From: Rhodoplanes sp. Z2-YC6860
GTDB taxonomy: Bacteria; Pseudomonadota; Alphaproteobacteria; Rhizobiales; Xanthobacteraceae
Assembly: GCF_001579845.1 (NCBI RefSeq)
Contig: NZ_CP007440.1
Location: 1,430,001 to 1,494,000 of the forward strand
Direction of reading: 5' to 3'
DNA length: 64,000 nucleotides
The notes beneath the pieces are model-generated. The model was not told the DNA's origin and made no database searches. It was given only the letters and a program-made list of their open reading frames with translations. Position numbers and translations under genes: made by a program. Below, piece by piece: positions 1 to 64,000 of the stretch. The number at the start of each line of letters is the position of its first letter. Within the stretch, counting starts at the first letter, position 1.

Positions 1-2
1 GA

Positions 3-1244
3 AGTGACCGGGAGCTCGATTCGCTTCACGAACGCATATTGCGCGATCCTTCGAACGTGGCGCTCTCGGTGCAATATGCGCGATTGGCGAAGGCGCGCGG
101 CGACTATGAAGCCGCGATCGGCGCCTATGAGCGCCTGTTGCTCTACGATCCTTCGCTGTCGCAACTGAAGTACGAATTGGGCGCGCTCTATTTCGAGCTC
201 GAGTCCTATGCCGTCGCGCGCAATTATTTCGAGACTGCGCTCGGCGCTGCCAATCTGCCCGGCGATCTGCGCGACAGCGCCAAGACCTACATCACCGAGA
301 TCGATCGGCGTCTCGCGGTCGACCGCTTCACCGCCTATCTGCATGCCGGCATCCGCTATCAGTCCAATGCCAGCGCGGGACCCTCTTCCGATCTCATCCG
401 TTTCGGCGGCCAAAGCTTGAGCGTCGACCGCGCCTTCGCCAAGCAGCCCGACTGGAACAGCTACGGCCTTGCGGTCTTCAACTACGCCCATGACTTCAAC
501 GCCAACGATTCTTTCGAAGCCAGCCTCGGCACCTACTACGCGCGCCAATTTCACCTCGAGCGCGTCAATCTCGGCGCGGCCGAGCTGCAGGCCGGACCGC
601 GGTTCGCGCTGCCGTTGGAGCAGTTGCTCGGCGCGTCGATCAAGTTCTACGGCATCGCCAACGCGCTCACGCTCGGCGACCGCACCTATCTGACGACGCT
701 CGGCGGCGGTGTGTCGATGCGCACCAAGCCCACGCCGACCACGATCATCGAGCAGGCGTTCGAATACCGCCATCGCAAGTTCTACGATTCCGGCGACTAT
801 CCAACCGCCTCGCAGCAGTCCGGCGACCTTGCCACCTACTCGCTGTCGGCGGGCGGCCTGGTGTACGGCACGGTGCGCTGGGCGATCCGCACGGGCTTTG
901 ATTGGAGCCAGGCCGACTTCGCGTTCTGGAGCTATCGCCGGCCGTTCATCGATCTCGGCATGCCGATGGCGTTCGTGGTGCCCTGGTTCGGCAGCAACCG
1001 CACCTGGATCCTCACGCCCTATATCGGCGGCAGCTACGCCCAATATGACGCGGCCGATCCCTCGATTGACCCGAACACGACTCGCCGCGACCGCGAGTGG
1101 CATGTCGGCGCGACGCTTGACGCTGAGCTTGCCACCAATGCGGGGCTGCGTCTGAACGTGAATTTCGCGCGCAACGACTCCAACGTCGCCAACTACGCCT
1201 ATCGCAACTTCAGCGTTTCGCTCGGACCCGCAGTTCGCTTCTGA
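3..1244 (+). CDS. TPR plus outer-membrane beta-barrel protein (5' partial)
   Basis: The frame is open from the first bases of the window, so the true start lies upstream. The first ~90 visible residues are tetratricopeptide-like helices (ARLAKARGDYEAAIGAYERLL, then ELESYAVARNYFETAL). The rest is rich in alternating aromatic/polar strands and ends in Phe (GPAVRF), the usual terminal signature of outer-membrane barrels. This resembles the TPR plus DUF560-type barrel of Slam-like surface-lipoprotein modifiers, but that assignment is inference. The stop overlaps the region just before the FecR gene, so the two are probably co-transcribed. Confidence 0.7.
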   Translation, partial: SDRELDSLHERILRDPSNVALSVQYARLAKARGDYEAAIGAYERLLLYDPSLSQLKYELGALYFELESYAVARNYFETALGAANLPGDLRDSAKTYITEIDRRLAVDRFTAYLHAGIRYQSNASAGPSSDLIRFGGQSLSVDRAFAKQPDWNSYGLAVFNYAHDFNANDSFEASLGTYYARQFHLERVNLGAAELQAGPRFALPLEQLLGASIKFYGIANALTLGDRTYLTTLGGGVSMRTKPTPTTIIEQAFEYRHRKFYDSGDYPTASQQSGDLATYSLSAGGLVYGTVRWAIRTGFDWSQADFAFWSYRRPFIDLGMPMAFVVPWFGSNRTWILTPYIGGSYAQYDAADPSIDPNTTRRDREWHVGATLDAELATNAGLRLNVNFARNDSNVANYAYRNFSVSLGPAVRF

Positions 1245-1255
1245 TGGAGGCAAAG

Positions 1256-2257
1256 ATGCATCCGTGTTCGATCATCAGGCTTTGCACCTCTGGTCTCATC
1301 GCCACCCTGGCGTTAGCGGCCGCGGCCGGAGCTGCGCGAAGCGAAAAGGTCGGCGTCGCCTCGGCCGTCAATCCGACGGTGACTGGTCTGCCGCCCGGCG
1401 GCTCGTTGCAGCAGCTCAAGATCGGCGCTGACGTGGTGCACAACGAGCGCATTCGCAGCTCGGGCGAAGGTTCGATGCAGCTCGTCTTCATCGACCGGAC
1501 CACCCTGACACTCAGCCCGAACTGCGACATCACCATCAATGAGTTCGTATTCAACCGCAACGCCGGCTCCGGCAACATGGCCGTCACCATGGGCAAAGGC
1601 CTGATGCGCTTCGTCGGCGGCCAGGTGAGCCACAGCGGCGAGGCGCGCATCGCGACGCCGGCCGCCACCATGGGCATCCGCGGCGGCGTGGCGCTGATCA
1701 ACAACGCTGGCGGCAAGGTCACGGTGATCAACCTCTACGGCACGGTACGGGTGTCGACTGGATCGAACAGCACCACGCTCAGCAAGCCGGGCTCGTTCGT
1801 GGAAACCTCGGGCGGACAGATCACTCAGCCGGCGGCCGCGCCGCCTGGTCTGATCGCCTCCTACAACAGCCAGCTGCAAAGCCGGGCGGGCCAGACCGCC
1901 GGCGTAAGCCGGGGCCATGTCAACTTCGACGGGCTCCGTAACACCACGAGTAATGTGAATCTCGGTGCATCGCCCGATCAGCGCTATCAGGCGAGCACGC
2001 AACCGCAGGCTCAGCAGACCAGCCTCGGCGCAAGTGGCGCTGGATTTTCGTCGACCGGAGGCGGTGGCGTAGGGGGCAGCGGTGGCGGCATAGGCGGCGG
2101 TGGTGGCGGCATAGGCGGCGGTGGCGGCGGCATAGGGGGAGGGGGCGGCGGTGGCGGCTTCTCAGGTCCGCCATGGGGCCTGTTGATTGCGCCGGGCCAG
2201 ACCGGTAATTCACCGGGCCCGCCACCCGGGCTCGCAATCAAAGGTCACAAGAACTGA
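1256..2257 (+). CDS. FecR-domain secreted protein with Gly-rich tail
   Basis: The protein starts at an ATG preceded by GGAGG; an in-frame ATG 12 bases upstream overlaps the previous stop but is badly placed for that ribosome site. An N-terminal hydrophobic signal (SGLIATLALAAAAGAARS) is followed by a FecR domain (about residues 40-170, with NERIRSSGEGSMQLVFIDRTTL and TPAATMGIRGG). The C-terminus contains a long Gly-rich repeat (GGIGGGGG units, 2,055-2,160) and a Pro-rich end. The FecR fold here is more likely a periplasmic or surface domain than a sigma regulator, because no sigma factor or receptor lies beside it. It pairs with the upstream TPR/barrel gene. Confidence 0.8.
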   Translation: MHPCSIIRLCTSGLIATLALAAAAGAARSEKVGVASAVNPTVTGLPPGGSLQQLKIGADVVHNERIRSSGEGSMQLVFIDRTTLTLSPNCDITINEFVFNRNAGSGNMAVTMGKGLMRFVGGQVSHSGEARIATPAATMGIRGGVALINNAGGKVTVINLYGTVRVSTGSNSTTLSKPGSFVETSGGQITQPAAAPPGLIASYNSQLQSRAGQTAGVSRGHVNFDGLRNTTSNVNLGASPDQRYQASTQPQAQQTSLGASGAGFSSTGGGGVGGSGGGIGGGGGGIGGGGGGIGGGGGGGGFSGPPWGLLIAPGQTGNSPGPPPGLAIKGHKN

Positions 2258-2328
2258 CGTCGGAGGCGCCGCGCGCCGTGCTCTTCGGCCCGATCATGCA
2301 GGACCGCGTCGCTTCGTTCGCTTGTGTC

Positions 2329-2378
2329 CCGGCCATCCACGCCTTGGCTGAAAAGACGTAAGGTGTGGATGACCGGCC
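2329..2378. repeat. Imperfect palindromic intergenic repeat
   Basis: Arms CCGGCCATCCACGCCTT and AAGGTGTGGATGACCGG lie about 15 bases apart between the FecR and RidA genes. This looks like a REP/BIME-type intergenic palindrome of the kind common in Bradyrhizobium-like genomes. It could also act as a terminator for the two convergent genes. Confidence 0.6.
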
Positions 2379-2419
2379 GGGCAGGACGATTGAGTTTGAT
2401 GCAGCCGAAGTGCAACGAT

Positions 2420-2836
2420 TTAGTTGTCGAGCACCGCGACGCAATCGATCTCCACGTCGAACGGTCCGGGCCATGACGGCACATGCACGAAAATGCGCGC
2501 CGGCGTGTCGTCGACAAAATAACGGTCGTAGACCGCGTTGAATTCCCCGAAATGCGCCGGGTTCGGCGTGCAGTACACGTTGCACTTGAGCACCTTGGTC
2601 AGCGACGAACCGGCGGTCTCCAGGCACAGCTTGAGCTGCTCCAGCACGAGCTCGGCCTGGCGCGAAAATGGCACGCGTGCGATCTCGCCGGTCGCCGGAT
2701 CGAACGGCGGCAGGCCCGAGACGTAGACGAGCTCGCCCGCGACCACGACCGGGTGGACGCTCTTGAGGTTCGGTCCTTTGCGGTAGCGCTCGAGCCAAGT
2801 CGAGATCGGCTCGATGCGAAGCGGCGTGCGTTTCAT
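2420..2836 (-). CDS. RidA/YjgF/YER057c family protein
   Basis: 138 residues, the usual Rid length. Family features visible are VVVAGELVYVSGLPPFDPATG, LKLCLETAGSSLTKVLKCNVY and a C-terminal VEIDCVAVL strand. RidA proteins hydrolyse reactive enamine/imine intermediates from PLP enzymes; members lacking the canonical Arg may do something else, and the residue here (NVYCTPNPAHFGEFN region) is not the classical archetype. The start ATG follows GGAGA. It is divergent from the ArsR-type gene with a 127-bp shared upstream region, which suggests that regulator controls it. Confidence 0.8.
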   Translation of the reverse strand: MKRTPLRIEPISTWLERYRKGPNLKSVHPVVVAGELVYVSGLPPFDPATGEIARVPFSRQAELVLEQLKLCLETAGSSLTKVLKCNVYCTPNPAHFGEFNAVYDRYFVDDTPARIFVHVPSWPGPFDVEIDCVAVLDN

Positions 2837-2963
2837 GATGGTCTCCAGCGTTGCGGGCTTCACCGATAGGCGCGGACGGGAAGCCTGTCGCGTGAGAACG
2901 GTTCGGCGCGGGCCGAACTGTCGTTTCTTGCTGGCGTCACGCCGGCGGCGGTAACATCTCGCC

Positions 2964-3689
2964 ATGGTCGCCGCCGCCAATCTCGTCGAGGTCGCTGCTC
3001 TCGTGGGTGACACCGCGCGCGCAACGATGCTCGCGGCCCTGATGGGCGGCCAGTCGCTCACCGGCACCGAGCTCGCGTTCCTCGCCCGCGTGTCGCGGCC
3101 GACGGCGAGCGAGCATCTCGCGAAGCTCGTCGAGGCGCGGCTCCTTGCCGTCACGCGCAAGCGCCGCTTCGCCTATTACCGCATCGCCTCGCCGCTGGTC
3201 GCGCAGATGCTGGAAAGCATCAAGGCGGTCGCCGCGATCGAAGTGCCGCCGCGACATCAGCCGCGCTCCGCGGCCGACGAGGCGCTGCGTTTTGCCCGCA
3301 CCTGCTACGACCACATCGCCGGCAGCGTTGGCGTCGCCATCGCCGACGCGCTATCGGCGGCGGGCCACGTCATCCTGAGTGACGATGGCGGCGAGCTCAC
3401 CGACAGCGGCGCGCAACTTCTGGCGCGCTTCGGTGCGACACTAACGCCAAAAGCCAACAGCCACCGCATCTATTGCCGGCCGTGCCTCGACTGGAGCGAG
3501 CGGCGCCATCACGTCGCGGGCTTCATCGGCGCCGAGATCTGCCGCTGCTGCCTGGAGCGCGGCTGGCTTGCGCGCATGCGCGACACCCGCGCGCTGCGGC
3601 TCACGCTGGAGGGGCGCGCTGGGTTAGGCGAGACGTTCGGCGTTCAATGGTCGCATGGCGACAGCGCGCGCGTCCTCAAGCGCGCCTGA
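2964..3689 (+). CDS. ArsR-family winged-helix regulator with Cys-rich C-terminal domain
   Basis: 241 residues. Residues ~10-85 form an ArsR winged helix-turn-helix (LTGTELAFLARVSRPTASEH, then the wing RKRRFAYYRIASPLVA). The C-terminal half contains a Cys/His cluster (RIYCRPCLDWSERRHHVAG then EICRCCLERGW) known from a widespread subgroup of ArsR proteins and possibly metal- or redox-responsive (inference). It is divergently transcribed from the RidA-family gene, its most likely target. Confidence 0.85.
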   Translation: MVAAANLVEVAALVGDTARATMLAALMGGQSLTGTELAFLARVSRPTASEHLAKLVEARLLAVTRKRRFAYYRIASPLVAQMLESIKAVAAIEVPPRHQPRSAADEALRFARTCYDHIAGSVGVAIADALSAAGHVILSDDGGELTDSGAQLLARFGATLTPKANSHRIYCRPCLDWSERRHHVAGFIGAEICRCCLERGWLARMRDTRALRLTLEGRAGLGETFGVQWSHGDSARVLKRA

Positions 3690-3910
3690 CTGCATGATTC
3701 AACTTCGTCGTGCACCAGTGGCGTCATCACCAGCTTCATGATCGCATTGTCTTGCAGCGCTGCGTCCGACGAATTTCCGCGCGCTCCGCGCGAGCCAATG
3801 TCGAGGGCGCGTCCCGCAAATCATCAAACCTCAAGACAATTGAGCCTGGATTACTATAATGCGGCGGGCTGGTACTTCCGGCCTGGACTTAGGGTTCTTA
3901 GGGTTCGCAA

Positions 3911-4462
3911 ATGGGCAGCATGCGTGATCCTCCCAATGTCGTGGGAGCAAAAGAACTTGTAGCCAAGCAGTCTGCGGTGAATGCGCAGGGCCAGATCAAA
4001 CGCAGCCCTATCCATGACGTCATCTTTCGTCCGACTCGTCCGGTGCCGCACGAAGATGGGCATGTTGCCGAGGTCTCTCGCGCCAGTTGGCCTGAAATCG
4101 GCGAGCCGATTGTGCAGGTTCACTTGACGACAACGTTGCCGGGCCGTCATCGCGCCTGGGGACTGCATCAGCAAAGCACCGACCGGCTGTTCGTTGTCAG
4201 TGGCCTGGTCAAGTTCGCCGTCTATGACGGCCGCCTCGACTCGCCGTCCTACGGCTGCGTCAACGAAGTGACCGTCAGCGAGAAAAATCCCGGATTACTG
4301 ATCGTCCCGCCTAATCTCTATCATGGTTGGAAAAACATCGGAGTGAGCGAGGCAATCATCATCAACATGCCGAGCGTCATGTATAACTACGAGGCGCCGG
4401 ATGCGCTTGATTTGCCCTGGGACTCCGAAGCTGCCGAACGCATCATCCCGTATCGGTTTTAG
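3911..4462 (+). CDS. RmlC-like cupin (dTDP-4-dehydrorhamnose 3,5-epimerase family)
   Basis: 183 residues with an RmlC-type cupin core: VHLTTTLPGRHRAWGLHQQSTDRLFVVSGLVKFAVYD, then LLIVPPNLYHGWKNIG and a C-terminal LPWDSEAAERIIPYRF. RmlC enzymes epimerise C3 and C5 of dTDP-4-keto-6-deoxyglucose in rhamnose synthesis; this member looks like a relaxed homologue and may act on another sugar nucleotide. It is followed after 21 bp by a glycosyltransferase, so a polysaccharide-decoration role is likely. No strong ribosome site is visible; ATG at 3,920 is an alternative. Confidence 0.75.
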   Translation: MGSMRDPPNVVGAKELVAKQSAVNAQGQIKRSPIHDVIFRPTRPVPHEDGHVAEVSRASWPEIGEPIVQVHLTTTLPGRHRAWGLHQQSTDRLFVVSGLVKFAVYDGRLDSPSYGCVNEVTVSEKNPGLLIVPPNLYHGWKNIGVSEAIIINMPSVMYNYEAPDALDLPWDSEAAERIIPYRF

Positions 4463-4483
4463 TTCGACGCCAGAGGTTTCTTG

Positions 4484-5503
4484 ATGGAAGAAACTCCGCG
4501 CGTCACGGTGTTGCTTCCAACGCACAACCGCGCGGACGTGTTAGGCTATGCGATCCAGTCGGTGCTTTGGCAGACGGAAAAGAGTTTCGAATTCCTGATC
4601 GTCGGAGATGGATGCACCGACAACACCCGGGAGGTGGTGGCGACCTTCTCCGACCCTCGTATCAGATGGATCGATCTCCCCAAGGCTCCACTAAGCGGCT
4701 ACGCCAACCGAAATATTGCTCTGCGGCAAGCCCGTGGCCAGTACGTGGTCTACGCGCAGCATGATGACATATTGCTTCCGGATCACATCGAACGGTTGAT
4801 CGCAACGATCGAAGCGAGCGATGCCGACTGGGCCTACAGCCGCCCACTGTGGGTTGCGCGCGACGGAGTTCTGCTTCCGTTTGCGATCAATCTTTGTCAT
4901 CGCGACGAGCTCGAATATTTTCTGAAGGCCGTGAACCACGTGCCGTCGACTTGCGTGATCCACACCCGATCCGCGCTCGAACGTGTCGGATATTGGCCGG
5001 AAGACGTGCCGCTCATGGCCGATTGGCACTGTTGGCGGCAGATCATCATGACCAGCGCCAACAGAAATGCCGGTTATTGCCGGATGCCGACAGCTCTCCA
5101 CTTTCATGCCGCTTGGAAACAGAGCGAGACTCCGGAAGAGCGCCGAATGAGAACCATGGCCAAGGCGGACTGGTGGCCAAAGGAGTGCATCGTTCCGATT
5201 CCAACTGGAGTTGCGGAGCAACGAATCTTTTTCGAGATTTTGTCGGCCGCCCCCGTTGGTTGGGTCGATCAAATGCGGGCCGCGGTCGTTGACATCAACG
5301 ATCGTCTCGCTTGGGCATGGACGGCTCCCGAAATGCGGACGTGGCCGAACGACGACGATCCAGCGCTGCTGGCGAAGCAAATCCAACTTGAGGCGCTGGA
5401 AAACCGGTACGGCGCGCTCGAGAAGCTCTGGAACTCACGACAGTCGCTGTCGCGTCAGCTCGTTTTGACCCTCTTTCGGAAGCTTCGAAGAGGTGAGCAG
5501 TGA
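4484..5503 (+). CDS. Family 2 glycosyltransferase
   Basis: 339 residues from an ATG 7 bases after AGAGG. The GT-A fold is clear: VTVLLPTHNRADVLGYAIQS, FEFLIVGDGCTDNTREV, ANRNIALRQARGQYVVYAQHDD (the HDD takes the DXD-like metal/nucleotide position), then LLPDHIERLI. No membrane segment is visible, so it is probably cytoplasmic or peripheral. It follows the RmlC-like gene in the same direction and likely works on the same glycan. Acceptor and donor cannot be read from the sequence. Confidence 0.85.
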   Translation: MEETPRVTVLLPTHNRADVLGYAIQSVLWQTEKSFEFLIVGDGCTDNTREVVATFSDPRIRWIDLPKAPLSGYANRNIALRQARGQYVVYAQHDDILLPDHIERLIATIEASDADWAYSRPLWVARDGVLLPFAINLCHRDELEYFLKAVNHVPSTCVIHTRSALERVGYWPEDVPLMADWHCWRQIIMTSANRNAGYCRMPTALHFHAAWKQSETPEERRMRTMAKADWWPKECIVPIPTGVAEQRIFFEILSAAPVGWVDQMRAAVVDINDRLAWAWTAPEMRTWPNDDDPALLAKQIQLEALENRYGALEKLWNSRQSLSRQLVLTLFRKLRRGEQ

Positions 5504-5839
5504 GGTCCTTTCGAGGGGCATCGCCGTGAATCCAGACGAACAGTCGATGCGAACGGTTGACGCACGAAATTGTTCATGATAAGTTCCGATTCATCCTGCT
5601 CACTGAGGGCGTCGTCCGGAGACGTTCGGCTGATGGAGCGGGATGCGGCGCCTGCAGGCGTGGGTCGTTCCCACGTCCCAGGGTGCGATGCCATCGTCCG
5701 TCCCCGATGAGGGGGCCGCCTTCAGTGGCAGGGCGCGATCGGGTGAAGGGCCAAGGCAACGCGGCCTTAGGGAAGGGTTCGTCCCGCACCGTCCGATCGA
5801 ATCTCGAACGGCGGTATCGCAATAAATCGCCGCGGTGGA

Positions 5840-5967
5840 GCGCCGGAAGGCGCGCCTGCCCCGCAAGGGCGGGCGGGGTGCCTTCGCAAAGGTGCCCCAG
5901 TGAGACCTGCGCCGTTTCGGCGCTCCGCCTCCCTCAGGGAGGCATGAAGAAACCGGGCCAGGCCCGG
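5840..5967 (+). ncRNA. Array of six compact hairpins (candidate structured RNA or repeat)
   Basis: This lies in the 592-bp gap before the TtuC-type gene, which otherwise holds no convincing gene. Six consecutive stem-loops can be read directly: 5,840-5,853 (GCGCC, GGAA tetraloop), 5,854-5,874 (8 bp), 5,875-5,898 (10 bp including two wobble pairs, CGCA loop), 5,909-5,923 (6 bp, TTT loop), 5,927-5,943 (7 bp, TCA loop) and 5,953-5,967 (5 bp). Wobble pairs that keep a stem intact favour an RNA fold over a DNA palindrome. It may be a dispersed alphaproteobacterial intergenic repeat. No known riboswitch was recognised. Confidence 0.45.
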
Positions 5968-6095
5968 AAAACCGACAGGGAAATCTGGCGATCCGCGCGA
6001 TCCATCGCGTGGAGCCGAGGAGGTTTGCCTCGTTGCATGGCCGGGATAACGTGCCGCCCCTGTTCGAAGAAACGAAACATCAAAAAGGAGCCGCC

Positions 6096-7172
6096 ATGGC
6101 CACCAACCGCGTCTATCGCATCGCTGTCATTCCGGGTGACGGCATCGGCAAGGAGGTCGTGCCCGAGGGCTTGCGCGTGCTGGAGGCTGCGGCGAAGAAG
6201 TTCGGCTTCGAGCTCCGCAACGACGACTTCGATTTCGCCTCCTGCGACTACTACGAGAAGCACGGCCGCATGATGCCGGAGGACTGGAAGGAGCGGATCG
6301 GCAAGCACGACGCGATCTATTTCGGCGCGGTCGGCTGGCCCGCCAAGGTGCCGGATCACATCTCGCTGTGGGGCTCGCTCATTCACTTTCGCCGCGAGTT
6401 CGACCAGTACGTCAATCTGCGCCCGGTGCGGCTGATGCCTGGCGTGCCGTCACCGCTCGCGGGGCGGAAGCCCGGCGACATCGACTTCTGGGTGGTGCGC
6501 GAGAACACCGAGGGCGAATACTCGGCGATCGGCGGCCGCATGTTCACGGGCACCGAACGCGAGGTGGTGGTTCAGGAGACGGTGCTGTCGCGCATCGGCG
6601 TCGACCGCGTGCTGAAATTCGCGTTCGAGCTGGCGCGCAAGACACCAAAGAAGCATCTGACCTCCGCCACCAAGTCGAACGGCATCGCCATCACCATGCC
6701 GTACTGGGACGAGCGCGTCGAGGAGATGGCCAAGCACTTCCCCGACATCAAGTGGGACAAGTACCACATCGACATCCTCACCGCGCTGTTCGTGCTCAAG
6801 CCCGACCGCTTCAACGTGGTGGTGGCGTCCAACCTGTTCGGCGACATCCTGTCCGATCTGGGCCCGGCCTGCACCGGCACCATCGGCATCGCGCCGTCCG
6901 GCAACATCAATCCGGAGCGGAAGTATCCGTCGGTGTTCGAACCGGTGCACGGCTCGGCGCCGGACATCGCCGGGCAGGGCATCGCCAACCCGATCGGCCA
7001 GATCTGGTCGGGCGCGATGATGCTGGAGCATCTCGGCGAGCACGAAGCCGCCGCCGCGATCGTGAAAGCGATCGAGAAGGTGCTGGCCGAGCAGAAGCTC
7101 CGCACCCGCGATCTCGGCGGCCCGCTGGGCACGGAGGCTTGCGGCAAGGCTGTCGCGGAGATGCTGGGTTGA
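6096..7172 (+). CDS. Tartrate/isopropylmalate-type beta-decarboxylating dehydrogenase (TtuC-like)
   Basis: 358 residues, normal for the family; start ATG is 5 bases after AAGGAG. NAD-dependent oxidative decarboxylation of a 2-hydroxy acid with adjacent carboxylate is expected. Visible signatures are IAVIPGDGIGKEVVPEG, VRENTEGEYSAIGG, and the metal/substrate signature NLFGDILSDLGPACTGTIG followed by SVFEPVHGSAPDIAGQ. The opening and VNLRPVRLMPG pattern fit tartrate dehydrogenase/decarboxylase better than LeuB. No leu genes neighbour it. The downstream gene is a convergent ABC binding protein, separated by a REP-type palindrome. Confidence 0.85.
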   Translation: MATNRVYRIAVIPGDGIGKEVVPEGLRVLEAAAKKFGFELRNDDFDFASCDYYEKHGRMMPEDWKERIGKHDAIYFGAVGWPAKVPDHISLWGSLIHFRREFDQYVNLRPVRLMPGVPSPLAGRKPGDIDFWVVRENTEGEYSAIGGRMFTGTEREVVVQETVLSRIGVDRVLKFAFELARKTPKKHLTSATKSNGIAITMPYWDERVEEMAKHFPDIKWDKYHIDILTALFVLKPDRFNVVVASNLFGDILSDLGPACTGTIGIAPSGNINPERKYPSVFEPVHGSAPDIAGQGIANPIGQIWSGAMMLEHLGEHEAAAAIVKAIEKVLAEQKLRTRDLGGPLGTEACGKAVAEMLG

Positions 7173-7190
7173 GGGCAGTCGCTCTCCCCG

Positions 7191-7295
7191 CGGTCATTCC
7201 GGACGCCGCGCAGCGGCGATCCGGAATCCAGTTGCTCGGGCGGAGTTCCTGTCTGGATTCCGGGTTCGCGCCTTCGGCGCGCCCCGGAATGACCG
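7191..7295. repeat. REP/BIME-type nested palindrome
   Basis: Outer arms CGGTCATTCCGG and CCGGAATGACCG enclose inner arms CCGGAATCCAG (7,221) and CTGGATTCCGG (7,253), plus two small GC hairpins. The 'GTCATTCCGG' type is a common alphaproteobacterial intergenic repeat. It sits between convergent genes. Confidence 0.8.
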
Positions 7296-7300
7296 TGCCG

Positions 7301-8260
7301 CTACTTCAACGCCTCCACCGGAAACGCCTGCTTGAGCTGCGCGTCGGTCAGCGGCGCAGGAATGTACTTGAACTTCACCGCGTCCTCCATGATCCCCGGC
7401 ATCCCGGAAATCCGCGTCGGCGTCATGTTCGGCTTGGTCATGAATTCCGGCGCGCGGGCGGCGAGCGTCTTCGGCAAGTTCGACCACGCCGCATAGGCGT
7501 CGATCGCGGCCGGGTCGGCATACATCCAGTCCAGCGTTTCGAGATACGCCGCCATGTAGCGCTTCAGCACTTCGCGCCGCTTCTCCAATCCGGCCACGCT
7601 GACCACGATCAGGCGGCTGGTCATGTCGCGCAGCGACGGCACCTCGCTGCCGCGCGCCACGATGCGGATCTTGCCTTCGTCGACATAATTCAGATTGAAC
7701 GGCGCGGCCGAGAATCCGATATCGACCTGCTTGGTCAGCGCCTGCGTCAGCGTCGCGGTGTAGTTGCCGGTCGGCTGCGGCTTGAGATCGACGCCGAAGT
7801 GCCGCGCCAGATGCAGCGCGAACATGTTGGATGCCGAGCCGTTGGTCGAGATCGAGATGCTTTTGCCGCCGGCATCCTTCATCGATTGGATCGGCGAATC
7901 CGCCGGCACGTAATAGAACTGCTCGTCGGCGCTGGTGAACGAGCCGCCGACGCCGCGGATCGGCGCGCCCTTGAGGAACGCGCTCAGCATCGAATGGGTG
8001 CCGAGGCCTATGCCGATATCGACGCTGTTGGAGAGAACCGATTGCAGCGTCTCGGCGCTGCCCTGGGTGTAGAACAGGTCGAGCGTCAGCCCGTGTTTCT
8101 TGAAGATACCTTTGTTCTGGCCGAGCTCGGACACGCTTTGCTCCCAGCCGCCGCGCTGACCGATCGCGATCTTCAAGCTGTCGTCGGCGAGCGCGTTGTG
8201 GCCGAACGCCGCCGTGATCAGCACGGCCCAAACGCATTTGCGGATCGCAGCGCTCAGCAT
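7301..8260 (-). CDS. ABC transporter substrate-binding protein (NMT1/SsuA type)
   Basis: 319 residues from an ATG preceded by GGGAGA. Signal peptide about residues 1-25 (ending ALA). The fold is the periplasmic nitrate/sulfonate/thiamine-precursor type: LKIAIGQRGGWEQSVSELGQNKGIFKKHGLTLDLFYTQGSAETLQSVLSNSVDIGIG, then DQFYYVP-like hinge and QVDIGFSAAPFNL. No permease or ATPase gene is adjacent in this window, so it is an orphan or belongs to a distant system. Substrate unknown. An open frame continues upstream past this start but has no coding character. Confidence 0.8.
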   Translation of the reverse strand: MLSAAIRKCVWAVLITAAFGHNALADDSLKIAIGQRGGWEQSVSELGQNKGIFKKHGLTLDLFYTQGSAETLQSVLSNSVDIGIGLGTHSMLSAFLKGAPIRGVGGSFTSADEQFYYVPADSPIQSMKDAGGKSISISTNGSASNMFALHLARHFGVDLKPQPTGNYTATLTQALTKQVDIGFSAAPFNLNYVDEGKIRIVARGSEVPSLRDMTSRLIVVSVAGLEKRREVLKRYMAAYLETLDWMYADPAAIDAYAAWSNLPKTLAARAPEFMTKPNMTPTRISGMPGIMEDAVKFKYIPAPLTDAQLKQAFPVEALK

Positions 8261-8353
8261 CCCATTCTCCCTCTTGTTTCTTGTCGGCACGCGAAGCCTA
8301 TTGGCTCCGCGTGGCGATTGTCGAGTATGCTGCCGCGAATACAGGAAGCCTGA

Positions 8354-9028
8354 ATGTCCGATCTGCGCATCTACGGCATTGCCCGCACCCGTGCGTTCCG
8401 CGCGCTCTGGGTGGCGAAGGAACTCGGCATCGATTACGAACATTTTCCGGTCGAGATCGGTGACGCCGGCGCGCGCACGCCGGAGTTTCTCGCGATCAAT
8501 CCGAACGGCCGGCTGCCGGTGATCGTCGACGGCGATTTTGTGCTGTTCGAGTCGCTCGCCATCACGATGTATCTCGCCAAGAAGCATTCGGTTGGGAAGC
8601 TCTATCCGGCCACGCTCGAACGCGAGGCGCGGACCTGGCAGTGGAGCCTCTGGGCGGTCACCGAAGTGGACCGCGGCGTCAACATCTGGTCGCTGCACGC
8701 GGTGCGGCTGCCGGAGGCGGAGCGCGATAAGGCCCGGCGCGAGGAGGCGCTGAAGGTGCTGGTTGCGCCGTTCAAGGTGCTGGACGCCGCGGTGTCGAAA
8801 CAACCCTATCTGCTCGGCAATGACTTCACGGTCGCCGACCTGAACGTCGCCGCCGTGATCAGCCGCGCCATCGAGATGGACTTGAGCGCGTCGCCCAACA
8901 TCAAGGTGTGGCTGACGCGCTGCCTGGAGCGCCCCGCGGCGCGCGAAGCTCTGGCGCTGAAATCCAAGGCCGACAGCGAGACGCCGGCGGAGATCACGCG
9001 CCGCATCGCGCGGACCAACCGGCTGTAG
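8354..9028 (+). CDS. Glutathione S-transferase family protein
   Basis: 224 residues. N-terminal thioredoxin-like domain with RTRAFRALWVAKELGIDYEHFPVEIG and the glutathione-binding block NPNGRLPVIVDGDFVLFESLAITMYLAKK, then an all-helical C-terminal domain (QPYLLGNDFTVADLNVAAVI carries the N-capping motif typical of GSTs). Start follows AGGAAG. Divergent from the substrate-binding gene. Likely cytoplasmic; substrate cannot be predicted. Confidence 0.88.
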   Translation: MSDLRIYGIARTRAFRALWVAKELGIDYEHFPVEIGDAGARTPEFLAINPNGRLPVIVDGDFVLFESLAITMYLAKKHSVGKLYPATLEREARTWQWSLWAVTEVDRGVNIWSLHAVRLPEAERDKARREEALKVLVAPFKVLDAAVSKQPYLLGNDFTVADLNVAAVISRAIEMDLSASPNIKVWLTRCLERPAAREALALKSKADSETPAEITRRIARTNRL

Positions 9029-9030
9029 CG

Positions 9031-10722
9031 ATGGCCCAGGTTCTGCCGCCAGCCCATCTTGCGCAGGTCATCGGCCAGGCGCTGGCGCTGCATCAGCAGG
9101 GCCGGCTCGACGAGGCCGAGAAGCTTTATGCGCGCGCCCTGAAATTGCAGCGCGACAACTTCGATGCGCTGCATCTTCTTGGCGTGCTCAACCAGCAGCG
9201 CGGCAAACCGGGCGAGGCGTACCGGCTGATCGCGTCGGCGCTGAAGGTCCAGCCGAACTCGCCGGATGCATTGTCGAACCTGGCGATGGCGCAGAGCGCG
9301 CTCCAGCGTCATGACGAGGCGCTCAAGAGCGTCGACAAGGCGCTGTCGATTGCACCTAGCCATGGCGATGCGCTCAACAACCGGGGCAATGTGCTGCTCG
9401 AGCTGAAGCGTCCGGCCGAGGCCATCGCGGCGTTCGATGCGGTGCTGGCCAAGGCGCCGCGGCATCTGCAGGCCCGCATCAACCGCGGCAATGCGCTGAC
9501 CGAACTGGGCCGTGCCCCCGAAGCGCTGGCCGACTACGACCTGGCGCTCGGCGTGGCGCCCGGCCATCCGCTCGCGCTCTACAATCGCGGCAACGCGTTG
9601 CGTTCTCTTGGCCGTTATCAGGAGGCGGTCGCTGCCTACGACGGCGCGGCCGCCAGGATGCCGCAGCATCTCAATGCCTGGCTGAACCGAGGGCAGGCTC
9701 TCGCGGCGCTGAACCGCCATCAGGACGCCATCGCGAGCTATGGCCGCGTGCTCGCCGTTCAGCCGGACTTCGCCGACGCGCATTTCAACGCCGCGATGTC
9801 GTTTCTCACGCTCGGCGATTATGCCCGTGGCTTTGCCGAATACGAATGGCGCTGGAAGCGCACCGGCATGACGGCGCCAAAGGCGTTTCGCCGCCCGCCT
9901 TGGCTCGGCGAGGAGCCGCTTGGCGGCAAGACCATCGTGCTGCATGCCGAGCAGGGGCTTGGGGACACCGTGCAGTTCGTCCGCTACGTGCCGCGGCTGG
10001 CGCAGATGGGCGCGCGCGTCGTGCTCGACGTGCCGCCGGCTTTGAAAGCTCTGTTCAGCGGCCTCGATGGGGTGACGGCTGTCATCGGTCGCGGCGAGCC
10101 GCTGCCGCCTTATGATGCGCATTGTCCGCTGGGCAGCCTGCCGCTCGCCTTCAAGACCCAGGTATCGAACGTCCCCGCTGAAATTCCCTATTTGCGGGCA
10201 GGTGAAGCCGCTTTGCAAAAGTGGCGGCCCCGGCTTGAAGGGCTGCCATCGCCGCGCATTGCCCTCGCATGGTCCGGCAACGCGTCGCACCCGAATGACC
10301 GCAACCGCTCGCTGTCACTCGCGCAGCTCGAGCCGCTGCTGTCGGTGCCGGGCGCGAGCTTCATCAGCGTGCAGCGCGAGCTTCGCGACGGCGATGCCGA
10401 AACGCTCGCGCACGATACGCGCATTCTCAACCTCGGCCCGGAGCTGAACGATTTCTCCGACACCGCCGCGGTGCTGACGCTCGCCGATCTCGTGATCTCG
10501 GTCGATACCTCGGTCGCGCATCTGGCGGGCGCGCTCGGCCGCCCGGCCTTCGTGCTGGTGCCGTTCCAGCCGGACTGGCGCTGGATGCTCGACCGCCATG
10601 CGAGCCCCTGGTATCCGGCGATGCGGCTGTACCGTCAAACCGCGATCGGCGACTGGGGAAGCGTCATCGTTCGCGCCGCGGATGCGGTGCGCTCGCTCTT
10701 TTCGCTCGCGAGCAAAGTGTGA
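9031..10722 (+). CDS. TPR protein with C-terminal GT9-like glycosyltransferase domain
   Basis: 563 residues beginning 2 bases after the GST stop. About eight tetratricopeptide repeats occupy residues ~10-290 (LDEAEKLYARALKLQRDN, then repeated NRGNALxxLGR/PEALADYD). The C-terminal ~250 residues match heptosyltransferase-like folds (EQGLGDTVQFVRYVPRLAQMGARVVLDV, SWSGNASHPNDRNRS-like region, DLVISVDTSVAHLAGALGRPAFVLV). Such fusions occur beside flagellar or surface-glycan genes, but the acceptor is unknown. A paralogue lies on the far side of the island (62,870 onward). Confidence 0.85.
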   Translation: MAQVLPPAHLAQVIGQALALHQQGRLDEAEKLYARALKLQRDNFDALHLLGVLNQQRGKPGEAYRLIASALKVQPNSPDALSNLAMAQSALQRHDEALKSVDKALSIAPSHGDALNNRGNVLLELKRPAEAIAAFDAVLAKAPRHLQARINRGNALTELGRAPEALADYDLALGVAPGHPLALYNRGNALRSLGRYQEAVAAYDGAAARMPQHLNAWLNRGQALAALNRHQDAIASYGRVLAVQPDFADAHFNAAMSFLTLGDYARGFAEYEWRWKRTGMTAPKAFRRPPWLGEEPLGGKTIVLHAEQGLGDTVQFVRYVPRLAQMGARVVLDVPPALKALFSGLDGVTAVIGRGEPLPPYDAHCPLGSLPLAFKTQVSNVPAEIPYLRAGEAALQKWRPRLEGLPSPRIALAWSGNASHPNDRNRSLSLAQLEPLLSVPGASFISVQRELRDGDAETLAHDTRILNLGPELNDFSDTAAVLTLADLVISVDTSVAHLAGALGRPAFVLVPFQPDWRWMLDRHASPWYPAMRLYRQTAIGDWGSVIVRAADAVRSLFSLASKV

Positions 10723-10739
10723 GGAGCAGGCCCGGCTTG

Positions 10740-11639
10740 TCAGTGACTGGACGAGACCCCGTCCCACATGGCTTCAAGTCGGTGCTTGAACGCCTTGGGC
10801 CGTTCGGCAAAAAGCCGCCCGGCCAGCCGGCGCGCCGTCGAGACATGCTGCGCCTGGCGCTGGCTGATCACCGACTGCAGCCGCGAGCGCCAGCGCGCCA
10901 GCGGCTGATGCGGCTCGGCATAGCGCGCCAGCACTGCCAGATCCTGATACTTGCCGAGCCGGTCGCGCAGCTTCTGCGCCTCGCGCACCCAGCTCTTGCC
11001 GAGCCGCGGCCACAGCGGCTTGACGATTTCCATCTGGTAGCGGTGCACGACCACCCGTTGCCGGAGTTCGTGCAACTCGACCGCGCTGGCGGCCCGCCAG
11101 TCGTCGGGAATGAGACGCCGCGCCCGGCGATAGCCCTCGCTCAGGCTCTCGGCCACGTCGCCGAACGTCACGTCGTCGAGCGGCCAGCGCTCGATCCGCA
11201 TCTCGACCCGGTCGAGCGCCGCCGAGAATTTCTTGCGGAGCGAAGGCGTCAGGCTCGCGGTCTCGGCATGCGAGCGCAGGTCCTCGAGATTGTTGACGAT
11301 GGTCTCCCAGGACTGCGCCGACAGCCGGTGTGAGGCGGTGTGGTGTTCCATATCGGAGACCGCGTCGAGGGCGGCCTGGGCGTCGCGGGCGCCGGCGAGG
11401 AGCCGCGCCATGTCGCGGGCTTCGGTCCGCCAGTGGTGGTCCTCGGCGCCCAGAAACGGCTCGATCAGACGCAAATAGGCCCGCCACCACTTCATGGTGG
11501 CCCGAAAGTCGTGGACCGCAACGGCTTCGACCCGCTGCTTGTCCTCAATGGCGCCGCGCCCCTCCGCCAGGATGTAACGGGCGGAGGCGCGCAACGCTTC
11601 CCCGACCGCTTCCGGCGGACGCAGACCCGGCTTGCTCAT
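10740..11639 (-). CDS. CHAD domain protein
   Basis: 299 residues filled by a CHAD domain: helical, with conserved basic/His residues expected to contact polyphosphate (VHDFRATMKWWRAYLRLIEPFLG, RARRLIPDDWRA, LHELRQRVVVHRYQMEIVKPLWPRLG, LGKYQDLAVLARY). CHAD proteins bind polyphosphate granules. The ATG at 11,639 was preferred over a TTG six bases upstream. It is convergent with the TPR gene and divergent from the tRNA. Confidence 0.9.
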   Translation of the reverse strand: MSKPGLRPPEAVGEALRASARYILAEGRGAIEDKQRVEAVAVHDFRATMKWWRAYLRLIEPFLGAEDHHWRTEARDMARLLAGARDAQAALDAVSDMEHHTASHRLSAQSWETIVNNLEDLRSHAETASLTPSLRKKFSAALDRVEMRIERWPLDDVTFGDVAESLSEGYRRARRLIPDDWRAASAVELHELRQRVVVHRYQMEIVKPLWPRLGKSWVREAQKLRDRLGKYQDLAVLARYAEPHQPLARWRSRLQSVISQRQAQHVSTARRLAGRLFAERPKAFKHRLEAMWDGVSSSH

Positions 11640-11764
11640 GTGCAAGTTTTATTATGGGAATTTGTGACAATCCAACGAATTAGGACCACCTGCGCCCTTT
11701 TCATTCCGCGCGGTGCTTGTTACATAAGCGGCGCCGCGGCTTTGGTGTCAGTGGCCCAAGTTTC

Positions 11765-11842
<78 letters not shown>

Positions 11843-11871
11843 CTTAACTGATTGATTTCGTAAGATAATTG

Positions 11872-11900
11872 AGAGCCGCCCTTTGGGGCGGCTCTTCGTT
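11872..11900 (+). terminator. Terminator downstream of tRNA-fMet
   Basis: Perfect 10-bp stem AGAGCCGCCC / GGGCGGCTCT with a TTTG loop followed by TCGTTT. Because it lies right of attL it is carried by the island. Confidence 0.8.
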
Positions 11901-12028
11901 TAAGGGGGCAGAATCGCCACCGAGTCGCCACGACGACCAGAATGTGGGCGGGCGTAGTTTCGCAGGGCGACGTTACACTTGACATACCCAGACCCTAAAT
12001 CTAGAATCTTGGCCATTGGAGATAAGCC

Positions 12029-12961
12029 ATGGCTAAGTCAGTCCTTTCCGCCGACCACTTCCAGAACGAGCACGCCGCCTTCGAATACGTCGAGGCGCGG
12101 CTTTGGCCGACCGGCCCGGTTTGCCCCCATTGCGGCAACGCGGACGCCAGCCGGATCGGTCGGCTCCAGGGCAAGACCACCCGGCCGGGCCTCCGCAAGT
12201 GTTACGAGTGCCGGAAGCCGTTCACGGTCCGCATGGGCTCGATTTTCGAGTCCTCGCACCTCGCCTTGCACCTCTGGCTCCAAGTCATCCACCTGATGGC
12301 TTGCAGCAAGAAAGGCATCTCGACCCGCCAAATCCAACGCATGCTCAATTGCAGCATGAAGACCGCGTGGTTCCTCGGCCACAGGATCAGGCTGGCCATG
12401 GACCCGGGCGCGACCGAGCCGCTGGGTGGCGCTGGCAAGACCGTCGAGGCCGACGAAACCGAACTGGCGAGATCTCGCAAGACCAAACGCCCGGAAGGCT
12501 TCAAGCGGTCGACCCACAATCCGAAGGTCATGAGCCTTGTCGAACGTGGCGGTAAAATCCGCTCCGTCACGCTGGACCACAACGGCGTCGGCAAGCATCT
12601 CCGCGCCATGGTGCACGCCGACAGCCGTCTCGTTACCGACAAGGCTCCGCACTACAAATTCCGCGGCTTCAAGCAGCATGAGAGCGTCGACCACCATGAG
12701 TTCGAATGGGCGCGCGGTGACGTGCACACGAACGCCTTGGAAGGCTTCTTCTCGGTCCTGAAACGCGGCCTGGTCGGCACCTACCAGCACGTCGACAAGC
12801 ATCACCTCGACCGGTATCTCGCGGAGTTCGATTTCCGCCACAACAATCGCGAGAAGCTTGGCATCAATGACACGCAGCGCGCCGACAATGCGCTGGCCGG
12901 CATGAAGGGTAAGCGCCTGACCTACGCCGGGACTGCGGAAGCCGAAGAAATCCCTTTCTGA
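12029..12961 (+). CDS. IS1595-family (ISXO2-like) transposase
   Basis: 310 residues. N-terminal zinc ribbon (CPHCGN ... CYECRKPF, residues ~30-65) followed by an ISXO2-like DDE domain: VEADETE (first acid), VTDKAPHYK (second) and the NALEGFFSVLKRGL motif of the family. GGAG lies 7 bases before the ATG. Intact, with complete element ends, so potentially active. Confidence 0.93.
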   Translation: MAKSVLSADHFQNEHAAFEYVEARLWPTGPVCPHCGNADASRIGRLQGKTTRPGLRKCYECRKPFTVRMGSIFESSHLALHLWLQVIHLMACSKKGISTRQIQRMLNCSMKTAWFLGHRIRLAMDPGATEPLGGAGKTVEADETELARSRKTKRPEGFKRSTHNPKVMSLVERGGKIRSVTLDHNGVGKHLRAMVHADSRLVTDKAPHYKFRGFKQHESVDHHEFEWARGDVHTNALEGFFSVLKRGLVGTYQHVDKHHLDRYLAEFDFRHNNREKLGINDTQRADNALAGMKGKRLTYAGTAEAEEIPF

Positions 12962-13112
12962 AGCGCGAGATCCGGCGCAATTGGATCTCCCGTTTCCGGA
13001 GTGGTGGTTTTATATGAAGTGATGTAACGGTGGACCGGTTGGGGGTTGGACCCAAGCTTCGCGGGTGGGAATCCAGCTAGCGGCACCGGCCCCGGCCCAA
13101 TTGATGAGATCT

Positions 13113-14183
13113 CTAGGAAACGGCCTCCGGCTCGACGGGGGCCGCTTCTTTTTTGGAGAGATCTTCCAGATTGGAGAACAAATCGACCTGTTCGAACTCG
13201 ATCTTCTGTTCGCGCCGCTTCGGCAGTGCTTCGGGAAAAGCCCTATAAAAGGCCTTGTCGAACGAGATCTTGTCTTGCACGGACGATCCGATACCGACAA
13301 CCTGCCAGAGATGCGCTTTCAGGGCAGGCAAGCCGATCTCATCGGAGAGAAACTGGAATAGCTTGTATCGCCGCCCCCCGGACGCATAGACGACCGGGTT
13401 CTTCTTCTCCAGCTCCTCCAAGATCGCGCCGTTGCTGTTGGCGAGCGGGTGATAGACGTATTTCCGAATGAACTTCGAGAAGAAGATCGGGTGTTTGACG
13501 GACTTGGGATCTTTTCTTTTCAGGCCGTAGAGCTTGTAGATCATGTCGAAAAACTTGTCCGGGAACTCCGACTCCCACTGCCGGAATTCCGACCGGATGA
13601 AAGCCTGAAACAACTCGCGATATTCGTCCTTGCGCTTGTTATCGCTGTAACCAGTCGCTTCGTCGATCAGCGCGACGATGCCCAACTTGGCCGCGGCGCG
13701 GAAGATGATCTCTGCCTGAATGGCCAGAAACGCCTGTGCCGTCGTCAGAGAGTTGGCGTTACGCGCCTCAATGATTGCCTCGCAAACGTCAATAAGGACG
13801 CTGGACTCGTAGCCGTGAGCCAACTCGCCGTTAAAAGCCTTAAAGATCACGGGCTTGCGGATCTTCGCCCACAATTCCTCAGAAATTGCAGATGAAATGC
13901 TTTTGCTGGACAACGTCTTCATGAAGGCGTTGCCACCTTCCGATTTCAGGCCAAGCGCGCGACCCATCACTTTCTTGTGGAACAGCCTGCGACCGTCATC
14001 GAGCACGTAAACATCCAACGGAATGTCGCCGATGGTCAGAGAACCTTGGTGGCTGGCTTCTGGAACCTCACCAATCCGCTTCCAGCGCGCCGCAGCCGCG
14101 CGGCGCGCGATAGAGCGCCGCTCATTCGGTGAAAGAGTTTCAGCCCGGATGAGGCCGCCCTTGCTCTGGGGAGTGTCAGCCAT
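13113..14183 (-). CDS. P63C-domain protein (transposon passenger)
   Basis: 356 residues, start after AAGGAGA. The C-terminal half matches the P63C domain (ATGYSDNKRKDEYRELFQAF, FFDMIYKLYGLKRKDPKSVKHP, KFIRKYVYHPLANSNGAILEELEKKNP). Residues 1-40 are basic (NERRSIARRAAAARWKR) and look DNA- or RNA-binding. The biochemical function of P63C proteins is not established; they recur on mobile elements and phages. It is opposite in direction to the transposase and lies inside the same inverted ends. Confidence 0.85.
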   Translation of the reverse strand: MADTPQSKGGLIRAETLSPNERRSIARRAAAARWKRIGEVPEASHQGSLTIGDIPLDVYVLDDGRRLFHKKVMGRALGLKSEGGNAFMKTLSSKSISSAISEELWAKIRKPVIFKAFNGELAHGYESSVLIDVCEAIIEARNANSLTTAQAFLAIQAEIIFRAAAKLGIVALIDEATGYSDNKRKDEYRELFQAFIRSEFRQWESEFPDKFFDMIYKLYGLKRKDPKSVKHPIFFSKFIRKYVYHPLANSNGAILEELEKKNPVVYASGGRRYKLFQFLSDEIGLPALKAHLWQVVGIGSSVQDKISFDKAFYRAFPEALPKRREQKIEFEQVDLFSNLEDLSKKEAAPVEPEAVS

Positions 14184-14332
14184 AGACGAGATCTCCTTGC
14201 TTGCTCTATTTCGCAGGTAGCATGCATGGAGGTATGCCTGCAAGGCCCCGGAACGTAGCAAGCATCGAAAATCCACAAGATCTCGGCACTGGGTCTGCGG
14301 GTCTAGGCGCGATTGTGGTAAGGGTGATTTGC

Positions 14333-14485
14333 ATGGCCAAAACAGCCAAGAACCCCAAGTTGACCGACGCCGACCGGCATAAGCGCTTCGTGGCCATGGC
14401 CCATGAGGTCGAGGCGTCTGAAGACCCCAAGGCCTTCGACAAGGCGTTCAAGAAGGTCACGGCGAAGCCGACCAAGAAGCGATGA
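14333..14485 (+). CDS. Small basic passenger protein 1
   Basis: 50 residues, lysine-rich (MAKTAKNPKLTDADRHKR ... FKKVTAKPTKKR), start after AAGGGTG. It lies inside the IS1595-type transposon and its stop overlaps the next start. No known domain; similar small ORFs are remembered from related elements, but no search was run. Confidence 0.6.
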   Translation: MAKTAKNPKLTDADRHKRFVAMAHEVEASEDPKAFDKAFKKVTAKPTKKR

Positions 14486-14670
14486 TGGCACGGCATCCGA
14501 ACAACGGTCCGACGTTCTCCAAGCCCACGATCAAGAAGCCGCGACCGGCCGCGCCGTCGCCAGCCAAGCGTCAATCAGATGACGAGCAGGCCGCCAGAGA
14601 TGCGGCTAAGACGCGAGAATTCGCCAAAGACCCGGCGGCGTGGGTGCGGAAGTCATTTCCCAAGGCTTAG
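14482..14670 (+). CDS. Small basic passenger protein 2
   Basis: 62 residues, Pro/Lys/Ala-rich (FSKPTIKKPRPAAPSPAKRQ) with a helical C-terminus (FAKDPAAWVRKSFPKA). The ATG overlaps the stop of the preceding gene (ATGA), indicating translational coupling. It ends four bases before the right transposon end. Function unknown. Confidence 0.55.
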   Translation: MMARHPNNGPTFSKPTIKKPRPAAPSPAKRQSDDEQAARDAAKTREFAKDPAAWVRKSFPKA

Positions 14671-14699
14671 TGGCTGGGTATGTAAAGTGTATCGTCGCC

Positions 14700-15356
14700 T
14701 TTCGCAGTTTCCGTAGCTGAAAGTTTCCGTGCCGATGGTGGCTGTCGGGCATACGCGAGGGGAAATCAGCCGGTAGGTGAGGCATGCTGACCGGGAGTTC
14801 GAAACCTTCCTGCTCCGCCAGTCCTGCCAACAACTGATTTCTCCGCAGCCCGGCAGTATCGCGTTTTAGCCGCTGGTATTTGCGTGGTTTTCAATCGGAC
14901 CTCAGTACTGGCAAACGGGAAGCCGGCTTCAGAATCGTTCTCTGATTGCCATTTTTCTCCAGACCTCAGTACTTGTGGTTGGAAGTACTGAGGTCGAAAG
15001 ACCAGCAAAAATGCGGGTCAGCAATATCGCAAGTTCGAATTCCTCTCGCTCATCCCGGCCTTGACGGACCCCGGCGCGCTGCGGTGCACTGCCGCGCGAT
15101 TTTGGTCGCAAACGGAGAACAACAGACGTTGGGGTAAATTTCCTGGTCAACCGACATGATGTGGTTGACCCGACTCGGACATCGGACGCCTGGATACCCT
15201 GTTCATCAAAGTGTTCTTTTTCCTGATCTGTTCCCAAAACAGGGGGGACTGGCCCCATTTCGAACTTATTGGCCCCTTTTGATTTGAGGGTTGGCTCCTT
15301 TTGGATTCGGCCACAGCATCTGTTTTGCTTCGAGGCTGAAACTCGGAGGACAGGTC
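14700..15356. other. 657-bp gap with palindrome, otherwise unrecognised
   Basis: No convincing gene. The first 130 bp beyond the target duplication has a weak leftward open frame without coding signature. 14,898-14,995 carries the GACCTCAGTACT repeats; the rest shows nothing I can identify. Confidence 0.5.
14898..14995. repeat. GACCTCAGTACT palindrome plus third copy
   Basis: A perfect 13-bp inverted repeat (GACCTCAGTACTT 14,962-14,974 and its complement 14,983-14,995, 8-bp spacer) with a further direct copy GGACCTCAGTACT at 14,898. This could be a regulator operator, a recombination site or the remains of an element end. Confidence 0.7.
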
Positions 15357-15503
15357 ATGAGGACCACATTGCTCACGGCGACTGCGCTGGTTGCCTTGTC
15401 GTCTCTTGCTATCGCGCAAAATCAGCCTTCGGCAACTACCGCTCCCAAAGCGAATGAAGCGGTTGATCCCACGATGCCCAAGATGCCCAAAGGTGCGGGC
15501 TAA
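15357..15503 (+). CDS. Small secreted peptide
   Basis: 48 residues beginning 8 bases after GGAGG. A clean signal peptide (MRTTLLTATALVALSSLAIAQ) precedes a short Pro/Thr/Lys tail (VDPTMPKMPKGAG). Function unknown; probably periplasmic. Confidence 0.6.
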   Translation: MRTTLLTATALVALSSLAIAQNQPSATTAPKANEAVDPTMPKMPKGAG

Positions 15504-15833
15504 CGCCAGACTGCATTACGATGTACCTTGCCGAGTGTCGTCAGCAGGTACATGCATCACAGAACCACTGCCGTATCCGCCATATAGGCCAAGACCTGAT
15601 TGCGGGTACTGGCCTGTTTCGACCCTTAGTGGCCAGTGGTCAATTTTCATTTGATCGACGAAAAAAGCCCCAGCTCGTTGATAGGCCGGGCGCTCTGGAA
15701 GGTGGTCGGCCCCGGAGCATTACGAGGGCCAGGCAGCCAGAAATATACCGCATTCCTGTTTTGGTTTTGATGGGGGTTCTTCCTGACAAAGACGTCCTTG
15801 AGCCCAGCGCGGTTCTTCCTACCCTGATCCGCC
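15504..15833. other. 330-bp gap, weak opposing ORF only
   Basis: Nothing recognised. A leftward frame of 62 codons (15,647-15,835) starts at the same CATG as the small rightward ORF at 15,834; it may be real but has no ribosome site or known relative. A single AGTGGTCAATTTTCA at 15,629 resembles the island's 22-bp motif. Confidence 0.35.
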
Positions 15834-15926
15834 ATGAACGATTCATTGCGCACTTGGATCGCTGTGGTCGGCGGGATCATCGTTCCGGAGGTCGTGGTCG
15901 CCGGCGTGCTGATGTTTATGTTGTAG
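15834..15926 (+). CDS. Candidate 30-residue membrane peptide
   Basis: MNDSLRTWIAVVGG then a hydrophobic stretch ending VAGVLMFML: a single membrane helix. No good ribosome site precedes it, so confidence is low. It fits the pattern of other ~30-residue membrane peptides in the island (19,583; 30,329; 36,306; 41,551). Confidence 0.4.
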   Translation: MNDSLRTWIAVVGGIIVPEVVVAGVLMFML

Positions 15927-16076
15927 GCCGCCACAGTTAGGGTCAGGTAAGGCCTGACGCCTTGATTTTTGAGTAATCAGGCTCGGCTACGCTGTGTATG
16001 CCGGGATTGCGTCTGAGCCTCGGCGTTCGACTGACAGGGAGGCTCCGGCACAAAAGCGTCGGAGCCTTTTGCCCAA

Positions 16077-16259
16077 ATGATCACAGTCTATCGATACAAG
16101 CTTTTCGACCAGCGCGACGGCGAATGGATCGTGCAGATTTCGAAGGGCACGAAGGGCCGAATAGAAGCCCTCGGCGGCGGCATCATCGAGGGCACTGCGG
16201 AGCAAGTCGACGAGTCTCTAATCGACAATGAAGGCCGCTATATTCCGCCCCAGGTTTAG
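16077..16259 (+). CDS. Small conserved-type protein, 60 aa
   Basis: MITVYRYKLFDQRDGEWIVQ then GGGIIEGTAEQVDESLIDNEGRYIPPQV: a compact beta-rich soluble protein with no known domain. It is followed at once by a degenerate copy of the CTCAGTTGGCGGCCTCTTTCG terminator used by other small genes here. Confidence 0.65.
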   Translation: MITVYRYKLFDQRDGEWIVQISKGTKGRIEALGGGIIEGTAEQVDESLIDNEGRYIPPQV

Positions 16260-16304
16260 ACCGCTCAGTTGGCGGCCTCTTTCGTTTTTGTGTGATGTCT
16301 ATTC

Positions 16305-16432
16305 ATGGCACATCGCGTCATTTCGTTGCGATGGACGGCATGTCCGGTCTTGGAGCAACAGCCGACATCGGGCGACGCTGTGGACTGCACTGGCCGGTCG
16401 AAAATGACCCGACTCGGACATCAGACGGCTGC
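16305..16432 (+). repeat. 130-bp dispersed repeat, copy 1
   Basis: Begins ATGGCACATCGCGTCATTTC and contains CATGTCCGGTCTTGGAG and AACAGCCGACATCGGGCG. It is matched at 22,103-22,230 with roughly 85% identity by eye. A shorter relative starts near 42,429. It appears non-coding. Confidence 0.75.
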
Positions 16433-16740
16433 ACTTCCAGTTCAGCGACCGCTCGCAGTCGCCGCGTGTCCGATCTGCCCCAATCTCGACCCGTTGAGCT
16501 GACGTTGTTTTCACGTCGGCTTTGTGCCGCGAGCCGACGTCACGCCAATGATGGAAGAGGCCGCCAACGGAGGTGGCCCTCACGTTCCGATTAAGGTGTC
16601 GGCTCGACTGACAAATGAAAGGCCGGTCTCCTCGTTACCGTGGCGGCGTCTCGCCGACCGCCGCTCCTGGTCTGACCTTTTGCTTGCGGCGATGATCGAC
16701 TAGAGCGAGGTTGCGTTCCCAAACATCGGGAGCGCTGGGC
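16433..16740. other. 308-bp gap, nothing recognised
   Basis: No gene, RNA or repeat I can support between the dispersed repeat and the terminator at 16,755. Confidence 0.4.
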
Positions 16741-16754
16741 GTTCCGGCATGCGC

Positions 16755-16784
16755 AAGGCCCAGCCCCGGGGAAGGCTGGGCCTT
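16755..16784 (-). terminator. Terminator of the 90-aa gene
   Basis: Perfect 11-bp stem AAGGCCCAGCC / GGCTGGGCCTT. Nearly the same hairpin follows the paralogous gene at 39,665 and recurs at 53,412-53,443. Confidence 0.75.
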
Positions 16785-16806
16785 ACTCGATCACGCTTAC
16801 GCGGGA

Positions 16807-17079
16807 TCAAAGCGTCAGGCCGGGGGGAGTGTGAGACCCACGCTGCAAGTAGGCTGGCTGCATTTTCGATGCCCAGAGACTTAAGGCTTTTTGGTGCAGA
16901 ACTTCCGGATCGCGCTCGCCGTGTTTTGCCGCGGCGATGATCCACGTTCCGATCATTTCGCGGACAGTTGGGGTCAGCCCCGAAGGTTGAAGCGAGCTGC
17001 AAGTGCGGTCGTATGCGACGATCATCGCTGCGAGCTCTTTTTCATCGAAGCAAGTGCTTTGTTCGTGAATACCCACCAT
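16807..17079 (-). CDS. Small unknown protein, HEQ family copy A
   Basis: 90 residues: HEQSTCFDEKELAAMIVAYD, then GLTPTVREMIGTWIIAAAKHGERDPEVLHQKAL. Its core is about 70% identical by eye to the gene at 39,371. The C-terminus is longer and differs after the shared region, so this copy probably has a shifted end. Helical, soluble, no known domain. GGGAGG precedes the start and can pair with CTCCC in the leader. Preceded by the full leader element and followed by the shared terminator. Confidence 0.7.
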   Translation of the reverse strand: MVGIHEQSTCFDEKELAAMIVAYDRTCSSLQPSGLTPTVREMIGTWIIAAAKHGERDPEVLHQKALSLWASKMQPAYLQRGSHTPPGLTL

Positions 17080-17087
17080 CACCTCCC

Positions 17088-17150
17088 ATGAGTCTACAGG
17101 CGGGAGTACCACCGACTCTCAGTCACCGAGGCCCGAAGCTGTTTCGGTGA
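17088..17150 (-). promoter_or_regulatory. Leader element, copy A
   Basis: Hairpin arms TCACCGA / TCGGTGA followed by GGTGACTGAGAG and, 9 bases on, CTCCCGCC ending 19 nt before the start codon. CTCCC can pair with the GGGAG of the ribosome site. Confidence 0.65.
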
Positions 17151-17502
17151 TAAAGAAGGCTAAGCAGCGTGGAATCTGGAATCTGTACCGTTTTGATCAC
17201 TTTCAAAGAGGCCCACTGCATTATTTAGAACAGGAAGTCCGGCGCGCAAACCAGCGCGGCCTACCGCTTGCGATCTTGTTCGGTTTGGGCCACCTCGATT
17301 GGCGGCCTTTTTCACTGCACCAGTGTCCGGTTTCGGGATGAGCGGTGGTCTGCTTTTATTTTCAAATGTGAGCCATTTGGAACAGTCCCCACCTCGATTT
17401 CGCGGGAGAGTCGCGAATTGCATATCCGGTCGGTACGCCGGGTAGCGCCCGCTGGGGCACTACTTCGGCGGGCGCATTTTCCAGACCCAGGGAGCGCGCC
17501 CG
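17151..17502. other. Regulatory/repeat interval without genes
   Basis: Holds the conserved upstream region of the 90-aa gene (matching 39,230-39,298 in inverse orientation), a degenerate pair of the 22-bp motif (17,205-17,245) and a terminator-like GGCC..GGCC hairpin with a T tract at 17,288-17,312. No gene recognised. Confidence 0.5.
17193..17206 (-). promoter_or_regulatory. Near-consensus FNR/FixK-type box
   Basis: On the minus strand TTGAAAGTGATCAA, one mismatch from TTGAT-N4-ATCAA, about 114 bp upstream of the 90-aa gene. It overlaps the degenerate 22-bp motif. Confidence 0.4.
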
Positions 17503-17688
17503 TTGCCCCAACCAAATTGCCGCTACTGCGGGAAGCCTTTGATGGTCACTTCCGCCACCGCATTCATCTGTCCGGCGTGCGGGATGGTGGAGTTTGGCGA
17601 TCCTCACGCAACCCAACAACTTCATCTGCAGTTCCAGCCTCAACAGCAACAGCAACAGCAACAGCAGTCGCAAGGCAAGAAGGAGTAG
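17503..17688 (+). CDS. Zinc-ribbon protein with poly-Gln tail
   Basis: 61 residues from a TTG 8 bases after GGGAG. Two knuckles (CRYCGKPL ... FICPACGMVEF, residues ~6-30) form a small zinc ribbon; the tail is a run of nine glutamines encoded by CAACAG repeats, ending QSQGKKE. Related genes are at 17,917, 35,332 (broken), 39,815 (broken) and 53,050. Possibly an RNA- or protein-binding adaptor, but this is inference. Directly followed by the shared terminator. Confidence 0.65.
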   Translation: MPQPNCRYCGKPLMVTSATAFICPACGMVEFGDPHATQQLHLQFQPQQQQQQQQQSQGKKE

Positions 17689-17713
17689 GCCGCCTCAGGT
17701 GGCGGCCTCTTTC
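17688..17713 (+). terminator. Shared small-gene terminator, copy 1
   Basis: Stem GGCCGCC / GGCGGCC with loop TCAGGT then CTCTTTC, touching the stop codon. Near-identical copies are at 22,919 and 42,381. Confidence 0.75.
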
Positions 17714-17866
17714 ATTGCAGCAAGACAACGGCTGGCATCCCCGTTTGGCTTCCGTGGGGCACGCGCGTGCCATCATCTGGAACCCAGAAAAGTGGTCTGT
17801 TTTGGCCATGTCAGGGGTTGGCCGCCGGAACGAACATCAACCGCCGCAGCTTACACAGCATCGGCT

Positions 17867-17905
17867 ATCACGCTGACTGAGAGACGCTACAGCGCTCCCG
17901 AACAG
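17867..17905 (+). promoter_or_regulatory. Leader element, variant D
   Basis: GCTGACTGAGAGAC followed by GCGCTCCCG, ending about 15 nt before the zinc-ribbon start at 17,917. It lacks the upstream hairpin arms. Confidence 0.5.
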
Positions 17906-17916
17906 CAAGGCGCGTG

Positions 17917-18075
17917 ATGGCAGATCCCCCAACGCGTTCCAAAGGATGGGCGCAGAAAAAGCACACTTGCGGTGTCGTCGCATCCCTCACAGCCTTGGTC
18001 TGCCCTGCATGCGGGATGGTTGAGTTTGTGGAGGCCCCAGCACAGCCGCAGCAGCTCCAGCAACAACAGCCGTAG
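17917..18075 (+). CDS. Degenerate zinc-ribbon protein with Gln tail
   Basis: 52 residues. The C-terminal knuckle CPACGMVEF is kept and is the same as in the 17,503 gene, but the N-terminal knuckle has one Cys only (KKHTCGVV), so a full zinc site may be lost. Tail QPQQLQQQQP. A degenerate terminator (GGCCGC...GGCAGC) follows. Either a diverging family member or a decaying one. Confidence 0.55.
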   Translation: MADPPTRSKGWAQKKHTCGVVASLTALVCPACGMVEFVEAPAQPQQLQQQQP

Positions 18076-18343
18076 CCAAGGAAAGACGAGCCTGAGGAAT
18101 AGGCCGCTTCCGCTGGCAGCTCCGGTGACGTTGCTTCATTGTCGCGGCCGGTGCTTCATAACGATGGCACCATCGACGTGGCGGTCGCGCATGAGTAGGG
18201 CGCTTCCACTTGGGCGCATAGGTTTGCGATGCGTCACCTTTCCGTGAACCCACCCTGAGCAATTCTATACAGACTCCCGTTCGGCACAGATTCTAGCTTG
18301 GACGCGCCGAGGCAAGTTTCCGAGAGCGCGGCGGAGCGTGTTC

Positions 18344-19414
18344 ATGCAGACAACCAATTTCAGGGATCAGTTTGCCGACGTGGCGGATGCTTGTGCGCTG
18401 GCTCAAAGCATCGTCGATACTGTCCGCGAGCCTGTTCTGGTGCTCGACAAAGGACTTCGCGTGATTGCAGCGAGCCGGTCCTTTTATTCGAGTTTCCAGG
18501 TTCGGCCGGAAGATACCCAAGGCAAGCTGCTCTACGATTTGGGCGATGGTCAGTGGGACATTCCAAAACTTCGCGTGTTGCTGGAGCAGATCATACCCGA
18601 ACACGGCGTGATGGAGGGTTACGAGGTCGAGCACGAGTTTCCCGGTGTTGGACATCGCACGATGTATTTGAATGCGCGTCAGGTAGTCTACAAAGCAGGC
18701 GCCGAAAGTACAATTCTTCTTGGCATTGAGGATGTCACTGAACGGCGAATCTTGGAGCGCGAAAAGGACGAGTTGTTGCGACAAAGGGAGGTGATGCTGG
18801 AGGAACTGCAGCACCGGATTGCAAACAGCCTGCAGATCATCGCCGGGATCATTTTGATGAAAGCGACGAGGGTCGAATCGGAAGAGACGCGCGCTCATCT
18901 ACACGATGCGCACAAGCGCGTCATGTCGATCGCGGCCGTGCAGACCCAGCTTCACGCGTCCGGAATCTCCGGACCCATCGATATGCTGCCTTATCTCTCG
19001 AAGCTGTGCGATATCCTCGCGACCTCGATGATTGGCGACAATCGGCAAATCACGATCAAAGTCGTCGGCGAAGGGGGCGTTGCTACTCCCCGTGAGGCTG
19101 AGAGCATCGGCTTGATTGCGACCGAGCTTGTCATGAACGCCATCAAGCACGCGTTCCCAGCCGAGCAAAGCAACGGCCGGATCGTCATCGCGCATGACGT
19201 CGATGGGACGAACTGGAAACTTTCGGTCGCCGACAACGGGATTGGCCGGCCCGACGGCACATTTGCCCAGTCAAAAACCGGACTCGGCACCGGTATCGTG
19301 AAGGCGCTCGCGCAACAGCTTGGTGCCAAGGTTGAGACTTTAGCCGACCCGGAGGGCACGACAGTCTCGATCACTCACGCCACGTTCTGGACCAAGGAAA
19401 ATCGAGCCGCATAG
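18344..19414 (+). CDS. PAS-containing HWE/HisKA_2-type histidine kinase
   Basis: 356 residues; ATG 8 bases after GGAG. A PAS domain covers residues ~20-135 (EPVLVLDKGLRVIAASRSFY ... GIEDVTERRILE), then a HisKA_2 dimerisation helix with the phospho-acceptor His in LEELQHRIANSLQII, and an HATPase domain with N box NAIKHAF, G1 DNGIGRPDG and G2 GLGTGIVKAL. No membrane segment, so a cytoplasmic sensor. No response regulator is adjacent. Alphaproteobacterial kinases of this class often feed the PhyR/EcfG general stress response (inference). Its last ~220 bp is duplicated at 21,858. Confidence 0.88.
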   Translation: MQTTNFRDQFADVADACALAQSIVDTVREPVLVLDKGLRVIAASRSFYSSFQVRPEDTQGKLLYDLGDGQWDIPKLRVLLEQIIPEHGVMEGYEVEHEFPGVGHRTMYLNARQVVYKAGAESTILLGIEDVTERRILEREKDELLRQREVMLEELQHRIANSLQIIAGIILMKATRVESEETRAHLHDAHKRVMSIAAVQTQLHASGISGPIDMLPYLSKLCDILATSMIGDNRQITIKVVGEGGVATPREAESIGLIATELVMNAIKHAFPAEQSNGRIVIAHDVDGTNWKLSVADNGIGRPDGTFAQSKTGLGTGIVKALAQQLGAKVETLADPEGTTVSITHATFWTKENRAA

Positions 19415-19582
19415 ACAGGTGCGGAACGAGACGCCATGTCTGCGCTCCCGCAACAGCGGGCGCGTCATGCGGATCGCCAGAGCGAAGCTCTCAGGCAAGC
19501 TCAGGCGGCGTGTCATACAAGCGCGCCGCCGGTCGTGACGCCACCGTGATGCAAGCTGCTTCAGATCTTGCGGCGATGGTTA

Positions 19583-19678
19583 TTAGGCCAGCCTCGTTGC
19601 GACGATCAAAAGCACGAGCAACGCCGGCACCACCAGCGGGGGCACCAGCCACGGACTGATCCGATTGTAGAAACTCAT
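19583..19678 (-). CDS. 31-residue membrane peptide, copy 1
   Basis: MSFYNRISPWLVPPLVVP then LLVLLI, one membrane helix. A well-spaced GGAGG lies upstream. A close homologue (32 aa) at 41,551 differs at a few positions while keeping the reading frame and ISPWLVPPLVVP exactly, which argues for real translation. Both copies are divergent from a Crp/Fnr paralogue. Function unknown; possibly a small regulator of a membrane complex. Confidence 0.7.
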   Translation of the reverse strand: MSFYNRISPWLVPPLVVPALLVLLIVATRLA

Positions 19679-19728
19679 GGATTCCTCCTTTGACGTGGGC
19701 AAAGAGCCCGACCAGGGGGCCAGAGCAG

Positions 19729-19782
19729 GCGGGAGCGCAGAACTGTCTCTCAGTCACCGAGTCCCGGAAGCTGTATCGGTGA
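19729..19782 (-). promoter_or_regulatory. Leader element, copy C
   Basis: TCACCGATACAGCTTCC, then GGTGACTGAGAGAC and GCGCTCCCGC on the minus strand, upstream of the 31-residue peptide gene. Spacing to the start (50 nt) is longer than in other copies. Confidence 0.6.
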
Positions 19783-19893
19783 TGTTGCGAGGTTGCGCCT
19801 TGGGCAAGGCGCTGGCTGATCCAAACAGACCGTTGTTCTTCTTCGTGATCGCGGCAATTCACACTCGCGGCGAAGGCTTGCGACTTTGACCTG

Positions 19894-19970
19894 TCCGATC
19901 GCTTCCAACAATCCTGTGTCCGCTACCGGACGTTGGCCAGTCCGATCGCTTCTAACAATCCTGTGTCCGC
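19894..19970 (+). repeat. Two 30-bp direct repeats upstream of Crp/Fnr copy 1
   Basis: TCCGATCGCTTC(C/T)AACAATC continuing CTGTGTCCGC occurs at 19,894-19,923 and 19,941-19,970, one mismatch, 47-bp period. The second half (AACAATCCTGTG) is conserved upstream of the paralogue (41,125-41,140). Candidate regulator sites. Confidence 0.7.
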
Positions 19971-20017
19971 GACATTATGTTAACAGACCACCCACAGCGG
20001 CCCTGTGGCCAGGGGTT

Positions 20018-20046
20018 GGTGGCGGAGAGACAATCGAGCTCCCGCC
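20018..20046 (+). promoter_or_regulatory. Leader element, copy G
   Basis: GGTGGCGGAGAGAC then GCTCCCGCC, ending exactly 20 nt before the Crp/Fnr start codon. Confidence 0.6.
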
Positions 20047-20066
20047 TGGTCTGACAGGAAGCTGGG

Positions 20067-20795
20067 ATGTCTCGTCCACCTCGAAAAAAACCCATCAAGC
20101 CCAGCATAAACCACAAGCCGGCAAGCGGCGCGTTGTTTGATCCTGCGGTATTCTTGGCAACGGCGGCTCCAGGCCGCGAGATTTCCACGCATTCAAAGAA
20201 AGACATCATCTTCGCTCAGGGCGGCGACGCGGATGCGGTTTTCTATATCAAGAAAGGCAAGGTCAAGGTCGCCGTTGTATCGAAGGATGGAAAAGAGGCC
20301 GTGGTAGCGCTCTTGGGACCAGACGAATTTGTAGGGGAAGGTTGCCTGATCGGTCAGCCGAAGCGGTTGGCGACAGCGTCAGCGATGACGGAATGCGAGA
20401 CGATGCGAGTGGCCAAAACCGAAATCCAGCGACTCCTCCAGCAGGAGCCCGCGTTTTCGCAAATGTTCGTCGTCCACGTTCTGGCGAGGAATGCCCGGGT
20501 TGAAGAAGATCTGGTCGATCAGCTTTTCAACTCAACCGAGAAACGTCTTGCGCGGTTGTTGTTGCTGTTGGCCAATTTTGGAAAAGCAGGCCGCACGGAG
20601 CCAATCCTCGCAAAGATCAGCCAGGAAACGCTGGCCGAGATGATCGGCACGACGCGGTCACGCGTGAGTCACTTCATGAACAAGTTTCGCAAAATGGGCT
20701 TCATCAATTACAACGGACATCTCGAGGTTCACAATTCGTTGGTGGGCGTGCTTCTGGCCGATCAGCCCCGCGCCGTGAGCGCGTCCAAGGAGTGA
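20067..20795 (+). CDS. Crp/Fnr-family regulator, copy 1
   Basis: 242 residues. Cyclic-nucleotide-binding-like beta roll at ~25-145 (DIIFAQGGDADAVFYIKKGKVKVAVVSKDGKEAVVALLGPDEFVGEGCLIGQ) and a Crp-type winged helix with ISQETLAEMIGTTRSRVSHFMNKFR. Only two cysteines are present and the N-terminal Fnr cluster ligands are absent, so it is not an iron-sulfur Fnr. The recognition helix lacks E-x-x-S-R, so it is unlikely to read the canonical TTGAT box. A paralogue with ~85-90% identity lies inverted at 40,290. Confidence 0.88.
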   Translation: MSRPPRKKPIKPSINHKPASGALFDPAVFLATAAPGREISTHSKKDIIFAQGGDADAVFYIKKGKVKVAVVSKDGKEAVVALLGPDEFVGEGCLIGQPKRLATASAMTECETMRVAKTEIQRLLQQEPAFSQMFVVHVLARNARVEEDLVDQLFNSTEKRLARLLLLLANFGKAGRTEPILAKISQETLAEMIGTTRSRVSHFMNKFRKMGFINYNGHLEVHNSLVGVLLADQPRAVSASKE

Positions 20796-20828
20796 CAACG
20801 CGGCGCCCGATCTTGCGAACCGTCATTG

Positions 20829-21020
20829 TTACTTCATTCGCCTGCCCTTGAAATAACCGGCATTCGTCGTGTTCTGCTTGATATTGGCGGTCTCGCCCTT
20901 TTCCGCGGCGTTGCCGTGATGCTCGTGCTGAACAAGTTTCTCGTCTGCTTGCCTGGTCTTGCCCGGCGTGCCCTTGTTGCTACGGTTCGCTGGAGGGATC
21001 GGCGGCATGTGGTTCGGCAT
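20829..21020 (-). CDS. Small conserved-type protein, 63 aa
   Basis: MPNHMPPIPPANRSNKG ... ANIKQNTTNAGYFKGRRMK. I recognise the ends of this sequence as a recurrent Bradyrhizobium-type small protein; function is unknown. Hydrophilic and probably disordered. A longer frame exists upstream but the MPNHMPP start is the family's usual N-terminus. Confidence 0.7.
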   Translation of the reverse strand: MPNHMPPIPPANRSNKGTPGKTRQADEKLVQHEHHGNAAEKGETANIKQNTTNAGYFKGRRMK

Positions 21021-21158
21021 GATCGATGTCCTTTTCAATTGACGAATGACGCAGCGGGCGACCCATTGCGGGGACAAGCGGCGCAAAAAATTCGTCGGTT
21101 GAAGCACAATACAAAAGCAATGAGGGGTCGACGATTTGCCGACCCCTCGACTGCGATA

Positions 21159-21353
21159 TCACTTCTGCTGTTGGCTCTTGCCGTGCGCTTCATCGGAATG
21201 CTGATGGGCGACTTTCGAATGCTGCAGAGCCTCCGAGGATTGTTGCTTGCCCTTTGAATGGTCGTTGCTGCCGTGCTGTTGGGCCGCGGCCCGATGAGAC
21301 TTCGCACCGGTCTCGTGATGCTCGGCAGCCTTGATGTGCGCGTCCTTCGGCAT
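21159..21353 (-). CDS. His-rich small hydrophilic protein
   Basis: 64 residues with His in a repeated helical pattern (KAAEHHETGAKSHRAAAQQHG ... EALQHSKVAHQHSDEAHGKSQQQK). Similar small proteins occur widely in rhizobia next to stress genes; they may bind metal or act as desiccation/stress protectants (inference). The ribosome site is weak. Confidence 0.7.
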   Translation of the reverse strand: MPKDAHIKAAEHHETGAKSHRAAAQQHGSNDHSKGKQQSSEALQHSKVAHQHSDEAHGKSQQQK

Positions 21354-21536
21354 TTTGGTTCTTTCTGTTGGCCGGGAAATCCGGTGGTGCATATCCGTAG
21401 ACAACGGCGGCCGAAACAGGTGCCGATGATGGCGGAAGAAAGAAGCAGACACGAGGGAACCATTGCTGGCTCCCGTGCATCATCGCGCCTTCGCTATTTC
21501 ACCTTGGCAAACGCCGCGTCAGCATCGCTCAAACGC

Positions 21537-21839
21537 CTATTGCCCGGTGACTTTGATGTCGGCGGCTTTGACGAATGTCCGCCCACCGCGCGATTTGATC
21601 TTGACGCACATCCTCATCAGGATGCAGCAGACATGCCAGCCCGACGCGGCGAGCCCGCCGAGCATGGTTTCGCGCGCCGCGTCCTCGTCGAGATGCATCG
21701 GCTGCGGATCGAACTCGGCCGCGAACGCGATCATCTCGTCGTGCGGCAGACGGCGCGGCCCGTGCTCGAAGGTCCGGCCGGGCGTGAAATCTTCGAAATG
21801 GAGCTGAGGCACTGGAGGCTGAACTTTCGGCGAGTCTGA
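21537..21839 (-). pseudogene. MaoC-like dehydratase fragment
   Basis: The frame encodes LHFEDFTPGRTFEHGPRRLP, EFDPQPMHLDEDAARETMLGG and LAASGWHVCCILMRM, the N-terminal hot-dog part of MaoC-like proteins, with the D-x-x-P-x-H catalytic region. The 5' end is fused to the histidine-kinase fragment and the 3' end stops after ~100 codons instead of ~150. A remnant. Confidence 0.7.
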
Positions 21840-21857
21840 GCTTGGCAGGCGAAGTGC

Positions 21858-22100
21858 GTATGACGTCGATGGGACAAACTGGAAGCTTTCGGTCGCCGAC
21901 AATGGGGTTGGCAGGCCAGACGGCACATTTGCCCAGTCAAAAACCGGGCTCGGTACCGGTATCGTGAGGGCGCTCGCGCAACAGCTTGGTGCCAAGGTTG
22001 AGACTTTGGCCGACCCGGTGGGCACGACAGTCTCGATCACTCACGCCACGTTCTGGACCAAGGTAAATCGAGCCGCATAGACAGGTGCGGAACGAGACGC
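21858..22100 (+). pseudogene. Duplicated 3' end of the histidine kinase
   Basis: About 240 bp matching 19,194-19,436 with some 15 substitutions, covering the G1/G2 boxes (DNGVGRPDG, GLGTGIVRAL) through the stop codon and 20 bp beyond. It lacks the PAS and His regions and any start. The same flank continues into the 130-bp dispersed repeat, so duplication ends can be mapped. Confidence 0.85.
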
Positions 22101-22102
22101 TG

Positions 22103-22230
22103 ATGGCACATCGCGTCATTTCGTTGCGACGCGACGACATGTCCGGTCTTGGAGTAACAGCCGACATCGGGCGGCGCTGTGCACTGCAAGGGCCGGTCGA
22201 AAGTAACCCAACTCGGACATGGACATCTGC
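22103..22230 (+). repeat. 130-bp dispersed repeat, copy 2
   Basis: Partner of 16,305-16,432 (ATGGCACATCGCGTCATTTC and downstream). It starts directly after the kinase-fragment duplication. Confidence 0.75.
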
Positions 22231-22244
22231 ACTCTTTGATCACT

Positions 22245-22390
22245 GGTGGCCGGTTTTGAAAAGCACAGTGGCTTATTCCAAGAGGCACTTTCTCGCTCGA
22301 CGGCTGGAACGATGTGCAGCGGCGAGGGCTTTTCCGTTCGGTTCCACAGTGGTCTGTTTTGAACTGAGCAGTGAACTACTTTGGATCAGC
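22245..22390 (+). repeat. Two pairs of the 22-bp motif
   Basis: Pair 1: GGTGGCCGGTTTTGAA at 22,245 and AGTGGCTTATTCCAAG at 22,267. Pair 2: AGTGGTCTGTTTTGAA at 22,347 and AGTGAACTACTTTGGA at 22,369. Units start 22 bp apart in both pairs. Similar pairs lie at 35,221 and 39,210. Confidence 0.65.
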
Positions 22391-22464
22391 GGGCGGCGGC
22401 GCAGTAAAAACCATACGCCCAGCACGATCACCAAGGCTCCGAATGTGAGAGGGACGTAATGCAT
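22273..22464 (-). CDS. Doubtful small membrane protein
   Basis: MHYVPLTFGALVIVLGVWFLLRRR is a good membrane helix, but the remaining ~40 residues run through the 22-bp motif and there is no ribosome site. Either a truncated gene whose end was replaced by repeat DNA, or chance. Confidence 0.3.
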   Translation of the reverse strand: MHYVPLTFGALVIVLGVWFLLRRRPLIQSSSLLSSKQTTVEPNGKALAAAHRSSRRARKCLLE

Positions 22465-22729
22465 TGCCCGGCAAGGCTAGCAAAGCGCCCGGCATGGAAT
22501 AGCCTGTTTGATGTCGCGGGCGGCCTATTTCGGCCAGTACCAAGAGGGATACTGTCCGCACTTAAGCCCCTGTGTCCTAGGTGAATCAGGAAGTCTCCTG
22601 ATTCGCCGACCGCCCCCGGTTCGGCCGCTCAGCCCATTGTCGGCTTTTTTGCAAATGTGAATCGCCTGATTTGGAACTCATAGGTAAACTCCATCCTTTG
22701 ATAGGGCGACGGCCGATGGGAGGTTGGCC

Positions 22730-22912
22730 ATGCAGGGGAAGACCTATTTTGATCGTGCTCAGGAATGCCGTAACCTGGCGAACAAGATGCACGGCGACGA
22801 CAAGCAGAAGATGCTGAAGATCGCCGAGACGTGGATCGAATTGGCAAATGATGCGGTGGCGCGCGGACTCGATGTAACCATTGAGGATGAGCTGCCTGCG
22901 AAGGCGCATTGA
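22730..22912 (+). CDS. Small helical protein (ECxxLA family) 1
   Basis: 60 residues; GGGAGG 6 bases before the ATG. The pattern FDRAQECRNLANKMHGDDKQKMLKIAETWIELAND (E-C-x2-LA ... M-x2-IA-x2-W-x2-LA) recurs in genes at 27,719, 40,097 and 51,807. Two helices, soluble. Function unknown. Followed by the shared terminator. Confidence 0.75.
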   Translation: MQGKTYFDRAQECRNLANKMHGDDKQKMLKIAETWIELANDAVARGLDVTIEDELPAKAH

Positions 22913-22918
22913 TATTGA

Positions 22919-22944
22919 GGCCGCCTCAGTTGGCGGCCTTTTTT
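22919..22944 (+). terminator. Shared small-gene terminator, copy 2
   Basis: GGCCGCC / GGCGGCC stem, TCAGTT loop, then TTTTTTC: a textbook intrinsic terminator. Confidence 0.9.
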
Positions 22945-23071
22945 CGTTTCGCGGCATAAGCCCTCGCATCCGATCCGATGCGACAGCTGGGCTTATATTA
23001 TTTCTCTTCGCAAAAGTTGGTAAGATATTTCAACAGCAATAGAGCACCTCGCAAAGTATCGCAGGAGGAGC

Positions 23072-23461
23072 CTAGGGTTTCGCAAATTTTGATCGCTGGA
23101 ATGCCCAGGTCGGGGAAATTCGTTCCGTCAGGCTTTGCGCCGTTAGTTGCGTTCGCCCATCTAGCGCGGCCTCGACGATATCGGGCGCGAGCAAATTGAG
23201 GCGAAGAATTCTGGTCACATAAGACTCGTTGATGCGCTCGGCTTTCGCCAATTCGCCGACCGTAGCGTATGTCCCATCATCCAGCTTTTGCTTCCATCTG
23301 TAGGCGCGCGCCAACGCCTTCGCGATCGAATCGTCGAAACGTGTCTTCGGTGATTGATGCGGCACTTGGCCAATTATGGTCTTGCGGCCACCGCGGACCG
23401 TGAACTTCAGCGGTACATGCACCGTCACGGTTGAAGTCAGCCGGCGTTGATCGGCTTTCAT
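23072..23461 (-). CDS. HTH protein of the recombinase locus
   Basis: 129 residues, start overlapping the end of the recombinase by 4 bp (translational coupling). A central helix-turn-helix (TVGELAKAERINESYVTRILRLNLLAPDIVEAAL) resembles ParB/KorB-like DNA-binding helices. In Bradyrhizobium-type genomes this small gene regularly follows a DUF2924-recombinase pair and probably regulates or assists it. This member appears intact even though its partners are broken. Confidence 0.7.
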   Translation of the reverse strand: MKADQRRLTSTVTVHVPLKFTVRGGRKTIIGQVPHQSPKTRFDDSIAKALARAYRWKQKLDDGTYATVGELAKAERINESYVTRILRLNLLAPDIVEAALDGRTQLTAQSLTERISPTWAFQRSKFAKP

Positions 23462-24789
23462 GCTGCGCGGTCCTGCGGCTCGGAGTTGGCCCGAAGATCA
23501 TGCATAAGGCTACCGAGTCCATTCGTTCGCAGCGTGATGCCTGCGCCCGTCGTGCTGACCTCGACGCGTGCCACGAGCAATTGAACGATCCGCGCCTGTT
23601 CGGCCGGAAAGAGTTCGGCCCAGATTTCCGAGAAGCGGCGCAGATGTTCGCTGACTTGCCGCTCCGTCAACCCTTTGACGGTCTGCTTGGCTTCCCGCCA
23701 GGTTGCTACGACGATCTCCGGTGATTGCATCAGAAGCTTGATCTGGTACACCACAGCGGCCTCGATCTCGGTGGCCGGTATGCGCCGGATTGGGCTGCGG
23801 TCGGGCACGCCTGAGCGGAGCGCGCTCGTCGCAATGTAGTAGCGGTACAGCCGGCCTCCTTTCCGGGTGTGAGTCGGCGTCATGGGGACACCGTTCGGTC
23901 CGAAGATCAGGCCCTTCAGCAGTGCCGGACTCTGTACCCGGTTTCTCTGGGCGCGCTTCCTGGGGCTTTCTTTCAGAATCCCGTGGACCTTGTCCCAGAG
24001 CGCTCGCTCGATGATGGCTTGGTGCTCTCCCGGATAGGCCGTGCCCTTGTGCACCGCCTCGCCGATATAGGTGCGGTTGTTGAGCATTTTGTAGAGCGCG
24101 CCCTTGTCGATCAGCTTGCCGTAGTGGTTGCGGGCGTTCTCCTGCGCAAGCTGCCGGGCCAACTTGGTGTCGGAACCAAGCTTCACGAATCGTTTGAATA
24201 TCGACCGGACTAGGTCGGCCTCGGTCTCGTTGATGATGAGCTTGCGGTCCTTGACCAAATATCCGAGTGGCACGAAACCGCCCATCCACATGCCTCTCCG
24301 TCGTGACGCAGCGATTTTGTCACGGATGCGCTCGCCGATCACTTCGCGTTCGAACTGGGCGAAGGACAGGAGCACGTTGAGTGTGAGCCGGCCCATGCTG
24401 GTGGTGGTGTTGAACGACTGTGTCACTGACACGAAGGTCACGCTCTTGCGGTCGACCACCTCGAGCAGCTTCGCGAAATCCATCAGCGAGCGGCTCAACC
24501 GGTCAATTTTGTAGACCACGACGATGTCGATGGCGCCGGCTTCAATGTCGGCGAGGAGCCGTTTGAGCGCGGGCCGGTCCAAATTACCGCCGGAGTAGCC
24601 GCCATCGTCATAGCGGTCGCCGAGCTACATCCACCCTTCGGCCCGCTGGCTCGCGATGTAGGATTCGCAGGCCTCGCGCTGGGCGTCGAGGCTATTGAAT
24701 TCCTGCTCCAGACCTTCTTCGGTTGATTTGCGGGTGTAGACCGCGCAGCGGAGCTTCTTTCGAATGGCGAGGGTAGGTTTCGCCGCCAT
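23458..24789 (-). pseudogene. Serine recombinase with internal stop
   Basis: The 5' part ([42 protein letters not shown]) carries the resolvase N-terminus with the Ser nucleophile region, then one TAG (24,625-24,627) interrupts, and the same frame continues LGDRYDDGGYSGGNLDRPALKRLLADIEAG ... VVYKIDRLSRSL and a recombinase domain plus zinc-ribbon-like C-terminus. A single CAG-to-TAG change would explain it. Otherwise full length (~440 codons). It starts at an ATG overlapping the DUF2924 stop. Confidence 0.85.
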
Positions 24790-25219
24790 CACGCGCTCCG
24801 CTGGTTCTTCAGGCCGAAGAACACCAGACCGTTCCATCGTGTGCCGGTGATTGCGCGGGCCACAGCCGACAGCGACTTGTAAGGCCGCCCCTGGTATTCG
24901 AAATCCTCGTCCTGAACTGTGACGCAGTGCTCGACGCCCTGCCACTCGCGGATCATACGCGTGCCGGCGATCGGTCGAGTCTCGATTGTCGGGCGCCGCC
25001 GGCCAGCCTTGCCCTCGAGTTCGTCGGCCAGCGCTTCCAGCCGTTCGATGGTTTCGGGCTTGAGCCCGCCATAGGCCAATTCCTGGATGCGATAGGCCAG
25101 CCGGCTTTCCGGTTGTAGAGCGGCGGCTCCCGTTCGAACAGCTCGCGCCACTTCTGGCGCAGGGCTCCGATCGGGGCGGTTTTCAGGGCGGCCAATTGGG
25201 CCAAGACACCGTCAGCCAT
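24789..25219 (-). pseudogene. DUF2924 protein, frameshifted
   Basis: The N-terminal frame ([37 protein letters not shown]) and the C-terminal frame ([34 protein letters not shown] ... [23 protein letters not shown]) are both recognisable DUF2924 but lie in different frames, with a few bases lost near 25,105. DUF2924 proteins accompany this recombinase type. Its stop overlaps the recombinase start. Confidence 0.8.
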
Positions 25220-25396
25220 TTAGCGTTCTCCGGTCCAGGAGGTCGGATGTCCGCTCTGCTGTTCGAAAGTGTCGAGGAAAAATTCTCCGGTGCGGAGCGA
25301 TTTTTCTCTGGACTGCCGCGCCAACATCCGGCTCAGGCCCGCGGCCAGAATTTCAGCGATTTCGCCTAGGTGTTCGGTTTCGCTGCGTGCCTGCAT
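25220..25396 (-). CDS. Small protein upstream of DUF2924
   Basis: 58 residues (EHLGEIAEILAAGLSRMLARQS ... FFLDTFEQQSGHPTSWTGER), ending immediately before the DUF2924 ATG. Similar short ORFs head this type of locus in related genomes. Helical N-terminus; function unknown. Confidence 0.5.
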   Translation of the reverse strand: MQARSETEHLGEIAEILAAGLSRMLARQSREKSLRTGEFFLDTFEQQSGHPTSWTGER

Positions 25397-25492
25397 AGGT
25401 GCGACAACGGCGCACGCAAAGAAAAACGTCAATGGAAATCAATGGCTTGGTGAAATCCCGCGAAAAAATAAGAAGCCGAGAGTAGGCCACGG

Positions 25493-27326
25493 TTGTGGAT
25501 TTTCCACGCGAGTGACGAGCTCCCATCGCGTCGCTCCGTCCAAGGTCGCAGACAGTATGGGGCGGTGGCTTTCGATGGGCAACTAAGGGAATTGCGTAAC
25601 GCACCATCAGGGACACGTAACAACACCCTGTTCGTTTCAGCGATAAAACTCGGGCAACTCGTCGCAGCTGGAGCTCTCGACCTCCAAGAGGTCCGTGCAG
25701 GCCTGGAGCAGGCGATACTACCGTGGCCGAATTTGCGGAAGTCGCTCGCCACACTCGATCGCGGTTTGGAGCGAGGGTTGTCCGAGCCACGCGAAATTCC
25801 AGAACTGACGCAATCAAGCTCGAGGGCTGCCCAATCTGTGGGCGCTGTAAGAGAGCACACGCCACTCGACGAGAGACTGGCTCAGCTTGACGCCACTGAT
25901 CGCGGCAATGCCATGCGGTTCGTCGAGCGAAATAGGCACAGACTTCGGCACTGTGAAAAGACCGGTTGGGTTTGGTGGAACGACGGCCACTGGTCCCACG
26001 AGGGCGCCGATGCGGCTGTGTTGCGTGCGGTGCATGAGACCGTCGATGCGATCAAGACGGAAGGCGCAATCAAAAGAGGACATCCCGATGGAAATACAAG
26101 CGAAGAAGCTACTGATTTGGGCTGAGAAATCGGCAGGGGCGCGCCACATGGGCGCGATCCCGACACATGCAGCACCCTATATGGTGGTGCACATCAACGA
26201 CCTGGACTCGGACCTGTTTCTGCTGAACGTTCAGAACGGTACCATCGTCATTCGTCGTCTAGATGATGGCAATGTAAGCGTCACTTTGAAGCCGCACGAT
26301 CCCGACGATCTCATCACTAGATTATCGCCGGTCACTTTCGATCCGGGGGCAACCTGTCCGACCTATGACGCGGCGCTCGCACACGTCCAGCCGGATGCAG
26401 ACGTCCGCGCATTTTTGCATCGGGCCATCGGCTATGCGGCTACCGGAGATACGAGCGAACAAAAGCTGTTCTTCTTTTATGGTGGCGGACGCAATGGCAA
26501 ATCCACGTTTGTTGACGCCTGGGCGTACGTGCTTGGGACGTATGCGGCCACCATACCGATTGAGACGTTCTTGTCGGGCGCTCAAAGCCGGTACGCAGGC
26601 TAGGCGTCGCCGCACTTGGCGCGGCTGCGCGCCATACGGATGCTCCGAACGTCCGAGGCTGAGAAGGACGCGGTGCTGGCAGAGTCCTTTATAAAGCTCG
26701 CGACCTCGAACGAGCCAATTCTCGTCCGAGAGCTGAACCAACCGTTTTTCGAGCTGCGGCCCCAGTTCAAGCTATTTATCTCAGGGAACTACAAACCGCG
26801 TATCCGCGGGACCGATGACGGCATTTGGCGCCGGATCATCCTCGTGCCGTGGCTCGTTAAGGTCAGCGATGAGATGTGCGATCCGCACCTCGCCGACAAG
26901 CTGAAGGCAGAGGCGTCCGGCATTCTGAATCGAATGCTTGAAGGGGTCGTAGATTGGATGAAGGGCGGCTTGCAGGTTCCGCCGCCGATCGCCGAGGCAA
27001 CTGCGGAGTACCGTTCTGACTCGGACCACCTCGGACGCTTCAAGGCCGAATGCCTGCGCGAGGTGCCGGGCAGCCGGGTCGCTTCGGCGGACATCTATGA
27101 TGTCTTCGTAGCCTGGGCGAAATCGACCGGCGCTCCGATCTGGACGCGGACCGGGTTCGGCAGGGCCATGACGGATCGCGGCTCCAAAAGCACCAAGTCC
27201 GGCAGCAATTACTGGATTGGCATCGAGCTCACGCGCCAGCTGTCAGATTTCGGAAGCGCTGACGAACCGCCTGTCGATGACCAAACACCACCGACGGCAA
27301 CAGACGACGTACCCATCGAACACTGA
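25493..27326 (+). pseudogene. P4/D5-type primase-helicase, broken
   Basis: Three pieces: LGQLVAAGALDLQEVRAGLEQA (primase-associated region) to ~26,090; after a frameshift, HMGAIPTHAAPYMVV ... LFFFYGGGRNGKSTFVDAW (Walker A of the D5/P4 helicase); then a TAG at 26,601 and HLARLRAIRMLRTSE ... FKLFISGNYKPRIRGTDDGIWRRIILVPW (C-terminal ATPase part). The polymerase N-terminus is missing. This is the replication gene of a former integrative element or prophage linked to the serine recombinase. Confidence 0.85.
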
Positions 27327-27347
27327 AAGCCGAAGCTCAGGCGTCAA

Positions 27348-27378
27348 AACGCTCCCTATTTTGGGAGCGTTATTTTTT
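27348..27378 (+). terminator. Intrinsic terminator of primase remnant
   Basis: 9-bp stem AACGCTCCC / GGGAGCGTT, loop TATTTT, then ATTTTTT. Confidence 0.9.
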
Positions 27379-27563
27379 GAAAAGTCGGAGAAAACGTTGG
27401 CATTTCAAGGGTTGGGAGTGTTGGGAGCGATTTTCTGTAATGAGAAACGATAGGAGAGTACACACATATACATCTCTCTAGATATTAAGGCCCGACAGTA
27501 AAACGCTCCCAAGGCTCCCTGGAGAGTCCTCGGTGGGGGGCCGATCGATTTAACCGGGCCGAT

Positions 27564-27675
27564 CTGACTTAACCGAGTTAACCGATTTAACCTTAAAAAA
27601 TCTGCGCGTAACTAGCGCGAGCCCGGGGTGCGAATTACCCGCGTGGCGATTGGCTTCCAGAAGGACCCGAAGCCA
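27564..27675 (+). repeat. 9-bp iteron-like array plus conserved flank, copy 1
   Basis: Three 9-bp units (CTGACTTAA, CCGAGTTAA, CCGATTTAA) then CCTTAAAAAA, followed by a flank containing AACTAGCGCG, GGGGTGCGAA and AGAAGGACCC. A diverged copy lies at 32,364-32,475. This stretch (27,379-27,718) holds no gene. Confidence 0.65.
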
Positions 27676-27718
27676 CCAGGGACTACGTACGCCGCCGATC
27701 CGCCGCTACCGAGCTAAT

Positions 27719-27898
27719 TTAATGAACGGCACTGGACGGGAGGTCCTCGCGGACTTCGTTAGCGAGACGCAACCAAGTGTCGGCGATATGGCTCAGCATA
27801 ACGCGCTGCGGCTCACTCACGGCAGCGAATGCCAGCGTGAGGCATTCTTCCCGGTGGCGAAGATATTCCGCTTCTTCCGCTGTCTGAAAACGGCGCAT
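27719..27898 (-). CDS. Small helical protein (ECxxLA family) 2
   Basis: 59 residues: AEYLRHREECLTLAFAAVSEPQRVMLSHIADTWLRLANEVRED, the same E-C-x2-LA / IA-x2-W-x2-LA pattern as 22,730. A longer upstream frame exists but family similarity starts at this ATG. Function unknown. Confidence 0.65.
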   Translation of the reverse strand: MRRFQTAEEAEYLRHREECLTLAFAAVSEPQRVMLSHIADTWLRLANEVREDLPSSAVH

Positions 27899-28128
27899 CG
27901 CATATTCGCCCCGAGAACGCGTGCATCTTAAGCCGAAGGGCCCGGAAGGAAAGCCGCTTTGAATGCATAATGCTGCTAGTGAGTAATTGCCGCTAACCGC
28001 AGGCGCGTGCAATTTCTTGAAGCTTTCATGGCGCAAAACGAACAAACAGCCGTGGGTGTCGACGGCTGTGTGAATACGGTCATGCCGGAGAGAGGCGGGA
28101 GCATGCTCCCGCCTCGTTTCTGGTCGGG

Positions 28129-28638
28129 TTATCTCTCGTTGATGGCGATCCGCCGGATGTTCGACTTCGCCGCCGGCAGACGAGGCAAGATGACGGTCAG
28201 CACGCCGTTCTTGAACAAAGCTTTCACCTTGTCGACATCAACGTCGTCGACCGGGATGCGGCGTTCGAACCGACCGTAGTAACGCTCGGTGAAGAGGCGG
28301 TCCCCGTCCTCCGTCTCGGTCTTTTTTTCTCCGCTGATCGTCAGAACGCCATCCGCGAGGTGAATGTCGACATCCTTTTCCTCGAGCCCGGGAAGCTCGG
28401 CGGTGACCTTCACCTCATTGGCGTGTTCGCTCACTTCGAGGTTGGGCCAACCCAAGCCCCCGCCGAACTGCCGGTCTCCAAGGCTTGGAAATCCCACATC
28501 GAAGCCGCGAAATGCATCGTCGAACAGGCGATTCATCTCGCGGTGGAGCGCGAGAAAGGGATTCGTCGCTTCGTCGTTTCTGCGGACAGCCAGATCGCTG
28601 CGACCGCGATTCCAGGGGATCAGATCTCTAATGGGCAT
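28129..28638 (-). CDS. Hsp20 small heat-shock protein (class with MPIRDLIPW start)
   Basis: 169 residues; ATG 8 bases after GGAG. N-terminal arm with FLALHREMNRLFDDAFRGFD, then an alpha-crystallin domain (WPNLEVSEHANEVKVTAELPGLEEKDVDIHLADGVLTISGEKK ... FERRIPVDDVDVDKVKALFKNGVLTVILPR) and an I-x-I-like end (NIRRIAI). ATP-independent holdase that prevents aggregation. Second gene of a two-Hsp20 transcript, 72 bp after the upstream Hsp20. Confidence 0.93.
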   Translation of the reverse strand: MPIRDLIPWNRGRSDLAVRRNDEATNPFLALHREMNRLFDDAFRGFDVGFPSLGDRQFGGGLGWPNLEVSEHANEVKVTAELPGLEEKDVDIHLADGVLTISGEKKTETEDGDRLFTERYYGRFERRIPVDDVDVDKVKALFKNGVLTVILPRLPAAKSNIRRIAINER

Positions 28639-28661
28639 GGCTTTCTCCACGGCAACTCCCG

Positions 28662-28685
28662 CCCGCGGCCATGAACGGCCGCGGG
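28662..28685 (-). terminator. Strong hairpin between the two Hsp20 genes
   Basis: Perfect 9-bp GC stem CCCGCGGCC / GGCCGCGGG, 6-base loop, no T tract: more likely an attenuator or mRNA-stability hairpin than a full terminator. Confidence 0.5.
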
Positions 28686-28710
28686 AGGGACTGGTCAGGC
28701 GTTGCTTTGT

Positions 28711-29166
28711 TTAGGCTGCTTTCTTCTGCGCGATCGTCGTCGTGCTCGTGCCGCCGTTGATGGCAATGCGCCGCGGCTTCATGGCCTCGGGCACTTCCCT
28801 CACAAGGTCGATCTTGAGCAGACCTTCCTCGAAGGAGGCGCTCTTCACCTGCACATAGTCGGCGAGGTTGAACACACGTCGGAACGGGCGTGCGGAGATG
28901 CCTTGATAGAGATACTCGGTGTCCGCCTTCTGAGCCTTCTGACCTTCCACGGTGAGAACATTCAGCTCCGCCGTGATGGCCACTTCGTCCGGGCTGAATC
29001 CGGCCAGCGCCAGCGAGATGCGGTAGTGGTCTTCGCCCGTGCGTTCGATGTTGTAGGGCGGGTAGGCGTCGTTGGCCTGGAAATGAGCCGATTGGTCCAT
29101 CAGGTCGAAGAGGCGGTCGAAGCCAACGGTCGAGCGCCAGAGTGGGGTGGGGTCGAAAGTCCTCAT
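28711..29166 (-). CDS. IbpA-like Hsp20 small heat-shock protein
   Basis: 151 residues starting MRTFDPTPLWRSTVGFDRLFDLMD, the classic rhizobial IbpA/HspA opening, with an alpha-crystallin domain (YPPYNIERTGEDHYRISLALAGFSPDEVAITAELNVLTVEGQK ... FRRVFNLADYVQVKSASFEEGLLKIDLVREVP) and IAI near the end. The second of two close ATGs was chosen because it sits 8 bases from GGAGG. Preceded by a ROSE-type thermometer. Confidence 0.93.
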   Translation of the reverse strand: MRTFDPTPLWRSTVGFDRLFDLMDQSAHFQANDAYPPYNIERTGEDHYRISLALAGFSPDEVAITAELNVLTVEGQKAQKADTEYLYQGISARPFRRVFNLADYVQVKSASFEEGLLKIDLVREVPEAMKPRRIAINGGTSTTTIAQKKAA

Positions 29167-29270
29167 TGCCATATCCTCCAGTTGAGCAACATGGATCACA
29201 AGGGAACGCCAGACACCTGTCCGGCGCCCGGTTGCCGGGCCCCGACCGGGCGCACGGCGCCGCACCGAAG
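29167..29270 (-). promoter_or_regulatory. ROSE-type RNA thermometer
   Basis: The leader ends TTGCTCAACTGGAGGAT, the conserved ROSE arrangement in which TTGCT pairs with AGGA of the ribosome site, followed upstream by GC-rich hairpins (GCAC-TTCG-GTGC; a CCCGG/CCGGG stem). ROSE elements melt on heating and permit translation of small heat-shock genes in Bradyrhizobium and relatives. Confidence 0.75.
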
Positions 29271-29282
29271 TGCAGCGGCTGA

Positions 29283-29312
29283 CGAATTAGAAAACGCCCG
29301 TGGCGTTTCAAG
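29283..29312 (-). promoter_or_regulatory. Possible sigma-32 type promoter
   Basis: Minus-strand CTTGAAA (-35 type) at 29,312-29,306 with CTAATTC about 15 bases downstream. The -35 is good, the -10 weak. Confidence 0.35.
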
Positions 29313-29512
29313 AGGGCGCCCAAAACTTTTTCGACCTGTCGATGAAGCGGAGCCGGGTCTGTTAACCGGGACGTTAACCGCCCCAAATTTTTTTGTTTTG
29401 GGTTCGGGAGCCCTCTTGAAAAATAAACCCGTTTTTCTTCCGCCGACGGCGCCCCATAAGGGCCGTTGCGGGTAACCGCTTTTATCCATGTCGCTTTACG
29501 AAGGATATGGCC

Positions 29513-29860
29513 ATGACAGAGACAGCCAACCGAAAGGAATTCGATCTCGACTATCTGCTTCATCCGGCCGGGGCATTCCGGAACCCGATGGATGTCGTAG
29601 CCGACCCGGACATGACCGTTCAGGAGAAACGGGCCATTCTCGCGTCGTGGGCGTCGGACGCCTGCGCCGTGGAGGCCGCGCCTGACCTGCGGCGCCCCCC
29701 GGCCGCACCCACGGTGCGCTTTGACGACATCATGGATGCGTTGAAGCGCCTGGACGGAGAGGCGGCCAACACGCCCAACTACGGCAAGTTCATCAACCGC
29801 GCCCAGCGCTGGAAGGATCCCTACCGCAAAGAACGCGGTGGACGTTCCCTGTTCGGGTGA
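29513..29860 (+). CDS. Unknown acidic protein beside chaperones
   Basis: 115 residues (start ATG 8 bases after AAGGA): KEFDLDYLLHPAGAFRNPMDVVADPDMTVQEKRAILASWASDACAVEAAPDLRR ... FDDIMDALKRLDGEAANTPNYGKFINRA. Soluble, helical. I recall similar proteins in alphaproteobacterial heat-shock clusters but no function is known. First of a rightward string leading to groES. Confidence 0.7.
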   Translation: MTETANRKEFDLDYLLHPAGAFRNPMDVVADPDMTVQEKRAILASWASDACAVEAAPDLRRPPAAPTVRFDDIMDALKRLDGEAANTPNYGKFINRAQRWKDPYRKERGGRSLFG

Positions 29861-29868
29861 GGCCCGCC

Positions 29869-30126
29869 ATGATGAAGTATGCCATCGCCGTGACAGCGGC
29901 GGTCCTGGCTTGCGCGCCCGAGGCAGCAAGCCAGAGCATCATGCAAAAGACGGACTGGAAAGACACCAGTCTCGAACGGTTCTTGCCTCCGGCGGACGGA
30001 GGCATTCCGTGGCTCCAACTCGACAACAAGACCCGGCTGCCAAAGGGCGACCTTCCGATCGGCCGCCAGGCGAGCTCGGGTGGCCCCTTCGTTTTCGGTC
30101 CCGTCGTGCCGGAAATGCAGGTGTAG
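29869..30126 (+). CDS. Small secreted protein
   Basis: 85 residues: signal peptide MMKYAIAVTAAVLACAPEAASQ, then KTDWKDTSLERFLPPADGGIPWLQLDN and a short acidic end. 8 bp after the previous gene, so same transcript. Periplasmic, function unknown. Confidence 0.65.
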   Translation: MMKYAIAVTAAVLACAPEAASQSIMQKTDWKDTSLERFLPPADGGIPWLQLDNKTRLPKGDLPIGRQASSGGPFVFGPVVPEMQV

Positions 30127-30161
30127 GCCAATGCGCTGGCCGGTTCGAGGAGGATGTAGCC

Positions 30162-30341
30162 ATGAGCGACCGGACCTGGATCAAGCTCGACGCGTTGCGG
30201 CAGCCCGGCATGCGGCGCGTGCTCGAAGCCATGAAGCTGGTTGAGCAGGAAGCCCCGAAGCTGGTGCGTGAGGCAGTTCTCGCATCCGATCCGGGCAGGA
30301 ACACTCAGGCCGACGTCGGAGGTCAGCCATGTCCCTCCTGA
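30162..30341 (+). CDS. Small helical protein, 59 aa
   Basis: GAGGAGG precedes the ATG by ~8 bases. RTWIKLDALRQPGMRRVLEAMKLVEQEAPKLVREAVLASD: amphipathic helices, no known domain. Its 3' end overlaps the next small gene. Confidence 0.6.
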   Translation: MSDRTWIKLDALRQPGMRRVLEAMKLVEQEAPKLVREAVLASDPGRNTQADVGGQPCPS

Positions 30342-30427
30342 TGCTCGGGGTGCTTCTGTCGACCATCCTTGCGCTGAGTGCGGTGGCGCTGAACGCGGGC
30401 GATGGAGACGGATTTAGCAACGCCTGA
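30329..30427 (+). CDS. 32-residue membrane peptide
   Basis: MSLLMLGVLLSTILALSAVALN then GDGDGFSNA: one membrane helix with an acidic C-tail, preceded by GGAGG. Overlaps the end of the previous gene in another frame, suggesting coupling. Confidence 0.6.
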   Translation: MSLLMLGVLLSTILALSAVALNAGDGDGFSNA

Positions 30428-30475
30428 CGCGGCGGGCGTGAGGCTCCAAGCGAGCTAAAACCGCCAGCCGTCTCC

Positions 30476-30506
30476 GAAGCCCCGCCATCGAGCATGGCGG
30501 GGCTTC
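30476..30506 (+). terminator. Perfect 13-bp hairpin
   Basis: GAAGCCCCGCCAT / ATGGCGGGGCTTC, CGAGC loop, little T tract. Probable terminator or processing site before groES. Confidence 0.7.
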
Positions 30507-30536
30507 AGCCCGCCGTCTTAAGCAAGGAGATGATCC

Positions 30537-30659
30537 ATGCTGACGCCATTCGTCACGGCTCTTGTGGTGGGCAACTGCGTGGCCGGTGTCTGCCTCGTCG
30601 CGAGTGTTGCGTTCGTCTGCGCGTTGGACCTCACAAAAAAATTTCACACGGAGGCTTGA
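30537..30659 (+). CDS. 40-residue membrane peptide
   Basis: MLTPFVTALVVGNCVAGVC then VASVAFVCAL and TKKFHTEA: one or two short membrane segments. AAGGAG lies 8 bases before the ATG. Function unknown; sits between the hairpin and groES. Confidence 0.55.
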   Translation: MLTPFVTALVVGNCVAGVCLVASVAFVCALDLTKKFHTEA

Positions 30660-30750
30660 CCGCGATTGACGTGACACCAAATCGATTTTCCGGTTGCGCC
30701 GGGGGAGCTGGCCGACCTTTTGACATCGCTGGACTGACAAGGAGGGATTC

Positions 30751-31896
<1,146 letters not shown>

Positions 31897-31897
<1 letters not shown>

Positions 31898-32073
31898 TGC
31901 GCGATTATCTCCTGCGGGTCAACGAAAAGGTGATTGCCCACTATCGCCAGCTCCTTCGAACAGGTCCGGCTCACCCGCCCGATCACGAACGCATTCAACG
32001 CGGCCTCGCGGCGGCTGAAGCGGACCGAGCGATGCTGCTTGGAACATCGGCATGGCGCGCTGACGCTGCGTGA
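31897..32073 (+). pseudogene. Unknown gene fragment fused to groEL remnant
   Basis: 58 codons: [45 protein letters not shown], a helical segment reminiscent of small rhizobial proteins, joined to the groEL break without a ribosome site. Probably marks a deletion junction. Confidence 0.4.
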
Positions 32074-32121
32074 TGCAGCTACCTGCTTCTCATCCAAGAA
32101 GTTCATCCGAGTTAGCCAGAA

Positions 32122-32310
32122 ATGAATGAGCAACAGCAAGGCTTCGACATCGTCATCAATGGCGTGAACCGGTTCGTTGCCGACCTGGAGCTCAGCGCCA
32201 TAGCAAGCGCCGGCTTTCACAAGGAGCACTTCCCGCAAGACACGGTGCAGATATGCACGCGCGCCAACGGCACATTGCGAACCGTTCGAGGATATGCGCG
32301 GCTGGAGTAG
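32122..32310 (+). CDS. Small unknown protein, 62 aa
   Basis: MNEQQQGFDIVINGVNRFVADLELSAIASAGFH ... TRANGTLRTVRGYARLE. Plausible beta-rich composition, no ribosome site of note, no recognised family. Ends in a 36-bp segment repeated at 35,414. Confidence 0.45.
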   Translation: MNEQQQGFDIVINGVNRFVADLELSAIASAGFHKEHFPQDTVQICTRANGTLRTVRGYARLE

Positions 32311-32363
32311 CGCCGACCGATGCGATCGTCCTCGTTTGGAGTACGACGCGGAACTGCGGCACC

Positions 32364-32475
32364 CCGAGTTGCCTCAGTTGCCCGAGTTGCCCTTAAAAAA
32401 GGAGCGTTAAACTAGCGCGCAATCGGGGTGCGAACTACCCGCATGCAAGCGAGGCCTCAGAAGGACCCAAGCTCG
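32364..32475 (+). repeat. 9-bp iteron-like array plus flank, copy 2
   Basis: CCGAGTTGC, CTCAGTTGC, CCGAGTTGC then CCTTAAAAAA, followed by AACTAGCGCG, GGGGTGCGAA and AGAAGGACCC, aligning without gaps in the first 37 bp to 27,564. The unit sequence differs (GTTGC here, GTTAA there) but the 3x9 architecture is kept. Confidence 0.65.
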
Positions 32476-32667
32476 GTTTTTGTTCAAAAGTGGTCGCTAG
32501 GTAATCTCTGGCAGGCGTCAGTCCGAGCGGGCTGATACCATTAAATATCGTCCTTCATTAGGAAGTGACCATGGGCGATCGGGCGTTGTGCAGTGCTTCC
32601 GGCAACGCTGAATCGCAGAACCGATAAACGAGCCGAGCGTTGAACCGTCGGAATCATGGAGGTCGCC

Positions 32668-32865
32668 ATGACCACCAAGGACGACCGTGGCGTTGCGCTT
32701 GGCGTTTTGGGAATTGCTCTGTCTATTGTAGTGCTCTTTGCAGTGATGGCGATGACAGCCGCCCGTCGGTGCGGTATCGACATCACGCTATTCCAGTCCT
32801 CAGCCAGTGGCCCGACAACAAAGCCAAGGCCTTCGCATTCGACGGTCACCGCAGACCTTCGATGA
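32668..32865 (+). CDS. Small membrane protein, 65 aa
   Basis: ATG 6 bases after GGAGG. MTTKDDRGVALGVLGIALSIVVLFAVMAM is a single membrane segment; the tail is Ser/Thr-rich. Function unknown. Confidence 0.55.
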   Translation: MTTKDDRGVALGVLGIALSIVVLFAVMAMTAARRCGIDITLFQSSASGPTTKPRPSHSTVTADLR

Positions 32866-32889
32866 CTGCCTTTTATCGCAACATGGATG

Positions 32890-33651
32890 CTATGGAGCAA
32901 CGTATGCGTAGATATGACTTCGCGAATAGACCGCCTCCGCAACGCGGTGCGTGTAATTTCCCGAGATGATGATCGGGTTTCCACTCGCGGCAAAGCCGGT
33001 AACCACTCCAACGTGCCCGCCGCTTTTGCCGCGTCTCATGACTGCTATAGCGCCAATCTCTGGGCCTACGAGACGTTTGCCGTAGGAGGCAAAGGACTGC
33101 GCCATGTCCGACGACGTCCCGGAATAGCCGAGACGAGTAAGAACGAAATTCATAAAGTTTGCGCACCACAACTTCCGAAGGCCGGTTGGGTTGGTGCCGA
33201 TCCAACGGCGCGCCTCGATAATGATCGATGTGCTCAAGGGAGTTTTCACATCGCCCCCCACGATGTTCGAACCGTCCTCATGGACGGCAAGCAACCTCAT
33301 CACAGGCCTGTCCAGTTGATGTTTCGCGTGGGAGCGGAAACTCCCCCGCTTTACGAAAGGGCTCTGTTTGGTAATCAGCGACACATGCGTTGCTTCAAGG
33401 CTCGGGCTGGTTAGCGCGAGGCTGTCCTGTCCAAGCACATGCGATTCCGGCACGTCGGCGTTGGCCGCCGCCGTCGATTTAATCATGAAGAAAGCGAGCA
33501 AGGCCGATAGTTGCGAGATTTTCTTCCGCGATAGTTCGAATTTCTTTTCAAAGAAGGTTTTCTGACGCTGATCGAAAGCTTGATTGTAGGCAATGATCAT
33601 TCTCGCAATCGCGGTATCGTCGATGTAACCGGGTGGTCCAACAACAATCAT
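32890..33651 (-). CDS. CHAP/NlpC-like (TIGR02594-type) amidase
   Basis: 253 residues. N-terminal ~60 residues are basic with a possible signal/anchor (ISQLSALLAFFMI). The catalytic domain near the C-terminus shows the Cys (GLRKLWCANFMNFVLTRLGYSGTSS) and His (GKSGGHVGVVTGF) of the CHAP/NlpC fold, then IIISGNYTHRVAEAVY. Expected to cut peptidoglycan peptides. Divergent from the L,D-transpeptidase gene 240 bp away, suggesting a cell-wall remodelling pair. Confidence 0.8.
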   Translation of the reverse strand: MIVVGPPGYIDDTAIARMIIAYNQAFDQRQKTFFEKKFELSRKKISQLSALLAFFMIKSTAAANADVPESHVLGQDSLALTSPSLEATHVSLITKQSPFVKRGSFRSHAKHQLDRPVMRLLAVHEDGSNIVGGDVKTPLSTSIIIEARRWIGTNPTGLRKLWCANFMNFVLTRLGYSGTSSDMAQSFASYGKRLVGPEIGAIAVMRRGKSGGHVGVVTGFAASGNPIIISGNYTHRVAEAVYSRSHIYAYVAP

Positions 33652-33891
33652 TTTTACATACCGTGACTACAGTTGTTCGCAGCGCATGAAATTTGGATGA
33701 CTTGTCACGGCGCAAGCCCCCACTGTGACGGATCAGAGTACAGCGCAACGCTCGGCACATTCTGTATAAAACAACACACATTTAGTTGGTCGCGTGGGTT
33801 GAAAACCGATGCGCACGAGAGTCGATATCAATTGGCGGCTCCGGAACGATTGGGGCCTTACCGTGTTGCCTGCGTGACGCGGGAGTCTTTT

Positions 33892-34947
33892 ATGCGAATG
33901 ACATTGGTCTCTGCAGCATTCTGTTTATGTTTTGCAAATTCGACGGTTGCAGCACCGAACGCGCCTGCTTTGCCCGTCTCCATTCGAGCCCAAACTGTTA
34001 ATGACGCGGAATGGAGCGATAAAGCCACCCAGGAAACCGTCGGCCCGATGACGGTCAAATTGCAGGTCCTGCTGGATCGTGCCCACTTTTCACCGGGCGA
34101 AATCGACGGAAAGAGAGGCGAAAACCTCGATAAAGCAATTGCAGCCTATGCTGCCGCACAAGGCGCAAACTCCGGCATGTCGACAGAGCTTTGGCAAAAA
34201 CTTATCGAAATGTTCAAGGGGCCTGTCATTGTCGGGTACAAGATTTCGGAAGGCGATGTCAAAGGGCCCTTTGCCGAGAAAATTCCGGAGAAAATGGAGG
34301 ACATGAAGGATCTACCGGCATTATCCTACATCAACCCGAAAGAGCAGCTCGCTGAGAAATTCCACATGAGTCCGGAGCTTCTGGTTTCGCTCAATCCTGA
34401 TCAGCAGAAGTTCGATAAGGCGGGCGCAACGATCATGGTCGCCAGCGTTGCAAGCGCCAAATTGTCAGAGAAGGCGGTCAAGATCGAAGTTGATAAGGGC
34501 AAGCAAATCTTAAAGGTGTTGGGAAAGGCAAAGGCACTGCTCGCGGTCTATCCCGTGACGGCAGGAAGCACGGAGAAGCCTGCGCCAGATGGCATACTCA
34601 AGGTAACGTCCATCGCCGCGAACCCGACGTATCGGTACAATCCCGACTACGCTTTCAAAGGTGTGAAATCTCAGGAAGCTTTCACCATCAAGCCCGGTCC
34701 CAACAACCCTGTTGGGCTGGCCTGGATCGGGCTGAACAAAGAGGGCTATGGCATTCACGGAACGCCAGAGCCCTCGAAGATCAGCAAGTCTGAATCGCAT
34801 GGATGCATCCGGCTGACGAATTGGGACGCGCTACAGCTTGCTTCAACAATCACGAAGGGCGTTCCGGTCGAGTTCATCGGCGACGAGAAGGATCGCCCCC
34901 TAGCTCAAGCTCAAAAACGGAAGGGCAAGCGTTCCAAACCGCGTTAG
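33892..34947 (+). CDS. L,D-transpeptidase (YkuD domain)
   Basis: 351 residues from an ATG 6 bases after GGGAG; signal peptide MRMTLVSAAFCLCFANSTVA. A peptidoglycan-binding-like/LysM-like middle (PKEQLAEKFHMSPELLVSLNPDQQKFDKAG) precedes the YkuD domain with the catalytic motif IHGTPEPSKISKSESHGCIRLTNWDA (active Cys in HGCIRL). Makes 3-3 cross-links or attaches proteins in the wall, often in stationary phase. The C-terminus is strongly basic (KRKGKRSKPR). Confidence 0.92.
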   Translation: MRMTLVSAAFCLCFANSTVAAPNAPALPVSIRAQTVNDAEWSDKATQETVGPMTVKLQVLLDRAHFSPGEIDGKRGENLDKAIAAYAAAQGANSGMSTELWQKLIEMFKGPVIVGYKISEGDVKGPFAEKIPEKMEDMKDLPALSYINPKEQLAEKFHMSPELLVSLNPDQQKFDKAGATIMVASVASAKLSEKAVKIEVDKGKQILKVLGKAKALLAVYPVTAGSTEKPAPDGILKVTSIAANPTYRYNPDYAFKGVKSQEAFTIKPGPNNPVGLAWIGLNKEGYGIHGTPEPSKISKSESHGCIRLTNWDALQLASTITKGVPVEFIGDEKDRPLAQAQKRKGKRSKPR

Positions 34948-35063
34948 AATACCGGCAGTCCGCTCGTCCCGCTGGAGCTGCTCGCCCGCCGGCGAGACGG
35001 TTGAACAAGCGTCGTGTTTGCTTCCGTGCGAACAAACACGATTTGGCGGTTGCCTCGACATGA

Positions 35064-35101
35064 TTGCGCCCGCCAAGAGGGGGGCTCGGGGGCGGGCGCA
35101 A
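35064..35101 (+). terminator. GC-rich hairpin after L,D-transpeptidase
   Basis: 11-bp perfect stem, 16-base loop, no T tract; possible terminator or repeat. Confidence 0.45.
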
Positions 35102-35220
35102 AGCCGGACGGGAGTTCAATCACATCCGGCACAGGCTGATGGACCAGCCCGACTATCTTTTACGGTCGCAATCTGTGGCGAAGATGACTGAGCAAAATTG
35201 CTCACTTTTGGCAAAATCGC

Positions 35221-35272
35221 AGTGGCCCGTTTTGAATTGCGAAGCGGCCCACTTTTAAAGTGGTCCGTTCGA
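35221..35272 (+). repeat. 22-bp motif pair plus inverted half
   Basis: AGTGGCCCGTTTTGAA at 35,221 and AGCGGCCCACTTTTAA at 35,243, 22 bp apart, then AGTGGTCCGTTCGA at 35,259. It lies 60-110 bp upstream of the broken zinc-ribbon gene. Confidence 0.6.
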
Positions 35273-35331
35273 TACGGCGCCGATTGGACAACCGTCATAC
35301 TCTATTCATCATCAAAAAGCGGGGGAACGAC

Positions 35332-35425
35332 ATGTTGAGTCATCCAAGTTGTGTGAATTGCGGACAGTCGTTGATAGGTCACGTCTGCCACCGCATTCTT
35401 TTGCGTGCAGTGTGGGTTGGAGTAG
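35332..35425 (+). pseudogene. Zinc-ribbon gene with one-base insertion
   Basis: Frame 1 gives MLSHPSCVNCGQSLI; after one extra base near 35,378 the other frame gives VTSATAFFCVQCGLE and a TAG. The joined sequence parallels the gene at 17,503 (CRYCGKPLMVTSATAFICPACG). The Gln tail is absent. Confidence 0.65.
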
Positions 35426-35637
35426 CGCCGACCGATGCGATCGTCCGCGTTTGGGCCACCTCGATTGGCGGTGATGCCGCAATCGTTCCAGAGCCGCGAA
35501 ATAACTCGTGCAGATCGGCACCCGGCGACCAATTAAGACGTGCTGTTTGATACGGAATGCATTGGGCGATGGCGCGTGCCGAGCATGAACGGAATCTCGA
35601 GATGAGAGTTATCGTGCGGACAGGCTAGGAGTTATTC

Positions 35638-36042
35638 GTGAGCGCGGCCGGCGAATATTATCGAGAACTCAGCAGGCATTGTATGGCTGTCGCAGAGAAC
35701 GACCCGGTGCAAAAACTTTCGCAACTGGCTGCCGCGTCAGTTTGTCTGGCTCTCGCCAAAAAATTTGATAGCCAGGATCAAACTGAGCGCGACCAGCTTG
35801 CCAGATCCGGCCAGCCAGATGTCGGAGTTCTAGCGTCCGGCACGGCTGCGGACCAAAGCACGAAGCGCCTGGTTGAGCGACGCCGGACGAATTCCGATGC
35901 CATCAGGAGCCCAGCCAGCGTCATTCTTGGAATTTCCTCGATGATCCTCGTTGCGTTCGTATCTGCATTTTACAATCATCCGGCAATGCGGACTCCCCAA
36001 ATTCTGACTTCATTGCAACAGTACGTCATTGCCACCTTCTAG
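35638..36042 (+). CDS. Unknown protein with C-terminal membrane helix
   Basis: 134 residues from GTG. N-terminal helical domain (AAGEYYRELSRHCMAVAENDPVQKLSQLAAASVCLALAKKF) recalls the small ECxxLA-type helical proteins; a linker leads to a C-terminal membrane segment (ASVILGISSMILVAFVSAF). Tail-anchored topology likely. Function unknown. Confidence 0.55.
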   Translation: MSAAGEYYRELSRHCMAVAENDPVQKLSQLAAASVCLALAKKFDSQDQTERDQLARSGQPDVGVLASGTAADQSTKRLVERRRTNSDAIRSPASVILGISSMILVAFVSAFYNHPAMRTPQILTSLQQYVIATF

Positions 36043-36052
36043 CGTGAAACCG

Positions 36053-36295
36053 TCAGTGGACGATGGAAGCGATGACGTAATAGCCGCTACCAAGAACCAC
36101 GACGCCGCCAGCGACCAACAGGATCGGCAGGAGAAAGACGGGGATCCTCTTCTTCGTCGTGGCCCTCAACTGCGGCTTATAGACCTGAAGGAGCGAGCGT
36201 GCGTTCTCAACCGGTGCAGTGCCCGCCCTGGTGCCAGACCACTCAACCGACGCGCGGCGGCGGCGAGGACTTGCTGGCCGGCGCTGGTTGCTCAT
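36053..36295 (-). CDS. Small single-pass membrane protein, 80 aa
   Basis: Basic N-terminus (MSNQRRPASPRRRRAS) and a C-terminal membrane helix (FLLPILLVAGGVVVLGSGYYVIASIV). A GTG six bases upstream is possible. It follows the 30-residue peptide gene by a few bases, so probably one transcript. Confidence 0.5.
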   Translation of the reverse strand: MSNQRRPASPRRRRASVEWSGTRAGTAPVENARSLLQVYKPQLRATTKKRIPVFLLPILLVAGGVVVLGSGYYVIASIVH

Positions 36296-36305
36296 GCGCA
36301 CGTTG

Positions 36306-36398
36306 TTACAGCCTTGCGCGCCAGGGCCAACCTATGGCGGCCGCGAAAGCGACCGCACCGACGGTCGCTAGAACAAGCGCGATTTCGACCTCAGTCAT
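36306..36398 (-). CDS. 30-residue membrane peptide
   Basis: MTEVEIALVLATVGAVAFAA then AIGWPWRARL: one membrane helix. GGAG lies 8 bases before the ATG, giving good support for translation. Likely operonic with the following 80-aa membrane protein. Confidence 0.65.
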   Translation of the reverse strand: MTEVEIALVLATVGAVAFAAAIGWPWRARL

Positions 36399-36641
36399 CT
36401 GGCGCTCCAGAAATGCAGAATGCCAACGTGAATTAGCGACTTTGGTTCCGGCCGGCGTGGCAGGGGATCGCATGGCACCGCCAGCCGATGGCTTGCCGAC
36501 GGATGGACGCTCCTACTCTTTGCATCACGATGACGATGAGCAATTTTGAACAGATCGTCGCTTCGTGGTCTGTTACCTGCGCTCTGGGGCAAAGGAAGCC
36601 CGCATAACCACGCGGGGGGTTCATGCACAGGGAATGTTGCG

Positions 36642-36827
36642 ATGAGTTTGGTGAAAGAGGCCCTCGGGGCCACATTGTTTGCGGCGTGGATCGTCGGTCT
36701 CGTCCATCAATTGGGTTCGTGGTCGATGACCGCTGCTTATGTCGCGATTTCTCTCGTGATGGTCACTGTAATTTTCAGCGACCATCTCGTGGTCAAATTC
36801 CCACCTCGGCGAAACCGCCGAAAATAG
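36642..36827 (+). CDS. Small two-helix membrane protein, 61 aa
   Basis: ATG 9 bases after AGGGA. Two hydrophobic segments (LGATLFAAWIVGLVHQLG and AAYVAISLVMVTVIFS) and a basic tail (KFPPRRNRRK). Function unknown. Confidence 0.6.
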   Translation: MSLVKEALGATLFAAWIVGLVHQLGSWSMTAAYVAISLVMVTVIFSDHLVVKFPPRRNRRK

Positions 36828-37007
36828 ATGCGGCTGGAGAAAATCCGGTCGCGGCCGTTTGCCGCGGGCGTCGACAGGCCCGTACGCCGGACCGGCGCAG
36901 AATGCAATTCAGTGCCTGCGCTGCGGTAACGCATTTGATCTGGCGAGGGGGTAGACAAGCACATTGCCTCCTACATCGAGGAGGTGCGACCTGTCGCGAT
37001 AGGCCGC

Positions 37008-37116
37008 GACGGATGCCCGTTATGTCGCGCAGCTCGAAAAGCGAGAATGCATTTCTCAAAACTCAGATTGCGATCAAGGACACTCAGGACACGGTGTTGC
37101 TGGAACGGGACCGCGA
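37008..37116 (+). pseudogene. Fragment of a coiled-coil/HTH-type phage or island protein
   Basis: Two frames give ARYVAQLEK and, after a slip of one base, ENAFLKTQIAIKDTQDTVLLERDRET, a pattern (Y-x2-L-E-x-EN-x-FL-x2-Q-I-x-KD-x-QI) I associate with a common rhizobial mobile-element protein. Only this helix remains. The rest of the gap 36,828-37,135 shows nothing. Confidence 0.4.
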
Positions 37117-37135
37117 AACGGTCGTCTGCCCGTGT

Positions 37136-37315
37136 TCACTTGGGTGCTTTTGGTTGCTTCTGCTTGGCTGCTCGATCCAGGGGGACGGCAACGTCATCTT
37201 CGTGACGTTCAGCATTTCCGATTGTTTTGCCAGACATGTTCCCTGGATTGAAATGAAACTTGCCCGGTGGCATTTCGCCCGGTCGTGTCTTTTTGGGGTC
37301 TTTGTTGTCGCCCAT
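37136..37315 (-). CDS. Small conserved-type hydrophilic protein, 59 aa
   Basis: MGDNKDPKKTRPGEMPPGKFHFNPGNMSGKTIGNAERHEDD: a sequence type I recognise as recurrent in Bradyrhizobium, function unknown. AAGGAG lies 6 bases before the ATG. Confidence 0.75.
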   Translation of the reverse strand: MGDNKDPKKTRPGEMPPGKFHFNPGNMSGKTIGNAERHEDDVAVPLDRAAKQKQPKAPK

Positions 37316-37484
37316 TTCAACTCCTTGAATGTCTATCGACAACGGCAGCCAGATGGGTTCGTTCCTTAGTGGCCGGTTGAATAACGAAGGGGCACAAGCG
37401 CTTGGTTCGAGGAGCGATTGCGCGTCCATTATGTTGTTTTTACTAACCACCAAAGGCGAATAGTAGATTCGTGGTCTTGCCATT

Positions 37485-37712
37485 GTGGCCGTTGTCTCGC
37501 TGGCGTGTGCGGCTCCGGCCACTGCGGAAGAAGTCGGTGTTGGCGTTGGGCCAAACGGTGTGTCCGTTGGTGCTGGTCCGGACCGCGTTGTTCGGGAGCG
37601 TGAGGTCGTTCGCGAGCGTGAACCGCGCCGCGACAAGGAAGTCATCATCAAGAAGGATCGCGATCCTGATGTGACGGTTGAGAAGAAGACCATCACCAAG
37701 GAACGCGACTAA
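37485..37712 (+). CDS. Small secreted basic/acidic repeat protein
   Basis: VVSLACAAPATAEEVGVGVGPNGVSVGAGPDRV then charged repeats (VVREREVVREREPRRDKEVIIKKDRD). The GTG start gives only a truncated signal peptide; an in-frame ATT at 37,467 (IRGLAIVAVVSLACAAPATA) would give a complete one, so an ancestral ATG may have mutated and the gene may be weakly or not expressed. Periplasmic type seen in rhizobia. Confidence 0.6.
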   Translation: MAVVSLACAAPATAEEVGVGVGPNGVSVGAGPDRVVREREVVREREPRRDKEVIIKKDRDPDVTVEKKTITKERD

Positions 37713-37727
37713 GTTCGACTCTGGAGA

Positions 37728-37759
37728 AAGCCCCGGCCAGAAAGCCGTGGCTTTTTCTT
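37728..37759 (+). terminator. Intrinsic terminator
   Basis: AAAGCC-CGGC / GCCG-GGCTTT stem with one mismatch, then TTTCTTT. Confidence 0.7.
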
Positions 37760-38045
37760 TGACTTCAGTTGCGCACCCCTATCCAATTTCAACACTGACC
37801 GCCGTTGGACTCGACTAGTCGCGGCATGCCGCGGCTGGGATGCATTTCCATGACGCGAAGGCGGACGAGCCCGAACGGCGCATATTTTCACTATAACGCG
37901 TGCAAGCGACACGACGCTGCAGCGCAGGCAACAGCAACAAAGCCAGAAAGAAAGAATAGTGTCGAATAGTTCGACACCACTCGTTTCCCGAGCTTCGCAT
38001 CTTATATACAGAGCATCGCCGGCAGCGGCCCGAGGCCCAGGCGCC

Positions 38046-38072
38046 GCTGACTGAGAGCGTCGCGCTCCCGCC
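38046..38072 (+). promoter_or_regulatory. Leader element, copy E
   Basis: GCTGACTGAGAGCG then GCTCCCGCC, ending 18 nt before the ATG at 38,091. A TATATACAG about 40 bp upstream could be a -10. Confidence 0.55.
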
Positions 38073-38090
38073 TGTACGCGGAGAAGTGCT

Positions 38091-38171
38091 ATGCGCCATT
38101 CCTGTTCAGACTTTCATCCGGCATACGCGCGCTTTAATGAGCGCACCTCAAAAGGCGGAGCGCGTCGATGA
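38091..38171 (+). CDS. Candidate 26-residue leader ORF
   Basis: MRHSCSDFHPAYARFNERTSK then a basic end; GGAG upstream. Its stop overlaps the next start (ATGA), suggesting translational coupling. Not membrane-type. Confidence 0.4.
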   Translation: MRHSCSDFHPAYARFNERTSKGGARR

Positions 38172-38518
38172 CACGTGCTGGTGCGGCTCTGGCTTTGTCA
38201 GGCGCCATCTTTCTCGCCACGACTGTGTCCCTAATGGCAATGGATAACGGGATTCCAAAAATTGACGTTGAGAAGCGTTGCCGCGCTTCTCAACACACGA
38301 GCGAAAAGATCTTGGGCACCGTTCCCTCACCCAATGCCTTCGACGCGTGTTTGAGGGACGAACAGGCGGCACGCGGGGCACTGGTCCGATCATGGGCAAA
38401 TATGACTGCCGCGACGAAAGCTCTGTGTGTGCAGCCGATGGTCTTTTCAGCCAGCTATATCGAATGGCGCGAATGTGTGGAAATGGAGGGACACGTGCAA
38501 GCGCTCAAGAAAAAATGA
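38168..38518 (+). CDS. Small secreted Cys-containing protein, 116 aa
   Basis: Signal peptide MTRAGAALALSGAIFLATTVSLMA, then VEKRCRASQHTSEKI, FDACLRDEQAARGALVRSWANMTAATKALCVQ and WRECVEMEGHV: four Cys that may form two disulfides, like a common rhizobial family. Translation is probably coupled to the leader ORF. Confidence 0.7.
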   Translation: MTRAGAALALSGAIFLATTVSLMAMDNGIPKIDVEKRCRASQHTSEKILGTVPSPNAFDACLRDEQAARGALVRSWANMTAATKALCVQPMVFSASYIEWRECVEMEGHVQALKKK

Positions 38519-38779
38519 CGACTGGCAAACAATCTGATTTGATGGGCCATTGGGTCTGAAATCTCCACCACGCCCTCAAGCTGGCGTTTAAATTGATTTC
38601 TTGCGCTGCGTCCTGAGGTTCATCGGCCTCCCTCCTAAGCCCCTTTGAGCTCTTACGGAACGATCCCAACAGCGGCGAGTTGACCTTGTGATCCCAACCG
38701 CATCGCCAGCCCGGACGCGCCATCTGCCACAGCAGTTGGCATCGAAAGAGGCGTCTTGAGCGGCAACCAGGAGACTGAA

Positions 38780-39055
38780 ATGACGATTCACAATGACCCA
38801 AATTCTAACAACCCAAATCGCCGCGTCGGTCGCGACGAAACAAGTTACACCGGCTGGATAGTCGGGGGTGCTGTAGCGCTCGCCGTCGTGTTCGGAATCG
38901 CCATGATGTATAACCGCAACGGCTTGCATACCGCGTCCGCAGTCAATCCGAACGCGCCCGCAGCCACGGCATCAGCTCCGATAACGGCGCATTCAACGAA
39001 TGGCTCAGCGACACCGTCAACGCCGAATCCGTCACCTGCTCCGGCGGCTCAATAA
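38780..39055 (+). CDS. Single-pass membrane protein with Pro/Ala/Ser tail
   Basis: 91 residues; AGGAGA 6 bases before the ATG. Hydrophilic N-terminus (NDPNSNNPNRRVGRDETSY), one membrane helix (GWIVGGAVALAVVFGIAMMY) and a low-complexity Pro/Ala/Ser/Thr tail, probably periplasmic. Function unknown. Confidence 0.65.
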   Translation: MTIHNDPNSNNPNRRVGRDETSYTGWIVGGAVALAVVFGIAMMYNRNGLHTASAVNPNAPAATASAPITAHSTNGSATPSTPNPSPAPAAQ

Positions 39056-39209
39056 CGCTTCTGAAAACATGCAAGTCCCCTCTCCGGGGTCCTTAAAGGT
39101 TGAGGTCCTCTGTGGCACGCGGATAATGCCGACCAAGAAGCACCCTATCTTGACCATGTCGCTAATGGAGACACGGATGTGAGCGCGCTACTAGCCCAGT
39201 TCGACCCCG

Positions 39210-39253
39210 AGTGGCCTATTTTGATTTACGCAGTGGCCTACATTGAAAATGAG
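39210..39253 (+). repeat. 22-bp motif pair upstream of the 79-aa gene
   Basis: AGTGGCCTATTTTGAT at 39,210 and AGTGGCCTACATTGAA at 39,232, exactly 22 bp apart. Confidence 0.65.
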
Positions 39254-39298
39254 CAAAACGGCACAGATTCCAAATTCCACGCTGTCTAGCATTTGATA

Positions 39299-39369
39299 TC
39301 ACCGAAACAGCTTCGGGCCTCGGTGACTGAGAGACAGTGGTGCTCCCGCCCATAGTCATGGGAGGTGAT
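39299..39369 (+). promoter_or_regulatory. Leader element, copy B
   Basis: TCACCGA / TCGGTGA hairpin arms, GGTGACTGAGAGAC, then GCTCCCGCC ending 20 nt before the ATG. CTCCC (39,343) can pair with GGGAG (39,360) of the ribosome site, which would hide it. Confidence 0.65.
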
Positions 39370-39370
39370 T

Positions 39371-39610
39371 ATGAGTGCTCACGAACAAAACACTTACTTC
39401 GACGATCAAGCCCTAGCAGCAATGATCGTTGCATACGACCGCGCTTGCTGCTCGCTTCGACCTTTAGGGCTAACCCCGATTGTTCGGGAAATAATCGGAC
39501 AGCGCATCATCGAAGCCGCCAGACAAGGCGAGCGCGACCCGGAACTGCTTCACCAGCAAGCCTTGGCAACTCTCGGCATCGAGAAAACCGCCAACGTACT
39601 TGCGGCGTAG
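39371..39610 (+). CDS. Small unknown protein, HEQ family copy B
   Basis: 79 residues: MSAHEQNTYFDDQALAAMIVAYDRACCSLRPLGLTPIVREIIG then RIIEAARQGERDPELLHQQALATLGIEKTANVLAA. Paralogue of 16,807-17,079 in inverted orientation, with matching promoter region, leader and terminator. Helical, no known domain. Two retained copies with conserved frame indicate a real protein. Confidence 0.72.
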   Translation: MSAHEQNTYFDDQALAAMIVAYDRACCSLRPLGLTPIVREIIGQRIIEAARQGERDPELLHQQALATLGIEKTANVLAA

Positions 39611-39664
39611 GTCTCACAATCCCCCAAGACCTGACGCCATGATCCCGCGTAGCGTGATCATACG

Positions 39665-39693
39665 AGGCCCAGCTCTTCCCCGGGGCTGGGCCT
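39665..39693 (+). terminator. Terminator of the 79-aa gene
   Basis: AGGCCCAGC / GCTGGGCCT with a 10-base loop, the same hairpin as at 16,755. Confidence 0.7.
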
Positions 39694-39814
39694 TGCGCAC
39701 ATCGGAACTCGGTGCAGCCAGCGGCTGGTTTGAAAAAGTGTTCGATTTTGATCACTTTTGCTGGACCGATGGGTCAAGCGGCCCATTGTACCCGGTAGGA
39801 GTATCCCACCATCA

Positions 39815-40047
39815 ATGTCTATCGACGAGTTCGTGCCGTGCGAGCACGCGGCACACAGGCTGATTTCGTCACTGAGCTGTCTCCGCTCGGTAGTGATCCC
39901 GGCCATCGCATTTACCGTTGCGTCTCATGTAAGCGGTCCACATGGGTCGCTTGGAAGTTTGCGCCGAAGCAGCCGCCGCAAGCGAGCCAATCGGTGCAGC
40001 TACAGCAACAACAGCCGCAGCCGAAGAAAGACGAGCCGAAGGAATGG
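39815..40047 (+). pseudogene. Zinc-ribbon/Gln-tail gene with one-base deletion
   Basis: Begins MSIDEFVPCEH like the intact gene at 53,050, but one T is missing after CEH, shifting the frame; the other frame continues GTQADFVTELSPLGSDPGHRIYRCVSCKRSTWVAWKFAPKQPPQASQ ... QLQQQQPQPKKDEPKE, and the stop is changed to TGG. Disabled copy of an ~400-bp inverted repeat. Confidence 0.8.
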
Positions 40048-40096
40048 GTCGCCTCAGTTTGGCCTATGTGTGCTCATGGCTATGCTAACGTCCGCG

Positions 40097-40246
40097 ATGG
40101 CCGAAAAATCAAAACAGCTAACACCTGAGTATGCGCGACAGAAGGCGGCAGAGTGTATCCGTCTCGCTAAGCGCGCCACGCAGCCGTCACACCGCATAAT
40201 GCTCGAACACAAGGCCGAGACATGGGGGCGAACGCGAGTGAGATAA
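40097..40246 (+). CDS. Small helical protein (ECxxLA family) 3
   Basis: 49 residues: LTPEYARQKAAECIRLAKRATQPSHRIMLEHKAETWGRTRVR. Same core as 22,730 and 27,719 but ends abruptly after the Trp, so probably truncated by a frameshift. Weak ribosome site. Confidence 0.5.
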   Translation: MAEKSKQLTPEYARQKAAECIRLAKRATQPSHRIMLEHKAETWGRTRVR

Positions 40247-40289
40247 AGCGCGAGCATTAGGCCACCTCGGCGGCGCCGGCTCGCAGGGA

Positions 40290-41024
40290 TTAATGTGACT
40301 CGGCGGAGCCGCTCACGGTGCGAGGCTGATCGGCCAGAAGAACGCCCACCAAAGAACTGTGAACTTCAAGGTGTCCGTTGTAATCAATGAAACCCATTTT
40401 GCGGAACCTATTCATAAAGTGACTCACGCGTGATCGCGTCGTGCCAATCATCTCAGCGAGAGTTTCCTGACTGATCTTTGCGAGAATGGGCTCCGTTCGC
40501 CCTTCTTTGCCAAAATTTGCCAATAGCAGTAACAGCCGCGCCAACCGTTTCTCGGTCGAGTTGAAAAGTTGATCGACCAGGTCTTCCTCAATCCGGGCAT
40601 TCCTCACCAGAAGATGTGAAACGAACATTTGCGAAAATGTGGGCTCATCTTGAAGCAGCCGCTGGATCTCGGTTTTGGTCACTCGCATCGTCTCGCATTC
40701 CGTCATCGCTGACGCTGTCGCTAAACGCTTAGGCTGACCGATCAGGCAGCCTTCCCCAACAAATTGGTCTGGCCCCAAGAGTGCGACGACGGCTTCCTTT
40801 CCATCCTTCGATACAACGGCGACTTTAACCTTGCCTTTCTTGATATAGAAAACCGCATCTGCATCATCGCCCTGAGCGAAAATGACTTCGTTCTTTGAAT
40901 GATTGGAAAGGTCGCGACCAAGAGCCGCCGTTGCAAGAAACACCGCAGGATCAAACACCGCCCTGCTTGCTGCCTTGCTACTTGTGCTCGACTTTACGGA
41001 CCTTGTTTTAGGTGAACGAGCCAT
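40290..41024 (-). CDS. Crp/Fnr-family regulator, copy 2
   Basis: 244 residues. Paralogue of the 20,067 gene, differing mainly in the first 30 residues and at scattered positions; the sensor roll (EVIFAQGDDADAVFYIKKGKVKVAVVSKDGKEAVVALLGPDQFVGEGCLIG) and recognition helix TTRSRVSHFMNRFR are preserved. No Fnr-type cysteine cluster. Starts at ATG after GGGA. Leader element ends 20 nt upstream, as in copy 1. Confidence 0.88.
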   Translation of the reverse strand: MARSPKTRSVKSSTSSKAASRAVFDPAVFLATAALGRDLSNHSKNEVIFAQGDDADAVFYIKKGKVKVAVVSKDGKEAVVALLGPDQFVGEGCLIGQPKRLATASAMTECETMRVTKTEIQRLLQDEPTFSQMFVSHLLVRNARIEEDLVDQLFNSTEKRLARLLLLLANFGKEGRTEPILAKISQETLAEMIGTTRSRVSHFMNRFRKMGFIDYNGHLEVHSSLVGVLLADQPRTVSGSAESH

Positions 41025-41044
41025 CACGGCTTTCCCTTCGTTCA

Positions 41045-41073
41045 GACAGGTGCGAGATTGTCTCTCAGCCACC
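41045..41073 (-). promoter_or_regulatory. Leader element, variant H
   Basis: GGTGGCTGAGAGAC present; the CTCCCGCC box is altered to GCACCTGTC. Position relative to the start (20 nt) is unchanged. Confidence 0.5.
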
Positions 41074-41140
41074 AACGCCTGGCACACGGCCGCTGTAGGT
41101 CGTTCTATCATATTAAGATCGCGGGCACAGGATTGTTAGA

Positions 41141-41550
41141 TCATTCGCGAAGACTTTCGGCGGTGGCGCGATATGTTCAAAGCCGCGTGAAAGCGCTCCT
41201 CTGGGCAATTACCGCAATCAAAAGAGAAAAACGGTCTGTTTGGAACAGCCAGCGTCTTTGGGAAAGGCGCAACCTAGCAAGATCATCGATACAGCGATCG
41301 GGCCTGCAGCTCACTACGGCAGCTCGCGTGTGCCGCCAAAGTGCGTGAACTCATCGCAAGCGGATCATTGAGGCGACCACCAATGAAGAGTTCGATCCGC
41401 TCCGCCTTCGTTCAGAAGCACTCGCGGGCTTCAGCGTCGATGACGTGTCGATGGCTGTTGTTGGCGTGCGCCGGTAACCAGAAGACCCCGGCTGGTTCCC
41501 CGCTAGTCGGACGCTTTGCTTTCTAAGTTTCATCACGACAGGAGCAATCT
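41141..41550. other. 410-bp divergent upstream region
   Basis: 41,200-41,285 matches the inverse of 19,781-19,860 (both include ACGGTCTGTTTGGA and GGCGCAACCT), part of the duplicated Crp module. The remainder has a weak open frame but nothing I can identify. Confidence 0.5.
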
Positions 41551-41649
41551 ATGGCACTCTACTATCGAATCAGTCCGTGGTTGGTGCCCCCACTGGTGGT
41601 GCCCATCTTGCTTGTACTTTTGATAGCCGCAACGGGGCTGGCCCAATGA
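41551..41649 (+). CDS. 32-residue membrane peptide, copy 2
   Basis: MALYYRISPWLVPPLVVPIL then LVLLIAATGLAQ. AGGAG lies 6-7 bases before the ATG. Close homologue of the 19,583 peptide; changes are conservative within one membrane helix. Stop overlaps the next ORF (ATGA). Confidence 0.7.
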   Translation: MALYYRISPWLVPPLVVPILLVLLIAATGLAQ

Positions 41650-41795
41650 CGATCACCACAAGGTATGGAAAAAAGCTCCGGGTGCCATCAACTCTTCAAA
41701 TCAAGCATCAGCTTCTACTCTTGTGGCTAAAGAACCAAACTGCAGAGGAAGCTGCCAAAGACAAAGCAGACGACCACCCGCGCGAGAGACACTAA
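41646..41795 (+). CDS. Small ORF coupled to the membrane peptide
   Basis: 49 residues: MTITTRYGKKLRVPSTLQIKHQ then LLLWLKNQTAEEAAKDKADDHPRERH. It overlaps the preceding stop by 4 bp. It has no known relative here (the 19,583 copy lacks it), so it may be a chance ORF. Confidence 0.35.
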   Translation: MTITTRYGKKLRVPSTLQIKHQLLLLWLKNQTAEEAAKDKADDHPRERH

Positions 41796-41940
41796 TCCTG
41801 ACTATGCGATGGCCGAGGAGCAGGTGCGCGATGCTCAGCAAGCAGCGCAGACCATGGGCTTGCAACTCCATGCTCTGTTGGTCCGCACAAGCAACATCGC
41901 CGTAACGGCTCTCGGGCCAAGGTGTCGGTGCAAGACCGTG
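41779..41940 (+). pseudogene. Fragment of ABC substrate-binding protein
   Basis: One frame reads TNPDYAMAEEQVRDAQQAAQTMGLQLHALLVRTS, matching the N-P-x3-A-x4-V-x-A-A...LGLQL pattern of PF04392-type binding proteins, then runs out. Remnant only. Confidence 0.4.
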
Positions 41941-42016
41941 CGGGCGCCGTCATGACCGAAGTCTGCTGCTGTGGGGAGTTCGGGCGCGGGCAGATCAACA
42001 GCGGCGATCGTGTCGA

Positions 42017-42030
42017 TTGATCTGGATCAA
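42017..42030 (+). promoter_or_regulatory. Perfect FNR/FixK-type box
   Basis: TTGATCTGGATCAA fits TTGAT-N4-ATCAA exactly and lies 35 bp upstream of the small gene at 42,065. Expected to bind an Fnr/FixK protein; the island's own Crp/Fnr paralogues lack the E-x-x-S-R recognition residues, so a host FixK/FnrN is the likelier partner. Confidence 0.75.
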
Positions 42031-42064
42031 ATGCTCTGAGGGCAATTGCGACAATTGAAGTGCC

Positions 42065-42235
42065 ATGCGTCCATTCCTCTACCGCTGTCCAGTCACCGGC
42101 CAGAACGTCCAAACCTGGGCTGCTGACGATGGCAGCCACGAAGGCGAAACACAGACTGTTGCCTGCCTAGGTTGCCGTCGACTCCATTTAGTCGATCCAA
42201 AAACAGGAAGGGTAGTCGGGGCGAACGAAGATTAG
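42065..42235 (+). CDS. Small zinc-ribbon-like protein, 56 aa
   Basis: MRPFLYRCPVTGQNVQTWAADD ... TVACLGCRRLHLVDPKTGRVVG. One Cys in the first half and a C-x2-C in the second, with the C-P-x-T-G-x2-VQ / H-L-V-x-P-x-TG pattern of a recurrent rhizobial small protein. Under the FNR-type box, so probably induced at low oxygen (inference). Confidence 0.7.
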   Translation: MRPFLYRCPVTGQNVQTWAADDGSHEGETQTVACLGCRRLHLVDPKTGRVVGANED

Positions 42236-42243
42236 TTGCGGCG

Positions 42244-42381
42244 ATGCGGGACTTCATCATCATCACCGTGCTGTGCCTGGTGGCCGCAATTGTCGCCGAC
42301 CGCATGTGGCTGGACGGCAGATACGCCGGCAAGATCACGCGCCAGTGGGGATTGGACATGAGTCCGTCCAATCGCAGATAG
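42244..42381 (+). CDS. Small membrane protein, 45 aa
   Basis: MRDFIIITVLCLVAAIVADRMW is a membrane helix or uncleaved signal; then LDGRYAGKITRQWGLDM. 8 bp after the previous gene, same transcript, ended by the shared terminator. Confidence 0.65.
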   Translation: MRDFIIITVLCLVAAIVADRMWLDGRYAGKITRQWGLDMSPSNRR

Positions 42382-42408
42382 GCCGCCTCAGTTGGCGGCC
42401 TCTTTCGT
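42381..42408 (+). terminator. Shared small-gene terminator, copy 3
   Basis: GGCCGCC / GGCGGCC with TCAGTT loop and CTCTTTCGTTTT, the same as 22,919 and almost the same as 17,688. Confidence 0.85.
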
Positions 42409-42469
42409 TTTGGCGTAATTTCTGCTCATGGCACGCCGCGTCTAAAATCGATGTCCGTTGTCACAGCAG

Positions 42470-42889
42470 CTATTCGGGGTACACCGGACATCCCTGGATT
42501 TGGGGCGCAAACGACCCCGTTGACCCATATGCGAGATGGGCTTGCTTAATTGGTTGCGGCTCGATCATCCATTTGGCGTCTACAACAGCCGCTGTTTCAG
42601 GACCCGCGAGAAACCGAAAGATCGTCTTTGCGGCGTTGGCATCCCCGGCATTTTTGCCCAGGGCCGCTGAGAATGCGAATGTCCGCCCAAACTCCGGCGC
42701 AAACGGAATGAACTCGATACCGGGGACCATCCTGATCTCATTCGAGAGTTGGACCGCGATGTCAGCTTCCCCTTTGGCAACGAATGTCGCGTTGCATTGA
42801 CCGCGCGTGAGCTTCATTTTCGGAGCTAACTGGTTCCGGGATGCCAAGTCGACGGAATACGTTGGCAACGTGAACCCCTGCGACGCCAC
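42470..42889 (-). pseudogene. 3' part of a ModA-like solute-binding protein
   Basis: FVAKGEADIAVQLSNEIRMVPGIEFIPFAPEF and AKTIFRFLAGPETAAVVDAKWMIEP match the C-terminal half of molybdate-type periplasmic binding proteins. No signal peptide or N-terminal lobe, and the tail runs into unrelated sequence. Remnant. Confidence 0.65.
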
Positions 42890-43402
42890 CTAATGAGGTT
42901 CGTCTTTTGCGACGGGAAGCGTGTTGCTTGCGGCGTGAGTTTCCGACTGAAACACTGAATTGGCTGGAGTGGTCGCAGTGCCTGCGTCCGCCGTTGTTGC
43001 GTGGTGCCGCGCCGAGATAAGAGACAGCGCTATCGCAAAACATATCCAAACTAGTGAGAAGCTTGTCCGTTGGGCGTGGACTCCTGCGATTTCTGTCAAC
43101 GCCGCGGTTCCACCCTCAATGCGTCGCGGTAGAAGCCGTACCAAACGAGTAGCAATAGCTTCGATCTCCGACGATTTCCGGCTTCTAGCGGAGGCGACGT
43201 CGAGGATTGAGGCCAATGTTGTCTCAGCCGTTTCTCTGGGCATCGCTGCCAATAGCGCAGCCTCTTCCCACGGATCGATATTGTTCCGCGCCAGAGCGGA
43301 AAGTACGCTGAGAGGTGTCCCATTGGCTTCTTCGTAGACCGAAGCAAACAAAAATTCGTTGTACACGGAAGTTGGGCCTAAAGCTAACTGGCGATTATTC
43401 AC
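42890..43402 (-). CDS. Unknown protein with one membrane helix
   Basis: 170 residues from GTG (an upstream GTG at 43,438 is possible). Conserved-looking N-terminal helical region (NNRQLALGPTSVYNEFLFASVYEEANGTPLSVLSALARNNIDPWEEAALLAAMP) and a membrane segment near the end (FSLVWICFAIALSLISA). I recall homologues in Bradyrhizobium with unknown role. Downstream in the slipin-PDC-MFS direction. Confidence 0.65.
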   Translation of the reverse strand: MNNRQLALGPTSVYNEFLFASVYEEANGTPLSVLSALARNNIDPWEEAALLAAMPRETAETTLASILDVASARSRKSSEIEAIATRLVRLLPRRIEGGTAALTEIAGVHAQRTSFSLVWICFAIALSLISARHHATTADAGTATTPANSVFQSETHAASNTLPVAKDEPH

Positions 43403-43469
43403 GGCGAAGCCGCCTTTGGTTACAGGGCAAAAACTCACGTCGACGTGCTGAGCGCGCGGATGTTGAGTT

Positions 43470-43721
43470 TCACTCTTCGCCCACTAATCTTGCCCTGATT
43501 AGCCGCGCTTTGACTATGGCAGCCAGGACCTCAAGCTCGGCGGCGAAGAGCTCGCCATCTTGTTCTGATACGTCGAATTGCATTTCTTGATTTTGGGATA
43601 AGACTCTTATTTGAAAGCAGTAGTCGGGTTCACGATCCTTGTGACAAACGAACCGATAATTAGCCTTGATCATCTTCAGGTCGCAAAGAGGTTCTGGCGT
43701 ATCCATTGTTTGCTGTTCCAT
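43470..43721 (-). CDS. Small soluble protein, 83 aa
   Basis: ATG 8 bases after AAGGGAG. MDTPEPLCDLKMIKANYRFVCHKDREPDYCFQIRVLSQ then QEMQFDVSEQDGELFAAELEVLAAIVKARL. 12 bp after the MFS gene, hence same transcript. Function unknown. Confidence 0.65.
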   Translation of the reverse strand: MEQQTMDTPEPLCDLKMIKANYRFVCHKDREPDYCFQIRVLSQNQEMQFDVSEQDGELFAAELEVLAAIVKARLIRARLVGEE

Positions 43722-43733
43722 TCAACAACTCCC

Positions 43734-45095
43734 TTACGTGGCTGCCGCGCGAGGTATCGCGATGCTGCCTTTGGGGGCCTTCGACGCCTTGGTCGCAAGT
43801 CCGGTCTCATGAATAAAGAAGCTTAGGACGATAGCGACTACGACGCCGCCGACGAGCGGCAGGAAGCCGTCCTGAAACTCATGCAGCGTGAGCGGGGTGC
43901 CCTGGGGCACCATGAGACGCGAGATGAACGGCGACATGATGCCCGTCGTGACGAACACCAGAAAATTCATTATGCCCGCCGCCGTTCCTTTCACTTGTGA
44001 AGGGTTGGTTTCCTTCATCATGGAGAAGGGGATCATCGCGGCGCCAGACGCGATGCCAAGTACGAGCGCCACTGAAAAAGGTGGGAGGGTTCCTGGCGGT
44101 ACGTAGATGGCGGTCAGTCCGGCGCCCAACATAATCAACTCGCCAACAATCAACACTGGCTTGCGGCGCCCGATCTTGTCGGCAATGTAGCCGAGCAGGG
44201 GGCATCCGATCACCCATCCGATCGGCACCATAGAGGCGTCCGTCGCGGCAGCTGCCATCGGCATATTCTCGCCGGCGTGAAGGAAGGAGGTGGCCCAGAC
44301 CAGCGCACCAATTGTGGTGGGCAGGAAGAGAAGGCCGCCGACGATCCCGGCAAGCCAGCTCTGTACGTTCCCGAACACGATCTTGAACGGATGGAGCAGA
44401 CTGGCAAGCGATAGTGGGCCGTGGTGGCTGGGACTGTCGCCTTGCTCAGACGGCATGATGATCCAGGTTGCAACGGCAAGAACAAAGCCCGCGCAAGCGA
44501 AGGCAATCCAGATGTATTGCCATGCAATTTGGAAACTCCCGGCTGGGTCGATCGCCATATGAACTGGCTTGGAGCCAAACGCAGCGCCTGCCATGCCAAG
44601 GCATTGCGTGAAGCCGATAAACATCGCCAGCATTCGCGCCGGTAGATAGCGGGCCGCGACGTAGGATGAGCCGATGAATGCGAAGATTGCGCCGATGGCT
44701 TGAAGAACGAACCCTGCCATGCCGGCCGCTTCGCTGCCCTGCGCGAATATCAGGCAGCCGATTCCCACGACTGCGATTCCATAGGGTATGGTGTGGCGAG
44801 GGCCGTAGCGGGCGAGTAATACGCCGGCGACCAGGGCCATTACCGCGTAGGCTACATAGTAGGCCGAGATCATCGCGCCGATATGATTGCCGCCCCATGC
44901 AGAGGTCAGCTCCTGCTGCATGATGCCCGGAGCGGAGCGCACCGCATACTGGAAGAAGTAGAAGATAGCGCAGAGCAACCAGGCCAGGAAGAACAGCGGC
45001 TTGAGGTCATGTGGAGTTGAAGGCTCGGCGGATTTCTGAACCCTCGCATTGGTGGATGGAGCTACGATCTTGGCAGTCAAGAGAGGAGGTACCAT
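43734..45095 (-). CDS. MFS transporter
   Basis: 453 residues, ~12 membrane segments. MFS motif A-like loops (LLARYGPRHTIPYG after helix 2; YIADKIGRRKPVLIVGE after helix 8) and YYVAYAVMALVAGVLL. Resembles oxalate/formate- or monocarboxylate-type carriers. 80 bp downstream of pyruvate decarboxylase, so transport of a pyruvate-related acid is plausible, but the substrate is inference. Confidence 0.85.
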   Translation of the reverse strand: MVPPLLTAKIVAPSTNARVQKSAEPSTPHDLKPLFFLAWLLCAIFYFFQYAVRSAPGIMQQELTSAWGGNHIGAMISAYYVAYAVMALVAGVLLARYGPRHTIPYGIAVVGIGCLIFAQGSEAAGMAGFVLQAIGAIFAFIGSSYVAARYLPARMLAMFIGFTQCLGMAGAAFGSKPVHMAIDPAGSFQIAWQYIWIAFACAGFVLAVATWIIMPSEQGDSPSHHGPLSLASLLHPFKIVFGNVQSWLAGIVGGLLFLPTTIGALVWATSFLHAGENMPMAAAATDASMVPIGWVIGCPLLGYIADKIGRRKPVLIVGELIMLGAGLTAIYVPPGTLPPFSVALVLGIASGAAMIPFSMMKETNPSQVKGTAAGIMNFLVFVTTGIMSPFISRLMVPQGTPLTLHEFQDGFLPLVGGVVVAIVLSFFIHETGLATKASKAPKGSIAIPRAAAT

Positions 45096-45175
45096 GGCGT
45101 TCGATTCCTTGCGGGCAGTGTTTGCTAACGGGCCGATCCCGTCGAAGGGGATCGGACCGTTCTGGTGGTAGCGAG

Positions 45176-47011
45176 CTACTGCGGGCTCGGTGGCCTACCG
45201 TTGGCCTTCGCGACCAGATGGCCCCAGGAAATAAGGTCGGACGTGCAATCGTCGCGATCGATGATGCATTCGATCAGCGTCGGCCCATCGTGGTTGGCGA
45301 GCGCGAGCTTGATAGCGTCGGCAAGTTCTCCGCCATTGGTGGCGCGCAGGCCGCTGCCTTGCCCGTCCTCGGCGTTGAACACCTTGATCAGCCCGGCATA
45401 GTCCCAATTCTTGACGTTGTTATAAGGACCATCATGGATCTCGACCTCGATCGTGCATCCATGATTGTTCATCAGGAAGATGATGACCGGAAGCTTCAGC
45501 CGGATCATCTGCGCCACCTCCTGCGCTGTAAGCTGGAAGGCGCCATCGCCGATGAGGGCAATGATCCTCCGATCGGGCGCGCCCACGGCGTACCCGAAGG
45601 CTGCCGGCACCGACCATCCGATATGGCCCCATTGCATCTCGATCTCGAAGCGCGCGCCCCTCGGCAGCTTCAGCTTCATGCCATTGAACCAAGAATCGCC
45701 TGTTTCAGCGATGACCGTGGCGTTGGCGGTCACAAGGGGACGAATTTGCCGAATCAATTCGGCTCGTATGAGCTTTGCATCGGGCTTGGCAGCGTCTTCG
45801 GGGAAAGGCTCAGTTCGGACGCAAGCCCATTCAATCATCGTGGCATCGCGCTTCTCGACCTTGCGGGCGAGGGCAGGCAGGAAATCGCTCAAGTGAACCC
45901 GGCCGAATTCGCGCCCGTCCAGATGGACCCGGTTCGGGTCCGCAGTCAGCACGGTTGGACCGCCTGGCATCGCGGTCCAACCGACCGTCGAATAATCATT
46001 GAAGAGTGCACCAACGCAGACCACGCCATCCGACCAATCGACAACGGATTGCGCGCCGGGAGAGCTGATCTCGCCCCAATAGATGCCGATGAACTGTGGA
46101 TGATCCTCCGGAAAGAAGCTCTTGGCCGCAGCCATGACCGCGACGGAACAGCCGAGGGCATCGGCAAGTTCGATCGCCTCTTTCTCAGCCCCCGCAGCGC
46201 GCAACTTGCTTCCGATCAGAATCACCGGCTTTTTCTTGCTGCGAAGAAAATCTGCTGCAGCTGTGACTGCCGCATTAAGTGACTCGGAATCGCTTGGCTC
46301 GCGATCGATGACTGCACTGATCGGCCCTGGTGCTGCGCAGGGAGCTGCAGCGAGGTTGCATGCGATCTCGATGTAGGCCGGCTTCTTTTCGCGCAGCGCC
46401 ATGCGGATTGCATAGTCGATCTTCTCAGGCGCTTCGGCCGCAAAAGTGATCGACACCGCGGCGCAGGTGATCTTTTTTGCCATCTCGAGCTGATACATGA
46501 AATCGTGCGTCCCGAGCGTATGGTGAAGCAGATGATCCGCCGCCCGGTCGTTAGTGTTAGGCGCGCCAGACACCAGGATGACCGGCAGGTTCTCGGCGTA
46601 GGCGCCGCCAAGCGCGTCGAAGGCCGAGAGCGCGCCGACACTGAAGGTCACGACCGCGGCAGCGACACCATGTGCGCGTGCATATCCCTCCGCGCTGAAT
46701 CCGCAGTTCAACTCATTGGAGCAGTAAACCTGCTTCCTATCCTTGTTCGTCAGAAGCTGGTCCAGCAGGACGAGGGTATAGTCGCCGGCAACGGCAAAAT
46801 GATGCTTTAGGCCGATTTGAGAGAGGCGAGCCGCGAGATAGCTGCCCACTGTATAAGTCACGGCCGTGTCACTCTTGGCTACGGGTCGCGTCTCGGCGCC
46901 AACGATCGGAGATCGGACGGAAGGCGCCTTCGTTATGTTCGGACGTTGCCTGGTCGGGGCATCGAGATGCGTGTGTTCGGACGGCATCGCTGCATTGGTA
47001 TCGATCGTCAT
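45176..47011 (-). CDS. pdc: Pyruvate decarboxylase (Zymomonas type)
   Basis: 611 residues. Very close in pattern to Zymomonas PDC from residue ~52: [100 protein letters not shown], the TPP motif [10 protein letters not shown] ... [26 protein letters not shown]. Catalytic Asp (AGDY), Glu (NELN), the His pair and Glu (TIEV) are all present. It converts pyruvate to acetaldehyde plus CO2. A ~50-residue polar N-terminal extension is unusual. Between slipin and MFS genes. Confidence 0.93.
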
Positions 47012-47079
47012 TACGATTATCCTTGTTGCGGTTAAGCGCGGCCGGTCACCGTTGCGGTCGGCATGATGAAATTGGAGTG

Positions 47080-47961
47080 CTACCGCGGCCGAATTGTCTG
47101 TGGCAAAGGTCCGTTTGCTTTTTGAGGCGCCGATTGCTGCCCGGCCAATGCGAGGGCGACAACCGGGTTCATGCTGTCGACCATCGATGTCGGAATCAGG
47201 ATCGTGGCGCCGCGTTCCTTGGTGGTCTCATAGATGATGTTCATGGCGCGTAGCTGCAGAGCCGCAGGATGATCCGCGTAGGTTTTCGCTGCCTCGACAA
47301 ATTTTCCCGCGATCGCGGCCTCGGCGGACCCAAGGATGACGCGGGCTTCTTTTTCGCGTTCAGCCTGCGCCTGTCGGGACATGGCATCCTGCAAGGCTTC
47401 CGGAATTGCTACGTCCCGGATCTCGACGGACTTCACCGAGATGCCCCAGTCGGAGATTTTGCGGGCGATTTCTGTACGCAAGAGTTCATCTGCAGCGCTC
47501 CGTTCGGACAGCAGCGCCGAGAGCATGGATGAACCGATCATCTCGCGAAGCGACGTCTGCGCCACCCGGTCGATGGCTTCGCGATAGTTTGTGATGTTGA
47601 GGGCCGCCTTCTGGGCGTCATGGACGAACCAAAAGATGATCGCGTCCACATTTACCGGAACCGTATCTTTCGTCAGTGCCGCTTCCGCGCTGAAGGCAGT
47701 CGTCTGGATTCGCTCGTCGATCACGGCTACGACGTTGTCGAGGACCGGGATGATGAGGAAGAGGCCCGGCCCCTTTACGCCGCGCAGCTTGCCCGCGCGA
47801 AGGATGACGAACTTTTGCCAAGTGTTGGCCATCTTGAGCGCGGAGGCAATGACGATCGCGGCGAGCACGAATGCGATGCCCGCGACGACATATCCAACCG
47901 CACCGAAGGCTGCGCCAATGGCAACGCAGGAGATCGTGAGAAATACAGTGATAGGATTCAT
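47080..47961 (-). CDS. Slipin/stomatin (SPFH domain) membrane protein
   Basis: 293 residues. N-terminal membrane hairpin ([34 protein letters not shown]), then SPFH domain ([38 protein letters not shown] ... [41 protein letters not shown]) and a coiled region ([20 protein letters not shown]). The usual NfeD partner is not visible. Membrane microdomain organiser; 68 bp upstream of pdc in the same direction. Confidence 0.9.
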
Positions 47962-48122
47962 TGCCGCGGCTTTCCTACTCAACAGAGCCGCCCCACAGGA
48001 ACATAGCTAATCCGTTTTCTCATAGTTACTGAGCGATATTGCTCACAAAACCTTTCGGACCATCACGATGACGCACTCGCATTGAGAGAGCGGCTAACAG
48101 CAACTCGATCTGCGCACGCCGG

Positions 48123-48374
48123 TTATTCCCGTCGGACGTGTTCCGCCATGCAGGCGCTATACGCTTCGATATTTTCAACGCCATAAACCCACGTCGGATA
48201 TTTGCTGTCGGCGCGAACGCTGCACTCATGCACGGCTAGGGCCCTCGCGGAGCTGATGCCGTCCCCACTGTCCCAGGCGTGGCCTTTGATAGCGTCGGCT
48301 TGGCTGGGCAACACGAGGGCGCCAACGGAAATGCCGAATGCGAGCGCGACGAATGACTGCAAAGTGATTTGCAT
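48123..48374 (-). CDS. Small secreted protein, 83 aa
   Basis: Signal peptide MQITLQSFVALAFGISVGALVLPSQADA, then GHAWDSGDGISSARALAVHECSVRADSKYPTWVYGVENIEAYSACMAEHVRRE, two Cys likely disulfide-bonded. A common rhizobial small-protein layout; function unknown. Confidence 0.65.
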   Translation of the reverse strand: MQITLQSFVALAFGISVGALVLPSQADAIKGHAWDSGDGISSARALAVHECSVRADSKYPTWVYGVENIEAYSACMAEHVRRE

Positions 48375-48798
48375 AGACGCGTCTTTCTGAAAAATTATTC
48401 GTGAGGCGAACCTATCTAAAGGAATTCCGCCTCTTAATAGTTCCACGGCGGGCTCAAATACATTCCGTTTGTTTGATGTGAGGATAGAAAGTGCGGCTCG
48501 GCACTTTACATCGGCGAACGTGGGCTTTGTTTTGCGATGACATCCGATCACGTGGCTGCATCGCTGTAACGCTTGTGAAGGGTGTCTTCGTCATTCCACA
48601 AAAATTCGCACGTTGTAGCAAGCGTGTGATTGTCCAAGCACTCTCGGCTGCGAGCCCCATCGTGCGTGTTGCATTGAATGAGTATTAAGCTTTTTTAATG
48701 TGAGCAATCCGAGACAGTCACACCTCTCTCTGAGTGGAATTTTGGAATCACCCTAGGAAATTCGACGCAAGTCGCCGCGTTGCCAGAAAGAAGTTCAC
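48375..48798. other. 424-bp gap, nothing recognised
   Basis: Contains an AT-rich stretch (48,687-48,705) suitable for a promoter of the downstream stress gene and a weak 65-codon frame with no ribosome site. No RNA or repeat identified. Confidence 0.4.
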
Positions 48799-49359
48799 AT
48801 GAGAATCGATGACTCAGTCGTTGCCATCTTCGCAGATCATCAGGCAGCGGAAACCGCCGTGAAAAAACTAACCAGTGCCGGCTTCGAGATGAAGAATCTT
48901 AGCATTGTCGGCAAGGGATACCATACGGACGAAAAGGTCGTTGGCTTCTACAACATGGGTGATCGCGTCAAGTTCTGGGGCACGAGAGGCGCGTTCTGGG
49001 GCGGCTTCTGGGGCTTGTTCTTTGGCGGGCTGTTTATGACCATTCCCGTCGTCGGGCATGTCGTCGTGCTCGGCTATCTGGCCACGATTGCAGTCGCGGC
49101 CATAGAGAACGCCGTCGTGGTTGGTGGGTTGAGTGCGCTGGGCGCAGCCCTCTATAGCATCGGCATCCCAAAGAACAGTGTCGTTCAATACGAGGCGGCT
49201 CTGACGGCGGATGATTTTCTGGTCATGGCGCATGGTACGGCAGACGAAGTGGCGCGCGCCAAGTCGATCCTTGGTACGGCCAACCCGTCTCGCCTTGATG
49301 TGTATCCGGACGCCAAAGCGGCCGAGCCGACTGATCGGCTCGTCCCGGCCACTGGCTGA
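48799..49359 (+). CDS. General-stress-type membrane-associated protein
   Basis: 186 residues. Opening DDSVVAIFADHQAAETAVKKLTSAGFEMKNLSIVGKGYH is the general stress protein 17M/YflT-like domain; a Gly/Phe/Trp-rich hydrophobic centre (FWGTRGAFWGGFWGLFFGGLFMTIPVVGHVVVLGYLATIAVAAIENAVVVGGLSALGAAL) resembles DUF1269-type proteins; the end is soluble. Membrane-associated stress factor (inference). Confidence 0.75.
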   Translation: MRIDDSVVAIFADHQAAETAVKKLTSAGFEMKNLSIVGKGYHTDEKVVGFYNMGDRVKFWGTRGAFWGGFWGLFFGGLFMTIPVVGHVVVLGYLATIAVAAIENAVVVGGLSALGAALYSIGIPKNSVVQYEAALTADDFLVMAHGTADEVARAKSILGTANPSRLDVYPDAKAAEPTDRLVPATG

Positions 49360-49498
49360 ACGGGACGAAGCCTGGCGGGCGACCGCCTAACGCGGAATTC
49401 AATCCCGTCGCCAAGCTAAGGCGGCAGTCATGATCAAACTCATTGCGGCAATCCAGATGGATGTCGCGTCAAAAAAAGACAACAAGGGAACACAACAC

Positions 49499-50407
49499 AT
49501 GAAACGCTCTGTTCTCCTTAGCTCCGTGGCCGCATGCCTTTGTCTTGGTCTCGCCGTTCCACTGCTCGCGGCTGAGCCTTCGGCGACCGGCGCTGCGAAC
49601 CAGCCGTCTCCCGGCGCTAAGAGCGCTGCAGCCACCCAGCCCGCAGAAAAATGTCTGAGCGACCTCCGCGCCTTCAACAGTCAGATGGAGAAGGACGGTT
49701 ACTGGCTGGGCGGTTCCGGCTACAGTTACGGCTATCCCTTGGGTGAGCCGGGATATGGCTATCGGATGGGTGATTCTCCAGCGTCGACCGCTGGTTATCA
49801 CAACGCGAGGCCGGGCTATGAGGTCCGGATCCTCGTCGCCTCCGCTACCATTCTCGCACGAAACGGCCAGCAGCAGCCGTGCGAGGATGTGCTCGCGACG
49901 ACCCGAGATACCTACCAGCGCTACGTGACTGAAATGCACAGCGGAAAAGTGCACACGGTGGACGTGCCGGGTTGGCGGAAGCAGCAGATTGCAGCCGCGC
50001 AACCGGTTACCAGTCAGAATACCTCATTCCGGTCCGACCAATTGCTCGGCACCGATGTTCGCGACACGCACAACGAAGCCCTCGGCAGCGTCGACGACAT
50101 TGTGATGAGTCCGCAGACCGGCAAGATCGCCTATCTGGTGGTCTCCCGAGGAGGAATATTCGGGATCGGTGAGAAATACGTCCCAGTTCCTTGGCAGAGC
50201 TTCAAGGTCACCCCGAACGCCAACCTTCTCGTGCTTGATGCCACAAAAACCGCGATGGACGGCGCCCCACAAGTGAAGAACGACCAGTTCGGGCCAGGCG
50301 GCAACTTCGTTCAGGAAAGCCAGAAGGTGGATGCCTACTGGAAAACGCACTTGTCGGACAATGGCGCCAACCTGCCGACCAAAGGCACCACCGGATCCAA
50401 AAATTGA
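49499..50407 (+). CDS. Secreted PRC-barrel protein
   Basis: 302 residues. Signal peptide MKRSVLLSSVAACLCLGLAVPLLA; a middle part with GSGYSYGYPLGEPGYGYRMG; then a PRC-barrel (FRSDQLLGTDVRDTHNEALGSVDDIVMSPQTGKIAYLVVSRGGIFGIGEKYVPVPWQSF). Periplasmic PRC-barrel proteins of this layout are common in rhizobia and linked to stress or envelope functions. Confidence 0.85.
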   Translation: MKRSVLLSSVAACLCLGLAVPLLAAEPSATGAANQPSPGAKSAAATQPAEKCLSDLRAFNSQMEKDGYWLGGSGYSYGYPLGEPGYGYRMGDSPASTAGYHNARPGYEVRILVASATILARNGQQQPCEDVLATTRDTYQRYVTEMHSGKVHTVDVPGWRKQQIAAAQPVTSQNTSFRSDQLLGTDVRDTHNEALGSVDDIVMSPQTGKIAYLVVSRGGIFGIGEKYVPVPWQSFKVTPNANLLVLDATKTAMDGAPQVKNDQFGPGGNFVQESQKVDAYWKTHLSDNGANLPTKGTTGSKN

Positions 50408-50528
50408 TCCGATGTTTCTGAACGCACGACCGAGGGGTGGCTCAAATAAAAGGATCTTGTGATGTTACGGAATGCATCCGCGATCGACGGCTATGCCGTT
50501 GCGGCAAGCGACGGCCGGGCGACTTTAG

Positions 50529-50606
50529 ATCAAAGCGCAGATCCAGGAGACCACCTCGGACTATGATAAGGAGAAGCTCCAGGAGCGTCTGGCTAAGCTC
50601 GCCGGC
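50529..50606 (+). pseudogene. groEL: Internal groEL fragment
   Basis: [26 protein letters not shown] is the intermediate/apical segment of GroEL (about residues 345-370). Isolated debris about 18.6 kb from the other groEL remnant. Confidence 0.8.
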
Positions 50607-50633
50607 GCGTGGCGGGGCCGGGCAGGAGAGAGC

Positions 50634-50700
50634 GTGAGCGACGATCCTTACAATATTCTTGGGGTGAAGAAGGATGCCACGCAGGCGGATATTCGGTACG
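50634..50700 (+). pseudogene. J-domain (DnaJ/CbpA) 5' fragment
   Basis: From [23 protein letters not shown], the first helix of a J domain, then the frame is lost before HPD. Twenty-odd bases after the groEL fragment, so both derive from a chaperone cluster. Confidence 0.7.
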
Positions 50701-50859
50701 CTCGACAGCATCGCAACCGTCCTGTTCGGACCTCGGTCCGAAATTGCGCCCCGCGCAGCTGCAGACGCTTGCGGCGTCATTCGAGCGCTCGGTCATTCAG
50801 CGGCTCGGTTAAAAACAGCGGTCCCGTCAGGGGTCGCGTAGGTCATCCAGTAGAGGAAC

Positions 50860-51036
50860 ATGTACTCAACTCAAAACATAAACACCGGGAAGAGCTGGTC
50901 AGAGATGGACCTTGAGGACATCCACGACTTCATTCCCGTCATGACTCTGGCGGAGCTTGCCGACTACCTCTGCCGCTCAGAGGAAGAGGTAGCCGCAAAA
51001 CTTGAAGAGCTTAAAGTTTCTCCGCGACTCGGTTGA
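50860..51036 (+). CDS. Small helical protein, 58 aa
   Basis: [20 protein letters not shown] then [31 protein letters not shown]: a helical, HTH-like small protein of a rhizobial type (W-S/T-E-M-D-x-DL...LCR-x-EEV). GAGG upstream. Its end overlaps the convergent DUF3606 gene. Confidence 0.65.
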
Positions 51037-51220
51037 GCTTGTCGCGGTTGTTGCCAACCTTCTTGATAAGATTCCGGGCCTGCTCACGGGAAATCCCGTG
51101 CTTGGTGGCGACGTAACCGACCTCGTAGCCTTCACTCCCCAAAACCTTGCTTCGATCAGCCTTGTCCCGTTTGGATTTATTATCCGCATCTGAACCTCCT
51201 CCGGTTGATATGGTTGGCAT
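51011..51220 (-). CDS. DUF3606 protein
   Basis: 69 residues; the C-terminal 45 ([39 protein letters not shown]) match the DUF3606 helix-turn-helix-like pattern. N-terminus Ser/Gly/Asp/Lys-rich. Function unknown; common on rhizobial chromosomes and plasmids. Confidence 0.75.
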   Translation of the reverse strand: MPTISTGGGSDADNKSKRDKADRSKVLGSEGYEVGYVATKHGISREQARNLIKKVGNNRDKLNRVAEKL

Positions 51221-51287
51221 AGGCGCGCTTCCCGGAGCGGCTTAGCGCCTAGCAAACGCTCGGTCTTGGGCCCAACGGGAGCGAAGA

Positions 51288-51316
51288 GCCCGGCCGCCAA
51301 GCGCGTTCGGGCTTTT
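51288..51316. terminator. Bidirectional hairpin
   Basis: AGCCCG / CGGGCT arms followed by TTTTTC on the plus strand, between two minus-strand genes. Confidence 0.5.
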
Positions 51317-51320
51317 TCGT

Positions 51321-51521
51321 TTATCCGAGCGCGCCTTCTCCGGCTTCGCGGGGTTCGACGGTTATCGCTACGCCGTAACCAAGCTTGATGGCATTTGACG
51401 CAGCGATAGCGGCAGATTCAAACGCGGCCTCTTTGGTGGCGTAATCACCTTCAAGAACGCCATCGTGGTTGACCGCCCAGTTTTGCCCCTGGCGGATAAT
51501 CTTATAGCTCGCTGTGGTCAT
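51321..51521 (-). CDS. DUF2188-like small protein, 66 aa
   Basis: YKIIRQGQNWAVNHDGVLEGDYATKEAAFESAAIAASNAIKLGYGVAITVEP: the W-x-V...G...Y-x-TKE-A pattern of DUF2188-like proteins. Starts inside the end of the preceding small gene (different frame), so coupled. Confidence 0.7.
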   Translation of the reverse strand: MTTASYKIIRQGQNWAVNHDGVLEGDYATKEAAFESAAIAASNAIKLGYGVAITVEPREAGEGALG

Positions 51522-51654
51522 CGTTCCGGCCCTTGTCTTTGTCGATCGGTCCCTTGCGCTCGCGCTTCAGGCCCTCGGGGAGTTCATTCTCACCGCCACG
51601 AAGGTCATCCTGCGATTTGTCCTGGCCGGTGAGGCCCTTTTTCTCTTCGGTCAT
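51502..51654 (-). CDS. Small hydrophilic protein, 50 aa
   Basis: MTEEKKGLTGQDKSQDDLRG then GENELPEGLKRERKGPIDKDKGRNDDHSEL. I recognise the ELPEGLxRERKGPxDKDxGRN core as a recurrent rhizobial small protein. Disordered, function unknown. Upstream partner of the DUF2188-like gene. Confidence 0.7.
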   Translation of the reverse strand: MTEEKKGLTGQDKSQDDLRGGENELPEGLKRERKGPIDKDKGRNDDHSEL

Positions 51655-51806
51655 GTGGGATCCCTATCTGAGGAAGAAAAAACCATCAGAAATCCCGACA
51701 GGCAGATCACCGCCAGCGCCGCGACGCGAGAGTAGGGTTCTTCGCCTTGTGCTGGTTCGGGTTCACCTCTTTATCGACCACACTACTGACGGTTTGCTGG
51801 CGCGGG

Positions 51807-51977
51807 TCATCCATGAACGTGCTTCCGCTTTTCGAGCCAATCTTTTGTATCAGCCATTTTTTCCCAGCTCTCCGCTAAACTTTCGAGCCGCGCCTTGACC
51901 TCGGGCTTATTGGTTCCCTCGATTAGCTTTTTGCAGTTCTCGGCGTGCCGTCGCATGTCTTCAACGGTGTGCCTCAT
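51807..51977 (-). CDS. Small helical protein (ECxxLA-like family) 4
   Basis: 56 residues; GGGAGG 5 bases before the ATG. VEDMRRHAENCKKLIEGTNKPEVKARLESLAESWEKMADTKDWL: helix-Cys-helix-Trp layout like 22,730. Function unknown. Confidence 0.7.
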   Translation of the reverse strand: MRHTVEDMRRHAENCKKLIEGTNKPEVKARLESLAESWEKMADTKDWLEKRKHVHG

Positions 51978-52040
51978 GTGACCTCCCAGAAGAGTGCGAG
52001 CACATTGAATGAACGGAACCAACGTGGCCTAGTTCCACAA

Positions 52041-52068
52041 CGAAAAAGCCCGCCGAAGCGGGCTTCAC
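52041..52068 (-). terminator. Intrinsic terminator
   Basis: Minus-strand AGCCCGC-TTCG-GCGGGCT followed by TTTTCG; ends the 52,412-52,079 pair. Confidence 0.85.
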
Positions 52069-52078
52069 CGTCGAAGAT

Positions 52079-52207
52079 TTAGCCCTCGTAGGGTGTAGGT
52101 TTGGGCACGAGCTTAAACGTCACTTTGGTCGGAGCCTTAGCCAATGGGAGTAACACCATTTCAAGCCAGCGCTGATACATCACAAACGGAATCATCATCG
52201 GGTTCAT
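52079..52207 (-). CDS. Small hydrophobic protein, 42 aa
   Basis: MNPMMIPFVMYQRWLEMVLL then PLAKAPTKVTFKLVPKPTPYEG. AAGGAG lies 6 bases before the ATG and a terminator follows, so expression is well supported. Amphipathic, membrane-binding or phasin-like; function unknown. Confidence 0.7.
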   Translation of the reverse strand: MNPMMIPFVMYQRWLEMVLLPLAKAPTKVTFKLVPKPTPYEG

Positions 52208-52217
52208 GTTGTGCTCC

Positions 52218-52412
52218 TTACGCGGCGGCCGCTGCGGGCGAAAACGTCAATTCAGGCCACACCATCAGCAGAAATTCACGTCCACAATCACACTGGAAGT
52301 GTTTCACCGCGGCGTCTTCCGAACGCTTCTCTAGCTTGACGTAGCGCATGGCTTTTCCACACGCGCAGTCAGGTACATCGGTGGAATTGGGCTCAAGCAG
52401 TCGGTCAAACAT
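52218..52412 (-). CDS. Small zinc-ribbon protein, 64 aa
   Basis: MFDRLLEPNSTDVPDCACGKAMRYVKLEKR ... VKHFQCDCGREFLLMVWPEL: two C-x-C pairs suitable for zinc. 10 bp before the 42-aa gene. Related in layout, not sequence, to the Gln-tail zinc ribbons. Confidence 0.65.
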   Translation of the reverse strand: MFDRLLEPNSTDVPDCACGKAMRYVKLEKRSEDAAVKHFQCDCGREFLLMVWPELTFSPAAAAA

Positions 52413-52427
52413 CAATGGCTCCGGGTT

Positions 52428-53010
52428 CTATGGAGATAATGCGCTGCAAGAGACTTCGTTCCGCAGCGCAGCATATCTGCAGCAGCTCGATACGGCCGAT
52501 CGCCAGGAGAAGTCGGAGGCGCTCAAAACCTAGACAGATCGCCTCAAAGACAAGATCGCGAAGCTGAAGGAGCAGATGCAGAATCTGGGGGAACTCCGGG
52601 TGCAGATGCTGGCGGCCCCGGATCAACAGATATCACTGACCGATCCTGACTCTTGCTCGATGGCGACCAGCGGCCGAGGGTCTGGTGTCGTCGACTACAA
52701 CGTTCAAGTTGCCGTGGAGACCAAGCATCATCCGATCATCACGCATGAGGTGACCAACGTCGGAACCGACCGATCGCAGCTCTCGACCATGGCGAAGGCC
52801 GCGAAGGCGACATTGGGAGTAGAGAGCCTCGATGCGGTCGCTGACCGCGGCTACTTCAGCAGCGAAGAGATCCTAGCCTGCGAGAATGCCGGCATCATGG
52901 TCACGCTGCTCAAGCCGATGACCTCGGGCATCATTGCCAAGTGGCGTTTCGGCAAACAGGACTTCCGCTACCTGGCCGAGCAGGACGTTTACATCTGTCC
53001 GGCCGGGGAA
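52428..53010 (+). pseudogene. IS1182-family transposase fragment
   Basis: QETSFRSAAYLQQLDTADRQEKSEALKT, one TAG (52,531), then DRLKDKIAKLKEQMQNLGE and the DDE core GSGVVDYNVQVAVETKHHPIITHEVTNVGTDRSQL ... VADRGYFSSEEILACENAGI. Both ends missing. The C-terminal end of a related transposase survives inverted at 55,731. Confidence 0.8.
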
Positions 53011-53049
53011 CCACTACACCAACGAAGAACATGGCATGCTCCTGCGCCG

Positions 53050-53283
53050 CTATTCCTTCGGCTCGTCTTTCTTCGGCTGCGGCTGTTGTTGCTGTAGCTG
53101 CACCGTTTGGCTCGCTTGCGGCGGCTGCTTCGGCGCAAACTCCCAAGCGACCCATGTGGACCGCTCACATGAGTTGCAACGGTAGATGCGATGGCCGGGA
53201 TCACTACCGAGCGGAGACAGCTCAGTGACGAAGTCAGCCTGTGTGCCGCAGTGCTCGCACGGCACGAACTCGTCGATAGACAT
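53050..53283 (-). CDS. Zinc-ribbon protein with Gln/Lys tail (intact copy)
   Basis: 77 residues: MSIDEFVPCEHCGTQADFVT ... GHRIYRCNSCERSTWVAWEFAPKQPPQAS then QLQQQQPQPKKDEPKE. Two C-x2-C knuckles make a zinc ribbon like those recognising protein or nucleic acid; the Gln-rich tail is shared with 17,503 and 17,917. Inverted duplicate of the broken copy at 39,815, including ~170 bp upstream. Function unknown. Confidence 0.75.
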   Translation of the reverse strand: MSIDEFVPCEHCGTQADFVTELSPLGSDPGHRIYRCNSCERSTWVAWEFAPKQPPQASQTVQLQQQQPQPKKDEPKE

Positions 53284-53450
53284 TGATGGTACATTGATGG
53301 TGGGATACTCCTACCGGGTACAATAGGCCGTTTGAGGCATTGTTCCAGTAAGAGTGGTCAAAATCGAACACTATTCAATCAGCCGCTGGCTGCCCCGAGT
53401 TCCGCTGTGCGCAAGGCCCAGCCCCGGGGAAGAGCTGGGCCCCACATGAT
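53284..53450. repeat. Upstream part of ~400-bp inverted duplicate
   Basis: Matches the inverse of 39,655-39,814, including CCCGGTAGGAGTATCCCACC and the AGGCCCAGC...GCTGGGCC hairpin. The remainder to 53,706 shows no gene. Confidence 0.75.
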
Positions 53451-53706
53451 CGCGCCTAATCACCTGGCCGGCAGCATCAACGCCGTGCACCTAAAAGACA
53501 GACTGGCGATATCGAGACCGATTGTCATGATCGTGTGCATGAATAGCTCCTCCAAATCGTGGGAGCTCTAACAACCCCACATCCATGGCACTTCCGTGCC
53601 GAGTGGAGGAGCCGTCCACAGCATCAAGAGTGGACATTTGGCACACTTAATCGATCAACCGTGAGCGAGTATGAAGTGATCCTTGTGCCCGGCCGTCGTG
53701 GCCCTC

Positions 53707-55440
53707 TCAGATCGGCATCCGGTAGCCGTAGAACTCGTGATCCTCGTTATAGCCTCCCTGGCCGGCGCCAAGGCCTGCGAAGTCATCGACGAACTCTATC
53801 GCCGCGATCCACTTCACCATCTTGAACCCAAGCTCGTTTTCGCAACGTAGCCGCAATGGCGCGCCGTGCAGCACGCTGACCGGCGAACCGTTCATTTCGT
53901 AGGCGAGGATGGTCAGCTCGTGGCGCATGTTGGATATCTTATGCACGTCGTAGTAACGCCCGACGTTGCTGCCATCAGCCAGTGAATAGAATACGGCGAA
54001 CCGAGCCGCGGATATCGGACGCACCAACTCGAGAATGTGGCGCATCGGAACGCCGCCCCACTTTGCGACGCCAGACCAACCCTGAATGCAAAAATGCGTC
54101 GTGATCTGCTCCTGCTTCGGCATCGCCTTCAACTCGGCGTAGGAAAACACTCTCGGCGTCTCCACCAAGCCCCCGACTCGCAGAGCGAATCCCTTAAAAC
54201 CTCCAGCGACCAACGCGTCGAACTCGGCTGACTTCGGCATGGTGCCGTTCGGCCAGAAATAAGGCGAGATATCCTTCTCTGCCAATTGACTGTTTGGGTC
54301 CCACCATTCGGTCAGCGCGTTAAATGGCCACATCATGAACTCGCCGGCCTTCTGAACGACGCGCGCGTGCCGGATCGTGAATGGCGACGCCAGCCACCAC
54401 GTCACGGCGATTAGCGCCATCGCTGGAATGAAAATCGCAAAGCCGCTCCAGGAGCCATCGTGCACTCCCGCAAACATCATGTTCAGATTGACCCGTGCTC
54501 CAGTGATGAACACCAAGGTCACGTGGATCAGGATGAAGAGCAGGAACCACCACATCGCGAGGAAGTGGATCGACCGGGCCCGTTGGCGATTCAGCACCCT
54601 GCCGAACCAACCCAGTCGATTGGAGATCGCCGGGCCCTGCATGAAACCGGTGAGGATGGACACAGGTGCAGCAACGAAAATGGTGATGAAGTAGGCAAGC
54701 TGCTGCAGGCTGTTGTAGCGAGTCCAGCTTTCATCGGCGGGGAACGTCAGCGACAGGTACTGAAGCAGGGTCGAGGCTGCGTTCGGAAACACCTCCCACG
54801 TGGTTGGCACCAGCCTCAGCCACTGGTCCGTACAAAACAGCAGAACGTAAAGGACGACTCCGTTGATCATCCACAGCAGGCCGAACGAGAAGTGCCACCA
54901 TCGGGCAAGCCCAACCGAGTGTCGAATGCCAGGAATCCCCAGCCAGCCTGGCAACGTCACCGAATCGTCCTTGGCTGTCCATATCCGGCCGGTCGGAACG
55001 GCTTCCTGAAAGCGAAACCACTCGGTACCGGGTATGCAGTCGCGTTTCCAATACAAACGCGGGTGGTCGGCAAGAACTTGAATGCCGGAGCGGACGATGA
55101 ACGCCATGAAGAGCAGGTTCAGAAAGTGCTGCACCCGCAGCCATGCCGGGAAGCCGTCGGTGACGACGCGCGCGAGCGGCGGGACGCCAGGGTAGCGCAG
55201 CAGAAAATCCTGAACTGCCGGTTGCTCACGCAACGCTTGAGCCACGGCCACACCGATGACGGCGAATACAAACCCGAGCGGCAACGCCCACAGCACGTTG
55301 AACCAGTGCCGGCCAACCCTGATCTTGGGCACCACGCCGACCTTGGGTGGCAACCAATCGTTCAGAAGAACACGATCGTCCGCCGGGCTGAGGCTCTCCC
55401 CGATCGGATCGTGTGACTGTGGACGTCCGCGGACTGCCAA
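53707..55440 (-). CDS. Cytochrome b561-like / sulfite-oxidase-like molybdopterin fusion
   Basis: 577 residues, TTG start (weakly supported). Residues ~45-355 hold several membrane helices with His typical of b-type cytochromes (LRVQHFLNLLFMAFIVRSG, LARWWHFSFGLLWMINGVVLYVLLF, SIHFLAMWWFLLFILIHVTLVF). The C-terminal ~200 form a sulfite-oxidase-type Mo domain with the Mo-binding Cys in ITTHFCIQGWSGVAKWGG. It may pass electrons between the membrane quinone pool and the Mo site (inference). Substrate unknown. Confidence 0.85.
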   Translation of the reverse strand: MAVRGRPQSHDPIGESLSPADDRVLLNDWLPPKVGVVPKIRVGRHWFNVLWALPLGFVFAVIGVAVAQALREQPAVQDFLLRYPGVPPLARVVTDGFPAWLRVQHFLNLLFMAFIVRSGIQVLADHPRLYWKRDCIPGTEWFRFQEAVPTGRIWTAKDDSVTLPGWLGIPGIRHSVGLARWWHFSFGLLWMINGVVLYVLLFCTDQWLRLVPTTWEVFPNAASTLLQYLSLTFPADESWTRYNSLQQLAYFITIFVAAPVSILTGFMQGPAISNRLGWFGRVLNRQRARSIHFLAMWWFLLFILIHVTLVFITGARVNLNMMFAGVHDGSWSGFAIFIPAMALIAVTWWLASPFTIRHARVVQKAGEFMMWPFNALTEWWDPNSQLAEKDISPYFWPNGTMPKSAEFDALVAGGFKGFALRVGGLVETPRVFSYAELKAMPKQEQITTHFCIQGWSGVAKWGGVPMRHILELVRPISAARFAVFYSLADGSNVGRYYDVHKISNMRHELTILAYEMNGSPVSVLHGAPLRLRCENELGFKMVKWIAAIEFVDDFAGLGAGQGGYNEDHEFYGYRMPI

Positions 55441-55730
55441 ACAAATGATCCTGCTTGCCGAACCAACGACCGTCGCAATAGCAGCTAAGCCGTCATCGAG
55501 GCTGACTCGACTTTTGCCTCAACTGTCGGCCAGAGAAGCGTCTTCTTCTCTTAACGAGAGGCCTGAGCTCCATTCTGGCAAGCCCAGCGAAATCATGGTG
55601 GTCTGTTTTATACAACGAAGACTGGGGGCAATGTCTCAGTTGGGTCTTGGTTGTGTCAAAACGCTCTCGGATTGGGGGAAGTGAAGATTTTGGAGGCTTT
55701 CGCGAGTGGGAGCCTGGCTTCGGGGGCAGA
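55441..55730. other. 290-bp gap with a motif copy
   Basis: Single GGTGGTCTGTTTTATA (55,600) of the 22-bp family and probable IS1182 end sequence toward 55,700. A short rightward frame from 55,446 is not convincing. Confidence 0.4.
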
Positions 55731-55838
55731 CTATGCCCTGATCGCTGCCATGAGCGGCTGAACTCCTATGATGTTCATGACGCGGGTGAAGTTATAGGCC
55801 AGCACGTGGAGTGCCATCTCTGCTCTGAGGCCGCCAAA
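55731..55838 (-). pseudogene. IS1182 transposase C-terminal fragment
   Basis: MALHVLAYNFTRVMNIIGVQPLMAAIRA then TAG, the characteristic tail of IS1182-type transposases. Cut on its 5' side by the IS3-family element. Confidence 0.7.
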
Positions 55839-55899
55839 CTGGATCGTTTTTGGCTAGAGTTTTCGGCGCCGATTCCCCGGCTGGGAGGAGCGCAGAGCA

Positions 55900-56166
55900 A
55901 TGAAGGCATCGAGATTTTCGGACGCCCAGAAGGCGTTCATCCTGAAGCAAGGCGCCGACGGCATGCCTGTGGCGGATATCTGCCGCAAGTCCGGTATCAG
56001 CCAGGCGACGTATTTCAATTGGAAGAAGAAGTATGACGGGCTGCTGCCGACCGAGATGCGGCGGCCGAAGCAGCTCGAGGACGAGAACTCAAAGCTGCGC
56101 AAGGTCGTCGCCGATTTGAGCCTCGATAAAGAGATGCTGCAGGACGCGCTCCGCCGAAAGCTCTGA
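55900..56166 (+). CDS. IS3-family OrfA
   Basis: 88 residues: HTH (FSDAQKAFILKQGADGMPVADICRKSGISQATYFNWKKKY) and leucine-zipper helix (LEDENSKLRKVVADLSLDKEMLQDAL). The stop lies just after the point where OrfB takes over in another frame. Confidence 0.92.
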   Translation: MKASRFSDAQKAFILKQGADGMPVADICRKSGISQATYFNWKKKYDGLLPTEMRRPKQLEDENSKLRKVVADLSLDKEMLQDALRRKL

Positions 56167-56198
56167 AGCCTGTCCGGAAGCGCAAGCTGGTTGACGAT

Positions 56199-57002
56199 AT
56201 GCGTAGCGAGTGGGACGTGTCGATACGTCGGGCGTGCCGAGTGTTCCTGTGCGACACGTCGACCTACCACTACAAGTCTCGTCGCCCCGGACAGGCGCCG
56301 CTCGAACAACGGATCAAGGAGATCTGCCAGACGCGCGTGCGCTATGGCTATCGACGCGTTCATGTGCTGCTTCGGCGCGAGGGTTGGTGTCATGGCCAGA
56401 ACAAGACTCGGCGCATCTACCGCGAGTTGGGCCTGCAATTACGCAATAAGACGCCCAAGCGCCGGGTTAAGGCCAAGTTGCGGGACGATCGTGTCGCGGC
56501 CACGTACCCGAACCAGACCTGGGCGATGGATTTTGTGCACGATCAGCTGGCGACCGGGCGGAAGCTGCGGGTGCTGACGGTCGTTGATACATTCACACGC
56601 TTCTCGCCGGTGCTGGAGCCACGGTTCACATTCCGCGGCGCCGATGTGGTGGAGATTCTGGAAAGGGTCTGCCGGCAAGTGGGATTCCCGGCAACGATCC
56701 GGGTCGACCAAGGCACCGAGTTTGTGTCACGCGATTTGGATCTGTGGGCGTATCAGCGTGGCGTGACGCTCGACTTCTCACGACCAGGCAAGCCCACCGA
56801 CAACGCGTTCATCGAAGCCTTCAATGGTCGCTTCCGAGCCGAGTGCTTGAACGCCCACTGGTTCATAAGCCTTGCAGACGCAAAGGAAAAATTGGAGGAT
56901 TGGCGCAAGTACTACAATGAGGAGCGCCCGCACGGCGCGATCGGCCAGAAGACGCCGATTAGCTTATTGAATCACGCTGGCGTAACCAGCCCGCCATCGT
57001 GA
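56199..57002 (+). CDS. IS3-family OrfB transposase
   Basis: 267 residues from the first ATG, though its frame extends upstream (LKPVRKRKLVDDM) into the OrfA end, consistent with an OrfAB product by frameshift. DDE integrase core: WAMDFVHD, RVDQGTEFVS, DNAFIEAFNGRFRAECLN, then YYNEERPHGAIG. Appears intact. Confidence 0.93.
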   Translation: MRSEWDVSIRRACRVFLCDTSTYHYKSRRPGQAPLEQRIKEICQTRVRYGYRRVHVLLRREGWCHGQNKTRRIYRELGLQLRNKTPKRRVKAKLRDDRVAATYPNQTWAMDFVHDQLATGRKLRVLTVVDTFTRFSPVLEPRFTFRGADVVEILERVCRQVGFPATIRVDQGTEFVSRDLDLWAYQRGVTLDFSRPGKPTDNAFIEAFNGRFRAECLNAHWFISLADAKEKLEDWRKYYNEERPHGAIGQKTPISLLNHAGVTSPPS

Positions 57003-57035
57003 GAGAGCCGGAAAACTCTACCGGCCAGCGGTCCA

Positions 57036-57498
57036 AGGTTCGGCCTCGGAGCAGTTTCTCTCGCCCCGGTCCGCGCCGAAATGCGCTGGACTTCGATGGG
57101 CTACTTCCGGCTACACTGGAGAGTGTTGGATCCCAGTTCCTCTTCCACCGGCAGGAGGAACAACGTTGCCGCCTGTATCGACACTCGATTTAGCGGCGGC
57201 CCATCGGCTGCAATCAAGTTGGCCGGCGAGCCTAACCCACTGAATGCCAATAATTTCGTCAGCTTCGTCGGCTGCGTCGACCATTCCCCATGTGCGCGCC
57301 CCTTTGCTTCGCATACTGAAGCGGCCAGCGACGAGCGGCGTCTTCTTCTGTCCTCTTTCGAACTAAAAGAATGGAGCTGTCGAACTCGTCGCGGCCGACG
57401 TAAATCCAATATCAGCGGGCACAACTCTAATTTGCTCCGGCCGACGCGGGCCGACGCAAGCTGTCTCTCCACACGCATAAGTCGATGATTTTCAGTGT
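57036..57498. other. 463-bp gap, nothing recognised
   Basis: No gene or repeat I can support between the IS and the inverted repeats. Several weak leftward frames only. Confidence 0.4.
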
Positions 57499-57634
57499 CA
57501 CCGTCAACCTGTGTTCGGACCGTCACCGCGACACCGAACATCAGTTGACGGTGCTCTGATCATTTCCAACCTCACCTTATGTTGTCTGGCGGCCTCTAAT
57601 GTTTTCACCGTCAACCACCGTCACCTATGTTCGG
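57499..57634. repeat. CACCGTCAAC...TGTTCGG inverted and direct repeats
   Basis: 20-bp arms at 57,499-57,518 and 57,534-57,553 (18 of 20 complementary) and a direct copy CACCGTCACCTATGTTCGG at 57,616. Downstream of the ATPase gene; iteron- or operator-like. The rest of 57,554-57,815 holds no gene. Confidence 0.7.
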
Positions 57635-57815
57635 TGTGTGTCAACCCAGCGTTTTTACCGCGCAGCTAGCGAGATGGCGGGAGCCTTATCGCCCGCAAAG
57701 GCGCCCCCCCGCCGGAGGACCCGCGAGTTTCGGCAGCTAGAAGTCTCGCCAGGGCTCGCGGAGGCTCGTCGGCCAGCGCCGTTTCGCCTTCGCCCGCCCA
57801 AGGGGGCGCGGGGGA

Positions 57816-59393
57816 TCAAACGGGTATTTCATCGTCTGACGCGGGTTGAGGAGGAACGATCACAATCTCGCGCTGCCCGCCACGATGACGTTCGACGTGG
57901 AAGCCGCGGTGACGCAGCAGCGGCTTGGCGCGCTCGAAAGCGTTGCCCATCTGTTGCGCTTTAACGGGCCATCCCCTGGCGCGGCGGATCACATCGGGCA
58001 CGGCGGCGGAGAGCACATTAAGCAATTCCGTCGGACTGCCGCGGAAGCCGCCAGGATATTTGGTGGGGGTGATGTAATCACGAATTGCAACAGCGATCAT
58101 ATCCGCCTCGAAGGCACCCTCTTCGACCTGGCGCATGTTGCGTTCGTAGATGTGAAGGAAAGAGTCCTTGGCCCAGCCCAGGCCAGGCTCAGCCGCCGTA
58201 ACCCATTTGGCGAAATCAGCCATCCGCGGCAACCGATCGAGCTTGATGAGGTCAAGATTGCGAAGCGCGGCGGACACCGCGTCGAGCAGAGCGCCCAGAA
58301 TGGCGGGCCGCGCCGCCGCGAAATCGCGCAAAAATTCATCTTCCGGTCTTCTCTCGCGATCCCCGATCGTGCGGAGATGAACCGTGATGGCCCGCGACGA
58401 CAGGTCAGCGCGATCCGCCAGGTGAGGAATGCCGTTCAGCAGCACGGGCCGGGCCGCCTCGAAAATCATTTCATCGGCATTGGTGTGCAACGCGCGAGTA
58501 GCGAAGCCGGCGCCAGTGGAAAGCCGGCACAATGCGTCCGACAGCGTCCCCGACATACCACTCAGATTGTCAAAGCAGAGGACGTGCGAGTTCGTAGCTG
58601 AAATCACGATATCGCGCTCATCATTCGGAGCCGAGCGGATCGGCGCGGCATTAGGGTCGATTAGAGACCTGATCATGCGAGACGCGAGCGATTTTCCGCT
58701 GCCCTGCTCCCCGTTCAGAACCAACAGAGGGTAGGGACCGCATTCACGCATGCCGCCGATCAACCACGCGATGATCAACCGAGCGTCTTCCTCCGACGTG
58801 TTGAGGAAGCCGTACAAGGACTCGACCAAGCCGCCAGGTTCGGGGACGGGCAGGGAACGCATCGCCGGCGTGCGCAAAAAGTGAATTGCCGGCTTCTCGA
58901 CGACCATCCAACCTCGCGGCCCAATTTCGACGGCGCGCCAAGCATCGTCGCACAAATCAAGATAGATTTTGCCGTCAGTTCCACCCACGCGGACACGCGG
59001 TTCAAAAGCCGGCCCATCATTGATCGCGCGCGCCTCAAGAATACGCATGACGTCATCAAGCGCCGTACCGCCGACCCCTTGGGCAGTGGCGCGGTAATAT
59101 TCGCTCGCAAGCCACATGCGAAAGTGTCGAGACCCGAGCGGCCAATGCTCCGTGTGGCCGCGCACCTTATAGCTCGCATAAGGCACGCGGTTTGCGTCAT
59201 GCCACAGCTCGGCCGCGTCTGCGCAGGCGATAAGCTTGTCGCGTGACGGGGCGCGTCGCCCCGATTGGCGCATCGGCGTATTCGTCTCGGATGAATTGGA
59301 AAGTGGACTCTGGCCATCTTTGAATTGCGCTTCGATCTCAACCGGAGGCGCAGCATCGATGATCGCCACGATATCGTTCTGGTGTGATGCCAT
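57816..59393 (-). CDS. AAA ATPase of island replication/mobility module
   Basis: 525 residues. Central P-loop (PYPLLVLNGEQGSGKSLASRMIRSLIDP), Walker B-like SHVLCFDNLSG and arginine-rich sensor region (LLNGIPHLADRADLSSRAITVHL). N-terminal ~60 residues low complexity. Resembles ATPases found with integrases in rhizobial tRNA islands and phage-like D5/VirE-type helicases, without a primase domain. Probably acts in replication or stabilisation of the excised element (inference). Confidence 0.8.
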   Translation of the reverse strand: MASHQNDIVAIIDAAPPVEIEAQFKDGQSPLSNSSETNTPMRQSGRRAPSRDKLIACADAAELWHDANRVPYASYKVRGHTEHWPLGSRHFRMWLASEYYRATAQGVGGTALDDVMRILEARAINDGPAFEPRVRVGGTDGKIYLDLCDDAWRAVEIGPRGWMVVEKPAIHFLRTPAMRSLPVPEPGGLVESLYGFLNTSEEDARLIIAWLIGGMRECGPYPLLVLNGEQGSGKSLASRMIRSLIDPNAAPIRSAPNDERDIVISATNSHVLCFDNLSGMSGTLSDALCRLSTGAGFATRALHTNADEMIFEAARPVLLNGIPHLADRADLSSRAITVHLRTIGDRERRPEDEFLRDFAAARPAILGALLDAVSAALRNLDLIKLDRLPRMADFAKWVTAAEPGLGWAKDSFLHIYERNMRQVEEGAFEADMIAVAIRDYITPTKYPGGFRGSPTELLNVLSAAVPDVIRRARGWPVKAQQMGNAFERAKPLLRHRGFHVERHRGGQREIVIVPPQPASDDEIPV

Positions 59394-59483
59394 GGAATCC
59401 TTGGAAAGTAGACCGGCAGTCCCGGTTCTGATGGTCGAAACTGCCGGCAGGTTACAGGTGCTGATTTGCTGAAGCGGATGTCT

Positions 59484-59777
59484 TTATTTTTTCAGCGCAC
59501 CGAATACCCGGTTGAATTCGATCAGATCGGCAAGCCCGAAGCGGGGCAGCATGCGCTCGCTGGCGACCTCGCCGACGCAAAGCAACCTAATATTGCGGCA
59601 ACGCAATTCGGATTTTTCATGGATGCAGTGCGAGACGCGCCACTGCTCAAGCTTGCCGTCACCGCATCCATGAAGATGACGGCTGTCGCAATACGGACAG
59701 CGAAACACCAAGTGACACGTGTTGGACAGGATGATTCGATAAGCCGGAATAAAAGGGTTGTTCGGAAGGGACCGCAT
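59484..59777 (-). CDS. Zinc-ribbon-like island protein, 97 aa
   Basis: ATG 8 bases after AGGAG. RSLPNNPFIPAYRIILSNTCHLVFRCPYCDSRHLHGCGDG then VSHCIHEKSEL. A C-x2-C knuckle plus further Cys/His. I recognise the opening as a recurrent gene in such islands; function unknown. Confidence 0.7.
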   Translation of the reverse strand: MRSLPNNPFIPAYRIILSNTCHLVFRCPYCDSRHLHGCGDGKLEQWRVSHCIHEKSELRCRNIRLLCVGEVASERMLPRFGLADLIEFNRVFGALKK

Positions 59778-59897
59778 TGTTCATACTCCTGGCCGAACCG
59801 CTCCATTTACGGCCGGCGCGTTGGGTGACGCACCGCGCGAGTTGATCGCACGCGCAGTCGGGCGCCACATTTTCAGGTGGGTTTTTTGAGAGAGCGC

Positions 59898-60119
59898 TCA
59901 GGGCGCCCCGGTGTCGCTGGTTGAACGTCGCCGCCGGCTTGCCATCCAGCTATCCAGATCGTGTCTGGCATATCGAACGGACTTGCCGATCTTGATCGCA
60001 AAAGGGCCGTCGCCCGACAAAAACAATTTGGCGAGAGTGCTTTCACCCAGCCTGAGGTGTAGAGCTGCCTCTTTACGAGTGAGCCAAGTCGGCAGCGAGG
60101 GGCTGGCGACCTCCGTCAT
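59898..60119 (-). CDS. AlpA/excisionase-type HTH protein
   Basis: 73 residues; GGAG 7 bases before the ATG. WLTRKEAALHLRLGESTLAKLFLSGDGPFAIKIGKSVRYARHDLDSWMASRR is the MerR-like winged helix of AlpA/Xis proteins. Directs integrase toward excision or regulates it. Located in the same operon direction as the integrase. Confidence 0.85.
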   Translation of the reverse strand: MTEVASPSLPTWLTRKEAALHLRLGESTLAKLFLSGDGPFAIKIGKSVRYARHDLDSWMASRRRRSTSDTGAP

Positions 60120-60228
60120 GTTGCTTCTCCATTTCCCTAGTGCGCAGGAGAATCTCTGCGTCACACCCTCCTTCTAGGTCGGGAAATGGCCTCTGCTTCT
60201 ACATTTGCCCAAAATGTATCGACATCAG

Positions 60229-61107
60229 CTAAATGTCAGACGATCCGTGTCTAAGCTTTTCGTAGAATCGCAGAACTGCCTGCAGTTCCGTGGGGAAAAG
60301 ATAGTCCTTCTCGCGGCCTTCTTTTCTGTCACCTTCTTCCCAGTGTTTGATGACAGCACGAGTGATGTCCGAAGCTGTCGCGTCTCCCGGGTCGGGGAAG
60401 ACACTCTTTCCCCGCACCTTCACGACCGGAATCGTTGAAAGTAGGCGGCGGTGCTTCCTACCTCCGGGCTCTTTCCTTGCATCAGTTTTCTGCGGAAATA
60501 GCTTTGCGACATCGGCTTCCTTAACGAAGACGTTGGACACGATTCGATAGTAGCCCGGCTCTCCGTGGGGCGCGTTGGCCGCTGGAAGCCACTCGTTCGC
60601 AGCAAAACTGTGATCATTAAGGGCGGAAGCACGGTAAGAACGTCTTGATCTGACAAGAACCTCGTAGGTCGGTCTGCCTTGTCCAAGTCGCCGATGAAAG
60701 TACGGTATCAATATAAACTCGGTCCATGCAGCCTCTGACAGTTCGCTAACCGGCCCCGCGTCGATCGACCCAAAGGCTCCGATCTTGCCGCTTCGAATTG
60801 CCTTTTCGAGGCGCCCGAGTCCGGTGAACAACGGTGACGCGTCTGAATCCGTGTTTTCGATGCTGTTCTCGATGTAGTCCGCTGCCTCGCCCAGGGACCA
60901 CCAATATCCGCCGAGGAAACTCGAAGTCGAAGGCGAGGCAGCGCCGAACGAGTAATCAAAATCGAGGCGGCTCAGAAGTTCCGGAATATCGGCCTCTGTT
61001 AGCTCCTCAGGACCGATGAGTTGATCGGCTTCGGATAAGCGCTTGGACTTGGCCTCCTGCTTGCCCATTCGATCGCGGGGACGTGGTTGATCAGTTTTAC
61101 GCTTCAT
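60229..61107 (-). CDS. Unknown island protein, 292 aa
   Basis: Basic N-terminus (MKRKTDQPRPRDRMGKQEAKSKR), then acidic and mixed regions (LTEADIPELLSRLDFDYSFGAA, SLGEAADYIENSIENTDSD). No recognised domain or membrane segment. Between AlpA and the integrase, 22 bp downstream of the latter, so probably co-transcribed and element-specific. Could be cargo (for example defence) or a regulator; nothing in the sequence decides. Confidence 0.7.
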   Translation of the reverse strand: MKRKTDQPRPRDRMGKQEAKSKRLSEADQLIGPEELTEADIPELLSRLDFDYSFGAASPSTSSFLGGYWWSLGEAADYIENSIENTDSDASPLFTGLGRLEKAIRSGKIGAFGSIDAGPVSELSEAAWTEFILIPYFHRRLGQGRPTYEVLVRSRRSYRASALNDHSFAANEWLPAANAPHGEPGYYRIVSNVFVKEADVAKLFPQKTDARKEPGGRKHRRLLSTIPVVKVRGKSVFPDPGDATASDITRAVIKHWEEGDRKEGREKDYLFPTELQAVLRFYEKLRHGSSDI

Positions 61108-61129
61108 TCAAGACAGGGCCCTGGCATTC

Positions 61130-62431
61130 TCAACGCGGCGCGAATTCGACATCGGGCTCGATATCGCCCATCGCTCTAGCAAGCTTGCTGCCGATCGACT
61201 CGGACGCTTGTTTCAGCGGATCATTGTCCAAGTGGGCATAGCGCGCCGTTGTCGCGGGTTGGGAATGTCCCAGCAACTTGCCAATGATCGGAAGCCCAAA
61301 ACCAGCTCCGGCGCCGTAACTCGCGTGGGTATGCCGGAGGTCATGGATTCTGACATCCGACAGTCCGGCCCGCGCACTTATTGATCTCCAAGGTCTGTTC
61401 AGATCGTGGCGGGATTGGTTCTTTATATCGCCCGCGATCACGTACGTGTCCACTTGCGGAAGCGCTTTAAGGACCGCAATCGCGGGAGCGTTCAGGATGA
61501 TCGCTTTCCGCCCGGTCTTGCTGTCCGGCAACAAGAGCAGTCCGCGCTCGAGATCTACGTATTCCCACTTCAGTGAAAGGATCTCGCGAAGACGGGCGCC
61601 GGTCAGAATCAACAACCGTAGGGCCGCGACGACATGAGGGCCGAGTTTTGTCCGAGCGTTTTTGGGAATGTGCTTCGCGTTCGGCTGGTCTTTATCAACC
61701 TCCCACGGGATGCCAGCCGTCTCGGCTTCCCGAATGGCATCGCCCAAGCGCGCCAATTCAGCGGAGTTCAGAAAACGCTCTCGGCGCTGCTCACGAAACG
61801 CCGAAACCTGCGCTGTGGGATTGTGACCTCGCGGAACCAGCCCGCAGACCGCGGCGTATCGGAACACCGAGCTGACAAACTCGACGACACGATTTGCTGT
61901 CATCGGGTTGGTCTTGCCGATCTTGCGGTGCATCTTTGCAATTTCATCGGTCTCCAGCGCGTCAAGCTTCCGGGTGCCAATCACCGGCGTGGCATGCTTG
62001 CGCAGGTAGATGCGATAGTTGACCACCGTTCGCGGCTTCAGTTTGGTCTCCGCTTCTTCGGTGAGATAACGCTCCCCGAATTCCGCGAACGTGGGCATTG
62101 CCCGATCGTGGGTCCGTTTGCGGGCAGGATCCTGACCCAGCGCCACGGCGCCAAGGATCGTTCGCGCCGATTGCCGTGCCTGGTCGGGTGTCATGGTTGA
62201 GGTGGAACCCAAGACCATCCGGGTCTTGCCAACCTTCCGCCCGCCGGCTCCGCTGCGGTATTCGACGCACCATCGCTTGGCGCCCGAAGGCAGGACCTTC
62301 AGGCCGAATCCGCTGAGCTCGCTGTCGTAATGAATGACGGTTTTTCCGGTGGGCGTGATCGCGTCCACGACCCGCTTCGTCAGCTTCTGGCTTTCCAAAT
62401 CCCGCTCCGAGAGTCGCCACCGAGTCGCCAC
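61130..62431 (-). CDS. Tyrosine-type integrase of the island
   Basis: 433 residues from GTG. Arm-binding N-terminus (LTKRVVDAITPTGKTVIHYDSELSGFGLKVLPSG), core-binding domain, and catalytic residues Arg (TGARLREILSLKWEYVD), His-x-x-Arg (IHDLRHTHASYGAG), His (LLGHSQPATTARYAHLD) and Tyr. P4-like family. Lies 119 bp inside the right repeat and should recombine the tRNA-fMet sites. Confidence 0.95.
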   Translation of the reverse strand: MATRWRLSERDLESQKLTKRVVDAITPTGKTVIHYDSELSGFGLKVLPSGAKRWCVEYRSGAGGRKVGKTRMVLGSTSTMTPDQARQSARTILGAVALGQDPARKRTHDRAMPTFAEFGERYLTEEAETKLKPRTVVNYRIYLRKHATPVIGTRKLDALETDEIAKMHRKIGKTNPMTANRVVEFVSSVFRYAAVCGLVPRGHNPTAQVSAFREQRRERFLNSAELARLGDAIREAETAGIPWEVDKDQPNAKHIPKNARTKLGPHVVAALRLLILTGARLREILSLKWEYVDLERGLLLLPDSKTGRKAIILNAPAIAVLKALPQVDTYVIAGDIKNQSRHDLNRPWRSISARAGLSDVRIHDLRHTHASYGAGAGFGLPIIGKLLGHSQPATTARYAHLDNDPLKQASESIGSKLARAMGDIEPDVEFAPR

Positions 62432-62549
62432 CAGAGACGGAATGTCCAGATACGACGCGACAGTGCAGTACGAGAAATCCTTAGTTTTTCTCGGGCTTTA
62501 GGTAAAGTCAGAGGTCTGGGGATATCGTCAGAAAAGAGTGGAAATCATA

Positions 62550-62595
62550 CTCATAACCTGAAGGTCGGTGGTTCAAATCCACCTCCCGCAACCAA
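62550..62595 (+). repeat. attR core (46 bp)
   Basis: Exact copy of 11,797-11,842. Only the tRNA 3' part; the 5' half is absent, so this is not a functional tRNA. Confidence 0.95.
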
Positions 62596-62869
62596 ATTCG
62601 ATAGTAAAATCAGTGGGTTGGGTGAAAGCCCGGCCCCCTGAAGCGTCAAGCGGGCTTGGCGCACGGCCAGTGCCCCAAGTTCCCCGTTCGGTTCAAGAAG
62701 CCACGTGTCGCTGCCGCGCGATAGGCAGATTTTGCCGGGCCAATCCGGACCGAACGGCAATTCTGATCCCGCGCGGAACGTCCAGCGTCGGCCTAACCGA
62801 TTCATTCGACTCGCGAATCCGCATTGGTACGCGCTTTGCGTGCCTCGCAGCCCAATCCGGGGATTTCGA

Positions 62870-64000
62870 ATGAGCGCCATCGACAAGAAACGACGTGAAG
62901 CAATCGCGCTCCATCGGAACGGAAAGGTCCGGTCTGCGATCGGGCTGTACACCGAAATCATCCAGAGCAACCCGCGCGATTCCGAGACGCTCTATTGTCT
63001 GGGAGTCGCGAACAAGGACATCGGCGACTTTCCCTCGAGCGCCAAGTTCCTGATGGCCGCGGCGATTGTCGAGCCCAACAAGCCACTATTCCATAACGAG
63101 CTTGGCGTCGTGCTGGCGATGCTCAAGTTCACGAAAGAGGCGCTGGAGAGTTTCGATCGGGCGCTGGATCTCAACAAATCCTACAAGGAAGCTCTTTCCA
63201 ATCGCGCGAACATCCTGAAGGGGATGGCCCGATGGAGCGAGGCCTTGGACGCTTATGACAAGGCGATCGCGATCGATTCCGTTTTCCTCGACGCCATCTA
63301 CAATCGCGCCGTCACCTTGCAGGAGATGATGCGTCTCGAAGAGGCTTTGGCGGGTTATCGCAGGGTCTTGTCGCTCAAGAGGGATCATGCCAAGTCGCTC
63401 GTGAATGCGTCGATCGCCAAGCTGACGCGCGGCGATTTCGATGCGGGCTTCAGAGATTTCGAGTGGCGGTGGGATCAGAAAAGTTTTGGTCTGCAAAAAC
63501 GATCGTTCTCCAAGCCGCTGTGGCTTGGGAAGGAGCCGTTGGCGGGCAAAACGATTCTTTTGTACTGGGAACAGGGTCTCGGGGACACGATCCAATTTGC
63601 CCGTTACGCAAGCCTGGTGGCGGGCTTGGGCGCGCGGGTCATCTTGGAGGTTCAGCGGTCCCTCATGACTCTTCTGGCGGATCTTTCTGGGGTTGCGCAT
63701 CTGATCGAAGACGGCAGCGAGCCTCCTGTTCCGTTCGACTATGTCTGTCCGTTGATGAGCTTGCCGCTGGCGTTCCAAACGAGCCTTCGCAATATCCCTG
63801 CCGGCGTCCCTTACATCAAAAGCGATTCCGCGAAATCGGACGAATGGAAGAAAAGGCTCGGCCAGCGGAGAAGGCCGAGGATCGGGCTCGTCTGGTCCGG
63901 CGGGTTCAGGCCCAATCAGCCCGAATCCTGGGCGGCGAATGGAAGACGAAACATTCCTCTTGAATGCCTGGCTCCGCTCGCCGACGCGGACGTCGAATTC
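62870..64000 (+). CDS. TPR-glycosyltransferase fusion (3' partial)
   Basis: 377 residues to the window edge, still open. TPR region (MSAIDKKRREAIALHRNGKV, then SFDRALDLNKSYKEALSNRANILKGMARWSEALDAYDKAIAIDS) leads into the heptosyltransferase-like domain (GKTILLYWEQGLGDTIQFARYASLVAGLGARVILEV, LVWSGGFRPNQ). Same architecture as 9,031-10,722, so paralogues flank the island. The 274 bp before it is chromosomal with no recognised feature. Confidence 0.8.
   Translation, partial: MSAIDKKRREAIALHRNGKVRSAIGLYTEIIQSNPRDSETLYCLGVANKDIGDFPSSAKFLMAAAIVEPNKPLFHNELGVVLAMLKFTKEALESFDRALDLNKSYKEALSNRANILKGMARWSEALDAYDKAIAIDSVFLDAIYNRAVTLQEMMRLEEALAGYRRVLSLKRDHAKSLVNASIAKLTRGDFDAGFRDFEWRWDQKSFGLQKRSFSKPLWLGKEPLAGKTILLYWEQGLGDTIQFARYASLVAGLGARVILEVQRSLMTLLADLSGVAHLIEDGSEPPVPFDYVCPLMSLPLAFQTSLRNIPAGVPYIKSDSAKSDEWKKRLGQRRRPRIGLVWSGGFRPNQPESWAANGRRNIPLECLAPLADADVEF

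Follow-up and report, generated by a model that had tools for sequence, protein, structure and literature searches.

SAM-II and preQ1 are translational riboswitches built on an H-type pseudoknot. The leader element described here was found in a window of 64,000 nt of Rhodoplanes sp. Z2-YC6860 (NZ_CP007440.1, positions 1,430,001–1,494,000), and coordinates below are those of the window. Like SAM-II and preQ1, the element may combine a P1 hairpin, pairing of its loop with a downstream strand and a conserved third loop adjoining the SD sequence; unlike them, it is present in multiple copies per genome on unrelated small genes and is without an Rfam match. The TPP (THI-box) riboswitch model RF00059 left the element unmatched in the window and at 21 loci. 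According to the available part of PMC2258182, UGAGA directly 3′ of a helix in the TPP aptamer fits the UGNRA lonepair triloop. The element resembles this aptamer in having a helix followed immediately by CUGAGA and differs in that no second (pyrophosphate) arm is seen. Like ROSE, it is a 5′ leader at the SD; unlike ROSE, it has invariant unpaired blocks and a different layout. A scan of the window with the ROSE model RF00435 returned a sole match at 29160–29257, away from the element. The neighbourhood in the window is heat-shock flavoured (ROSE, Hsp20).

Repetition is shared with Br-REP1 and Br-REP2, repeated palindromic Bradyrhizobium elements from 3′ UTRs and intergenic regions, which differ in location and consensus (available sections of PMC5082802). 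The motif ‘Rhizobiales-1’, without Rfam number, is apparently marked as not cis-regulatory in a table of PMC2864571. No description of the element was present among the literature matches listed, and its terms had 0 occurrences in the available text of PMC11109978 and PMC8632094 and one irrelevant passage in that of PMC6429828. Among the 4227 families of Rfam 15 no match at the element was obtained, either in the window at gathering threshold or at 21 loci (relaxed scans covered 13 loci at E up to 5 and 8 loci at E up to 1), which agrees with the earlier impression that it is unlike known classes.

Copies of the element in the window and in related genomes

From 5′ to 3′ the element consists of hairpin P1, the box (U)GAGAG(AC), GCUCCCGCC, the SD and the start codon. 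The letters of P1 vary while its pairing is conserved; the box and GCUCCCGCC are nearly invariant. A search of the window for GGTGRCTGAGAGAC with at most one mismatch gave 6 matches, compared to 0.04 expected, a number reached in 0 of 100 shuffles. With three mismatches allowed, the 14 window matches were not above chance (mean 9.24; 7 of 100 shuffles), so the weaker copies are backed instead by the CTCCC that follows them and by the covariance model. This model, R1, was trained on five of the seven window copies, excluding those at 19705 (48.4 bits) and 17857 (26.4 bits), and recovers all seven places with E of 3.8e-8 or better. The recurring leader proposed in a sequence-only reading of this DNA is thus real. 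Its copies are listed below part by part.

17099–17151, minus strand: leader copy 1; R1 match 17069–17154, 62 bits; probable +1 at 17151
17144–17150 with 17123–17129, minus: copy 1 P1, TCACCGA/TCGGTGA
17114–17127, minus: copy 1 box; CTCCCGCC 17099–17106; SD GGGAG 17083–17087; ATG 17079
17860–17902, plus: leader copy 2, weak and compact; R1 match 17857–17924, 26.4 bits
17861–17865 with 17872–17876, plus: copy 2 hairpin of 5 bp, TCGGC/GCTGA
From 17872, plus: copy 2 box; CTCCC 17895–17899
19728–19783, minus: leader copy 3; R1 match 19705–19786, 48.4 bits; probable +1 at 19783
19776–19782 with 19754–19760, minus: copy 3 P1; box 19745–19758; CTCCCGCC 19728–19735
19684–19689, minus: copy 3 SD AGGAGG, more distant than usual
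19987–20046, plus: leader copy 4; R1 match 19984–20074, 76.2 bits; probable +1 at 19987
19988–19992 with 20018–20022, plus: copy 4 stem CCACC/GGTGG
20018–20031, plus: copy 4 box; CTCCCGCC 20039–20046; SD AGGAAG 20056–20061
38015–38072, plus: leader copy 5; R1 match 38012–38100, 67.6 bits
From 38015, plus: copy 5 ATCGCC arm, one mismatch against 38046–38050
38023–38029 with 38043–38049, plus: copy 5 alternative stem, CAGCGGC with GCCGCTG
38065–38072, plus: copy 5 CTCCCGCC; SD GGAGAAG 38080–38086
39298–39350, plus: leader copy 6; R1 match 39295–39378, 70 bits; probable +1 at 39298
39299–39305 with 39320–39326, plus: copy 6 P1; box 39322–39335
39343–39350, plus: copy 6 CTCCCGCC; SD GGGAG 39360–39364; ATG 39371
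41045–41103, minus: leader copy 7; R1 match 41017–41106, 69.7 bits
41060–41073, minus: copy 7 box, intact; second block 41045–41053 and P1 degenerate; SD near 41031–41036

Copies 3 and 4 are divergently oriented. The TCACCGA/TCGGTGA hairpin earlier noticed in three copies stands, but its limitation to three does not: stems in other letters are clear at 17861–17876 and 19988–20022, the stem of the copy at 38046 is mismatched unless paired in another register, and that at 41045 is degenerate. The distance from CTCCCGCC to the start codon is 18–20 nt in five of the seven copies (17099, 20018, 38046, 39322 and, in degenerate form, 41045), as had been claimed; for the copy at 19728 the gap measures 49 nt, and for that at 17872 it is 11 nt, up to a script-chosen GTG.

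The whole genome holds 16 copies, and since 9 of them lie outside the window, the former description ‘island-wide’ was too narrow. Within the family, 100 of 198 genomes contain relatives; in other Alphaproteobacteria these are sparser. Two of 15 genome-wide pattern matches (L013 and L015) were removed by eye, being without a CTCCC block downstream. Matches in 9 genomes outside Alphaproteobacteria (23.6–28.7 bits) were judged by eye to be chance, because none combines both blocks with a well-placed SD. One match inside Alphaproteobacteria (L357, 30.3 bits) resembles a chance match.

Genes behind the leaders

The genes that follow the seven copies are these.

16807–17079, minus: behind copy 1, small protein of HEQ type with 90 aa
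17914–18075, plus: ORF after copy 2, 53 aa with CxxC; GTG start script-chosen
19583–19678, minus: behind copy 3, membrane-type protein of 31 aa, WLVPP family
20067–20795, plus: behind copy 4, Crp/Fnr-type regulator, 242 aa (cNMP_binding, HTH_Crp_2)
38091, plus: ATG of a short ORF downstream of copy 5; a 116-aa ORF is next, 38168–38518
39371–39610, plus: behind copy 6, small protein of HEQ type with 79 aa, paralogous to the copy 1 gene
40290–41024, minus: behind copy 7, Crp/Fnr-type regulator paralogous to the copy 4 gene (domains scanned in a 273-aa version begun at an ATG farther upstream)

The HEQ-type protein behind copy 6 matched no family in Pfam or NCBIfam. Leader-bearing genes belong to many unrelated families with a median length of 68 aa, plus Crp/Fnr regulators; reuse of one leader on unrelated genes, small ORFs and Crp/Fnr genes included, was therefore read correctly at the outset. 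Among the downstream genes scanned there was no obvious shared metabolite theme and there were no thiamine genes.

Covariation in the P1 hairpin

In 117 nonredundant elements (148 less 7 without anchors and 24 redundant), 861 of 936 P1 cells are paired, compared to 801 ± 5 after shuffling. Alignment A3 comprises 95 sequences, 13 of 108 candidates with poor anchors having been excluded. Here double-change cells, counted jointly for P1 and the putative pseudoknot described below, numbered 76 against 21.7, a value reached in 0 of 500 shuffles, and double changes were present in all seven P1 pairs. An earlier tree-based test with a pooled null placed no pair under E = 1 (best E 1.36); the pooled null was replaced by per-pair nulls in the final tree-aware test. 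With 203 sequences, five of eight P1 pairs reached p ≤ 0.0027, uncorrected for multiple testing, while pairs 3 (p = 0.45) and 8 (p = 0.13) failed. Non-paired combinations of nearly invariant columns hold ranks 2–5 of 2145 in this test, among the P1 pairs. Nested folding gave P1 a probability above 0.5 in just 59 of 149 elements. The alignments support P1 as a conserved RNA structure with compensatory changes. The sequence-only reading had staked itself on covariation in homologues, and in P1 it is present.

Probable position of the element in the transcript

In 84 of 202 elements a TAnnnT motif begins at −15 to −10 relative to the start of the leader (mean 15, maximum 22 over 26 shifted windows). 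The −35 box is weak: 10 of 202 elements have a TTG at a spacing of 17 nt. Because the −10-like box directly precedes the leader, the A of AUCACC is the probable transcription start, which would put the hairpin right at the 5′ terminus of the RNA. An SD-preceded start codon lies 24–36 nt from GCTCCCGCC in 90 of 116 elements, while the controls gave 4 of 115 and 4 of 114. The element thus occupies a constant position in the 5′ leader and is predicted to be part of the transcript. P1 covariation and the −10-like box that sets the probable start at the hairpin both argue for the RNA-level character proposed earlier.

It is improbable that the element is simply a leader for stability or constitutive translation, its hairpin shielding the 5′ end without any switching. 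The probable location of the hairpin at the 5′ terminus and the clear SD with narrow spacing are as expected of such a leader, but the invariant box and GCUCCCGCC would be left unexplained, as would the predicted family-wide SD occlusion.

No clear shared operator was found in the DNA upstream of 199 elements. The most enriched 9-mers there are the complement of the element itself, contributed by divergent pairs (7/199), the best others listed reach 5/199, and short words are weakly shared, e.g. CTCGCTA (12/199 versus 0/201). Together with the dispersal of the element and its place next to the promoter, these few words are what could be expected of a DNA operator, promoter part or mobile repeat. 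We give this explanation hardly any credence: compensatory changes in a P1 whose letters are free are what one expects of an RNA, the start codon follows within a narrow range of distances, and stems differ among copies.

Predicted occlusion of the SD

Judging from conservation and folding predictions, we lean towards the element being a leader RNA that acts in cis on translation initiation, with GCUCC occluding the SD until a signal arrives. The mRNA would start with a P1 of 7–8 bp; single-stranded C(U)GAGAG(AC), GCUCCCGCC, SD and start codon would follow in that order. By default, GCUCC would be paired with GGAG and so hide the SD. The P1 loop (..AGGCG) may pair with neighbouring CGCCU as an H-type pseudoknot. 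A small molecule, RNA-binding protein or small RNA would act on the invariant parts and shift GCUCC off the SD to another partner, e.g. GAG of the box, and SD release would lead to joint translation of many small genes.

The SD is predicted to be unpaired with a probability of 0.09 behind its own leader versus 0.25 behind a shuffled one (lower in 89 of 100), and CTC–GGAG pairing probability exceeds 0.5 in 98 of 149 folding predictions. Folding energy was −12.5 with the own 3′ part versus −11.9 ± 0.14 with swapped parts; the longest SD helix was no longer with the own partner (5.66 versus 5.62 ± 0.06). GGAG is missing in 26 of 109 elements. In six window copies the SD is predicted to be 0.25–0.49 unpaired at 37 °C, which does not improve on the mean for shuffled leaders in the family test. 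In the tree-aware test p stayed at or above 0.05 for every SD pair; GCTCC and GGAG are almost constant and offer a covariation test little to work on. A flanking pair of the SD helix (J-1 with R5) showed no covariation. Occlusion by GCUCC is a prediction, then, and a weak one in the window's own copies.

An alternative GAG–CUC hairpin involving the box was suggested by RNAalifold. Its energy is slightly better than with shuffled linkers (−3.16 versus −2.69 ± 0.12, 116 elements), but CTC–box pairing exceeds 0.5 in only 8 of 149, and the hairpin was set aside.

Two nearly invariant blocks beside a stem of free letters are also what recognition sites look like, and the genes have no obvious metabolite in common. 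The element could accordingly be the binding site of one trans-acting regulator, an RNA-binding protein or small RNA, on the box or GCUCCCGCC, with P1 merely presenting the site and no intrinsic switching. We think this somewhat unlikely; against it stands the complementarity of GCUCC to the SD of the same mRNA.

A possible pseudoknot and predicted temperature response

Many unrelated genes per genome are unusual for a metabolite riboswitch, and the element has just such targets. Loop and strand score 13.6 with their own partners versus 13.0 ± 0.16 in 200 swaps, and 82.7% of pseudoknot cells are paired in A3, but the five pseudoknot pairs gave p = 0.14–0.49 in the tree-aware test. From this modelling an H-type pseudoknot of the P1 loop with CGCCU is possible. 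A metabolite riboswitch in which this pseudoknot holds the box, as third loop, for a pocket appears doubtful to us: UGAGA 3′ of a helix occurs in the TPP aptamer too (PMC2258182, available part), but the box U is replaced by A in 11% of elements and no Rfam riboswitch matches.

Predicted SD exposure is 0.09 at 20 °C, 0.10 at 45 °C and 0.14 at 65 °C, a weak test because the window's ROSE, used as control, also hardly opens in it. The thermometer entertained in the sequence-only reading finds no backing in these values. Predicted SD occlusion and the nearby ROSE and Hsp20 would suit an RNA thermometer, but exposure is flat between 20 and 45 °C, melting has no need of invariant unpaired blocks and the element has no ROSE match, so that we hold this explanation to be very improbable.

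Significance

Returning to the translational leader that we favour, we tentatively suggest that the element may represent an undescribed alphaproteobacterial class of switch RNA. It would unite unrelated orphan small-protein genes and Crp/Fnr regulators in one post-transcriptional regulon, answering a single signal through UGAGAG and GCUCCCGCC; UGAGA might form a pocket resembling that of TPP riboswitches. Alphaproteobacterial genomes contain numerous small genes that are conserved but lack a known function, and a common leader points to joint switching of several of them, after transcription. Once the trigger of one such RNA is found, the conditions under which these proteins are expressed become testable. 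If the trigger is a metabolite, the element would constitute a new class of riboswitch whose range of targets is unusually broad.

Copies of the leader in the window and the genome

A pattern search with GGTGRCTGAGAGAC at no more than one mismatch gave 6 matches in the window, against 0.04 expected. In the whole genome there were 15 such matches, compared with 4 to the reversed pattern, and the remainder of the element was present after 13 of the 15. A covariance model, R1, was built from twelve element copies in the Rhodoplanes sp. Z2-YC6860 genome, with the 5′ hairpin alone given as structure. All seven window places at which the sequence-only reading had reported the element were recovered by R1. 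At E < 1e-4, 16 copies were found in the 8.19 Mb genome; nine of them sit beyond the window, so that the element is not confined to the island to which it had been ascribed. Four of the 16 copies were outside the training set (48.4, 43.1, 29.8 and 26.4 bits, the last two weak). An extra weak match (27.6 bits, locus L038), divergent to the copy at 680286, was seen only in the search of extracted loci. Copies can stand back to back, as do window copies 3 and 4 (19705-20074); divergent leader pairs at other loci show up as the complement of the element in the upstream words of up to 7 of 199 elements.

Features in the neighbourhood of the window copies
11765-11838, +, tRNA gene
12029-12961, +, IS1595-type transposase
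18338-19414, +, HisKA_2 histidine kinase
23458-24582, -, serine recombinase
28711-29265, -, ORF of the Hsp20 gene, with ROSE at its 5′ end
29160-29257, -, ROSE thermometer, 51.4 bits, above the gathering score
48799-49359, +, YflT heat-stress domain protein
49430-50407, +, PRC-barrel protein

The tRNA gene, transposase and recombinase, which lie in the stretch or flank it, are suggestive of an integrated island. The HisKA_2 kinase, YflT and PRC-barrel proteins lend the surroundings a stress-response flavour.

Distribution across genomes

R1 (E ≤ 1e-4) matched 8 of the 11 genomes examined in the genus and, in the family, 100 of 198 genomes, from 30 of 47 genera; the source genome is counted in both. 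A second model, R2, made from 95 sequences, was used for wider draws, each of which includes genomes of the source family; in the order it matched 43 of 297 genomes (E ≤ 1e-5), in the class 20 of 385 (1e-6) and in the phylum 40 of 299 (1e-5). The matches in nine phylum genomes outside the class (28.7 bits or less) appear to be due to chance, as does one match within the class at 30.3 bits; scores around or under 30 bits are therefore unreliable by themselves. An exact pattern scan of named genomes returned at least 120 stretches, and R2 gave 30 bits or more to 72 of the 80 matches listed, among which are records labelled Bradyrhizobium, Methylobacterium, Microvirga, Afipia, Belnapia, Roseicella, Rubellimicrobium and Phenylobacterium. 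An apparent exception to the alphaproteobacterial pattern is a metagenome bin labelled Armatimonadetes (L213, 64.5 bits).

Conserved structure of the leader

UCACCGG and CCGGUGA pair to form the 5′ hairpin, P1. Of 936 cells in 117 nonredundant elements, 861 were paired, against 801 ± 5 with the 3′ letters shuffled. An alignment of 95 of 108 candidate sequences (A3) contained both-side changes at all seven P1 pairs, with 96.2% of cells paired. In a tree-aware test, where substitutions were relocated along a tree of the 203 sequences under test, uncorrected p values per pair were ≤ 0.0027 for pairs 1, 2, 4, 5 and 6 and 0.03 for pair 7, while pairs 3 (p = 0.45) and 8 (p = 0.13) were unsupported. 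Among the 2145 ranked, pair 6 came first and pairs 5, 1, 4 and 2 took ranks 6, 7, 13 and 15; the ranks between them include several combinations of near-invariant columns that do not pair. Read by eye, copies from other families retain the stem with changed letters. Covariation in homologues, whose absence had been named as a refutation, is thus present in P1 by the shuffle tests and, at uncorrected values, by the tree-aware test for five pairs.

Downstream of P1 lies a box, C(U)GAGAG(AC), in which GAGAG is at least 99% and U 82% conserved (109 elements), followed after a variable linker by a second block, GCUCCCGCC, conserved at 91-100% per position; these figures are somewhat inflated because the elements were detected and anchored by means of the two blocks. 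A candidate H-type pseudoknot arises from the complementarity between CGCC in the second block and GGCG in the 3′ part of the P1 loop. Its cells were paired in 82.7% of cases, and own partners gave 13.6 against 13.0 ± 0.16 for swapped ones. Taken together, P1 and the candidate pseudoknot had 76 double-change cells in A3, against 21.7 after shuffling (0/500). Since the tree-aware test on the 203 sequences supported none of the five pseudoknot pairs (p = 0.14-0.49), pairing of the P1 loop with the second block remains a proposal.

Position between probable promoter and start codon

TAnnnT begins 15-10 nt upstream of the A of AUCACC, the first leader letters, in 84 of 202 nonredundant elements, compared with a mean of 15 in shifted windows; the peak is at −12 (47 elements). 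If the RNA began at that A, this would be where a −10 box belongs; a −35 box is faint in the same set. Among 148 elements, the A of AUCACC is conserved in 98%, and the base before it is a pyrimidine in 86%. On the other side, 90 of 116 elements have, 24-36 nt from the G of GCTCCCGCC, a start codon accompanied by an SD-like site; with the identical ORF picker the reverse strand gave 4 of 115 and a region farther downstream 4 of 114. Because of the −10-like box upstream and the narrow spacing downstream, the element looks like a complete short 5′ leader.

Word enrichment upstream of 199 elements revealed no strong common DNA word. The most enriched 9-mers belonged to the element's own complement in divergent pairs (7/199; best others listed, 5/199), and weak 7-mers exist, such as CTCGCTA (12/199 against 0/201). 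The signal common to the genes therefore seems to reside in the leader.

Predicted occlusion of the SD

GCUCC in the leader and GGAG in the SD are complementary sequences. Folding of 100 elements, sampled from the 141 having GGAG, predicted the SD to be unpaired with a probability of 0.09. With the leader shuffled up to GCTCCCGCC the value was 0.25, and 89 of the 100 elements had a less exposed SD with their own leader (Wilcoxon p = 1.4e-13). When shuffling was limited to the P1 part, the value was 0.10. The predicted CTC-GGAG pairing probability exceeded 0.5 in 98 of 149 elements, and the folding energy was better with the own 3′ part (−12.5) than with swapped ones (−11.9 ± 0.14). Counting against occlusion, GGAG is absent from 26 of 109 elements, and the longest SD helix was no longer with the own partner than with swapped ones. 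The GCUCC/GGAG pairs can hardly covary, as both strands are fixed. In six window copies the SD is predicted to be 0.25-0.49 unpaired at 37 °C, i.e. half to three quarters closed. The suggestion of a thermometer gained no support from predicted melting, a calculation that also fails on the window's ROSE.

Genes downstream of the leader

Five gene types stand behind the seven window copies: HEQ-type small proteins and Crp/Fnr regulators (two genes each) and, once each, a membrane-type protein of 31 aa, an ORF of 116 aa and a short ORF with CxxC. One leader on unrelated genes, as first read, is thus borne out, with part of the count due to gene duplication, because the HEQ and Crp pairs are each paralogues. 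ORFs behind 117 nonredundant elements have a median length of 68 aa (100 aa or less in 96), and the box-to-start distance is 37-54 nt in 108; start sites and frames were assigned by a script, probably with a few errors. By BLASTP, 148 ORFs fell into 19 clusters of at least two, plus 40 singletons, the clusters including zinc-ribbon-like, Crp/Fnr, HEQ-type, DUF6894, short membrane and other proteins. Three of ten ORFs scanned were above the Pfam cut-off (DUF6894 and two Crp/Fnr); NCBIfam named none of ten proteins, seven of which overlap with the Pfam set.

HEQ-type genes occur both with and without the leader. Of 33 HEQ-matched ORF stretches in the extracted loci, many being one gene repeated, 20 had a same-strand leader near the start and 13 had none, a ratio that means little because the loci were chosen for holding a leader. 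HEQ genes that lack it, for example in L323 and L250, suggest a leader that is reused as a module and is not part of one gene family.

Several further ORFs were observed. A small protein starting (V/M)DLNKLYFDHQ stands behind a leader in two genomes of the class (L352, L354). The 31-aa WLVPP membrane-type protein of copy 3 has a paralogue at 41551-41649 (+), with no leader immediately upstream by R1. At ~41278-41523 (+) two overlapping frames match the HEQ family weakly (E 5e-4 and 8.5e-4); this is probably a decayed third HEQ gene. Short cysteine-pair ORFs ending in glutamine-rich tails lie at 17590-17690, 18040-18080 and 39990-40040 (all +).

Nature and novelty of the element

A cis-acting RNA that controls translation would fit the RNA-level conservation, the probable 5′-end position, the invariant strands and the predicted occlusion of the SD. 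UGAGA of the box, standing 3′ of a helix, is reminiscent of the TPP aptamer, in which this sequence fits the UGNRA lonepair triloop (PMC2258182). The leader matches no Rfam riboswitch model, however, and no thiamine-related gene is among those scanned. The impression that the element resembles no known class agrees with Rfam 15, no family of which matches it in the window and 21 loci scanned. No description of it was seen in the literature searched, which is to be read as "not found" rather than "unpublished". The element belongs to a known kind, the cis-regulatory leader RNAs; what is apparently new is its class of sequence, how many and how varied the small genes are that follow the leader, and its alphaproteobacterial spread.
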